From positions 1 to 38,424 of the IMG/VR virus record IMGVR_UViG_3300017971_000502: a stretch of DNA of 38,424 bases, one strand, 5' to 3'. A program made the translations under genes and the position numbers. Below the pieces are notes generated by a model. The model saw only the letters and a program-made list of their open reading frames with translations. It made no database searches and was not told where the DNA came from. The number at the start of each line of letters is the position of its first letter. Position 1 is the first letter of the stretch. The stretch comes from a virus. Below are positions 1 to 38,424 of the stretch, piece after piece.

Positions 1-65
1 CCTTGACTACCTTGACCACCCCACGCCACTCACCTTTATAATTACCTTGATTACCTTTTCTACCA
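1..65. other. Left edge, low-complexity repeats, no assigned gene
   Basis: This stretch has more G+C than what follows and contains short near-repeats of CTACCTTGA/TTACCTTGA type. On the + strand, frame 2 is open from the window edge to a TAA at 95-97 (31 codons, Leu/Thr/Ile-rich), so it could be the tail of a gene that starts outside the window. The repeats could equally be noncoding. I cannot decide, and make no functional claim. Confidence 0.25.
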
Positions 66-115
66 AAAAAAATTATAACTTTTATTGCATCAAATAAAAA
101 AGTTATAATTTTTTT
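66..115. terminator. Perfect A/T-rich hairpin, possible bidirectional terminator
   Basis: Bases 66-83 and 98-115 are perfect reverse complements (18-bp stem, 14-nt loop). The stem starts with an A-run and ends with a T-run, so either strand would give a hairpin merging into U residues. It has only one G-C pair per arm, which is weak for an intrinsic terminator. The right arm ends directly against the -35 box at 117, so it may instead be an operator or an insulator between upstream genes and this promoter. Confidence 0.45.
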
Positions 116-116
116 C

Positions 117-145
117 TTGACTCATTTAGTTTTTATTAGTATTAT
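117..145 (+). promoter_or_regulatory. Sigma70-like promoter, copy A
   Basis: TTGACT (117-122), a 17-nt spacer and TATTAT (140-145). Only six bases separate the -10 box from the ATG at 152, so the predicted transcript starts at or next to the start codon and would be leaderless. The block 97-149 is repeated at 341-393 with 48 of 53 bases identical by my alignment. Confidence 0.7.
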
Positions 146-151
146 TAAAGT

Positions 152-352
152 ATGAAACAAGCAAAGACATTAACAATGTTGGCAAAATTAACACCATCAA
201 AAATTATAAAAATTAATAAATCTGAATTTTGGTTCGATCCAAAAAAGAAATGTTATTATTTTAAAACAAATAAAAAATTAGAAATAAGTTATAATGGCAG
301 AAGACTTGCTGAAACGATGCTAAAATTAAGTGAATCAAGGAAAAAGTTATAA
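152..352 (+). CDS. Small basic hypothetical protein
   Basis: A 66-residue Lys-rich protein that I do not recognise. It has no signal peptide or membrane segment. The ATG at 152 lies six bases after a good -10 box and has no Shine-Dalgarno site, so it would be translated from a leaderless message. The alternative is the internal ATG at 176 (58 residues), which also lacks a convincing Shine-Dalgarno site. The stop codon lies inside an 18-bp perfect palindrome (341-358) that begins the second promoter copy, so gene and promoter are interlocked. It may be an early or regulatory phage protein; that is inferred only from its position and promoter. Confidence 0.6.
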   Translation: MKQAKTLTMLAKLTPSKIIKINKSEFWFDPKKKCYYFKTNKKLEISYNGRRLAETMLKLSESRKKL

Positions 353-358
353 CTTTTT
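341..358. repeat. Perfect 18-bp palindrome upstream of promoter copy B
   Basis: The two 9-base halves, each AAAAAGTTA on its own strand, are exact reverse complements with no loop. The core GTTATAA(C/T) followed by a T-run is shared with the same position of promoter copy A (102-115) and with the opposite arm at 66-83. The placement just upstream of both -35 boxes suggests a protein-binding operator or UP-like element. Confidence 0.5.
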
Positions 359-360
359 TC

Positions 361-389
361 TTGACTCACTTAATTTTTCTTAGTATTCT
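361..389 (+). promoter_or_regulatory. Sigma70-like promoter, copy B
   Basis: TTGACT (361-366), a 17-nt spacer and TATTCT (384-389), a near-copy of the promoter at 117-145. Here the next start codon is at 552, so the transcript would have a leader of about 155 nt containing the large hairpin at 413-485. It is the likely promoter of the genes at 552-1882. Confidence 0.65.
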
Positions 390-412
390 TAAATAAGAAG
401 GCAACAAAAGAA

Positions 413-485
413 AGGTTAAAAAAAACAAAAAATTAATTTGTTACCGTATCCAGCTAAAACAAATCAATTTTTTTGTTTTTAACCT
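413..485 (+). promoter_or_regulatory. Long imperfect hairpin in mRNA leader
   Basis: Left arm 413-442 and right arm 458-485 pair over nearly their whole length (AGGTTAAAAA... against ...TTTTTAACCT), with a loop of about 15 nt. It lies between promoter copy B and the gene at 552. It is a leader structure rather than a classic terminator because the right arm ends in AACCT, not a T-run. Protection of the mRNA 5' end, attenuation or a protein-binding site are all possible. Confidence 0.5.
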
Positions 486-551
486 AAAAAACGGAGAAAT
501 ACTCGCAAAAAAAGTAGTGAAAGCTTGGACAAAAGACTAAGGAGAAAAAAA

Positions 552-1052
552 ATGGCAAAGAAAATGACAATGACAATCAAAGAATTCGAAGATTATCGAT
601 CAAAAACGAATCCGATAATCATCGTATCGTACTCAACGATTAAAGGACGTGAGCGAGTTATCGACAGGGAAAAAATTAAGGAAAAAGGAAAGCAATTGAT
701 AAAAAAAGCAATTGAATCAAAAAAATGGCAAAGAAAATGCATAATTGGTGGAGTTGTTTGCAAAAGTTATAAACAAGCCGCAATGGCAGATTATGCATTC
801 TTATTAGCATTCCCGAGTGGGGTTTGTTACGTGTGGCATACTCGGGATTTTGCGTTTAAAACCCCATGGGGTGACACTTGTGTCTCTGACTATCGAATTA
901 TCAATAAGCTTTTTTTGGGCTGCGGTGGAAACTTTGCGGAACAGCGCACAGGAAAAGAAAAGCGCCCAAGAAGCCCATTCCATGCAATAAGAAAAACAAA
1001 AAGGAAAATTGTTGATCAGATTATTGGTAAAAAATCACAACAAAAATCTTGA
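552..1052 (+). CDS. Hypothetical basic protein, 166 aa
   Basis: I chose the ATG at 552 because AAGGAG at 539-544 sits seven bases upstream; an in-frame ATG at 525 exists but lies before this site. The protein has a lysine-rich N-terminal half, a central hydrophobic/aromatic part (around YAFLLAFPSGVCYVWHTRDF) and a basic C-terminal tail. I recognise no family. A CCCCATGGGG palindrome (862-871) falls inside the codons for Thr-Pro-Trp-Gly. The -35 box of the next promoter overlaps its stop codon region. It is probably cotranscribed with the downstream small genes and is likely a phage accessory protein. Confidence 0.7.
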   Translation: MAKKMTMTIKEFEDYRSKTNPIIIVSYSTIKGRERVIDREKIKEKGKQLIKKAIESKKWQRKCIIGGVVCKSYKQAAMADYAFLLAFPSGVCYVWHTRDFAFKTPWGDTCVSDYRIINKLFLGCGGNFAEQRTGKEKRPRSPFHAIRKTKRKIVDQIIGKKSQQKS

Positions 1053-1076
1053 CATCATCAAATGGTTTGATAAAGT
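1049..1076 (+). promoter_or_regulatory. Sigma70-like promoter before the AQP-repeat gene
   Basis: TTGACA (1049-1054), 16 nt, TAAAGT (1071-1076). The -35 is consensus; the -10 matches four of six bases. The predicted start is near 1083, giving a leader of about 35 nt with AAGGAG at 1104-1109 before the ATG at 1118. Confidence 0.5.
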
Positions 1077-1117
1077 AATCAAGTTATTTAATGATGTCAA
1101 TCAAAGGAGACCATAAA

Positions 1118-1537
1118 ATGGCCAAGAGATCAGTACAGCTAGCACAACTAGCACAACAAGCACAACCAGCACAACCAGCACAACCAGCACAACCAGCACA
1201 ACCAGCACAACCAGCACAACAAGTGCAAAAAAAGACAAGAAAGAAACCGACAGAAGAGGACAAGGCAAAGAGAAGAGAAGAACAAAAACAAGCCACGACA
1301 AAAACGATTGGATTAATGGTTGAAATATCAACATCGTTGAAGTCGCTTAATTTAAATGAACTTTCAACGATGCTTGACTTAAGATCGTTGCAATCTGATT
1401 TTTTGGTTTTGCAAAATGAAATCAAAAAAGTCCAACATGGATTAACGAAGGGGTGCTTTGAAGAAGTGGCCCTTTCATTAAATAAAGAAATAGACGAATC
1501 ATGGAAAAAACTCGAACAAGCTTTACGATCTAAATAA
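1118..1537 (+). CDS. Hypothetical protein with (AQP)n repeat and coiled-coil-like C-terminus
   Basis: The start at 1118 is set by AAGGAG at 1104-1109. The 139-residue protein opens with a short basic stretch, then Ala-Gln-Leu/Gln/Pro triplets (about residues 7-35) made by a 9-bp tandem DNA repeat. A highly charged Lys/Glu/Arg segment follows, and then an amphipathic helical C-terminal half rich in Leu, Ser and Glu. The AQP stretch is probably a flexible linker. The Lys/Gln-rich centre could bind nucleic acid, but nothing specific is recognised. It has its own candidate promoter overlapping the end of the upstream gene. Confidence 0.7.
   Translation: MAKRSVQLAQLAQQAQPAQPAQPAQPAQPAQPAQQVQKKTRKKPTEEDKAKRREEQKQATTKTIGLMVEISTSLKSLNLNELSTMLDLRSLQSDFLVLQNEIKKVQHGLTKGCFEEVALSLNKEIDESWKKLEQALRSK
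1141..1221 (+). repeat. 9-bp tandem repeat (AGCACAACN), nine copies
   Basis: Nine consecutive 9-mers. The six central ones are identical (AGCACAACC) and the outer ones differ in the last base. More decayed units flank it (1132-1140 and 1222-1230). It encodes Ala-Gln-Pro triplets in frame. The identical core suggests recent slippage expansion, so length may differ between related phages. Confidence 0.9.
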
Positions 1538-1545
1538 TCATCAGT

Positions 1546-1600
1546 CACAAATCACAAATCACGAATCACTTTTTTTAAACCAAAAACCAAAAACCAAAAC
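1546..1600 (+). repeat. Two short heptamer repeats in the leader of the next gene
   Basis: CACAAAT units (1546-1566, the third being CACGAAT) are followed by a T-run (1570-1576) and then three ACCAAAA-type units (to 1600) directly before the AAGGAG at 1601. Both repeats have a 7-base unit. No stem-loop is visible, so the T-run is not an intrinsic terminator. Function unknown; it may keep the ribosome entry region unstructured. Confidence 0.5.
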
Positions 1601-1615
1601 AAGGAGATTTGAGTA

Positions 1616-1882
1616 ATGAGAAAATCATTATTGCCGGAAAACGGTGGGTGTTGGTTTTGTTTTGAAAATGAATGTGATAAATATTTTTTTTCATTCAATA
1701 CATGTGTTCATTTGTCTTGCTTAAATAATATTTTAAAAAATGGAACAAACAAAATAAATAAAGCTTCTACCAATACAGAAAAAGAATTTTATAAACAGCA
1801 ATTAAAAGATGCTATCGATATGAATAACAGATTGGTTGATATCCCAAAAAATATTTTTTCTGGATTACTTGATAATTGTTGA
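1616..1882 (+). CDS. Small cysteine-rich hypothetical protein
   Basis: 88 residues with AAGGAG at 1601-1606 nine bases before the ATG. The N-terminal half has a Cys-x2-Cys pair (CWFC, residues 12-15), another Cys at about 20, and CVHLSC at about 31-36. This would fit a small zinc-binding fold. The C-terminal half is a Lys/Asn-rich helix. No family is recognised. The TGA stop (1880-1882) abuts the TAA of the convergent tail fibre gene, so late and left-arm transcripts run into each other here with no visible terminator. Confidence 0.65.
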   Translation: MRKSLLPENGGCWFCFENECDKYFFSFNTCVHLSCLNNILKNGTNKINKASTNTEKEFYKQQLKDAIDMNNRLVDIPKNIFSGLLDNC

Positions 1883-3427
1883 TTATCTTACCATTGATGT
1901 CATAGTATATGTAATTTCTGCGCCACGAATCATGTTATCCGGACCAGATCCGGCACCACCTTGTAAATAACCTTCTAAACTATAACATTTGTTATTTGAT
2001 GTTCTATCAACAGATACAGAAATTGTTCCACTATCAATTGTGTATTGACCTGCTGCATCAAGTCCAGAATTCCATGGTCCACCTTCGGAATCCCTTGATG
2101 ATGATGTAGAAGATGGATCAAATGATAATAATTCAATTGAATGGTTTGTTGCTGTATCTTGTTCACCCCATACCCTAATTCGTGTAATCACACAAACCAT
2201 TGGTAATTCTCTTAAATCCAACAAAACAATTGGAACTAAAACAGAACTAGCTCCTCTGAATATCCCACCCCATGTGACATGATATTCAGATTGCATTTCT
2301 GGAAAACCACTTGCTTCTTGCCCGGGCGCATATGAATCTTTAAAACTTAAACCAGAATAAAATAGTTTAAAAGAAGTTGCTGAAAAAAATACAGGCACAC
2401 TACCAAGACCAATGATGCCAGCACTTTTAAAATCCATTTTTACATCATCTATGGTTAAACCATTTGGTGTTGCCGTACCAATGCCTTGGATGACTCCCCC
2501 ATTTAAATCTATCGTTTTTCCTTTTGTATCAATACCTACTTCATCAATGGTGATACCATTTGGTGATGGTGATCCTATGTTATACAGATTGCCGCCGGAA
2601 AGATCTATTGGTTTGTTGTGCATATTAATTCCGGAAGCTTGCATGTCAATCCCACTTGGTGATGCAACCCCGATATTGATTATGTCATTACCTTGCATAT
2701 CCAATATGCTACCGAAATTAAACGATCCACCAACAATTAAATCATTTACAACATTAAGATCATTACCAATTTCACCATCGCCGGACGTTGTTATTGTGCT
2801 TCCATCTATATTTCCTACCGTAATATCTCCATTAACTGTTGTATTTCCATTTATTTCACCACCGGTTTGAAAATTAAATCCAATTTGTTTCCGTGAAACA
2901 TCTATCATTGCATCGGTGATTGCGGTCGTTGTATCATAAATACGGATATCACAAAGAAGGATTTTATTCGCAACTAGCGACGGAGGTGTTGGTGTTCCAG
3001 TAGTTTCTGTTCCAGCATATACATGGATCTCAAACGATTCATCTACTTCAAAGTAAACCGTATCACCGTTACCATCTGTCCGTGGATCGGATAAATTCCG
3101 CTCAAATGCAGCAAATAATGAAATATATCGACTATTTCCAGCCGACGGAATTGTGCTTGCACCAAGATAATCCAATGCACAATTTACTATTTCCTCAGCC
3201 GGTACGCGTATCCGTTTTCCTTGATCGTTATAGCATTCTCCTGGTTGTACCTCAACGGTCAAATTGGGAGTCGGATCTGCTTCCGATACACTTAAACCAA
3301 CAACAATACCCTCAATACCAATATCGACGACAAAATTCCATAATGAATTTTCGAGATCATCAAAAGCTTCATCAAGTTCATCTTCCATTACGGTTTGTTC
3401 AAAATAAAAATTCTTTCTATCTGACAT
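1883..3427 (-). CDS. Tail fibre protein
   Basis: 514 residues, the last gene of the late operon. The N-terminal ~170 residues resemble the baseplate-attachment region of phage fibres (an acidic helix, then a beta-rich segment around GECYNDQGKRIRV). The middle (about 190-340) has repeating short strands of the type GNDIINIG-ASPSGI and GNLYNIGSPSPNGI, typical of trimeric beta-helical fibre shafts. The C-terminal ~170 residues form a likely receptor-binding head. The start has AAAGGT about 13 bases upstream. It follows the gpI-like gene, the usual fibre position. No chaperone or assembly gene for the fibre is seen. Family-level function is inferred from architecture and position. Confidence 0.75.
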   Translation of the reverse strand: MSDRKNFYFEQTVMEDELDEAFDDLENSLWNFVVDIGIEGIVVGLSVSEADPTPNLTVEVQPGECYNDQGKRIRVPAEEIVNCALDYLGASTIPSAGNSRYISLFAAFERNLSDPRTDGNGDTVYFEVDESFEIHVYAGTETTGTPTPPSLVANKILLCDIRIYDTTTAITDAMIDVSRKQIGFNFQTGGEINGNTTVNGDITVGNIDGSTITTSGDGEIGNDLNVVNDLIVGGSFNFGSILDMQGNDIINIGVASPSGIDMQASGINMHNKPIDLSGGNLYNIGSPSPNGITIDEVGIDTKGKTIDLNGGVIQGIGTATPNGLTIDDVKMDFKSAGIIGLGSVPVFFSATSFKLFYSGLSFKDSYAPGQEASGFPEMQSEYHVTWGGIFRGASSVLVPIVLLDLRELPMVCVITRIRVWGEQDTATNHSIELLSFDPSSTSSSRDSEGGPWNSGLDAAGQYTIDSGTISVSVDRTSNNKCYSLEGYLQGGAGSGPDNMIRGAEITYTMTSMVR

Positions 3428-3451
3428 TTTTTATTTTTACCTTTTTTTGTT

Positions 3452-4957
3452 TTACGGAACATACCACCATTCACTACGTTGACCGAGAATTGTTTCAGTA
3501 CCTAACTCAGAAACACCCAATGACCACCGTACCGGATCATCCGGTGGAACAATTGGTTCAATAAATCCTCTAAAATGTGTATGAGCCGGTTTCATGTATT
3601 CAATAATATCAGTTATTTGTTCTTCTTCTTCATCAGTTAATACTTGTGATGTTACGACCCAAAATGAATACAAATCATATTGATTTCCTGGACCCAATAC
3701 TGTTTCTGTACCCAATTCAGAAACACCTAATATCCAATTATCAGACCACCAATAAATTATATCAGAAATAGCATCATATCCAAGAAAAAATCTAACAACA
3801 TTTTTAATTCCGATTTCCGTCCCAACTTGTTTATAAATAGATATAAGCAATGAACATAATTTACGTTTTTTGTTCAAACTCAAACCAACGGTTAACTTAT
3901 AAAACGGATTTCCGAAATCAAACAATGTAGCATCGGCAGCGGACTCTGATAGGTAATCAATAGAACATAATTCATTATAGAATGCATCAATATCTTCAAG
4001 AAGTCTATTAAATACTTCTTGAAATACTGTGCAGAATTTTAAAAAATCTTGTTCTTCTATTTCGGAATCAGCTAATCTATGAACACGTGAAAAAAGATCA
4101 TAATATAAATTTATAGAATTACGATTTACATTTGAAACAATAAAACCTTTAAAATCCCATTGTCCGTCTTCGGTTTGTATTGGAGAAATATCATAAACAA
4201 CATTAGAAACTTGCATTAAATATGATGCGTTTGCTGTATGTTGAAAATCAGTAGTTAATTTTATTCTTGTTGATCGTTTTTTACCTAATGAAATAGACGA
4301 ATATTCAGGAACTTCTTCCGCTTTTGTTACCGTTAATTCAACCGCTTCACCTGGTTCCGTTAATGAACCGGAACTTGGTCTGGTAATCACGTAATTAGCC
4401 GGATTTGCAGCGTCCGATGCACCCCCCCCATGGGATATCCAGTCAACCGGCGTCCATTGATCGGACGGATTTATTAGTCCAATAGATGTATTTCTTACAA
4501 CAATTGGTAAATCGAATTCTAATTCAATTGTTCGTCTTCCGGTTGTAATTAAATTAAGTAAAATAGGGGTTGTTGCTACCTCGAAATCCCATTGATCTTC
4601 TCTGTAATCTCCTATTGTATCTTCGACATAAACTGTTATTCTATATTCTGCATCTGCTAAATATGGATGTGTTGTAATTTCGACATCAAAACCACCGAAT
4701 ACATTCGGTACTATTGTGCCGTCATAATCCGGTGTTTGAAAGACCCCATTAATGATCATATTTTCTGTTATTGGTGTTCCATTTGGGTCTTGAATAATGT
4801 CAACATCTAACGAACTCTGTACGGCTTCACCTGTTGAATCCGAAACAACAAATGAAATTATTGCATCACCGATTTCTGAATCTGTATCTGGCTCTTTTTC
4901 GGTAATTACTGGCGGATTATTTGGCAATCCATAGTAATCGTATAGTAATTGCCCCAT
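3452..4957 (-). CDS. gpI-like tail/baseplate protein with Ig-like N-terminal region
   Basis: 501 residues. The C-terminal half matches the P2 gpI type: a helical region around FDFGNPFYKLTVGLSLNKKR, then KQVGTEIGIKNVVRFFLG, and a terminal EQITDIIEYMKPAHTHFRGF signature. The N-terminal ~270 residues are beta-rich with two Ig/cadherin-like segments, an addition to the usual ~200-residue gpI. The peptide LGVSELGTETxLG occurs twice, near residue 410 and again near the end. The start is firm: TAAGGAGG precedes an ATG embedded in a CCCCATGGGG palindrome (4952-4961). gpI proteins link the baseplate wedge to the fibres, which fits its place between the gpJ region and the fibre gene. Confidence 0.8.
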   Translation of the reverse strand: MGQLLYDYYGLPNNPPVITEKEPDTDSEIGDAIISFVVSDSTGEAVQSSLDVDIIQDPNGTPITENMIINGVFQTPDYDGTIVPNVFGGFDVEITTHPYLADAEYRITVYVEDTIGDYREDQWDFEVATTPILLNLITTGRRTIELEFDLPIVVRNTSIGLINPSDQWTPVDWISHGGGASDAANPANYVITRPSSGSLTEPGEAVELTVTKAEEVPEYSSISLGKKRSTRIKLTTDFQHTANASYLMQVSNVVYDISPIQTEDGQWDFKGFIVSNVNRNSINLYYDLFSRVHRLADSEIEEQDFLKFCTVFQEVFNRLLEDIDAFYNELCSIDYLSESAADATLFDFGNPFYKLTVGLSLNKKRKLCSLLISIYKQVGTEIGIKNVVRFFLGYDAISDIIYWWSDNWILGVSELGTETVLGPGNQYDLYSFWVVTSQVLTDEEEEQITDIIEYMKPAHTHFRGFIEPIVPPDDPVRWSLGVSELGTETILGQRSEWWYVP

Positions 4958-4969
4958 GGGGTTTCCTCC

Positions 4970-5791
4970 TTAGAGCGTAGCTCGCGGTGAGTTCGGACCC
5001 ATAATAACCGCTTTATAATTTGGTAATGATAATTGATCAATTTCTATCGATATTTCATTTTTTGACAATTGATCCATTGATGCTTTTTCTGTATTGTATA
5101 TAGATAGTATTTCAGCGGAATCTGGTAACCCACCAACATTGTCCCAAACACGAACACTAGAAAGAAATTGAGAATATCCATTTGCTCCATTCCCATCTCT
5201 GCCAATAAAAAATTTCGCAGATCCCCCACCGTCCGGTGGAGCAAGGTCGCTGTGTAATCCAGCAGCAACTCCGTTGACGTAAAAATTAACATTCAAATTT
5301 GGTCCTCCGCCATTTAAAGATCTTACCGCAGCAATGTGATCATATTCCGTTGCGCCTCTTAGAATACCTACCGTTGAGTTTGCGGTTACTAGTGTTCCGG
5401 AACCATGCTCCCACCATAGTTGTACAGTATTTGATGCATTCGCTGTTAAGCAAAATTGGTGATTGTTTGCTTGTGTTGATCCGGCTTCACCGGCAGCGAC
5501 AAAATCAAAAATAGTGTCATCGCGTGATCGTCGCACCCAACATGCAATTGCCATTTCTCCAGATAAAATTAAATCTGATTCATTATTAAATGGTGAAATC
5601 ACATGACCATAATTGTATGAAAACAAATGTCTACCATGAACACCACCAACTATTAATGCGCCGTATGTGTAATTCGTTCCAGAAAAATAATAAGTTCCAT
5701 CGTGGTTATTTGCGTGCCCTGATAAATCAGTTGCATTCGCTGGTTCTGTTGACGGTCCATCATTTAATTTCCAATATCCTAGTAATGACAT
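4970..5791 (-). CDS. LamG/concanavalin-like tail protein
   Basis: 273 residues. It begins LLGYWKLNDG and has the pattern of a LamG-type jelly roll: FxxEMAIACWVRRS, then GEAGSTQANNHQFCL, then NVNFYVNGVAAG, then FFIGRDGNG and a closing SSVRVWDNV strand. Such domains bind glycans or protein partners and are common in phage tail tips. Its start lies one base after the stop of the upstream gene, so the two are translationally linked. The last ~40 residues form a separate short segment that may contact the gpI-like protein encoded next. The fold call is from pattern recognition; a carbohydrate-binding role is inference. Confidence 0.65.
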   Translation of the reverse strand: MSLLGYWKLNDGPSTEPANATDLSGHANNHDGTYYFSGTNYTYGALIVGGVHGRHLFSYNYGHVISPFNNESDLILSGEMAIACWVRRSRDDTIFDFVAAGEAGSTQANNHQFCLTANASNTVQLWWEHGSGTLVTANSTVGILRGATEYDHIAAVRSLNGGGPNLNVNFYVNGVAAGLHSDLAPPDGGGSAKFFIGRDGNGANGYSQFLSSVRVWDNVGGLPDSAEILSIYNTEKASMDQLSKNEISIEIDQLSLPNYKAVIMGPNSPRATL

Positions 5792-5792
5792 T

Positions 5793-6839
5793 TTAAAAAC
5801 CAGGTGTTTCTGCTGGTGGCCATTTTAATGCTATACCACCATATGACCCAGAGTCGCTCGCTAGTTGTATCCAATTATTTGATCCCAATAAAACCCCTTC
5901 ACCGGCTGTTTCGTTAACTGCTCTAATCAATCTGAGTTGTCCAAGTAATCCATAGTTTGGAGATTGGTTTTCTCTAACCAATATTCCGATCAAATTATCA
6001 TCACCGGTCCAATGATTAGCAGATAATCCAACCATAAAATCTTCGTCACCAGCATCATATTCATGAGCGTTTATAGCTGTTGTTCCATCCGATGCAACAG
6101 ATATTGATGGCCACCCACATGAAACAGTATATGAAAATGCAGAATAACCACTAAGACTATTTTTGCTTGTAATCATTCTATAATCAGGGCCAGCACTGAG
6201 TGAATTTATTCTACCGGCAAATGATAATTCTGGTTTTGTTATTTCGGCGTGACTGCGTACTGTTTGCCCTAAATAAATTGTTCGTCCTGTTGCGTAATCC
6301 TCATTTTGTCCGTATATAATAGTTGTATCACCATCACCAATAATATGTGACTTCCAATTAAGATCATTTTCTGAAAATATATTTATGTTGTCTTCAACCG
6401 GTTCTGTTGTATCTGAAAAATCTAATGTTCCAGTATTCCAACCACCACCAGAAGAAAATCTTTTACAGATCAATTCATAACTTCCTTCTTCGCCGTAGTC
6501 TTGTCCAGAACAATCATCGAATCCACCGCCGGATGATGAATTAAAAATTTGAAACTTGCATTGCCATTGTCGTGAACCAGATCCATCGAGTAACTCTGAT
6601 GATAAATCAGCTTGCACAACAAACCATGCGTTATCTGAAAATGCTGGTGGCCATGAAGTCCAACCAGTCGGATCACCGGTACCCCCTGGTGTTGTTTCGG
6701 TTCCATATTGAACAATTGAATAATCTGGATGATCAATAAAATAATTTAATAAGTGCCAAAAAAATCTAAAACAACTATTTGATGGTAACGTTGAATTTAA
6801 CCATGTTTCATTTACTCTATAATCAAATGTTCCGCCCAT
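5793..6839 (-). CDS. Tail-tip protein, paralogue of the gene at 6849
   Basis: 348 residues, no named family recognised. It shares with its upstream neighbour the block GxDYGxEG...RF..GGWNT...DF, the WFVVQ...WQ..F strand before it, and a C-terminal LGxLRLI motif, so the pair arose by duplication. Rich in Gly, Ser, Trp and Asp, like phage baseplate or fibre-associated beta proteins. AGGAT sits at the usual distance from the ATG. The gene lies between gpJ and gpI, where baseplate decorations or fibre adaptors are encoded. Confidence 0.6.
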   Translation of the reverse strand: MGGTFDYRVNETWLNSTLPSNSCFRFFWHLLNYFIDHPDYSIVQYGTETTPGGTGDPTGWTSWPPAFSDNAWFVVQADLSSELLDGSGSRQWQCKFQIFNSSSGGGFDDCSGQDYGEEGSYELICKRFSSGGGWNTGTLDFSDTTEPVEDNINIFSENDLNWKSHIIGDGDTTIIYGQNEDYATGRTIYLGQTVRSHAEITKPELSFAGRINSLSAGPDYRMITSKNSLSGYSAFSYTVSCGWPSISVASDGTTAINAHEYDAGDEDFMVGLSANHWTGDDNLIGILVRENQSPNYGLLGQLRLIRAVNETAGEGVLLGSNNWIQLASDSGSYGGIALKWPPAETPGF

Positions 6840-6848
6840 TTTTAATCC

Positions 6849-7844
6849 TTATTTTTGCGACGAACTTCCATCCCACCCAAATGAACATCCATAATTTTCA
6901 TATGTGCTTATCCATCTGTTTAAATCAAACCTGTATCCGGGTCCGGGACCAAATGTTTTTCCTACAAGTCTAAGATCACCAAGATAACCATCCCACGCAG
7001 ATGTTGGTTTAATTTGAACTGGATAAATGTCAACTTTAGGAATTGCCCCATGGGTTGTTGGTTGTGTCAGCGGTGAGATTATTTTATCTCCGTTTTTAGT
7101 TGTATACGAACAATGTCGGTATGTATTTGATTCATCCAGAAATCCAATACCGTCAGTTTCGAATCCGCTTTCAGGAACGAAATTCCCTGCGGTAGTGCAT
7201 TGATATGCTGGTGACATATAAGCGCCACCATCTTTGCAAATAAAACAACGTGGGTTGGTTTGGGAATCTGATCGTCGCGTGTAATCCCCAAGATATGCGA
7301 GTACTGAATAAAATTCCCACGCTCTATCAGCATATCTTGATTGTAGAATTAATGTGTCTTCGTCACAATGTATATAAAATGTATTTGTGCGTGCTGATGG
7401 ATTTAAAGCGCCACCAGGATATCTATTTTGTGAAGCCCGTGAAGGTGTTGCAAAATCTTTTGAAGTTGTGTTCCAACCCCCCTCCGGTGCAAATCTAATT
7501 AAGTTTCTCCATGCCGTACCTTCGTTTCCATAGTCATTACCGGACGGATCATCAAATCCGTAATACCTATTTGCATGATGAAAAATTGCCTGCCATGTTG
7601 GTGAATATGTTGGGTTCGTTGGTTGAATAACAAAATAACCTTGATCTCCAATATCGGTATAAGCCGTCCATTCAGCATCGGCTATTGGATCACCAATATA
7701 TTGACCGTGATCAACACCCCAAGAATCAATTATTTCAACATTTGTTAATAATGACATCATTGATGCTAAATTAAACAAGTGGTGTTCTGGCCAAAAATTT
7801 CCAGTTATATTTGTGAATGTATTTCTGACAATTTCAATTGCCAT
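6849..7844 (-). CDS. Tail-tip protein, first of two paralogues
   Basis: 331 residues. The shared block is DPSGNDYGNEG followed by RFAPEGGWNT. It starts by TAATG overlap with the stop of gpJ, so it is coupled to the baseplate gene. The opening residues (FTNITGNFWPEHHLFNLASMM) are helical, and the rest is beta-rich with several Cys (around CFICKDGG and YQCTTAGN) that its paralogue lacks at the same places. Function is inferred only from position and the paralogue pair: a structural protein at the tail tip or baseplate periphery. Confidence 0.6.
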   Translation of the reverse strand: MAIEIVRNTFTNITGNFWPEHHLFNLASMMSLLTNVEIIDSWGVDHGQYIGDPIADAEWTAYTDIGDQGYFVIQPTNPTYSPTWQAIFHHANRYYGFDDPSGNDYGNEGTAWRNLIRFAPEGGWNTTSKDFATPSRASQNRYPGGALNPSARTNTFYIHCDEDTLILQSRYADRAWEFYSVLAYLGDYTRRSDSQTNPRCFICKDGGAYMSPAYQCTTAGNFVPESGFETDGIGFLDESNTYRHCSYTTKNGDKIISPLTQPTTHGAIPKVDIYPVQIKPTSAWDGYLGDLRLVGKTFGPGPGYRFDLNRWISTYENYGCSFGWDGSSSQK

Positions 7845-9400
7845 TATATTGCTCCGTTATAAACTTCATAATCCGGATCTGATACAGTTAGGTCTCCGTT
7901 ATAGATAATTATTGTTCCAGCCTCCGGGAATTCATTTATTTCAAGTGTTGCATTATTTTCTGTTCCATTTAGTGTCATTCCTTTAGAGTTCGCGGTAACA
8001 CCCAAACGTCTAACACCGGTTGTTTCTTTTATGATTCCTTCTATTGTTGTATAAGCTAATTCGCCATCACTAACATCATCTATATCTTTAAAATAATACC
8101 CAAAGTTTATTTGTTCATTTATAGAGTTGTCTGAATTCAATGGAGAGAAAAAGGTTCTTAGATTTTCTCTTATATCATCAGAAACTGTTTCCGGATCATA
8201 ACCGGAAGAAAAATAAACCCAAACGACAATATTGATGGTAAGATAATTTGCACTATAAATATTCAATAAAAATGTTAATGTTGGTGGATAGTTGTTGTTT
8301 ATATAATTTTCAACAGATTCCAATAGTGCAGAACTTGCCGTACCGCCTCCTGCTGGAACTATATATAGCTTTCCTTGATTTTCAGAAACACCTGAGTCTT
8401 CATTTGACGTTGTCATTAATGCGCGTACAACACCATTTACTTGTATGGCACGATCTTCATAATTGACTCTAGAAACAGTTGCGGACATTGTGCGGCTAGC
8501 TCGCGGAGCAATAGATTTTGCTTGTTCAACAGTTTCTCTATTCAAACCACCCGATGCTTCCGTTGAAGCAGTTACCGAAACGGTTACAATATTTCCGAAC
8601 TCGTCATAAAATGGAGCACCTTCTACATTTACAATTGTATCTACTTCAACATTACCATCTTCACCACCGCCATATTTATATGAAATATTTATATCTGATC
8701 CTTCGCTAGGAACAACACCATTGATACCATCCCCGATAACAATATATGCATAATCGAATTGATCAACTTCTACTTTATAATGTTTTGATGTATTTGTTGA
8801 GTCAAGAAAATCATCAACACTTGTCCATGTATCACCATCTATGGTAACAGTTTCTGAATCATCTAAAAATGGAGCAATTGGAAGTTTGAATTTTTCATCT
8901 GATTTTCCGGATGTTGTTGAAGAAAATATACTCGTTTCGCTATGTTCAACGGCTGCAACACATGTTGTATCTCCGCTTGCAATTATTGTTTCAGATAATA
9001 ATTGAAATCTTTGAGGATCATTAATGTCTTTTGTATAAAAAATAGTTCCTTGTGGGAATGTAACATCTCCACCCGGAGACACAGTTCGTGTTATTGATAT
9101 GCTTAAATCAGAAGTAGCGGCACTTGCAGAACTTAATGTGTAATCTATTAATTTCGCTGATTCGATTATTGAAACTCTTTGTTGTGCGGTACCCCATTTT
9201 GATTCCCCGGCTTGATTGTCTTGATAATAAGTAAATATATCACCAATATGAGAATAACTTTCTAATAATATATTACCAAAATTTCCTCTATTAAAGTCAG
9301 TCCAAGCTTCGAAGACTTGACCGATAAGATGTTGTATTCTTCGTAATATAGATTCATAATCTTTTTCCGTATAATCAACCGGAGATGGTAATGTACTCAT
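7844..9400 (-). CDS. Baseplate J-like protein (gpJ / Mu gp47 type)
   Basis: 518 residues. The N-terminus YTEKDYESILRRIQHLIGQ is typical of baseplate J proteins, followed by GNFGNILLESYSHIGDIFTYYQDN. The middle has GGxNRETVEQAKSIAPRASRTMSATVSRVNYEDRA, a hallmark of the family, and the C-terminal part carries FFSPLNSDNSINEQINFGYYFKDI. It builds the baseplate wedge together with gp25-like and gpI-like proteins. It overlaps the gp25-like gene by four bases (ATGA), which fits coupled, stoichiometric translation. Confidence 0.9.
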   Translation of the reverse strand: MSTLPSPVDYTEKDYESILRRIQHLIGQVFEAWTDFNRGNFGNILLESYSHIGDIFTYYQDNQAGESKWGTAQQRVSIIESAKLIDYTLSSASAATSDLSISITRTVSPGGDVTFPQGTIFYTKDINDPQRFQLLSETIIASGDTTCVAAVEHSETSIFSSTTSGKSDEKFKLPIAPFLDDSETVTIDGDTWTSVDDFLDSTNTSKHYKVEVDQFDYAYIVIGDGINGVVPSEGSDINISYKYGGGEDGNVEVDTIVNVEGAPFYDEFGNIVTVSVTASTEASGGLNRETVEQAKSIAPRASRTMSATVSRVNYEDRAIQVNGVVRALMTTSNEDSGVSENQGKLYIVPAGGGTASSALLESVENYINNNYPPTLTFLLNIYSANYLTINIVVWVYFSSGYDPETVSDDIRENLRTFFSPLNSDNSINEQINFGYYFKDIDDVSDGELAYTTIEGIIKETTGVRRLGVTANSKGMTLNGTENNATLEINEFPEAGTIIIYNGDLTVSDPDYEVYNGAI

Positions 9401-9834
9401 ACTTCAACCTCTTGAATGACATTTTTTTCAATTACTTTATTTGATTCTATGTTTGAATCTATAATATCATATGCTAATTTGATGATAAATTTAAATTCTT
9501 TTCTTTTTGATACAATTTTAACACCGCGTATTTTGATTCTTGGTTCGCATTTTTTCAACGCATCAACAACATAATAAACAGCTAATTCATACGTAACTGG
9601 ATCATCAATATTTTTATGTCTTATAACAGTTAATAATGATCCGAATTGTTGATCATACGGCAATTCACCGTATGTTATCGGAGAGGAACATGTTGTTCCA
9701 AGTATTTGTTTTATTGATGATTTTATTAATTTAATTCCGGTTCCATTTAAAATGTCATTCTTTTGATTGCGTTGAAACGGAAACAGAATTCCGTGACCGA
9801 TAAATTTACCATATTTTTGCACATTTTTTGTCAT
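9397..9834 (-). CDS. gp25-like baseplate wedge protein
   Basis: 145 residues, the normal size for gpW/gp25 family members. Typical features are GHGILFPFQRN near the start, IKSSIKQILGT (the conserved helix), GELPYDQQFGSLL, and EPRIKIRGVKIV. In T4 and P2 this protein forms the inner wedge beside gpJ. GGAT precedes the ATG, which begins three bases after the spike gene stop. Confidence 0.88.
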   Translation of the reverse strand: MTKNVQKYGKFIGHGILFPFQRNQKNDILNGTGIKLIKSSIKQILGTTCSSPITYGELPYDQQFGSLLTVIRHKNIDDPVTYELAVYYVVDALKKCEPRIKIRGVKIVSKRKEFKFIIKLAYDIIDSNIESNKVIEKNVIQEVEV

Positions 9835-9837
9835 TTT

Positions 9838-10572
9838 TTAATCCGTAAAAACTTTTTGCGACAAATATGATGATGCTGTTATTAATTGTGATCCAGAAAT
9901 AGATGTTGATGCATTCATTAATTGTGTTCCGGCACTAACAATTGCAGACGCTGCCGCCGGTGCAAGTCCAGAAAATACCGGATCTGTTCCAGCGGTATTT
10001 AATGAAACAGAAGCATTGAATAATGCACTGGCAATATCTGATAAAACAGAAGCTTCTTCCGCTCTGTATTCTGTTCCCCTAATAAGTGCTTGATCGGCAT
10101 CATCTGCGGCAAAATAAATTTTATTATCAATTCCGTCAATACGGATAATCAATCCAGAAGATTTGTGTTTTATTTGGTAAAATTTATCCGTTGTTCTTCC
10201 GTCTCTAATAATCTCAAACTCTTCGCACTCTTCTACAACAGATTGTCTGTTTTCATCTTCTATTATCGCAGAATTGGGTACATCCGTTACACCGTTGGGA
10301 CAACCCCATGGGCCCGGTAAATAACACGGACGTTGAACATTGCCTTGTTCAAATAATATCGCTACGTTAGCACCTACCGGAGGCACTTCAACACGGCCCT
10401 TTTGTGTTCCGTTTCTTGTTCCGCCGGATCCCGGTTGACCAATTGGTTGACACCATGGGGATTCCGGTTCAAATTTTCCAACAACACGAGCTTTGATACG
10501 AATCAAATTTTCCGGATCTTTATTATTTACAACTTCACCTATGTATAGATTATTATCTTTTTCTCCGGGCAT
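9838..10572 (-). CDS. Baseplate spike protein, gp5/VgrG OB-fold type
   Basis: 244 residues. The N-terminal ~95 residues are an OB-fold: YIGEVVNNKDPENLIRIKARV, then PPVGANVAILFEQGNVQRPCYLPG, as in gp5/VgrG/gpV. A short beta region (IIRIDGIDNKIYFA) probably starts the needle. The C-terminal ~75 residues are Ala/Ser-rich helical repeats rather than a long beta-helix. No lysozyme domain is present. It lies directly after the hub gene as in related phages, so it is the membrane-piercing tip partner of the gpD-like protein. Confidence 0.82.
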   Translation of the reverse strand: MPGEKDNNLYIGEVVNNKDPENLIRIKARVVGKFEPESPWCQPIGQPGSGGTRNGTQKGRVEVPPVGANVAILFEQGNVQRPCYLPGPWGCPNGVTDVPNSAIIEDENRQSVVEECEEFEIIRDGRTTDKFYQIKHKSSGLIIRIDGIDNKIYFAADDADQALIRGTEYRAEEASVLSDIASALFNASVSLNTAGTDPVFSGLAPAAASAIVSAGTQLMNASTSISGSQLITASSYLSQKVFTD

Positions 10573-10575
10573 AAT

Positions 10576-11997
10576 TTATCCTGTTGTTGATGAAGGCCGT
10601 CGATACAATGTACGACGATTTCCTGTGTCCGGATCAATACTCACAACGCGTTGCATCTCTTGACCTTGGGTTGTTTGTGTATTGTTTGATGCTCTATTAT
10701 TTCTATTATTTTGCTGTCCGTTTGCTCGCTCTATTGCAGAACTCCATGCTCTTGCTTCTAGCCGTGATATATCTCTTAATCTTTCTTGGTATTGTTCTTC
10801 TGTTATTTGGTTGTTGTTCCGTGTTGTCACCAATTCAAGTTGTAGTCTACGAATATTATTCAATGTAGCCCTGGCAGTTGCTTGACCGGACCGTCTTCCA
10901 CCGGAAACGGCATTTCTAACTAATTTTAATCGACACTTATAACCTTGACCTATATTGTGTTGAATTTCTTTGATTAAATAATTGCCGGATAAACGTTGAC
11001 CGATCCCTTCTAATCTAATATTTGTATCTGCTTTCAATTGCGGCATACCAATCAATTGCACACTTAGCTTTAAAGCTTTTCTTTCTGCTGCACGGAATCT
11101 TGCGCGCGATTCATTTGTTGCTTCTTCGTTTGTTTGTGCCGTTGTTGGTTGATCTGAGCTTTGTCTATTTTCTCTACTTCTAATAACGGTTCTTGTGTTT
11201 CCAGTATCCGGATCAATTAATAAAACACGCTCACCTTGCACATTTCGTTGAGGATCATCGTTATTTCCAGCGGTACCGGAAACATCAGATCGTTCACGCG
11301 TTGATCTGCCACGACGTGTAACTCTACTCGGAACACCGATGTCCCCTTCTTCAATTTGCGGTTCACCGACAAACCAACCGGCGTTATGAGTAAAATAAAC
11401 CAATGTCAAATTTGGTTGTTCCCCGTCTCTAACCGGATGAAAATGAAAAATACCTAATGAGATTCTAAAAATCCAACCATCTTCTTCGGCTAATTCTGTA
11501 AGAAACTGATAATCACTTTTTGAATCTTGAACAACATCTCTACGGATTATTGTATCAGGTACTTCAATATCACGAGTAGATGGATCAACAAATCCATATT
11601 CGCGTGCAATTTGTGTTGCTATTTCGTAATAACACTTGTTTTCAAATATACGTGTTTTTTGCTGTCCAATAAAATCTTCTTCATCAGACATCGATCCGGA
11701 TATATTTAATTTACTCCAGCCTTTAACTTCTTTTATTGTGAACACACGGACCGGAGACATCTCATGCATGTATCCCCAAGCGAGGTGCAATTTATTTCCA
11801 CGGGCTATCCGGTCATCGTCAAAAAGAGCAAGATCGTGATTATTTAAAACCAAACTAGCTTCATCTGCACCTTTTGTTTTTTCCGTATACGTTATTGACA
11901 GTATTCTGTCTTTGATATCATCTTCAAATTCCGTTACTTGATTTGGGGATAATTCTGATTCCCATTTAGCACTTATTATTGGATTAAATATAGACAT
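10576..11997 (-). CDS. Baseplate hub protein, phage late control D (gpD) type
   Basis: 473 residues. The gpD/gp27 core includes DEASLVLNNHDLALFDDDRI, LHLAWGYMHEM, YYEIATQIAREYGF and LTELAEEDGWIFRI, with a closing domain GNYLIKEIQHNIGQGYKCRLKLVRN. An extra ~110-residue C-terminal tail has a coiled-coil-like stretch and an Arg/Asn/Gln-rich end. The motif IDPDTGNxRT occurs twice, at about residues 261-270 and 454-463, an internal duplication of unknown meaning. Its start overlaps the end of the SLOG gene by 14 bases, so that gene was inserted very tightly. Confidence 0.85.
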   Translation of the reverse strand: MSIFNPIISAKWESELSPNQVTEFEDDIKDRILSITYTEKTKGADEASLVLNNHDLALFDDDRIARGNKLHLAWGYMHEMSPVRVFTIKEVKGWSKLNISGSMSDEEDFIGQQKTRIFENKCYYEIATQIAREYGFVDPSTRDIEVPDTIIRRDVVQDSKSDYQFLTELAEEDGWIFRISLGIFHFHPVRDGEQPNLTLVYFTHNAGWFVGEPQIEEGDIGVPSRVTRRGRSTRERSDVSGTAGNNDDPQRNVQGERVLLIDPDTGNTRTVIRSRENRQSSDQPTTAQTNEEATNESRARFRAAERKALKLSVQLIGMPQLKADTNIRLEGIGQRLSGNYLIKEIQHNIGQGYKCRLKLVRNAVSGGRRSGQATARATLNNIRRLQLELVTTRNNNQITEEQYQERLRDISRLEARAWSSAIERANGQQNNRNNRASNNTQTTQGQEMQRVVSIDPDTGNRRTLYRRPSSTTG

Positions 11998-12529
11998 TTA
12001 CAGCAAAAGAAATTACACGTTCTGTAATCTCTTCCTTGAATAATAAATTTTTATTTTCCAAATAAAAATTGATGATATCTAAATCGTGTTTGATATATAA
12101 ATTGTATATTGGAATATTATGTTCGTGTGCACACCTCAAAATATATCCGGTTCCACCGGCATCTGTGTAATCGATAAATGGTGTCCAACAAATAACAAAA
12201 TCAACAGTTTGAAAATCGTTACCAAAAAAAATTTGCATGTTTCGCGCAACTATTTTTTTAGCGTATGATTTCCATTTTTCAAACGGTGGTCTGTTTTTGG
12301 GTATATATTTTTTTATTTTTTCAAAACACCAAAATGGTACATTGTTGCTTGCATAAAATATTTGTTTATTTTTCGGGTATTTTATTCCATGTTCAAAAGC
12401 TGTATCCGCACCAATTGCTCCACCGCTTCTTAAAATATGTCCTTCGTCTTCTAATCTTTCAGCCAATTCACACATAATAAATTTAATATTTTTTGGTGTT
12501 GTTCTTGACCCTATTCCTGCGTAAATCAT
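11984..12529 (-). CDS. SLOG / DprA-like Rossmann protein
   Basis: 181 residues. It opens with IYAGIGSR and carries LRSGGAIGADTAFEHG, the nucleotide-binding signature of the DprA/SLOG superfamily, and later VDFVICWTP and AGGTGYILRCA, also typical of phage members. Such proteins bind nucleotides or nucleotide-derived signals, and single-stranded DNA in the case of DprA. It lies between the LysM baseplate protein and the hub, so it is cargo rather than a tail part. There is no clear Shine-Dalgarno site; translation probably depends on the upstream gene. The C-terminal ~35 residues have no clear match. The exact ligand is unknown. Confidence 0.75.
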   Translation of the reverse strand: MIYAGIGSRTTPKNIKFIMCELAERLEDEGHILRSGGAIGADTAFEHGIKYPKNKQIFYASNNVPFWCFEKIKKYIPKNRPPFEKWKSYAKKIVARNMQIFFGNDFQTVDFVICWTPFIDYTDAGGTGYILRCAHEHNIPIYNLYIKHDLDIINFYLENKNLLFKEEITERVISFAVNVYI

Positions 12530-12533
12530 TTTT

Positions 12534-12860
12534 TTATATCATTTCATTTTGTGATAAGAATTCTTTTACGGCACTCTGACTCGGTATTAACAATTCTCTG
12601 CCTGGTTCCAAATCTAATGTTGGATCATTTATAGGTACCGGTTGAAAATCACAAATAACCCAAAACATATTTTTATATTCCGGATAATATCTTCCAGCAA
12701 GTTTCCAAACCGTTTCACCGTCTTTTACAATGTGCCTACGTGTTTTTATATCAGGAGAATATAAAAATCTTTTTCTTTCAGTTAAAAACAATTTGTTATC
12801 ATTGTTTTCATCTTCTATCGCAAAACAATCTTGATACCTTGAGTTTACCAATGGTGGCAT
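12534..12860 (-). CDS. LysM baseplate protein
   Basis: 108 residues. A LysM-like segment spans about residues 43-93: RHIVKDGETVWKLAGRYYP, then WVICDF, then PGRELLIPS. Small LysM proteins stabilise the baseplate hub or wedge junction (T4 gp53, C-terminus of Afp7). The gene follows the CIS-tube-type gene with two bases between stop and start, so the pair looks like a split version of the fused Afp7 protein. Confidence 0.78.
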   Translation of the reverse strand: MPPLVNSRYQDCFAIEDENNDNKLFLTERKRFLYSPDIKTRRHIVKDGETVWKLAGRYYPEYKNMFWVICDFQPVPINDPTLDLEPGRELLIPSQSAVKEFLSQNEMI

Positions 12861-12862
12861 TT

Positions 12863-13426
12863 TTATCTCGCTGACTGTTGTGGTGTTGGCATATGACTAA
12901 ATTCATAACTCATAACATCACGCATTATTTTTCTCACTTCACTTTCTTCTTCAATTGCTAAATCAGCAACAAGCCTACGTGTTTCCCCTGTGCGTGATGA
13001 AAAACTTTGATGTCTGAAATTTGCCGTTATAACCTTTCCTTTAATCTGAATAGTACGTGGCCAAATAAATAAAATATCTGGCGGATCAGGACGATCTGTT
13101 TCGCCATCCCCCATGGGGTATGTGAGCGATTCAAGCCATTGCTTTTCTTGCAATACCGTTGGAGAAATTGCATCCAACCCGTATGTACCAAACTCTTCTT
13201 CACGAATAAATTGTGATAAATAAATTTGAACTGGAACTTTTTTATTTTGAACACCTTTGAATTGTAATATTTGTCTTGTTGACCCGGGTCCTGAGATTCT
13301 TTCATATTCAACTGATAGTTGTTCGAGTAATTCGGTTGGATTGAATTGAAAATCAAATCTATCTTGTGTTGCTAAATTAATAATTGCACATTTGGGTGGG
13401 TTTGTATTTGTTTCGTTGTTAGGCAT
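12863..13426 (-). CDS. CIS tube-type baseplate protein (Afp7 N-terminal-like)
   Basis: 187 residues. The segment AIINLATQDRFDFQFNPTEL, followed by YERISGPGSTRQILQFKGV, is the pattern of contractile injection system tube/baseplate proteins with an FNPTE motif. It initiates tube assembly at the hub. It starts by TAATG overlap with the tape measure stop. In extracellular contractile injection systems this domain is fused to LysM; here LysM is a separate gene directly downstream. A CCCCATGGGG palindrome (13109-13118) lies in codons for Pro-Met-Gly. Confidence 0.75.
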   Translation of the reverse strand: MPNNETNTNPPKCAIINLATQDRFDFQFNPTELLEQLSVEYERISGPGSTRQILQFKGVQNKKVPVQIYLSQFIREEEFGTYGLDAISPTVLQEKQWLESLTYPMGDGETDRPDPPDILFIWPRTIQIKGKVITANFRHQSFSSRTGETRRLVADLAIEEESEVRKIMRDVMSYEFSHMPTPQQSAR

Positions 13427-15879
13427 TATGTTTGCCTCGTTACTTGTCCGGCAAGGCCACCATTGCGTTCTTGAACACGTGTTACGGACTCAGCTATTTG
13501 TTCTCCGTCAAGTTCGTTTCTAATTGTTATTTCCAATGGCCTTTGTTGACCTCGTTGTTGCTGTTGAGCCAATTGTTGTATTGATGCTTGTAATTCTCGT
13601 TGACTCGCAACCGTGCTTTCAGCGCTTGCTGCTGCTGGTGTTCTTCCAGATTCCGTTCGTTCTGCGGATTCGGCACGACGTTGAGTTGACAACCTAACAC
13701 CGCGTTCTTCCGGTCGTGATGAATCATCTTCACCGGTGCGGAAAATTTCTCCAATAACACCACCGGCTGTTGCAAAAACGGTTCTATTGATTGCTTGTGT
13801 CGCTTCTAACAACGGCATCAATGGTTCAATTAGTTTGTACAAAAACTCAACCGCTTTTTGAATTTTTGGAATCAAATAATCCATGTATTCGCCGGCAACA
13901 CCGATCATTTCAACAAGTAAACCAAAAGCATGTTTTGAAACCCAAACAATTGGTTGCATGAACATTGCTAAGACTTTGAATGTTCTAATTAGCATTGTTG
14001 TCGCAAATATTGCTCCGTGAATTGCACCGATTATTACGCGAGCTATTGTAACACCGATTGCAGCATATTCACTTAACGGTACTTCGTTTGCTCCGGTTAC
14101 TAATTTTCCGGTTGGTCCAAAAAGTTTTGCGACTTCTACAAACAATCCTTTTAATGCTGTCCCTAATTCACTAAATGCTGGTCCAAGTGTTTTGAACGCT
14201 GGACCAATCGATGCAACCATTCCGTCCCAAATTGATTTTAGTCTAGACCCGAAACGAAAAATTTTAATTACGAATTGCATTATCCCTTCGTTTTCTGCTT
14301 TCTCCATTTCTTCTAATACTGCACCGGAAAAACCACCTTGAGTGAATAATTGTACCAATCCATCCCATGTTAGTCTTACTTTGGCAATCATGTTATCGAT
14401 AAAATCTGCAATCCCCCCTAGATTTTTTTGATACGCTTTATAAATCATTATTGATATAGCAACTGCACCGGCACCAAGTACTATAAACGGAGCCAATGCG
14501 AGCGCTATTGCACCGGCGATTTTTAAAATCAAAACACCAACGGTTGATAATATCGGAGCAAGTAATCCAATTATACCGGCCGTGATTAAGATTGCACCGG
14601 CTAAAACCATAAATGCAGATGTACCAAGGAAAGCAATTCCAATAAATGTTTGAAGACCTTTTGGAATAGCAGTCCAAACTTGAATAAATTTATTAATTGC
14701 TGTTGTTACACCAAGAACAAGTGGTTTAAAAATTCTACCAAATACCTCACCAAGAGTAATTTTAAGAGTTTGTAATGTTCCTGTGAGTAACGTCATTTGT
14801 CCGGCAAATGTATCCGCTAAAGTCTCACGGAATGTTTGAGCTGTTCCATCGGCGTTTTCCATCTCGGTGCGCATATGTCTAATCGCTTCAATTCCGGTTA
14901 GTGTAACCCTACGTCCTTCCCTTGTAACTTCAACCTGGGCACGACCAATTGCATTCATTGCAGCCATACCGCGTTGACCAAATGTTTGAACGACGAATCT
15001 ATTTCGTTCCTCATCAGTCATACTTCTTGTTGCTGCATATGCATCTGTAATAATCGACAAATAATCTCTTGCCGCTCCGGTTTGTTGGTTATAAACATCA
15101 ATTCCTGCTTCCCTTAAATTTTTTAATGATTGTTCTTCTGTATAAATTCTTCGTTGTGCTTCCCTCAATGATGTTGATCCAACAGATGCTTCAATGTTTG
15201 CGTTTCTAAGTAAACCCATACCAATTAATTGATCGTCTAATGTTTGATTATACAAAGATCCGGCCGATGACAATCTTCCAAGTGCAACAGCAAAATCACT
15301 TGCTTGAAAATTCGTCATTTGAGTTACTCTCAACAAACGATCTGTAACACCTGTTGCTTCGCTTGCCGACATTTGATATGAATTTAAAACACCAACAACA
15401 CTAGATGCTGCTTCCGCAACACCTAATTGACCCAATGATCCGGCTGCTAAATCTAAGACGGGAATCAATGTTTGGGTTGATGCTTGAGCATTTTGTCCAG
15501 CCGTAGCCAATGATTGCAAACCTTCGGCGGCTTCTTGTGGTGAAAATTGTGTAGCGATACCAGCTTGAACGGCAGATTGATGCAATAATTCCATTTCTCC
15601 GCGGGTTGCTCTGGAAACAATTCCAACGGATGTTAATGTCCGTGTAAATTCACCTGCTTCTGTTGCTAATTGCCATGATCCCCGTAAACCAGCAAGTCCG
15701 GTTCCAAGCAATGCCGCTCCCGCAGCAATAGCAGCAAATGATTTCATGATTCGTCCGGCACCGGATGTTATTGCCGATTGTAAGCCAAGAAAATTACCGC
15801 GAATCAACCCCATGGGTCCAGACATCATATCTCGCGCAGAAAGCATGATTCCAATACCCATTTGTTCAAAATTACCCAT
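13426..15879 (-). CDS. Tail tape measure protein
   Basis: 817 residues, TP901-type. Conserved N-terminal core (about 60-400) with GEFTRTLTSVGIVSRA, FSPQEAAEGLQSLATAGQNA, and RFVVQTFGQRGMAAMNAIGRA. A hydrophobic region of about 70 residues (around 410-480) holds likely membrane-inserting helices. The rest is helical with a Gln/Arg-rich end (QQLAQQQQRGQQRP). It measures tail length and is ejected first. The position after the chaperone frameshift gene and before the baseplate genes is classical. The AAGAG before the ATG is weak. At 817 residues, a tail of roughly 120 nm would be expected from the usual 0.15 nm per residue rule. Confidence 0.92.
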   Translation of the reverse strand: MGNFEQMGIGIMLSARDMMSGPMGLIRGNFLGLQSAITSGAGRIMKSFAAIAAGAALLGTGLAGLRGSWQLATEAGEFTRTLTSVGIVSRATRGEMELLHQSAVQAGIATQFSPQEAAEGLQSLATAGQNAQASTQTLIPVLDLAAGSLGQLGVAEAASSVVGVLNSYQMSASEATGVTDRLLRVTQMTNFQASDFAVALGRLSSAGSLYNQTLDDQLIGMGLLRNANIEASVGSTSLREAQRRIYTEEQSLKNLREAGIDVYNQQTGAARDYLSIITDAYAATRSMTDEERNRFVVQTFGQRGMAAMNAIGRAQVEVTREGRRVTLTGIEAIRHMRTEMENADGTAQTFRETLADTFAGQMTLLTGTLQTLKITLGEVFGRIFKPLVLGVTTAINKFIQVWTAIPKGLQTFIGIAFLGTSAFMVLAGAILITAGIIGLLAPILSTVGVLILKIAGAIALALAPFIVLGAGAVAISIMIYKAYQKNLGGIADFIDNMIAKVRLTWDGLVQLFTQGGFSGAVLEEMEKAENEGIMQFVIKIFRFGSRLKSIWDGMVASIGPAFKTLGPAFSELGTALKGLFVEVAKLFGPTGKLVTGANEVPLSEYAAIGVTIARVIIGAIHGAIFATTMLIRTFKVLAMFMQPIVWVSKHAFGLLVEMIGVAGEYMDYLIPKIQKAVEFLYKLIEPLMPLLEATQAINRTVFATAGGVIGEIFRTGEDDSSRPEERGVRLSTQRRAESAERTESGRTPAAASAESTVASQRELQASIQQLAQQQQRGQQRPLEITIRNELDGEQIAESVTRVQERNGGLAGQVTRQT

Positions 15880-15894
15880 AATTAATCTCTTGTT

Positions 15895-16101
15895 TTACCT
15901 CTTGTTTGCTGCCTTTATTGCATCATAGTCATTTTTTCGTTTTTTATTTAATTCTTTTATATAAAACTCCGCATCTTCAAAAGTTAATTCCATAATTTCA
16001 CTTGGCTGCCAGCCAAAACCACTACCCCCATGGGATATATATGCTAAATCGGCAATTATATTTCTAATATATTCTCCGTTGGTACTGATTTCTTTGAGAA
16101 A
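15895..16101 (-). CDS. Tail assembly chaperone, -1 frameshift extension
   Basis: A 68-codon frame in the -1 phase relative to the chaperone gene. It opens exactly at the slippery site (the preceding -1-phase stop is TGA at 16110-16108) and ends with TAA at 15897-15895, 15 bases before the tape measure start. It has no ATG in its first 36 codons and no Shine-Dalgarno site, so it is best read as the C-terminal part of a 324-residue fusion. The residues ADLAYISHGGSGFGW...PSEIMELT...DAEFYI have the GxW-P-x-E-I pattern seen in GT or E+E' chaperone tails. It would bind the tape measure during tail assembly. This gene is easy to miss because it has no start codon of its own. Confidence 0.75.
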   Translation of the reverse strand, partial: FLKEISTNGEYIRNIIADLAYISHGGSGFGWQPSEIMELTFEDAEFYIKELNKKRKNDYDAIKAANKR

Positions 16102-16868
16102 AAATTTTCATCAAACGGAGCCTCTCTTTCAAATGTTTTTCCACAAACACATTCAATGTTTATTTTTGTATCAACGGAGATATCTGTTTCTTCAAATTGC
16201 TCTTTTAACCAATCTGCATCATCTCCAAACAAGTCTTGAACAAAATCTAGTCGCTGTTTTGGCGATTGGCATCCTGAAATCCATGATAATCTAGATAATA
16301 TATTTATTGTCAATATCTGTTCTTCATCGCTTGGTTTTACTTTTGTTTTTTCTCTTGCTTTTGCTATGTTTTTTTCATCAACACCTTGTGCTAATTTAAA
16401 TTTGAAATCCACTTTTTCTATTGGAAAAGTTCTCTCGAATTCCATGTTTCCAGCACGTAAATGAGAATATGCTTCATCTGATAATCCGGAAACTTTCATA
16501 TCTGATAATTTAACTAATCTTGTTATTGTTCGTTCGCAAGCCGGACACGGAAGATCAAAAATATATTCATCACCATATCTTAGTTTTCTTGCTTCTGTCA
16601 TTATCAATAATCTGTCTCCGAGCAAAACTTGTTCCCAGTCAATGATTGTTCCAGAGTCAGATTGTTTGAATTTAAAACAATCACTTTCTTCGTATATTCC
16701 CAAATCAGTTGTTTCTACCCAGATTGATTGTAAAAATCTTGAAAGTGTTATTCCTTTTCTTGCCAATCTTGGGCTTCCCAAAATCTCATGATCCTTAATT
16801 TTCATTCGTCTAATGATTCCAGAAAGCCCACTTGGCAATATAACTTCTTTTTCTAATTCAAGTGTCAT
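16056..16868 (-). CDS. Tail assembly chaperone, zero-frame product (T4 gp26-like)
   Basis: 270 residues. The architecture recalls T4-type baseplate hub assembly chaperones: an N-terminal beta region with ILPSGLSGIIRRMK, then EQVLLGDRLLIMTEARKLRYG, and a zinc-ribbon-like pair CPAC (about 107-110) and CVCG (about 239-242) flanking a helical centre. It ends in Glu/Phe-rich residues at the frameshift site. AAGGAT precedes the ATG. It lies between the tube and tape measure genes, the normal place of G/GT-type chaperones. Most ribosomes should make this form; a minority would make the fusion. Confidence 0.75.
   Translation of the reverse strand: MTLELEKEVILPSGLSGIIRRMKIKDHEILGSPRLARKGITLSRFLQSIWVETTDLGIYEESDCFKFKQSDSGTIIDWEQVLLGDRLLIMTEARKLRYGDEYIFDLPCPACERTITRLVKLSDMKVSGLSDEAYSHLRAGNMEFERTFPIEKVDFKFKLAQGVDEKNIAKAREKTKVKPSDEEQILTINILSRLSWISGCQSPKQRLDFVQDLFGDDADWLKEQFEETDISVDTKINIECVCGKTFEREAPFDENFFSKKSVPTENILEI
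16101..16107 (-). promoter_or_regulatory. Programmed -1 frameshift site A_AAT_TTT
   Basis: Read on the - strand from 16107 down to 16101, the heptamer fits X_XXY_YYZ in the zero frame of the chaperone gene (GAA AAT TTT TTC). Slippage by one base moves reading into the 68-codon frame that ends at 15895. Further T residues follow the heptamer, which helps slippage. I see no strong downstream pseudoknot by eye. The zero-frame stop lies 42 bases downstream. Confidence 0.7.
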
Positions 16869-16915
16869 TTTTTTATCCTTATTTTGGCCTTGTCTTGGTC
16901 TTGTTTATTGTTTTT

Positions 16916-17401
16916 TTACCACGGTATCGGAGCATGACTTCCAGATATAACATGAAAATCATCAATGGCTAAAACAAGCTCTTCAACCTGTGCATTATCG
17001 GAGTCGTTATTCCATGCGCCGGCCGTAAATGATGTTGGCCATGCTCCTTTGACACGCCATCGAGCAGCGGTTGTTCCGTCTCTCCGCAGTGCAACGATAT
17101 CGAAATTTCTTTTTAGTCTTTGTGTTCTGACCCCAGCATTGGCGGAAACATTAGCACATAATTTTGCCCAAGTATAGAAACTTCTATCGCCTGTATAACC
17201 ACGCCGCAAAGTGACATCATCAAATGTCACACGACCAGGTTCTTGCACCGGAGACACACTTCCGCCTTGCCATGTTTGAATTTTTGATACATTTTGTTTC
17301 AATCCACTACATTCCATGAAATCAGTAACGGTAAAATCGTCTATTTCTACACGAAATGACCATTCATGAAGAAATTCAACTTCTTTTGATTGTAAGGGCA
17401 T
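16916..17401 (-). CDS. Tail tube protein (T4 gp19-like)
   Basis: 161 residues, the usual size of gp19-type tube proteins. Conserved features: HEWSFRVEIDDFTVTDFMECSGLK, then GGSVSPVQEPGRVTFDDVTLRRGYT, then RRDGTTAARWRVKGAWPTSF and a closing EELVLAIDDFHV strand. It forms the inner tube and pairs with the sheath encoded directly upstream; the two genes are two bases apart. AGGTGA lies before the ATG. Confidence 0.92.
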   Translation of the reverse strand: MPLQSKEVEFLHEWSFRVEIDDFTVTDFMECSGLKQNVSKIQTWQGGSVSPVQEPGRVTFDDVTLRRGYTGDRSFYTWAKLCANVSANAGVRTQRLKRNFDIVALRRDGTTAARWRVKGAWPTSFTAGAWNNDSDNAQVEELVLAIDDFHVISGSHAPIPW

Positions 17402-17403
17402 AT

Positions 17404-19635
17404 TTATTCACCTAATTCTTCAAGTAATTTTGAATTATCTTGATAAAATCCAACAACAATAAATTCAGCCGGTTTTTGTGTTGCCAATCCTATTCTACCA
17501 TTTAATTTAAATTGTCGTCTTTCCGACGGAGGATTGAGTGCTTCTGAAAAATCTACACGATAAGCAAGTTCAGGATTTTTTGATGCAAAAGCACCTAGTT
17601 TCATTTGTGTTTCTAAGAAAAACTCCGCTGATCGTTCAGTAAATTGAAGCAGTGCTTCATCAATGTTTCTGTGTCGCGCATATTCTAAAAGAAGTTTTAT
17701 TTGTTTTCTGATATAAATAACACCACGGCGTTCAGCAATAGTTGGAAAATTTCCGGTAATATCTAATGTATAAACACCATCTATATAAATCGCAAAACCT
17801 TCTTGTGTTGTAATTGGATTTATGTATTCTGGATAAACAACATCACGAACGGATTCTTTTTTGACTTGCTCAAATTCAAAACCACGGGCACCATCAATTC
17901 TACCAATAATTACACCAGCCGGTGGCTCATAAATTCCACCTGGTTTTGAATTATCAATTTTTGAATAAACACCAGCAACCGGACCGGATGGATAACAATA
18001 AATTTCTTCATCTTGTCCATAAATTGCTTTTGATGGATTTAAAACTTTTATCCGTGGCCAATACATTGCACCAAATTCAGACAAACCCTTAAGATTTGTT
18101 GTGCTTTTCATGTATGTAACCATTTGTGTGTAGCTATAATTTGCCGGACAATCAAGAATTGGAAAAATAGTTTCATCGCGATATGTTTCGCAATATTCAA
18201 CCATTCCTTCGTGAACATTTTGTGTTGCACGTCCTGGTGAAATCAAAATTGAAATATTATTTACATCATCAAATCCGTGAAATCCAGTTTCTCCGGAAGA
18301 TGACCCAACATAATCATTGTCATCTAACAATGTAAGGCCATCGTCTCCTGATGTCATTGTGTAGATTCCGTTAGCTGGTCTAATTGTATTGCCTTGATCA
18401 ACAAATGCTATTTCGTATGAACCAGTATTTTCTGCACCAACAACAGTTTCAACAAAATCATCATCTGTTGTTGTAATATTTTGAACATTTGGAAATGATT
18501 CAATTATTTTTCCGTCCGTATCTTTTACAATAACATTGAAATAATCATCTTCTCCATTTGTTGCATTTTCGATATTTACACGAAGATCATGAGCATATGT
18601 TCCGTCGTATTTTCCAAGCACTTGTAATGAATCAACAGATGCAGTTGATGAACCACTGTGTAAATCATTATCAAAACCAAACCCGGTTGCCGTTGAACCA
18701 GATTCAATTTGAACCGATGATCCGGCCCCGGTTGTTCCGGATGTTATTGTGATTTCTCCGGTACTTTCCTGTGTTACAACACAACCGGTTACTGGGTTTG
18801 TGACACCGGCTTCAATAAGCGATTCGGCTTCGGCAAATGTTACACGAGCAATATCACCAACGTTTCCGGTTCCAGCGGTACCAGCATCAACACTATGACC
18901 AATATCTGCCAACGCTGTTCCTGTTCCAGAAATGATTGCCATCAATGAATTTGTTCCGCGAGTATCTGATTCAAAATTAATTGTCGAACCGCCAACAACA
19001 ACAGCCCTGAAACCACGTGCTTGTTCGTTGATATCTTGAGCAACTAGCTCTATTGTTGTATGATCTCCGGTAAATGTTATTGTTTGATCTTCCGGATAAG
19101 CATCACTATTAAATACAATCGTATCGCCAGTTGATGCTGGCAATGATGTCGCTCCACCGGTCAATGTCGATGCAGTTGCATTGAATGTAATTGTATCCGG
19201 ACCACCGGCATCTTCATCAATATGTATTTCAAGTGTTTGCGCTGGTTCAAGCGCAAATGTTGCTTGTTCATTACCCGTAACTTCACCAGCCGATGCTGCC
19301 GTTGCAACGGACGGAATCATATAATTTGCCTGAACAGATGCTTTTGTTCCTTCATCCGATGGATCTGTGTAATGAACAAGACGTTTTATCCACATTTGTG
19401 ACCCGGGATCTTGCTTGTAAGTCATCCAAATATTTAATGAAACTTCAGAATCGGCATAATGACCACCAAAAATCTTAACAAACTCTTCCCATGAAGTAAT
19501 AAATGTTCTTTCAAGTGGTCCTTTTTTTGTTGGTCCAACAACCCCGATTACTGCCGTTGGTGATGCTGGTAATGACCGAAGTTTTGGTTCTTCTTCATAT
19601 GTTACTACTTTTGAAGCTAATAATTGTCTACCCAT
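17404..19635 (-). CDS. Tail sheath protein
   Basis: 743 residues, longer than the usual 400-500. The N-terminus SPTAVIGVVGPTKKGPLE and the C-terminal half (GIYEPPAGVIIGRIDGARG, INPITTQEGFAIYIDGVYTL, RGVIYIRKQIKLLLEYARHR) are typical contractile sheath. An insertion of roughly 200 residues (about 100-310) is Thr/Ser/Gly-rich. It contains two related beta domains of the GxITITSxTxGxxSxVxIxSG type, which probably decorate the outer tail surface. AAGGAAT precedes the ATG. Together with the tube it forms the contractile tail. Confidence 0.93.
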   Translation of the reverse strand: MGRQLLASKVVTYEEEPKLRSLPASPTAVIGVVGPTKKGPLERTFITSWEEFVKIFGGHYADSEVSLNIWMTYKQDPGSQMWIKRLVHYTDPSDEGTKASVQANYMIPSVATAASAGEVTGNEQATFALEPAQTLEIHIDEDAGGPDTITFNATASTLTGGATSLPASTGDTIVFNSDAYPEDQTITFTGDHTTIELVAQDINEQARGFRAVVVGGSTINFESDTRGTNSLMAIISGTGTALADIGHSVDAGTAGTGNVGDIARVTFAEAESLIEAGVTNPVTGCVVTQESTGEITITSGTTGAGSSVQIESGSTATGFGFDNDLHSGSSTASVDSLQVLGKYDGTYAHDLRVNIENATNGEDDYFNVIVKDTDGKIIESFPNVQNITTTDDDFVETVVGAENTGSYEIAFVDQGNTIRPANGIYTMTSGDDGLTLLDDNDYVGSSSGETGFHGFDDVNNISILISPGRATQNVHEGMVEYCETYRDETIFPILDCPANYSYTQMVTYMKSTTNLKGLSEFGAMYWPRIKVLNPSKAIYGQDEEIYCYPSGPVAGVYSKIDNSKPGGIYEPPAGVIIGRIDGARGFEFEQVKKESVRDVVYPEYINPITTQEGFAIYIDGVYTLDITGNFPTIAERRGVIYIRKQIKLLLEYARHRNIDEALLQFTERSAEFFLETQMKLGAFASKNPELAYRVDFSEALNPPSERRQFKLNGRIGLATQKPAEFIVVGFYQDNSKLLEELGE

Positions 19636-19707
19636 TTAAAAAATTCCTTATTCAAAACTTGATACATGGACATATCTCGGTCATTTTATTAAAAAAAGTA
19701 AATAACA

Positions 19708-20022
19708 TTACCTTTTTTTATTTTTGTTATCAGAAACAACCATAATTGTTTTATTTTTTATGGCTTTTTGTATTAAAACAACTTTTAATACAGCGTCTGA
19801 TAATTTTCCAGTTTTTCTTCCCCAAAAAACCGATATTGTTTTTGGGTATCTTCTATCGATTATTTTTATTGTTTTTTTTCCAGATCTATCTTTTAATACT
19901 TCTGATTTTTTGAATTTTTTCTTTATACAAACACATTTATTGCTATTGATACAAAATTCTTCATGTATTAACTCAAAATTTTGTACTCTTCTATCTCTAC
20001 CAATTCCTTTTAATCGTATCAT
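19708..20022 (-). CDS. Small basic hypothetical protein
   Basis: 104 residues, strongly Lys-rich, with Cys at two places (FCINSNKCVCIKKK). Not recognised. It starts directly after the stop of the upstream tail-terminator candidate, and AAGGA at the end of that gene serves as its binding site. Its base composition is more AT-rich than the sheath gene that follows, like the other cargo genes in the operon. A DNA-binding or RNA-binding role would fit the charge but is not shown. Confidence 0.6.
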   Translation of the reverse strand: MIRLKGIGRDRRVQNFELIHEEFCINSNKCVCIKKKFKKSEVLKDRSGKKTIKIIDRRYPKTISVFWGRKTGKLSDAVLKVVLIQKAIKNKTIMVVSDNKNKKR

Positions 20023-20991
20023 TTAGAATGATTCCTTATATGTATCAATTGTTATGTCTGGAGGATCATCAGTCATTGTTCCCCAATTAGAAACAACAAT
20101 TTCATCATCCCCAATAGGAACAGATGCAATACTGAATTGAAACTCAGCCATCATTATATCATCTGTATTTTCATTTCTTCTTCTATTTGGTGGTGAATTT
20201 AAAATAAGATCGTACCGAACAAGATCCCCCATGGGATTTTCTGTATCTTCTGGAATAACTATATACTTGTTATTCTTAAAAAAGATCACAATTTCTTGCA
20301 TTAAATTTAGTATTGAAAATTGATCACCATATCCAACGGTTATTTCGCCAGAAAAAATTACATTATAAACCTTTGGTGCGATATGTTTTGTGAATTCCAA
20401 AATATCAGTATCGCTTTCACTTTTCTTAGAAACTGTTCTTGATTTGTATTTTGTATCTTCAATTAGTTGAGGGCCAAAAATTGCTATTCCTGGTAACTCT
20501 GCTAATTCGACAACACCCAAGCCTGTTACTACATCACTGTCATAATCTAGTCCAGTATTTGACGCGATATTATTAATGACTTGTCGGCGCATTGTCATCA
20601 ATAATTCTCTAATTAAATTTGCTAATGTTCCGTTTGTACGCGCCATTGAATTGCGTTGATACTGAAAACCATCTGTTATCGTTATTTCTTCTTCGGGTGG
20701 TCCTAAATTTCTTAAAACAATATCAACATTTATTCCAGATTCTATTGTTGACGGATCTCCTCTAAATTCTGGTACTGTACATGTTAGTTCTGTTGTTGAC
20801 CACACCATTATATCAGCGACTTGCCGTCCATTTATTTCAATTTCCATGGACGGTTCCCATGTTCCGCCAACATATCCAGTTGCCGGTGGATCTTCTGGTA
20901 ATTGGAAATCATTTCCAATAATTTTGACTAGATACCTACCGGATGTATGTCCGGATGATGGTGTTATAGATGTAAAACTCGGTGCTGTCAC
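20023..20991 (-). CDS. Tail terminator candidate with TIG/IPT domain
   Basis: 322 residues. Residues 1-110 form an IPT/TIG Ig-like domain (SFTSITPSSGHTSGRYLVKIIGNDF ... TELTCTVPEF). The rest is an alpha/beta domain with ANLIRELLMTMRRQV and FFKNNKYIVIPED, whose position between the tail completion gene and the sheath suggests the terminator that caps the tail. The start is GTG at 20991: AGGA lies seven bases upstream, while the ATG two bases before it reads directly into a stop. TIG domains in phage proteins usually aid surface contact. Terminator function is inferred from gene order. Confidence 0.6.
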   Translation of the reverse strand: MTAPSFTSITPSSGHTSGRYLVKIIGNDFQLPEDPPATGYVGGTWEPSMEIEINGRQVADIMVWSTTELTCTVPEFRGDPSTIESGINVDIVLRNLGPPEEEITITDGFQYQRNSMARTNGTLANLIRELLMTMRRQVINNIASNTGLDYDSDVVTGLGVVELAELPGIAIFGPQLIEDTKYKSRTVSKKSESDTDILEFTKHIAPKVYNVIFSGEITVGYGDQFSILNLMQEIVIFFKNNKYIVIPEDTENPMGDLVRYDLILNSPPNRRRNENTDDIMMAEFQFSIASVPIGDDEIVVSNWGTMTDDPPDITIDTYKESF

Positions 20992-20995
20992 ATTA

Positions 20996-21607
20996 TTATC
21001 CTAGCACATTTGACATGAAATTATTATAAATATTCTGAAAAATTGCATCTTTTTCTGCTTCCAAAATGGGACCAGCAAAAGGTCTTTGTGGAATTCCTTT
21101 TGTAACAATTACACGTGTTGAACCCTTTAATGGTCGTATTTGTCCACCGGTTTTTATATGTAAAAACATAAAAAATTTTCTCATTTCAGAAGTAACTTTT
21201 ACAGAAATTGGTCCGTGTCCATATTCATGTATTGCAGCAATGCTTGCTGGTGGTAATTTACTATCACCTTTTACTGGTTCGTTACGATGTATACCAACAA
21301 AAACATCTGTATCATTTTCACGTGTTACTGACACGGAGTTTCGTAATGATCCGGTATCAAGCAACGGTTTTCGATCACCCTTTCCCAGTGCTCTATTCAC
21401 TAATTGTGTAAATACTGATAGTCGCTTCCACCTTACACCAGGAGGACCACCTTTATTGAATGCTTCAATCATTAATTTTCGTATTCTATGCGCTTCTTTT
21501 TCAAATGCTTTTCCGGATGCATTTTGAATTATTTGTTTATTGGCTAATCTACGAAAAATTCCATCTACCCTTAGCCAGTCACCTGTCATTTTTATGCTTG
21601 CAGTCAT
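20996..21607 (-). CDS. Tail completion / neck protein (gp10-gpS-like)
   Basis: 203 residues. The signature PLLDTGSLRNSVSV, then AAIHEYGHGPISV, then PQRPFAGPI is typical of HK97 gp10-like and P2 gpS-type virion morphogenesis proteins. These join head and tail or complete the tail end. It precedes the terminator candidate and sheath, the standard order. The Shine-Dalgarno site is weak (TTGGTTG region). Confidence 0.8.
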   Translation of the reverse strand: MTASIKMTGDWLRVDGIFRRLANKQIIQNASGKAFEKEAHRIRKLMIEAFNKGGPPGVRWKRLSVFTQLVNRALGKGDRKPLLDTGSLRNSVSVTRENDTDVFVGIHRNEPVKGDSKLPPASIAAIHEYGHGPISVKVTSEMRKFFMFLHIKTGGQIRPLKGSTRVIVTKGIPQRPFAGPILEAEKDAIFQNIYNNFMSNVLG

Positions 21608-21650
21608 TTATTATGCAACCAATGTGTACATTTTGGGTTGATTTGTCAAC

Positions 21651-22553
21651 TTATAAATTTTCCCTTACCAATACACCTGGTGATTTGACCTTGTCTTTCT
21701 TTTTTAATTTTTTCCATTTAAAAAAGTTATTCAATTCTTCTTGATTTTCTTTTAGATCTTCAAAAGCACAATGAATAACACCAAAAGCATCTTGCCAATT
21801 ATCATGTGTAAAATTTTCTTTTATATATGTTAGTAAATATATATAAATTTCATCTGTTTCATCTAAGTAATTTTCTTCTATGTATTCTTTTTCATTCATT
21901 TTTTTTACACCAACCTTATTATTTTTTTCTTTGTTTATTCTATCTTTTAAATATGTATTACAAACAATCTTTGACCAATTTTCCATTTTATCATAATTTA
22001 ATAAAATATCACTTATTTTACACCATTTAATTTTCATATTATCTTTTTCATTAACAACAACATTGTCATGTTCAAGTTCTAAATGAAAAAGTAACCCCAA
22101 ATGAACTCTACCAACATCATTGGATAAATCATTTATGATGCCACAAAATTTTGGTTCTTTTATTTGGTGTTGATTGATAATAATTTCTTCATTTAATTCT
22201 CTATTCATTCCTTTTATTATTGTATTTTTTGTATCAAAAGAAATTGCATCTGTTTTATTTATATGACCACCGATACCAAGCGATAATAAATCATGTAATC
22301 GTTTTTCAGTTTGCTTTTTTGTTCTATGAATTAAAAGAATCAAATCCTCGTATGTTACTATAACATATGGAATTATTTGTTTAAAGTTATTATTTGTTTC
22401 GATAAAATTCCTAGAAAACCATAGTTTATATTTATGTATTATATCACACAAAAAATTAAATGAAATATCTTCGTAAAATACTCCCTTTTTAATATAAAAA
22501 AAATTTACAACATTGTTTGGAATTGTAAGTACTTCTTCATCTTTTTTATTCAT
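21651..22553 (-). CDS. Nudix hydrolase with extra C-terminal domain
   Basis: 300 residues. The Nudix box is degenerate but clear: SLGIGGHIN at about 91-99, followed by the helix with RELNEE at 118-123. VIVTYEDLILLIHR before it and LGLLFHLELE after it complete the fold; the GIGGHIN form resembles predicted Nudix phosphoesterases. The C-terminal ~80 residues (from about 219) form a separate acidic, aromatic domain starting at an internal Met, so it could be a gene fusion. AAAGGAAC precedes the ATG. It is cargo: very AT-rich and without a single CCGG. It likely cleaves a nucleoside diphosphate derivative, substrate unknown. Confidence 0.7.
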   Translation of the reverse strand: MNKKDEEVLTIPNNVVNFFYIKKGVFYEDISFNFLCDIIHKYKLWFSRNFIETNNNFKQIIPYVIVTYEDLILLIHRTKKQTEKRLHDLLSLGIGGHINKTDAISFDTKNTIIKGMNRELNEEIIINQHQIKEPKFCGIINDLSNDVGRVHLGLLFHLELEHDNVVVNEKDNMKIKWCKISDILLNYDKMENWSKIVCNTYLKDRINKEKNNKVGVKKMNEKEYIEENYLDETDEIYIYLLTYIKENFTHDNWQDAFGVIHCAFEDLKENQEELNNFFKWKKLKKKDKVKSPGVLVRENL

Positions 22554-22565
22554 TTTTTTGTTCCT

Positions 22566-22850
22566 TTAATAATTGTTTCTAAAACTTATAGTAATTTCTC
22601 TGTCCGAGCAAATAACTTCTTTGTTAGAAAGTTCAGGATTTATAGCACCATTAATATGACGAAGATAAATACTAACAGCACAAATATTAACACCAGCATG
22701 TTTCACACAAAACACAATAAACTCATGCACTATCCAATAAACATTAGTACCAGGAGTTACATAAACACCGTTATTGCATTCGCTTAAAAATTTAGGACGT
22801 AATTCCTTGGAAGTTTTGTTTATTAAACCATTTACAACCAAACTACTCAT
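22566..22850 (-). CDS. Hypothetical protein, 94 aa
   Basis: Not recognised. It is a mixed alpha/beta small protein with four Cys and a central aromatic/hydrophobic stretch (NVYWIVHEFIVFCV). AAAGGATAAAAA directly before the ATG is the same binding-site context as at the starts 16868 and 31568. It lies between a methyltransferase and a Nudix gene in the AT-rich cargo block, so it may work with one of them. Confidence 0.6.
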   Translation of the reverse strand: MSSLVVNGLINKTSKELRPKFLSECNNGVYVTPGTNVYWIVHEFIVFCVKHAGVNICAVSIYLRHINGAINPELSNKEVICSDREITISFRNNY

Positions 22851-22873
22851 TTTTTATCCTTTGTATATTTTTA

Positions 22874-23800
22874 TTATATTCCTGGTTTCCATCCAGGTGC
22901 CAGAAAACAATCAAAAGCACCAACGCTATATAATTGTTGTATTATTTTATTTGGTTTTGTTGATGCAAGTTTTCTATAAAGAACTTCTGTTCTTTTTTTG
23001 TTTTTCGCAACTTGATTATTGCGAATACTAATACGTGAATTTTTTGAAAATTTTTCCCATGTTTCTGGTATACTACATCTATGATTTTTATAATGAGATA
23101 ATAAAAAAGATCCTTGTATATTATCTAAAGTATTAATTAATTCTTGAAACTGTTCTATTGTATATCCAGAATAATGACCTTGATCAGTATCGATATAAGG
23201 AGGATCACAATAAAAAAAAGTTTGAGGCGAATCCCATCTGTTTATTACATCAATTGCATCATTGCAATCAATATAAACCCCATTTAGTCTATCAATAATT
23301 TTTGGTAAATTTTTTATTTTATTATGAAATACTCTAGCATTATTTGATCCATATTTACCAAATGACCAGCCACCATGTTGTTCATGACCAAATGATTGAT
23401 TGATATTAATATAAAACCAAACAGCAATGTCTAAATCAGAACAATTTGGATATCCAGATTTATTCAATTCTTTTGATTTATCATGAATTTTTTGTGAAAA
23501 AGGAATATAATCAAGTCTATTAATAAATTCATTTTGAAGCATTGGATCAGAAGCAACTCTGTATAATGTAATCAACACTTCATTTGTATCATTTAATACT
23601 TCGCGATAATAATCAGTATTATTAATTTTTGGATATTGTTTTTTAAAAAATACGGCAGCACTTCCAGCAAATGGCTCAACATAAACTGTATGTTTTGGAA
23701 TATACTCACAAATCCAAGAAGCTATTCTTTGTTTTCCACCATAATAAGTAATCAATGGTGGCGTATTTTGATATCTTATGTATTTTGGTAAATCATTCAT
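22874..23800 (-). CDS. D12-class DNA N6-adenine methyltransferase
   Basis: 308 residues, full length. Motifs: ITYYGGKQRIA (17-27), VYVEPFAGSAAVFF (39-52, SAM-binding), DPPY at 199-202 (catalytic), and KRTEVLY near 269-275, all in the order of Dam/MethyltransfD12 enzymes. It transfers a methyl group from SAM to adenine in a short DNA target. The target cannot be read from the sequence. No restriction gene is next to it, so it is probably an orphan used for self-protection or gene timing. It sits between a likely head-closure gene and the neck gene, in an AT-rich cargo block with no CCGG. Confidence 0.9.
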   Translation of the reverse strand: MNDLPKYIRYQNTPPLITYYGGKQRIASWICEYIPKHTVYVEPFAGSAAVFFKKQYPKINNTDYYREVLNDTNEVLITLYRVASDPMLQNEFINRLDYIPFSQKIHDKSKELNKSGYPNCSDLDIAVWFYININQSFGHEQHGGWSFGKYGSNNARVFHNKIKNLPKIIDRLNGVYIDCNDAIDVINRWDSPQTFFYCDPPYIDTDQGHYSGYTIEQFQELINTLDNIQGSFLLSHYKNHRCSIPETWEKFSKNSRISIRNNQVAKNKKRTEVLYRKLASTKPNKIIQQLYSVGAFDCFLAPGWKPGI

Positions 23801-23805
23801 TCAAC

Positions 23806-24303
23806 TTATCCAATGACAGGTTTTTCTCCAAGCCTTACTGTTAATAAATTTCGTGTTGGCTGCACCATAAATATTCCAAACCCTTCATCTTTTGCTTCTG
23901 TAATGTACAAACCAGGAGGTGTTTTTATCTGCCAAACAAGATTATCATTAATATCATAAATTGAATTTAATCTATCACCAACATCAATTAATGCGCGGTT
24001 TGTATTTGGATCTAATAAGTCTAAATTTTCCAAATCTTCGTAATGAAAAGTCAATTCTATATCAGCATTTAAATTAATTCCAAGTTCATTTTTTTGTATT
24101 TGATCCATTATTCCTTGATCAATTTGACATGGAATTTTTATTGCTGCCATTTCGCGACGAACCGGTGTTCCAATACCATCACCATTGGAATCAGTCGGAA
24201 TAATTTGTCGAAAAACATCATCATATTCATTATTAGAATCAATTGCGGATGAATCTAATCTCATGATTTCTGCATAAAAAATTTGTATCAATCTTCCACG
24301 CAT
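23806..24303 (-). CDS. Probable head-closure (stopper) protein
   Basis: 165 residues. Beta-rich, with ADIELTFHYEDLENLDLLD, then GDRLNSIYDINDNLVWQIKTPPGLYI. No family is identified with certainty. Position directly after the gp6-like adaptor and in front of the neck gene (cargo genes aside) makes head closure the best guess. GGCGG lies before the ATG, three bases after the adaptor stop. Confidence 0.55.
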   Translation of the reverse strand: MRGRLIQIFYAEIMRLDSSAIDSNNEYDDVFRQIIPTDSNGDGIGTPVRREMAAIKIPCQIDQGIMDQIQKNELGINLNADIELTFHYEDLENLDLLDPNTNRALIDVGDRLNSIYDINDNLVWQIKTPPGLYITEAKDEGFGIFMVQPTRNLLTVRLGEKPVIG

Positions 24304-24306
24304 GAA

Positions 24307-25371
24307 TTATACCGCCGATGCCCACTCGACAGAAATGTATCGAGCTAAAATAGAATCAATTTCAGGATTCCCAGTCCAAGCTCCTTGTGTTCCAGAGCTT
24401 GCTAATGAATCCAATGTGTAAGATTGTGTTTTTGTTTTTTCACTTTTGATTCTATTTATATTTTGCCGTGAATTCCTAGCGGCCAACCCAGACCACATTG
24501 GTTCTATTTCATTCATTACCAAAAGCTTACAAAGTTTTTGTATTTCCAATGGCGTTGTTCCAAATGAAACTGGGATTTGCGAACCTTGTTCTGTTTCACC
24601 GACTGTATCATTTGTACCAATTTCTGTCCACCCAAATACGCCATCAACACGAATATTTTGACGACCAACCGGGAACATATATGCGTCACCTGAAAGATTT
24701 GCCCAAGTTGCCGCTGAAAGCAAATGTAATTCATCTATATCACTCTGATATTCTATTGCTGGTGTATCTCTATCATCCGGAGATAATATACCAGAAACAA
24801 GGTGTCTATTTCTAATAACTAATTCACTAATAGGAATTGTCGTTTCTGTATATGGTGATCGCTTTATTATAATTCCCATTGATGTTATTTTTATAATTGG
24901 ATGATTTAAACGAAGAATACTTGTTCCATCGCCATCAAGATTGATGGATAAAGTTCTCGGATCAAAAAATTGTCTTGTAATTTTTTCAATAACCCGTGAA
25001 GCAAGAGATATTTTATCTATTAAATCATCATCCGTGATCTTTGATACCGGAACACCTTCATCACGGATTGATTGAATTGTACAATAAAGCCCTTGAATCC
25101 CTTCACCAGCTATTGGATCACTTTGAGCACTTTCTGTAAGATTTGTACTATGAAAGTATGAAAACCTATAATAATAAGTAGTTTCTCCAGCAGTGTCAGT
25201 ATAATCATAAATTATTTGATCAGCAACTAAATCAATTCGTGTTAACGCATCTGTTATCTCTGAATAGGTTCCGTCAATGCCAGTTGTTGATCTATAAACT
25301 TTTATTTGGTCAAAAGTCTCCATTACTTCATTAATATTTTCAGCGGCTATTTCTAATCTAATTGTAGCCAT
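24307..25371 (-). CDS. Head-tail adaptor, gp6-like, with FnIII N-terminus
   Basis: 354 residues. Residues 1-90 resemble a fibronectin type III domain (ending in YYYRFSYFHSTNLTESAQS). From about 95 the gp6/YqbG-type connector fold follows: SKITDDDLIDKISLASRVIEKITRQFF, then RLNHPIIKITSMGI, and a helical end with EIQKLCKLLVMNEIEP. Connectors dock under the portal. The extra FnIII domain is unusual and probably projects outward. The start overlaps the upstream stop (TAATG) behind GGAGG. Confidence 0.78.
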   Translation of the reverse strand: MATIRLEIAAENINEVMETFDQIKVYRSTTGIDGTYSEITDALTRIDLVADQIIYDYTDTAGETTYYYRFSYFHSTNLTESAQSDPIAGEGIQGLYCTIQSIRDEGVPVSKITDDDLIDKISLASRVIEKITRQFFDPRTLSINLDGDGTSILRLNHPIIKITSMGIIIKRSPYTETTIPISELVIRNRHLVSGILSPDDRDTPAIEYQSDIDELHLLSAATWANLSGDAYMFPVGRQNIRVDGVFGWTEIGTNDTVGETEQGSQIPVSFGTTPLEIQKLCKLLVMNEIEPMWSGLAARNSRQNINRIKSEKTKTQSYTLDSLASSGTQGAWTGNPEIDSILARYISVEWASAV

Positions 25372-25832
25372 TATATTTCCTCCGCATTGATTGGTTTCGG
25401 AACCAAATTTAGTACCTTATTAGATTGTGGTGTATCATTGATTGCTCGCATACCCCATGGGGTTTGTGTTGTCGGATCACTATCAGTGCGTTCAGCATTA
25501 TATCCATCCGGTGTGATGTTTTCTACCGATAATCCGTCCGGTGCAATATTGATAGAAGATAATAATCTCGGTGGTTTTCCAAGCCCCGGAAAAACAACAA
25601 CAGTAGTATTGAACCAAAACATCAAACTAGAATTTTCACGCGGAGCGGTACGCATTTCTATTGTTAATCGATCAGAATTTTCAATCAATCCATCAACCGA
25701 ATCATCTCGATCAACAATGACACCATCAAGATATGCCCAAACAGTACCTGGGATATACTGAATTGGAGTTTGAAATATTTTATTTACACCATTAATTGTT
25801 CCGATTGCCGGCGTTATTTTTGGGTCTCCCAT
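25371..25832 (-). CDS. Structural protein with phage INGxN-F beta domain
   Basis: 153 residues. GTINGVNKIFQTPIQYIPGTVWAYLDGVIVD, with a closing APRENSSLMFWF strand, is a common small beta domain of phage structural proteins. Its upstream neighbour carries the same domain at its C-terminus. The ATG forms part of CCCATGGG (25828-25835), four bases after the upstream stop and without its own clear Shine-Dalgarno site, so translation is coupled. It is probably a virion surface or neck part. Confidence 0.65.
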   Translation of the reverse strand: MGDPKITPAIGTINGVNKIFQTPIQYIPGTVWAYLDGVIVDRDDSVDGLIENSDRLTIEMRTAPRENSSLMFWFNTTVVVFPGLGKPPRLLSSINIAPDGLSVENITPDGYNAERTDSDPTTQTPWGMRAINDTPQSNKVLNLVPKPINAEEI

Positions 25833-25836
25833 GGGA

Positions 25837-26514
25837 TTATTGCTCGATGTATCTAACAGTCAAATCTTCTTTTGACCGAGGTGGGGTTGTTGTTTGAAAC
25901 TCTGTTGATGATATTTCTACAACAAATGATTTTCCATAAATAATACCACCAACAAATACATACAATGAATCTGATTCATACGGTAATGATGTAAAAAAAG
26001 TTGAATTAATTCCATTGATTTCACCAATTGGAATCTCTTTTTTTTCATCACGGGTGCCATTTTTATTAATTTCTTTAAGAATATTTATAACCATTTCTTT
26101 GACTAATTTCGTTTTTTGTAACTGAACAGATTCTTCGCTTTCTTTTGTATCGGTTGTTGGTCCGGATATCTGTGTGTGACCAACAAAACCAATTAATGAT
26201 GTTAATACTATAACACAAATAGTTATAAATAGTTTTTTGGATTTAGTTATTGCAGATAATTCTATATTTTGAGTTATTATTAGTTTGTTGTGCTCCTCTA
26301 ATTTTGTATGATATTCATTTGTTTTTTGTTCAAACCTATCAAATGTATCCTTGAATTCTTTATCAAATTTTTCAATTGATTTTCCAAGGAATCCAAGTTT
26401 TACTTGTTGCTGTGCTATTGTTGTTTTTATTTCATTAAATTCATCAACAACTTTTGAGATATCATTGCGTAATGAATTCAAATCATCCTTTGATATTTGT
26501 TGCTGATTAAGCAT
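25837..26514 (-). CDS. Membrane-anchored coiled-coil protein with INGxN-F domain
   Basis: 225 residues. Residues 5-90 are a predicted coiled coil rich in Glu, Lys, Gln and Asn. A single membrane segment (about 95-112, LFITICVIVLTSLIGFVG) follows, and the last ~65 residues hold the same beta domain as the next gene (INGINSTFFTSLPYESDSLYVFVGG). A transmembrane segment between a coiled coil and a virion-type domain is odd for a structural protein in this region. It could be a membrane-inserted virion part or a membrane-tethered assembly factor. Confidence 0.6.
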   Translation of the reverse strand: MLNQQQISKDDLNSLRNDISKVVDEFNEIKTTIAQQQVKLGFLGKSIEKFDKEFKDTFDRFEQKTNEYHTKLEEHNKLIITQNIELSAITKSKKLFITICVIVLTSLIGFVGHTQISGPTTDTKESEESVQLQKTKLVKEMVINILKEINKNGTRDEKKEIPIGEINGINSTFFTSLPYESDSLYVFVGGIIYGKSFVVEISSTEFQTTTPPRSKEDLTVRYIEQ

Positions 26515-26517
26515 TTA

Positions 26518-27132
26518 TCAAATCCAGAAATCATTTCCTGTTACAAAAGATACAATATCAGATTTTTGTGATGAAGTTAATGTATCATTTTCATAATAAT
26601 CATGAACATATGTGTATTCAGATCGTATTGCTCCGGCAATAACGTATAATTGTGTTTCTGGAACAAATTGATAATTGAATTCATTGTGCGCAATGTTTAC
26701 ATCACGTGTTGGTCCAGAAGTACCTTCCCTCAATGTAACAGTAACATATTCATCTTCGTCATAAAGAGCAACATTTGTTACTTGAACTTTTGTCGAGATT
26801 GCCATTTGAAAATCTCGACCACCGTTTTGATAAACCATTGCATCGTCAAACTCTTGCGAGCCAGGTGTTGCGTTTGCAATCATTGCGGCCATGCGAATAT
26901 GCGCCACAAGAAGATCACGTGGAAGTCTATCAACATCTGTAATATCTATAGATGTTGGAAGACAAATCAATCCAGGATTATCGCCCTCACATGGGAATGA
27001 AAATTGCCGTGGTGTTCCGAATTGATCAAGATAATTTACTTTTAATTCAAGATCATTATCTGGGCCTTCAAATGCTGCACTCGTAATAAAATTTTTTCTT
27101 TTTACTGGTTTGTTGTAAACTCTTGGTGCCAT
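26518..27132 (-). CDS. Hypothetical structural protein
   Basis: 204 residues, beta-rich, with VNYLDQFGTPRQFSFP and VTNVALYDEDEYVTVTL. Not recognised. A strong AAGGAG lies before the ATG, suggesting high expression. Its location among fibre-like and connector genes makes a virion component likely. Confidence 0.6.
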   Translation of the reverse strand: MAPRVYNKPVKRKNFITSAAFEGPDNDLELKVNYLDQFGTPRQFSFPCEGDNPGLICLPTSIDITDVDRLPRDLLVAHIRMAAMIANATPGSQEFDDAMVYQNGGRDFQMAISTKVQVTNVALYDEDEYVTVTLREGTSGPTRDVNIAHNEFNYQFVPETQLYVIAGAIRSEYTYVHDYYENDTLTSSQKSDIVSFVTGNDFWI

Positions 27133-27154
27133 TGTTATTTCTCCTTTTTTTTTA

Positions 27155-28201
27155 TTAATCTTCTTTATCAGAAATCTGTTTTAATGTTATGTAATCAACA
27201 AATGCAACCGGTTCAACAGATCCACCGGCTGAATCAGCTTTTACACCTATACCAAGGCCCGTTGTTGGAATATTCGTCGTGATTGGTGATCCTTCATTTG
27301 AACCATTGATCTTCAATTGAATACTTGGTGTTCCACTTGGATCACTGATTACAAATCCAACGCGATACCAATTGTTCAAACCAAATGATGTTGTTCCTTG
27401 TTGGGTTGTTCTTGTTCCGTTATTTGCGGATTCGATTGCAAATGTACCAGTATTTGCATCAAATAGAACATAAATTCCATCATCCGGTTTTCCATCTGTT
27501 GTGAAATTATCTGATAACCCAGCAAGAACCATTTCTAGGTCTGAAGATTGTATGCTACCGGTGACTTTAATCAATGCTTCAAATTCAATTTGATTTGTTC
27601 CACCTATTTTGATCCATGGATGCGTTGTGTCTCCGATATAAATTGCTGATACGGTTGCTGAGCCTGTCCCTGCTTGTAATTCGATAACACCTGGATGACC
27701 TGCTTCTGATGTCAAAAATGCTGCTGTTCCTGTCCCACTCGTAAACGTACGCCATCCATACTTTCCTATTTCGTCAAGATCCATATTTCCGGACGCAAAA
27801 TGTTCACAAATAATATATTCCAATAAATCAGCAGATCCACCACCCCCAGTTGATGCAATCGTTATTGTATCGGTTCCGTTCGTTATTGTAACATTTGAAC
27901 CCTGAACAAGTTTTTTGAAATTTAATGTAACCCCGGTTTTATCACGAAAAATTTCACCTTGTCCGGTTCCAACATTTGCAGCGAGATTTGTCTCACCACT
28001 TCCGGTTCCAAGTGCTCCACTCCATGTTGTCGGTGAATGATTAAGCAAAACATAAATATCATTGTTTGGAGATGTTTGTTGATACGCACGTCCCACGTCA
28101 GTAGCAACCGGAGAAAAAGCAAGACGTGCTGTTTCGTCGGCAAAAGTTCCACTAATCACTATGTGGTTGTCTGATTCCGTGATATTTTTATGTAATCCCA
28201 T
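27155..28201 (-). CDS. Fibre- or decoration-like protein with LamG-like C-terminus
   Basis: 348 residues. The N-terminal ~125 residues look like a phage fibre attachment module (FADETARLAFSPVATDVGRA, then VTITNGTDTITIAST and a Gly linker). The C-terminal ~220 residues form a jelly-roll with FEALIKVTGS, DGIYVLFDANTGTFAIES and NNWYRVGFVIS. The ATG is part of CCCATGGGG (28197-28204), four bases after the stop of the winged-helix gene. Placed on the head side of the operon, it may be a head fibre rather than a tail fibre. Confidence 0.65.
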   Translation of the reverse strand: MGLHKNITESDNHIVISGTFADETARLAFSPVATDVGRAYQQTSPNNDIYVLLNHSPTTWSGALGTGSGETNLAANVGTGQGEIFRDKTGVTLNFKKLVQGSNVTITNGTDTITIASTGGGGSADLLEYIICEHFASGNMDLDEIGKYGWRTFTSGTGTAAFLTSEAGHPGVIELQAGTGSATVSAIYIGDTTHPWIKIGGTNQIEFEALIKVTGSIQSSDLEMVLAGLSDNFTTDGKPDDGIYVLFDANTGTFAIESANNGTRTTQQGTTSFGLNNWYRVGFVISDPSGTPSIQLKINGSNEGSPITTNIPTTGLGIGVKADSAGGSVEPVAFVDYITLKQISDKED

Positions 28202-28205
28202 GGGG

Positions 28206-28424
28206 TTATTCTTCTTTTTTTGTTTTATACAAATAATAGCCAGGTTTTTTTATTCTTTTAATTTTGTTTTCTTTGAGTAACTTTTTTAAATTTTTTTGTA
28301 TGGTTGTATCACTATAACCACTTCTTATTTTTATTTGCGAAAAATTTAATGAATCACCATATTTTAACATACTCATGATTTTTTCTTGACATGATTTTCT
28401 ATAAATATTTATCATTGGTCCCAT
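28206..28424 (-). CDS. Small winged-helix DNA-binding protein
   Basis: 72 residues, basic. MLKYGDSLNFSQIKIRSGYSD..IQKNLKKLLKENKIKRI..PGYYLY matches a winged helix: helix, recognition helix, then wing. It starts by TAATG overlap with the upstream stop; a second Met at residue 4 is an alternative start. A DNA-binding protein inside the late operon could act as a feedback regulator. Target unknown. Confidence 0.6.
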   Translation of the reverse strand: MGPMINIYRKSCQEKIMSMLKYGDSLNFSQIKIRSGYSDTTIQKNLKKLLKENKIKRIKKPGYYLYKTKKEE

Positions 28425-28741
28425 TATGCACTCGGTAAATCCAATGTTAATTTTTCACCATCATCGATGTATACAATGGATCCATTGTTTTCAAGTATTG
28501 AACTTTTTAAAGTCATATCACTAAGTGATGTTTCTTCATGTTGATCTTTGAATTTGAGATGTTTTCCATCCCTAAATTCATAAACTGTTTTGTCACGATT
28601 ATTTTCGTCTTGAAAATACTGTCCTGCTGATTCAATTGCGTCTTGTTGCGGATTTATTGGTGTTGGACCACCAAACGGATTTTGTTCGTCTTCTTCGTTT
28701 GTTGATTTCCAAACTTGAACAATATCTACACCAATACTCAT
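28424..28741 (-). CDS. Hypothetical acidic protein, 105 aa
   Basis: Not recognised. Rich in Asp/Glu/Gln, with a C-terminal beta hairpin (GSIVYIDDGEKLTLDL). It has no Shine-Dalgarno site. An extended -10 box (TGC-TATTCT, 28756 down to 28748) lies six bases before the ATG, so the gene may be read from a leaderless message. It shares the promoter with the winged-helix gene that overlaps its stop. Confidence 0.6.
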   Translation of the reverse strand: MSIGVDIVQVWKSTNEEDEQNPFGGPTPINPQQDAIESAGQYFQDENNRDKTVYEFRDGKHLKFKDQHEETSLSDMTLKSSILENNGSIVYIDDGEKLTLDLPSA

Positions 28742-28747
28742 GGTTTT

Positions 28748-28776
28748 AGAATAGCATATTACAGAATAAAATAAAA
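28748..28776 (-). promoter_or_regulatory. Possible internal promoter, leaderless start
   Basis: On the - strand TGC-TATTCT forms an extended -10 box at 28756-28748. The -35 region 17 bases upstream (TTTTAT) is poor. The start codon would be at +1 or close to it. It is supported mainly by the absence of a binding site for the gene and by a 78-base gap, long for this operon. Confidence 0.35.
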
Positions 28777-28819
28777 GGTATGTTATTGGAAATAAATGAT
28801 ATTATTGGATTATGTAAGA

Positions 28820-30031
28820 CTAGGTTGGCGGCGATGCAGCTTTTTTACCTGCGTAATATGGATTCACTTCTAAATCGGTCGCATTTACTGCTGTACCAAC
28901 AAGAATAAGATGGTTTCCGTCAGAAACATTTCCTCTTCCGTTTACTAACCCACCGCTGTCGCCAACATAAAAACGATCGCCTTGAGTTGCACCGGAAATA
29001 ACACCGGTTGCTATCCCTCGGCGAACAACAGTACCAGGATTCCCGCTGGTAATTCCACTCGCTTCTTCAAGAACACCAAAACAATCAAGACGCGCTGCAA
29101 CACTAGCTTGACATTCACGGATTCTATTTGCAGTTGTTGAGCTCCATTCAACAGCATCACCATTGGCTAAATCTTCATCACATGTAAGTTCTTCTTCGAG
29201 TCGTTTTGCCCTATCAGACCCAATGACTTCAAGTTGATTTGAGCCATTGATTTGAATCGTAGAATCATCAGTATTTACATGAAGCCCTGCTGCTTGTCGA
29301 AGTAACGCACCCGATGGATCAACAAGAACTTGAAGTTGATTTACACTAAACTCAAGCCCCGGTGTTCCAGAGAGATCAACTGCAACTTCACCACCAACTG
29401 AAATCGAAATACCATCACCACCGGTATAATGTCCTTGACCACCATATTGAGTGAATGCGATTGCCGTTGTGTCTACGGTAATATCGTCATTTGTTGAAAC
29501 GGCCCAAGCTGTATCTGCTCTTGTTGATCCTTCATTAACCCAAACTCTGTCACCACCTTCAACTTCATCGTTTTCGTCAAAATCAGTTGCTCGCGTAAGC
29601 ACCCATTGTGTTGTTGTCGGAGCCCCCTGTTCCGTTACATCGTAAATCCCATGGTCAACATGACTAGCGGCCTCGGAATCAACCAAAACTCTGTCTCCGG
29701 TAGTAACGTCAACGCCATCTAATTGTAACCGTCCTTCAACGTCACCTGTTAAAGTTTTTCCAACCCCACTGCCTGCTGCTGTATACGCAGGAAGCGCAGC
29801 AACGGTTTTAAGCCGTACGGCTGTTTTTGGTGGTAAACCATTAACTTGCGCGTCAACGTAAGATTTTGATGTTGGTTCTGTGTCTCCCGATGGTATTGAT
29901 GGCAATCCTGTGATTGTTGCTCCGCCGGTCATTACCATATTACCGGAAAGCCTTATTCCGCTAAGGGTATCACTGTCTTCAATTTCTTCTGGACCAAGAT
30001 TTCCTAAAATCAATGGAGCATATTCAGCCAT
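28820..30031 (-). CDS. Fibre-like structural protein
   Basis: 403 residues. The N-terminus SGNMVMTGGATITGLPSIPSGDTEP, followed by a SKSYVDAQVNGL motif, is typical of phage fibre attachment regions. The segment GRLQLDGVDVTTGDRVLVD, then GIYDVTEQGAPTTTQWVLTRATD, is a widely shared fibre domain. The C-terminal part includes GVLEEASGITSG..GTVVRRGIATGVISGATQGDRFYVG, a beta domain related to that ending the 31588-33840 protein. GGGGT is the likely binding site. Confidence 0.72.
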   Translation of the reverse strand: MAEYAPLILGNLGPEEIEDSDTLSGIRLSGNMVMTGGATITGLPSIPSGDTEPTSKSYVDAQVNGLPPKTAVRLKTVAALPAYTAAGSGVGKTLTGDVEGRLQLDGVDVTTGDRVLVDSEAASHVDHGIYDVTEQGAPTTTQWVLTRATDFDENDEVEGGDRVWVNEGSTRADTAWAVSTNDDITVDTTAIAFTQYGGQGHYTGGDGISISVGGEVAVDLSGTPGLEFSVNQLQVLVDPSGALLRQAAGLHVNTDDSTIQINGSNQLEVIGSDRAKRLEEELTCDEDLANGDAVEWSSTTANRIRECQASVAARLDCFGVLEEASGITSGNPGTVVRRGIATGVISGATQGDRFYVGDSGGLVNGRGNVSDGNHLILVGTAVNATDLEVNPYYAGKKAASPPT

Positions 30032-30093
30032 TTTTAAACCCCGTATTATTAAATTATTTCAATTACTTGGTCGAATCTTGGCCGGATATTTTA

Positions 30094-30114
30094 AAATATT
30101 CTAAAAGAATATTT
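30094..30114. other. Short perfect inverted repeat in a 126-bp gap
   Basis: AAATATTCT and AGAATATTT are separated by three A on the + strand. No T-run follows on the - strand, so it is not a good terminator. The surrounding gap 30032-30157 is very AT-rich and may hold a promoter, but no box pair stands out. Confidence 0.4.
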
Positions 30115-30157
30115 GTATTACATAAACAATATAGCAACAAATAATCAAATAGGCAAG

Positions 30158-31267
30158 TTATTCTTCTGATTTTGGTTTGATTTCACCTGTATCAGAGTCA
30201 TAAATATATTCATATTTAATATCATATCTATCTGCGATATCATGTGTTATTTTTGCGCTTTTTTCTTTATCACTTTGAATGTTTTTTAGTATTTTATCAG
30301 ATTCAAGAAACTTTTTAGATTGATTTTTTTCATTATTTGTTTGGTTTATAGATGCATTCAATAATAAAATTTGAGATTTTGATGATTCAAGCTGTGCAGT
30401 TAATCTAATTATTTTTGCTTTATTCCTGATGTCATTAAGTTTGAGTCTATAACTTTCTAATAATAATAAATCATATTTAGAAAGATAAATTCTTCCATCG
30501 TGATCAATCCATGCTTGCATTGGATTATCAGATGGTTTTAGTAATGATATTGGTAATTCATTAATTGTTAATTTATTTTTTAATGTATCAATAAATTCTT
30601 TTGGTGACGTAATTTTTTTGTTTGATTTTACTGATTCAATGGCATCAACTGAATATAATCTGTAAAAATATTCTAATTTATTCCTTAATTCTCTTTCTTC
30701 TTTACATATTATTCCAGGTTTATCACTTTTAAAACATATTCCAGATTCTTCTATATCTTCATTAACACATTTATGAATTTTATCAACTTCACTCATATAT
30801 TCACTATGTGTTATTATGTTATCTATGTAACTTTGTTCAAAAGTTGCGATAGTTTGATTTTTATCTAATATCAACCCGCCGCATCTTTTATCGTTGATAA
30901 AATACTCAATTCTATTTTTTTGTTCTTGCTCTTGCTGCTCTTGTTCTTGTTCTTTTTGTTCTTGTTCTTTTTGTTCTTGTTCTTGTTCTTTTTGTTCTTG
31001 TTCTTGTTTTTTTATCTTATTTATTTTATTTTTAATTTTTTCTCTGGCTGAATAAATAAAATCAAGATCAAATGCTTTATCATATTCATCTTTAGCTGGA
31101 ATAAACAAACTACAAGGATTTGATGAACTTAATTCAAATCCTTTGATGTCATTATCATCTTCTATGCATTTATTATAACAATTACAATACATACAATTAT
31201 GATTTATAAATCTTTTAATTTTATCCATTTTTTGTCGTTTTTGTTCTTGTTCTTTTTTGTTACTCAT
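30158..31267 (-). CDS. Hypothetical protein with Cys cluster and Glu-Gln repeats
   Basis: 369 residues. Cys at 25, 28, 30, 34 and 52 (NCMYCNCYNKC ... NPCSLF) suggest a zinc site. A region around residues 87-118 consists of EQEQKEQ-type repeats, likely a long charged helix. Further Cys lie at about 167-190. The C-terminal third is a coiled coil ending with an acidic tail (YDSDTGEIKPKSEE). A strong AAAGGAG precedes the ATG. No CCGG occurs in this gene, unlike the structural genes. Function unknown. Confidence 0.65.
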   Translation of the reverse strand: MSNKKEQEQKRQKMDKIKRFINHNCMYCNCYNKCIEDDNDIKGFELSSSNPCSLFIPAKDEYDKAFDLDFIYSAREKIKNKINKIKKQEQEQKEQEQEQKEQEQKEQEQEQQEQEQKNRIEYFINDKRCGGLILDKNQTIATFEQSYIDNIITHSEYMSEVDKIHKCVNEDIEESGICFKSDKPGIICKEERELRNKLEYFYRLYSVDAIESVKSNKKITSPKEFIDTLKNKLTINELPISLLKPSDNPMQAWIDHDGRIYLSKYDLLLLESYRLKLNDIRNKAKIIRLTAQLESSKSQILLLNASINQTNNEKNQSKKFLESDKILKNIQSDKEKSAKITHDIADRYDIKYEYIYDSDTGEIKPKSEE

Positions 31268-31286
31268 TTTTCACTCCTTTATTTAT

Positions 31287-31568
31287 TTATCTTTGTATTC
31301 TTTTTATGTAATCATTGATTGTTCTTTTTGTAAGCGATTGTGCTATTAACGAAATTTCTTCTTTATTATTTTGCATTTTTTCAATAATATTATCTGGTAT
31401 TTCAAGTTTTGTAATTATTTTTTTACCTTCAAAATTATAAAATGGAGTTTCTATGCTTATATTCCAAGTATTATTCTTTTCACCATTTTTTCTTTTTTTA
31501 ATTATTTTACTTAGTCTTATCTTAAATAACCTATATATATGTTTTTTGTACGATTTATTAGTATCCAT
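31287..31568 (-). CDS. Small basic hypothetical protein
   Basis: 93 residues, Lys/Ile-rich, not recognised. The last ~25 residues (KEEISLIAQSLTKRTINDY) could be a helix-turn-helix, but the match is loose. AAAGGATAAAAAA before the ATG repeats the context seen at 16868 and 22850. It is grouped with the Cys-cluster protein by spacing and composition. Confidence 0.6.
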   Translation of the reverse strand: MDTNKSYKKHIYRLFKIRLSKIIKKRKNGEKNNTWNISIETPFYNFEGKKIITKLEIPDNIIEKMQNNKEEISLIAQSLTKRTINDYIKRIQR

Positions 31569-31587
31569 TTTTTTATCCTTTTTTGTT

Positions 31588-33840
31588 TTAAGAAGCTATT
31601 CTTTTTGTGCCGACAAAGAACATTGGTGAGAAAAATAAAACATCATCAGACAATGCCATCCCAATAGGTTGAGTAACTATTGGATCTGGAGATGGAATAG
31701 GTCTTGGAGTTTCTGGCCTACCATTTAATCCAACCCAATATAATTGTCCATAAGATAAACCAGTATATATGCCAGTTATTAATCCAAATAATTGTATTTC
31801 ACAATCTATTCCTGATTTTGAAACAATAACTGCAAATCCTGGTATTTTTGATAAATCAGAAATATCACTTTTTTCTACTTGGTACTTACCGGAAACAATA
31901 TCACCACGAACACAAACAATATCACCAATAGAATCCCCTGCTAAACAATTAGCTTCAACAATGAATGAAAAAGAAGCTAATTTATCAAGAAGAACTTTAT
32001 CAGTTGCAATCATAAATCCATTTTGCAATGTCGTAACAACAGCATGATTTAATGGATCAGAATGTTCTCCGTGTTTGTGCCGATGATCGGCTCTTGAAAG
32101 CGCCGCGGACTCCCCCTCTTGATTTGATGTATGTACTGACAATACATTTGTTGTTAATATATCATGCTTATGGTCGGCCCTAGCTGCCTTTGTATCGCCA
32201 CCAACTTGCGCCGCTAGTTTTGTAACATTGACCGGAGGATCATCTGTTAGAGCCCTGGCATTCGCATCTATTCCATCCAATTTCGATTTATCAGCAAACG
32301 ACATAAACCCATTGATTGATGGCGTAACTACAGCATGCAAAGATCCACCGGGTCTATCCCCATGAGTGTGAATATGATCGGACCGAGTCAATGAATCTGC
32401 CGATCCTTGGGCTATACTATCTCCTAACGGCACCGGATCAGCGACGGACACACTATGCTTATGGTCTTGTCTTGATGCTTCTAGAGACGTACCAGCGCTA
32501 GCAACACCAGCATCAACATCGACTGGATCAAGATCCGATAATTGATTACCGGAACCCGGTGCAATTCCATCTAGTTTCGATTTATCAGCAAACGACATAA
32601 ACCCATGGGATATTGCTGTAGCTATCGCATGCTGTGTGTCGTCCGTTTGAGCTCCATGGTTATGTTGATGATCTGATCTAGAAAATGAATTTGCTGTTCC
32701 TGTTTGATTCGTTGTTCCAATGTTTGTTGGTGTATCCGTTATAGCCAAATGTTGATGATCAGATCTAGATGATTCCGTTGATACTCCGGAAATTGAAGAA
32801 TTTACTGAAATATTTGTGGGTGTATTATTGGATAATTGTCCGCTATTATCTAATTTTGTTTTATCAATAGCAGCCATAAATCCAGATTCGGTTTGTGTTG
32901 CTATTTGATGTAAATTTCCTCTGCCCAAACTTCCATGTTGTGCATCATTTGCTAATTGACCAACTTGTATATCATCTTCATTGATTGTTATTGAACCATC
33001 TGCATTTTCACCAATGTCAAATCTAGACCCTGTTTTTGTTAATCCAGCACCGGGTTCTAAATTGTTTATTTGTGAAAAAACGTAATCTCTATTTACCGCA
33101 TCTGTTCCGGAATCCGGTAATGCTAAATTAGTGATTTTTTTATTGTTTAAATCAAAATCATCAGATGCTTTCCTTGATCCATCTGCAAGGAATGCAATTT
33201 TCCGGTTCCATCTATTTGCTCCGTCGGCTTCTAAGAATTCTCCTTCAGAAAGTGGTGAAGAAGTCATAGAATTAACTGTTATTTGATCAGATTGGTTATA
33301 TGTATGTGAAACCCCATGGGTTGTTGGCGGTCGTTGATCAGTATTGGAATCTATTGTTGCATCAATTATTGCAGAGTTTAAATCTGCAAGCGTTCCTGAA
33401 TTAATATTTGATAAACTTGTATCGTGCGGATTTGTTAGATCATGAATGTGTGAGTCTAAATTTGCACCATCATCTGAAATATTTCTACTGTTTATCGTTC
33501 CGGATGTTGTTATATTTCCATCATCATCAATTATAACATTTGAATCTTGTAATTGTTTTCCTGTTGTTCCGTGAAATCTTGAAATGGCATTATCTGTTGA
33601 GGTATTTGGTCCAATTGTTCGTTGTTCTATTGATGACTTAAGTAATAAAATATTTGTTCCAAGACTAGAATTCCAATGTGGTCCACCACCAATTTGTTTG
33701 AACATTGCGGCAAAATATGATAATTGCTTTCCTACAGAACTTGAATCTATATCTTCTGAATCTGAATCCAGTGGATCAAGGTCTTCATCCAATGGAATCT
33801 GTGGTTTTACTCGATCCGGATATGGTCTATTTATTGTCAT
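31588..33840 (-). CDS. Large fibre protein with repeated DHxH and GFM..DKxKLD modules
   Basis: 750 residues. The middle and C-terminal parts contain about four to five modules of roughly 80-100 residues. Each has a HA(V/I)xT....GFMxxxDKxKLD segment followed by an (S/A)RxDHxH segment (DHQH, DHQH, DHKH, DHIH, DHKH, DHRH). HxH pairs bind metal in trimeric fibres such as T4 gp12 and gp37. The last ~110 residues form a beta domain (GDIVCVRGDIVSGKYQVEK ... GLSYGQLYWVGLNGRPE) common at the end of phage fibres. It is coupled to the gene before it. Its head-side position suggests a head fibre or whisker. Confidence 0.75.
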   Translation of the reverse strand: MTINRPYPDRVKPQIPLDEDLDPLDSDSEDIDSSSVGKQLSYFAAMFKQIGGGPHWNSSLGTNILLLKSSIEQRTIGPNTSTDNAISRFHGTTGKQLQDSNVIIDDDGNITTSGTINSRNISDDGANLDSHIHDLTNPHDTSLSNINSGTLADLNSAIIDATIDSNTDQRPPTTHGVSHTYNQSDQITVNSMTSSPLSEGEFLEADGANRWNRKIAFLADGSRKASDDFDLNNKKITNLALPDSGTDAVNRDYVFSQINNLEPGAGLTKTGSRFDIGENADGSITINEDDIQVGQLANDAQHGSLGRGNLHQIATQTESGFMAAIDKTKLDNSGQLSNNTPTNISVNSSISGVSTESSRSDHQHLAITDTPTNIGTTNQTGTANSFSRSDHQHNHGAQTDDTQHAIATAISHGFMSFADKSKLDGIAPGSGNQLSDLDPVDVDAGVASAGTSLEASRQDHKHSVSVADPVPLGDSIAQGSADSLTRSDHIHTHGDRPGGSLHAVVTPSINGFMSFADKSKLDGIDANARALTDDPPVNVTKLAAQVGGDTKAARADHKHDILTTNVLSVHTSNQEGESAALSRADHRHKHGEHSDPLNHAVVTTLQNGFMIATDKVLLDKLASFSFIVEANCLAGDSIGDIVCVRGDIVSGKYQVEKSDISDLSKIPGFAVIVSKSGIDCEIQLFGLITGIYTGLSYGQLYWVGLNGRPETPRPIPSPDPIVTQPIGMALSDDVLFFSPMFFVGTKRIAS
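32281..32606. repeat. Two identical 32-bp segments, 294 bp apart
   Basis: Bases 32281-32312 and 32575-32606 are identical over 32 bases and encode the same GFMSFADKSKLD peptide in two modules of the fibre gene. The spacing equals 98 codons. The identity at silent positions points to recent duplication or gene conversion between modules. Confidence 0.8.
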
Positions 33841-33844
33841 TTAC

Positions 33845-34354
33845 CTATGAACAAATTTGTCTTAAACTTCTTCTGGAGTTATCATAATTCAATTCGTTTG
33901 AATTATTAAAATCAATAAGTAATTTTTTGCATTGTTTTTCTTTGTCGTCAAAAAACAATTCATACATCTTTCTGTCGTTATATATTTTTCTGAATCCAAC
34001 TAATTCAAAATTATTCATTCTTAAAAACGCTGCAAATGGAAATGAGTTTGTTTTATATCCATTAAGTATACCGTATTCTTTTATATCTGAAGAAAAACAA
34101 ACTTTTTTTATCATTCGTGTTAGCTGATCAAATATACATAATTTCGAATTATAAAAATCTATTGCTAAAGAATTGCATTTATTATTTGGGTCTAAAATAT
34201 TGAATATGTTTCCAGCTTGCTTTTTGTTTTTATTTATTGATAATAATTTTATTTCATATTGCTTTGATATTTCACGCATCAAAACATATGCCGCAATAGA
34301 AAAATCAGTTGTATTCCATACGTTGTTGAAATATATTTGTTTTTTTGTTGTCAC
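33845..34354 (-). CDS. Hypothetical protein, 169 aa (loosely DUF5659-like)
   Basis: The start is GTG at 34354, overlapping the TGA of the upstream gene (GTGA), without its own Shine-Dalgarno site, so expression depends on coupling. The opening TTDFSIAAYVLMREI and NSLAIDFYNSKLCIFDQL recall the small phage DUF5659 pattern, but the match is loose. The second half is aromatic/Lys-rich. Function unknown. Confidence 0.6.
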   Translation of the reverse strand: MTTKKQIYFNNVWNTTDFSIAAYVLMREISKQYEIKLLSINKNKKQAGNIFNILDPNNKCNSLAIDFYNSKLCIFDQLTRMIKKVCFSSDIKEYGILNGYKTNSFPFAAFLRMNNFELVGFRKIYNDRKMYELFFDDKEKQCKKLLIDFNNSNELNYDNSRRSLRQICS

Positions 34355-34938
34355 TTTTGATCTTTTGTTTTGCGTTTTTTTCTTGCTGGTTTCCTTGTTG
34401 TTTTTTTGTCTGATTTAGTTGGTAATATATCAAATGGTCCAAAATCACTATTGAATTCAGTATCAACACCAATACAATCTTCATCATCGTCGTCATCAAA
34501 ATTTGCAATTTTTAATGGTTTTCCATTTTTATCCAATCCTCGTTTTTTGAATGATTTTTCACGTGCTTCATTTAAATCATTTGTTGATAAATCATTCGAT
34601 GTTGTATCAATTGCAGATTCTACTGTTGGATTCATTATTGATGTTTGTTTTTTGATTCTTTCTTGTTTTATTCTGTCAAGTTCTATGGCTCTATCTTCTG
34701 TTACGACTTGAAAGATTTGTGGTGATTTTCCAGCAAAACAATTTTCTTTGTTTTTAGACAATATTTTTGCTAAGTTAAATGAAACTTTATACCACGGGCC
34801 GGCTTCTTTGTCATTTTCGTGTGCAACAAATTGATGCCATTTATCCGTTTCTGGATCTCTTAATCTTACTCTTTTTCGGTTATGTCCACCGGATTCGCGT
34901 GGCACTATTCGTGCGTAATAAAAAGGATTCTTGGTCAT
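34351..34938 (-). CDS. Hypothetical protein with acidic stretch and basic tail
   Basis: 195 residues. A compact N-terminal domain (YYARIVPRES, then KRVRLRDPETDKWHQFVAHEN, then PWYKVSFNLAKIL) is followed by a disordered region, an Asp/Glu run (about 150-157) and a Lys/Arg-rich tail. It is adjacent to capsid genes, so a minor head protein is plausible, with the tail able to touch DNA. Not recognised. AAAGG before the ATG. Confidence 0.6.
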   Translation of the reverse strand: MTKNPFYYARIVPRESGGHNRKRVRLRDPETDKWHQFVAHENDKEAGPWYKVSFNLAKILSKNKENCFAGKSPQIFQVVTEDRAIELDRIKQERIKKQTSIMNPTVESAIDTTSNDLSTNDLNEAREKSFKKRGLDKNGKPLKIANFDDDDDEDCIGVDTEFNSDFGPFDILPTKSDKKTTRKPARKKRKTKDQK

Positions 34939-34973
34939 GTCTTGGCCTTTTATTTATTGTTTATAAACTGTTA

Positions 34974-35297
34974 TTACTGATATAATACTGTTAAATTCAT
35001 CGTTGTTCCGTTATAATCACCATCGCCGGCGCGCGCACCGGCTGAAGACATATCACGAATATGCAATACTCCATTTGCATGATCATATTGCGGAATATAT
35101 ACACCACAATCACCGGGAATTACTTCGATTATATTTACAGATGGTTTTCCAACCGCTTCCGCAACATATTCATCAAAATCCGCTGTTCCATTTGCTTGAA
35201 TGTATGTTGAATCACCAGCGAATTGAAGTCTCGCCGCAAATATTGGTGCAGATGGTTGTCCGCCTAAGTTTGTAACAGTTGCTTCTCCAAGTGCCAT
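34974..35297 (-). CDS. Probable capsid decoration protein
   Basis: 107 residues, beta-rich and mildly acidic: MALGEATVTNLG, then IFAARLQFAGDSTYI, and NGVLHIRDMSSAGARAGDGDY. It lies directly after the major capsid gene with CGGAG before the ATG, as decoration or head-stabilising proteins usually do. Identification is by position and size. Confidence 0.55.
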   Translation of the reverse strand: MALGEATVTNLGGQPSAPIFAARLQFAGDSTYIQANGTADFDEYVAEAVGKPSVNIIEVIPGDCGVYIPQYDHANGVLHIRDMSSAGARAGDGDYNGTTMNLTVLYQ

Positions 35298-35330
35298 TAT
35301 ATAACTCCGTTATTATTTGTTATTTTACCT

Positions 35331-36269
35331 TTATGAATTAACGATTTCATCTGACATGGAAACCGCATCTTCAACAAGATATCTTGCATCAAACCTCAAT
35401 GAGAAAACAGTTACCAATGAATCAGCACTTTCATCGGTGTATTGACGTACTTTAAGTTTTCTCCACCAACCCATACCAATATTCTTTGGATTTGTTAAAA
35501 TACAAACTGTTTCATTTGTTCCGGCCCCAAGGTCTTCTGGGAATAATGGAATTGGAACAATTTCAATTCCTTTGAAAAATACTCTGTCAGCATTTTTAAA
35601 TTGTTTATCACCTTCTGTTCCAACGCGGGCAGCAGCAATATCACGGAAATCATCTTCGGCATTGATCGATGTAAGCAATTTTAAATTTGCTTTGTCGTCA
35701 AGGTATTGTTTTGGAAGTGCACGAATGAGATTTCGTAATACATCCGGAGTCAATCTTGACTGTGATGCATTTACGACGTTTGAAGTTGCTTGTGAAACAA
35801 TTCCATCAATCAATTGCAATGCTGGTGTTGCTCCACTTGTTGTGTCTGATCTAATAACAATTTTTTCAATATTTGGACCAATACGTTTTATTGCTTCATT
35901 TAAGATTGTATTTTTAAATTTTTGTCCTTCAACATTGTCTTCAAGAACTTCGTATGGAATACGTACTTCACCCTTCCACAATTGAGTTGTCCAAGTTTCA
36001 TTCCCAATTGAGGGCTTTGATCTTTCATTTTCTGAAAGAGCTTGCCCGCTAACACCAACTTGAAGGATGTCATCATCGAATGCAATATTTGGCAAACTTT
36101 GTGTGTGCGAAGAAAGCATCTCGACATACATCATTTTTGTCAATTTGCTTTTTCTGATAAGTCTTTTGATAAACTTTTTCGCCGTACTTGCCGGTAGATA
36201 CCCGCCGGAAGTAACTAAATCATTTACGGTTATATCTTCTTTTCTTAAGAAAGATTTAGTTGATTTCAT
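35331..36269 (-). CDS. Major capsid protein, HK97 fold
   Basis: 312 residues. The opening region FLRKEDITVNDLVTSGGYLPASTAKKFIKRLIR is typical of the N-arm. LPNIAFDDDILQVGVSGQALSE, then WKGEVRIPYEVLEDNVEG (E-loop/P-domain side), and GIEIVPIPLFP with NPKNIGMGWWRKLKVRQY (A-domain) identify a family of short major capsid proteins. GAAGGAA precedes the ATG. There is no obvious long scaffold domain; scaffolding is probably supplied by the preceding gene. Confidence 0.88.
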   Translation of the reverse strand: MKSTKSFLRKEDITVNDLVTSGGYLPASTAKKFIKRLIRKSKLTKMMYVEMLSSHTQSLPNIAFDDDILQVGVSGQALSENERSKPSIGNETWTTQLWKGEVRIPYEVLEDNVEGQKFKNTILNEAIKRIGPNIEKIVIRSDTTSGATPALQLIDGIVSQATSNVVNASQSRLTPDVLRNLIRALPKQYLDDKANLKLLTSINAEDDFRDIAAARVGTEGDKQFKNADRVFFKGIEIVPIPLFPEDLGAGTNETVCILTNPKNIGMGWWRKLKVRQYTDESADSLVTVFSLRFDARYLVEDAVSMSDEIVNS

Positions 36270-36335
36270 TTAACAAATTCCTTCATTAATAAAAAAATAA
36301 TTGTTTTCACTTACAAACCGGATAGTTTGCAATAA

Positions 36336-37106
36336 TTACCAATCATTTTCTTCATCATCAGTATTTAAATCACCAAAAAAACATTCATTGTCTTTTTCGC
36401 TACTTGAATCACTGATTTCGTCAACATTGTGAACATTTGATTTGTTAACCGATCGATTGTGATCAGAAACTTTTTCCTCTAATTTTTTGATTTTTTCTTC
36501 TAAAATCAGAGATTGTTTTTTCTGATCTTCCACTTCTTTTTTAAGAATTTTATTTTCTTTTTTAAGTGGATCTTCTTTTTTTGGCAATGAATTATTTTTT
36601 ATTGAAAATTGTGTTTTTGCAATTTCTTCATTTGAAAAACTTCCATCAAATGATTCAATAAAATAATTCAATCCTTTAATCAATTCTTGCTTTGAAACTT
36701 TACAATCCATATTGTCCCCATTGTTGTTCGGATTATTTTTGTTAGTCAAAATATTTTCCGAATTACTTTTTTGAAGATCATTATTGTTTTCGGGCTGTTG
36801 ATCATTGCCCTGTATCATAACATTTTTTAATTGCAACAACTTATTATAAATTGTATCTTCCGGTCTTACTTGAGACAAAATGGACATAATCATTTGTACA
36901 ATTTCGTTTTTTGTTGCTTTTTTAATGTTATTATTAATGTTTTGTGTATTTTGTGTATTTAGTGTATTTTCAATGATATCTTCAAGTGATTTAATATCTT
37001 CTTTTTTTATCACAAAATTTTGTTTATTTGCCCCACGGGGGACAAATGAAAGCTCTTTCGCAATAATTTCGGTCAATCTTGTTATGAGTTCTTTTGAAAT
37101 AGTCAT
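36336..37106 (-). CDS. Scaffold-like protein carrying the C-terminal XkdF motif
   Basis: 256 residues. Residues 16-35 (AKELSFVPRGANKQNFVIKK) match the EVSLVDRPAN..F..K segment that in XkdF proteases follows the catalytic domain within the same chain. The remainder is Asn-rich, then a Lys/Glu coiled coil (about 180-222), then a Ser/Asp/Glu tail ending in DDEENDW. Long coiled-coil and acidic tails fit an internal scaffold placed between protease and capsid gene. The binding site before the ATG is weak. Confidence 0.62.
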   Translation of the reverse strand: MTISKELITRLTEIIAKELSFVPRGANKQNFVIKKEDIKSLEDIIENTLNTQNTQNINNNIKKATKNEIVQMIMSILSQVRPEDTIYNKLLQLKNVMIQGNDQQPENNNDLQKSNSENILTNKNNPNNNGDNMDCKVSKQELIKGLNYFIESFDGSFSNEEIAKTQFSIKNNSLPKKEDPLKKENKILKKEVEDQKKQSLILEEKIKKLEEKVSDHNRSVNKSNVHNVDEISDSSSEKDNECFFGDLNTDDEENDW

Positions 37107-37167
37107 ATTTTCAACACTTTACAATATTATTATATATTTAGCACATTTTATCTAAAAAAACAACAAT

Positions 37168-38145
37168 TTATGCAGCATTTTCTAATATTCGCGTTCCATC
37201 TCCACCAACACTTAAAGCGTTGAGCTTTCCAGTTTCAATTTCTTTCCATATTTTTTTATCTGTAATTTTGAAACCAGCAAGCCAAGTACCTTTTATTATT
37301 GATCTATTGTTTATTTCCATATCAACAGGTGCAATGAAATTTTCAACTAAATAAACACCATTTTTTATTAATTCATCATGTTTATAAAAAACATCTCTGT
37401 ATCGAATCATATACAAATGCGCTGCTTTTTCAATATCCTGCGCTGAATATATGTCATTTTGCGTATCTGGGTCTAACTTGCAACCATCACCATCATTCGG
37501 CACAAGCACTATTCCAAGAACAAAATGCTCTTCTTCTGTATTTGTTGTCGATTTGCAAATATTTATATTTTGAATTTTATCAACAATATCAACAACATTT
37601 TTTCCATATATTGATATTTCTTCATCTCTTTTTTTGATTGAATTATTTTCTTTTATTTCTTCGAGCAAAACACGCGCTTTGTCTTGATATTTTTGTAACT
37701 CATCAGCGGACATATTTAATATTTTTGTTTGCGGAATTCTGGCAATTGCATTCCTAATGTGATTGATATCTAACTTTCCTTTGATATCACGAATTGGCCA
37801 ATGTCTCAATCGCCTAGGTTTTGTCTTATTTTCTTCGTCTTTTTCGCCGCCTGGTTCAATATAAAGAAACGCACTATCAGGCAAATCATTTATATATGCA
37901 CGTGTCCATTGTACTTTGAATATTTCTGATTCTTTAATGCTTTTTGTAATTTGTTCAAAATGATTTTCGCATAAAAAATAAGCCTTATTTGGTGAAGTAA
38001 CCAAAAAATCTGCTTGTTTTTTGCATTCAACAGATGTACATTGTTGATTGTTTTTACTGATTGATTCAATTTTTCTTGTTTTAATAATATCTTGTCCAAA
38101 TACATATGACATAATATTATTAAATTCATCAATTTTTATAGACAT
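37168..38145 (-). CDS. Prohead protease, XkdF-like (S78_2 type)
   Basis: I chose the ATG at 38145 behind GGAG (325 residues); an in-frame ATG at 38190 lies in a hairpin. C36, C41, C59 and H62 form a probable zinc site. HWPIRDIKGKLDINHIRNAI (115-134) is the region common in XkdF relatives. The protease domain spans about 206-318: HFVLGIVLVPNDGD, KHDELIKNGVYLVENFIAPVD, IIKGTWLAGFKI and GKLNALSVGG. Relatives I recall read VES before the F/Y-IAP motif; here it is VEN. The chain stops right after LSVGG; the usual continuation lies in the next gene. Confidence 0.78.
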   Translation of the reverse strand: MSIKIDEFNNIMSYVFGQDIIKTRKIESISKNNQQCTSVECKKQADFLVTSPNKAYFLCENHFEQITKSIKESEIFKVQWTRAYINDLPDSAFLYIEPGGEKDEENKTKPRRLRHWPIRDIKGKLDINHIRNAIARIPQTKILNMSADELQKYQDKARVLLEEIKENNSIKKRDEEISIYGKNVVDIVDKIQNINICKSTTNTEEEHFVLGIVLVPNDGDGCKLDPDTQNDIYSAQDIEKAAHLYMIRYRDVFYKHDELIKNGVYLVENFIAPVDMEINNRSIIKGTWLAGFKITDKKIWKEIETGKLNALSVGGDGTRILENAA

Positions 38146-38166
38146 TTTATGCTCCTTTTTATTAAG

Positions 38167-38205
38167 AACACATGGTTTGAATTTTATCAATTCAAACCAT
38201 GTGTT
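38167..38205. promoter_or_regulatory. Perfect 17-bp stem-loop upstream of the protease gene
   Basis: Arms 38167-38183 and 38189-38205 (AACACATGGTTTGAATT and its reverse complement) enclose a 5-nt loop. It is the strongest hairpin in the late operon. No T-run follows on either strand. It lies between the upstream stop (38220) and the protease binding site (GGAG, 38154-38151), so it may mark an RNA processing point, stabilise mRNA or slow readthrough. Confidence 0.7.
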
Positions 38206-38219
38206 ATATTATTTAATTA

Positions 38220-38424
38220 TTAAATAGTCGGAGCATTGTTTTCGTCACTATCAAACCAATCATCAAACTCTTCTTCGTCCAAATCACCAGATTTAATCAC
38301 ATCTTCTTTGGTAACCGGTTCTTCTTTGGTAACCGGTTCTTCTTTGGTAACCGGTTCTTCTTTGGTAACCGGTTCTTCTTTGGTAACCGGTTCTTCTTTG
38401 GTAACCGGTTCTTCTTTGGTAACC
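38220..38424 (-). CDS. Partial gene, C-terminus with EEPVTK repeats
   Basis: Only the last ~67 codons are in the window; the start lies beyond the right edge. The visible part is perfect EEPVTK hexapeptides, then EDVIKSGDLDEEEFDDWFDSD and a stop after ENNAPTI. The acidic end resembles that of the scaffold-like protein (DDEENDW). In the usual order the gene before the protease is the portal, so a portal with an extended tail is the leading guess, unproven. The EEPVTK tract is probably a flexible linker. Confidence 0.6.
   Translation of the reverse strand, partial: VTKEEPVTKEEPVTKEEPVTKEEPVTKEEPVTKEEPVTKEDVIKSGDLDEEEFDDWFDSDENNAPTI
38303..38424. repeat. 18-bp tandem repeat, at least 6.8 copies
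   Basis: Units of CTTCTTTGGTAACCGGTT begin at 38303, 38321, 38339, 38357, 38375, 38393 and 38411 and run off the right edge. All complete copies are identical, including silent positions. On the - strand each unit encodes the hexapeptide EEPVTK in frame. Such exact copies indicate recent expansion and possible length variation. Confidence 0.95.

Follow-up and report, generated by a model that had tools for sequence, protein, structure and literature searches.

HIP1 (GCGATCGC) is the highly iterated palindrome (HIP) of cyanobacteria. To our knowledge, its function has been an open question since 1995. In host genomes, the quoted density of HIPs is 500-2,500/Mb, and extensions of HIP1 that preserve the palindrome have been described (PMC4390886). 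Single cyanobacterial lineages have alternate HIPs (GGGATCCC, TCGATCGA, GGCGCC, rCCGGy, and GCsGC; Elhai 2015, PMC4390886), and the genomes that have them contain a putative methyltransferase that could act on the HIP.

As a positive control, we counted GCGATCGC in cyanophages. Five of them are rich in HIP1, with only about 0.1-0.3 copies expected in each: Nostoc phage A1 and Planktothrix phage PaV-LD (27 copies per 50 kb), Nostoc phage N1 (26 per 38.4 kb), and Nodularia phages kac65v151 and 2AV2 (17 per 38.4 kb). Cyanophages A-4L, LMM01, and Pf-WMP3 had 0-1 copies.

The window analysed here is a full record of 38,424 nt, which is a fragment of the genome of an uncultured phage, and our counts cover this one record. 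It has 0 copies of GCGATCGC, so it does not carry HIP1 proper. Instead it contains 14 exact copies of another 8-nt palindrome, CCCATGGG. This is 364/Mb, or slightly under the range for host HIPs; the HIP1-rich phages have about 440-680/Mb. The copies are:

863-870, within the + strand ORF 525-1052; part of a whole 12-mer ACCCCATGGGGT
4427-4434, within gene 3452-4957 (- strand), phase 1
4953-4960, at the start codon of gene 3452-4957 (- strand)
7047-7054, within gene 6849-7844 (- strand), phase 1
10305-10312, within gene 9838-10572 (- strand, Phage_base_V), phase 2
13110-13117, within gene 12863-13426 (- strand, CIS_tube), phase 0
15809-15816, close to the 5' end of the tape-measure gene 13426-15879 (- strand), phase 0
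16027-16034, intergenic, between 13426-15879 and 16056-16868
20228-20235, within gene 20023-20991 (- strand), phase 0
25454-25461, within gene 25371-25832 (- strand), phase 2; part of a whole 12-mer ACCCCATGGGGT
25828-25835, at the start codon of gene 25371-25832 (- strand)
28197-28204, at the start codon of gene 27155-28201 (- strand)
32602-32609, within gene 31588-33840 (- strand), phase 1
33313-33320, within gene 31588-33840 (- strand), phase 1

This recount agrees with the sequence-only reading, which had reported 14 exact palindromes and had named a Markov background that yields about 14 copies as grounds for abandoning the idea. Composition and Markov models of orders 0-4 predict just 0.06-0.38 copies (mononucleotide, 0.11; order 1, 0.27; orders 2-3, 0.08-0.10; order 4, 0.38), so the excess over chance is about 40- to 250-fold. 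If the motif is masked from the background, then the expectation is 0.05-0.24, and dinucleotide shuffles gave a mean of 0.31 copies and a maximum of 2. In models of orders 5 and 6, the expectation rises to 4.5 and 11 copies, but these models include the hexamers and heptamers of the motif itself, which is the sole reason for the rise. The comparison of 8-mer counts to a Markov background that had been proposed, run on the phage record, places CCCATGGG first among all over-represented 8-mers with at least 6 occurrences, palindromic or not. Along the record, the copies are spread uniformly (Kolmogorov-Smirnov p = 0.84) with slight evenness only (p = 0.08). Their spacing is statistically random, and we rejected positional regularity.

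The enrichment is independent of protein sequence and codon usage. Ten of the 14 copies lie wholly inside coding sequence, three are on start codons (as CCC-ATG-GG), and one is intergenic. When we shuffled synonymous codons, which preserves every protein as well as codon usage, the coding sequence contained 0.32 +/- 0.54 copies, with a maximum of 3 in 1,000 shuffles, as compared to 10 observed. The codon phases of these 10 copies are nearly even (3, 4, and 3), and the copy at 863 is in a gene on the + strand, so the earlier statements that the motif uses all three phases and occurs in genes of both strands both hold. At the copy at 20228, the encoded residues are not conserved in two homologues.

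CCCATGGG is a nearly all-or-none octamer. Its one-mismatch neighbours are barely raised (6 in total versus 3.0-6.9 expected). Two of the six have their mismatch at an end position, and any bias towards the outer positions is weak at most. One-mismatch variants of HIP1 show no excess in PaV-LD and N1 and are enriched in three of the five HIP1-rich phages; in the Nodularia phages, 13 of 17-18 have the mismatch at an end position. The flanks of CCCATGGG prolong the palindrome to the 12-mer consensus ACCCCATGGGGT: the first flanking position is C in 16 of 28 half-sites (versus 21% before other CCC), and the second is A in 19 of 28 and T in none (T is 30% elsewhere). The gapped families CCC-N3-GGG and CCC-N4-GGG were discarded as separate signals, as they were mostly longer C/G runs that overlap CCCATGGG sites. 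The excess over the shuffles, the even phases, the scarcity of one-mismatch neighbours, and the extension into the flanks together indicate that the full word is kept as DNA.

We propose that CCCATGGG is a HIP-type palindrome and that the phage acquired the habit in a host whose own highly iterated palindrome is CCCATGGG (probability roughly 0.55). The phage genome would accumulate and keep CCCATGGG densely, in the way that HIP1 is kept in cyanobacteria and in some cyanophages, and it probably took on this habit during long evolution inside a CCCATGGG-rich host. The CATG or CCATGG core may be the target of a DNA methyltransferase of the host, the phage, or both, and either selection or a mismatch repair biased by methylation may explain why the whole word persists. 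Of the ideas in the sequence-only reading, the parallel to HIP1 with inheritance from the host is the best supported, as several phages of HIP1 hosts match this phage in the kind and density of enrichment.

The phage has a gene that could provide such a methylation mark:

22874-23800, - strand, D12-class N6-adenine DNA methyltransferase, 308 aa (Pfam MethyltransfD12, E = 1.3e-25)

The protein has PDB matches to Dam and to DpnII methyltransferase 1, and it is a candidate enzyme for the CATG core. We consider a role for CCCATGGG as a methyltransferase mark to be plausible. The earlier suggestion of such a mark thus gains circumstantial support from the presence of this gene, but the motif does not accompany relatives of the enzyme: 13 viral loci that encode 30-34% identical methyltransferases have no enrichment of CCCATGGG, and we rejected these relatives as carriers.

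The matches of this methyltransferase also raised Leptospira as a possible host, which we rejected because Leptospira phages do not share the CCGG excess. Among about 760 genomes from four phyla (200 Campylobacterota, 399 Pseudomonadota, 101 genomes from the phylum of a Dependentiae MAG, and 61 from the phylum of a Dehalococcoidia MAG; Cyanobacteria were outside the scan), we found no host with this habit; the density of CCCATGGG was at most about 64/Mb, as compared to 364/Mb in the phage. In a small, hand-picked set of sequences, the tetranucleotide profile of the phage was most similar to that of Nostoc phage A1 (r = 0.58), which is no more than a hint that the host is a cyanobacterium.

Among relatives of this myovirus, neither the 93 loci, whose major capsid proteins are 24-38% identical, nor the 18 whole records have an enrichment of CCCATGGG, which rules out a trait of the phage family. 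Single-protein scans with the sheath, the tail protein, and the capsid found no close kin. The sequence-only reading would have counted a lack of enrichment in relatives against the idea. This is half true: remote relatives do lack the excess, so it is not a family trait, and their lack of it is compatible with a habit derived from the host, which it fits but does not prove.

Alternatively, the copies could be sites for a phage DNA-binding protein (a stoperator repressor, or a protein for partition, condensation, or packaging) that recognizes the 12-bp consensus, which we view as a less probable but serious possibility. The graded, symmetric extension of CCCATGGG resembles the footprint of a dimer (although HIP1 has symmetric extensions as well; PMC4390886), and a 72-aa winged-helix-like gene (28206-28424) adjoins the site at 28197. 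Also, three unrelated viral records (G383, G384, and G009) have many copies of CCCATGGG per genome in paired arrays. They have the core octamer in common with this phage, but their sites are mostly close pairs (22-23 bp apart in G383 and G384) with AACCCATGGGTT-like flanks, their genomes are more G+C-rich, and the arrays are operator-like. A scan for pairs with T flanks gave only operator-like or isolated pairs and no virus that shares the habit, with a sensitivity of only about one in ten for a virus like this phage. Whereas the sites of an operator array should be mainly intergenic or promoter-proximal, 10 of the 14 copies here are in genes, in all phases, single, and unspaced. There are few sites that come close to the consensus but deviate at inner positions (two mismatches, 2 sites versus 0.15 expected; three mismatches, 6 sites versus 3.1), whereas a regulator's sites are usually graded. 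The stoperators of phage L5-type repressors are also many short sites across a phage genome, but these protein-bound sites are intergenic and in a fixed orientation, while the CCCATGGG palindromes are mostly within genes.

We think it improbable that CCCATGGG is a Chi-like or strand-exchange signal that shields phage DNA from a host exonuclease or recombinase or directs the action of such an enzyme. Its length and genome-wide spread are as in Chi. However, known Chi sites are strand-biased and not palindromic, we did not recognize a recombination gene within the record, and the spacing of the copies is random. HIP1 has been linked to recombination (PMC6604393, PMC9239245), which favors this idea.

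There is a similarly small chance that the phage retains CCCATGGG because the sites are always modified, by the host or the phage, and are a mark of self towards a BREX- or restriction-type defence. The methyltransferase gene would fit, as would the presence of CCATGG and CATG within the motif, but a few sites suffice for self-marking, and restriction normally favors avoidance. In 11 loci that carry relatives of the D12 methyltransferase, there is instead site loss, with GATC and CCGG absent.

A favored start context (CCC-ATG-GG), or codon and residue preferences, is a very poor explanation: the three copies on start codons do exceed the expectation from random placement, but 11 of 14 are elsewhere, and the even phases and the synonymous shuffle contradict it. 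Chance or a compositional artefact has a negligible probability, as nothing in this one record favors it, the models and shuffles reject it, and the Poisson tail for 14 copies at the most generous usable expectation (0.38) is about 1e-17, against 65,536 possible 8-mers.

If CCCATGGG is indeed a HIP-type palindrome, then this phage provides a second HIP-like sequence, one that is unrelated to HIP1. More tentatively, it might be the HIP of a bacterial lineage outside the known HIP lineages, with an adenine-methylated CATG core instead of GATC, that was first seen via its phage. If so, orphan methyltransferases and repair would lead to HIPs in general, and HIP formation would not be an oddity of cyanobacteria. 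Together with the abundance of HIP1 in phages of HIP1-rich cyanobacteria, and its lack in some other cyanophages, a second HIP-like sequence offers a way to separate mutation or repair bias in the host from selection, through comparisons of phages that differ in host, life style, or methyltransferase content. HIP-like words could also serve as sequence signatures that link orphan viruses to their hosts.

Among known systems, HIP1 in cyanobacteria and in the five phages is most like CCCATGGG: both are G+C-rich octameric palindromes with a dozens- to hundreds-fold excess, similar densities per phage genome, and palindrome-preserving extensions, and in PaV-LD and N1, as in this phage, one-mismatch variants are at background. 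The Markov excess, the independence from phase, codons, and protein, and the palindrome-keeping extension are all features of the HIP family. The cores differ (CATG versus GATC). We found no published HIP with the sequence CCCATGGG; it is outside the described alternate HIPs, and it is seen here in a virus rather than in a host chromosome. The alternate HIPs are a close parallel, since in particular lineages another palindrome fills the HIP role in association with a methyltransferase, and one of them, GGGATCCC, shares with CCCATGGG the layout of a tetramer core with GG/CC caps.

The 8-bp palindrome CCCATGGG (core CATG) occurs 14 times in the 38,424-base window, versus 0.11, 0.27, 0.08, 0.10, and 0.38 copies expected from Markov models of the window of orders 0, 1, 2, 3, and 4. 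(Orders above 4 are circular, because the motif's own hexamers and heptamers feed the model.) If the motif is masked, then orders 1-3 predict 0.05-0.24 copies. At 0.38 expected, the Poisson tail for 14 copies is about 1e-17, so chance is excluded as their source. Of all 8-mers that the window contains six or more times, CCCATGGG is the most extreme. All of these statistics for the phage come from one record.

The enrichment is nearly all-or-none, as the 24 octamers that differ from CCCATGGG at one base total 6 copies (3.0-6.9 expected). We compared coding sequence to 1,000 synonymous-codon shuffles, which hold all proteins and codon usage fixed. CATG falls short of the count that a simple Markov model predicts (115 versus 199 in the window), but it is not below the shuffles (106 versus 97 in coding sequence), so the tetramer itself is not favored. 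Placement of CCCATGGG is uniform over the window, and its flanks prolong the palindrome: across the 28 half-sites, the first base outward is C in 16, and the second is A in 19 and never T. Outside the motif, CCC is preceded by C in 21% of cases, and one position further out T accounts for 30%. The full 12-mer palindrome ACCCCATGGGGT is present at 2 of the copies.

The sequence-only reading held that CCCATGGG is not a protein motif, and our data agree: 10 copies lie inside coding sequence, versus 0.32 in the shuffles (maximum 3); these 10 are split 3, 4, and 3 among the codon phases; and of the others, one falls between genes and three lie at start codons (CCC-ATG-GG). The residues NPMGD encoded at site 20228 line up with NPDAG in one homologue and DPSAG in another, so what is conserved there is not the protein.

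The record is complete in IMG/VR at 38,424 bases. However, we recognized no terminase or portal gene in it, and genes run off its right end, so it is probably a piece of a larger phage genome. The gene content is that of a contractile-tail phage (prohead protease, sheath, tape measure, baseplate, and T4-type baseplate protein), and it also includes:

35331-36269, major capsid protein (matches annotated major capsid proteins)
22874-23800, D12-class N6-adenine methyltransferase

Small phage proteins at 1091-1537 (+) and 30158-31267 (-) have low-complexity repeats (QPAQPAQ and EQEQKEQEQ).

A search with half of the window found no close DNA relative in the phage collection. A capsid profile search gave 93 loci, 80 of them viral and 13 from genomes, at 24-38% identity. 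With 0-2 copies of CCCATGGG each, no locus shows the enrichment; 18 whole relatives, in records of 23-100 kb, have 0-5 copies each. By these loci and records, the enrichment is not a trait of the phage family. A metagenome-assembled genome (MAG) labelled Candidatus Dependentiae contains a provirus-like stretch (58% G+C) with homologues of the capsid and sheath, which may be misbinned.

We did not identify a host with an excess of CCCATGGG in genomes of four phyla. The window has 364 copies per Mb, and the maxima were about 18 among 200 Campylobacterota, 13 among 101 genomes from the phylum of a Dependentiae MAG, 27 among 61 from the phylum of a Dehalococcoidia MAG, and 64 among 399 Pseudomonadota. 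(Densities are listed counts over genome size, and phylum names are from the titles of the loci used as centres.) Among the sequences compared, the window's tetranucleotide profile is nearest to that of Nostoc phage A1 (r = 0.58), a weak hint as to the host.

The main rival explanation is a putative phage DNA-binding protein with a 12-bp palindromic site. Other viral contigs do have CCCATGGG as operator-looking pairs spaced 22-23 bp, but the sites in the window are single and mostly within genes. Readings of the motif as a Chi-like, anti-restriction, or translational signal are poorer fits. The paired sites are from G383 (L227, L239, L250, and L258) and G384 (L233 and L265), viral records with a G+C content of about 71% and 14 copies each; most copies are paired, with AACCCATGGGTT-like flanks, and resemble repressor operator arrays. 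A third record, G009, has 11 copies in tighter clusters. In the window, a 72-aa winged-helix-like protein (28206-28424, -) adjoins site 28197. Another word, AATTAATT, has 8, 5, and 4 copies in the proviruses L095, L092, and L072 (17-21 kb, 60-62% G+C, about 0.01 expected) and is possibly a promoter or operator element.

To our knowledge, HIP1 (GCGATCGC, the highly iterated octamer palindrome of cyanobacteria) is the only natural parallel with all features of this enrichment. We propose that the host holds CCCATGGG as its own highly iterated palindrome (HIP), and that the phage, if long resident in such a host, would have taken on the same habit. The HIP1 core is acted on by GATC and CGATCG enzymes (PMC6604393), and by analogy a methyltransferase at CATG or CCATGG, whether host-borne or the phage's D12 enzyme, is a likely partner. 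The sites could arise by Elhai's model of methylation-biased mismatch repair, or direct selection might have built them. Thirteen viral loci whose methyltransferases are 30-34% identical to the D12 enzyme show no enrichment of CCCATGGG, which speaks against a direct link, although at this identity specificity may well differ. Relatives of this enzyme are also encoded in 11 low-G+C viral loci (L280-L290) that have zero GATC and zero CCGG, which is strong site avoidance.

CCGG occurs 175 times in the window (81 ± 6.5 in synonymous shuffles), and its order-1 observed/expected ratio of 4.1 is the highest among the sequences compared; xCN codons ahead of GG end in C in 39% of cases versus 10% overall. 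Ratios of 2.3-3.0 are also seen in Nostoc phages A1 and N1 and in two viral records (L278 and L279) that have related methyltransferases. Across the window, AGG, GGAG, and GGAGG are strongly depleted within genes on the coding strand (CCTCC on the + strand, 6 versus 37), as expected if there is selection against Shine-Dalgarno-like words.

HIP1 and alternate HIPs have been linked to methyltransferases, and HIP extensions that preserve the palindrome have been described (PMC4390886). That paper does not mention phages, and we found no account of HIP1 in phage genomes in the literature that we searched, so we counted HIP1 in cyanophages as a positive control. (These phages were hand-picked and are not a random sample.) With 0.1-0.3 copies expected, there were 27 in 50 kb in both Nostoc phage A1 and Planktothrix phage PaV-LD, 26 in 38.4 kb in Nostoc phage N1, and 17 per 38.4 kb in each of two Nodularia phages. 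The three non-HIP1 cyanophages that served as negative controls (Anabaena A-4L, Microcystis LMM01, and Phormidium Pf-WMP3) had 0-1. In PaV-LD and N1, as in the window, one-mismatch neighbors of the HIP word are at background, whereas A1 and the Nodularia phages have an excess of them. Thus, phages can carry a host's HIP at roughly the density of CCCATGGG in the window, and by this comparison CCCATGGG behaves like a HIP.
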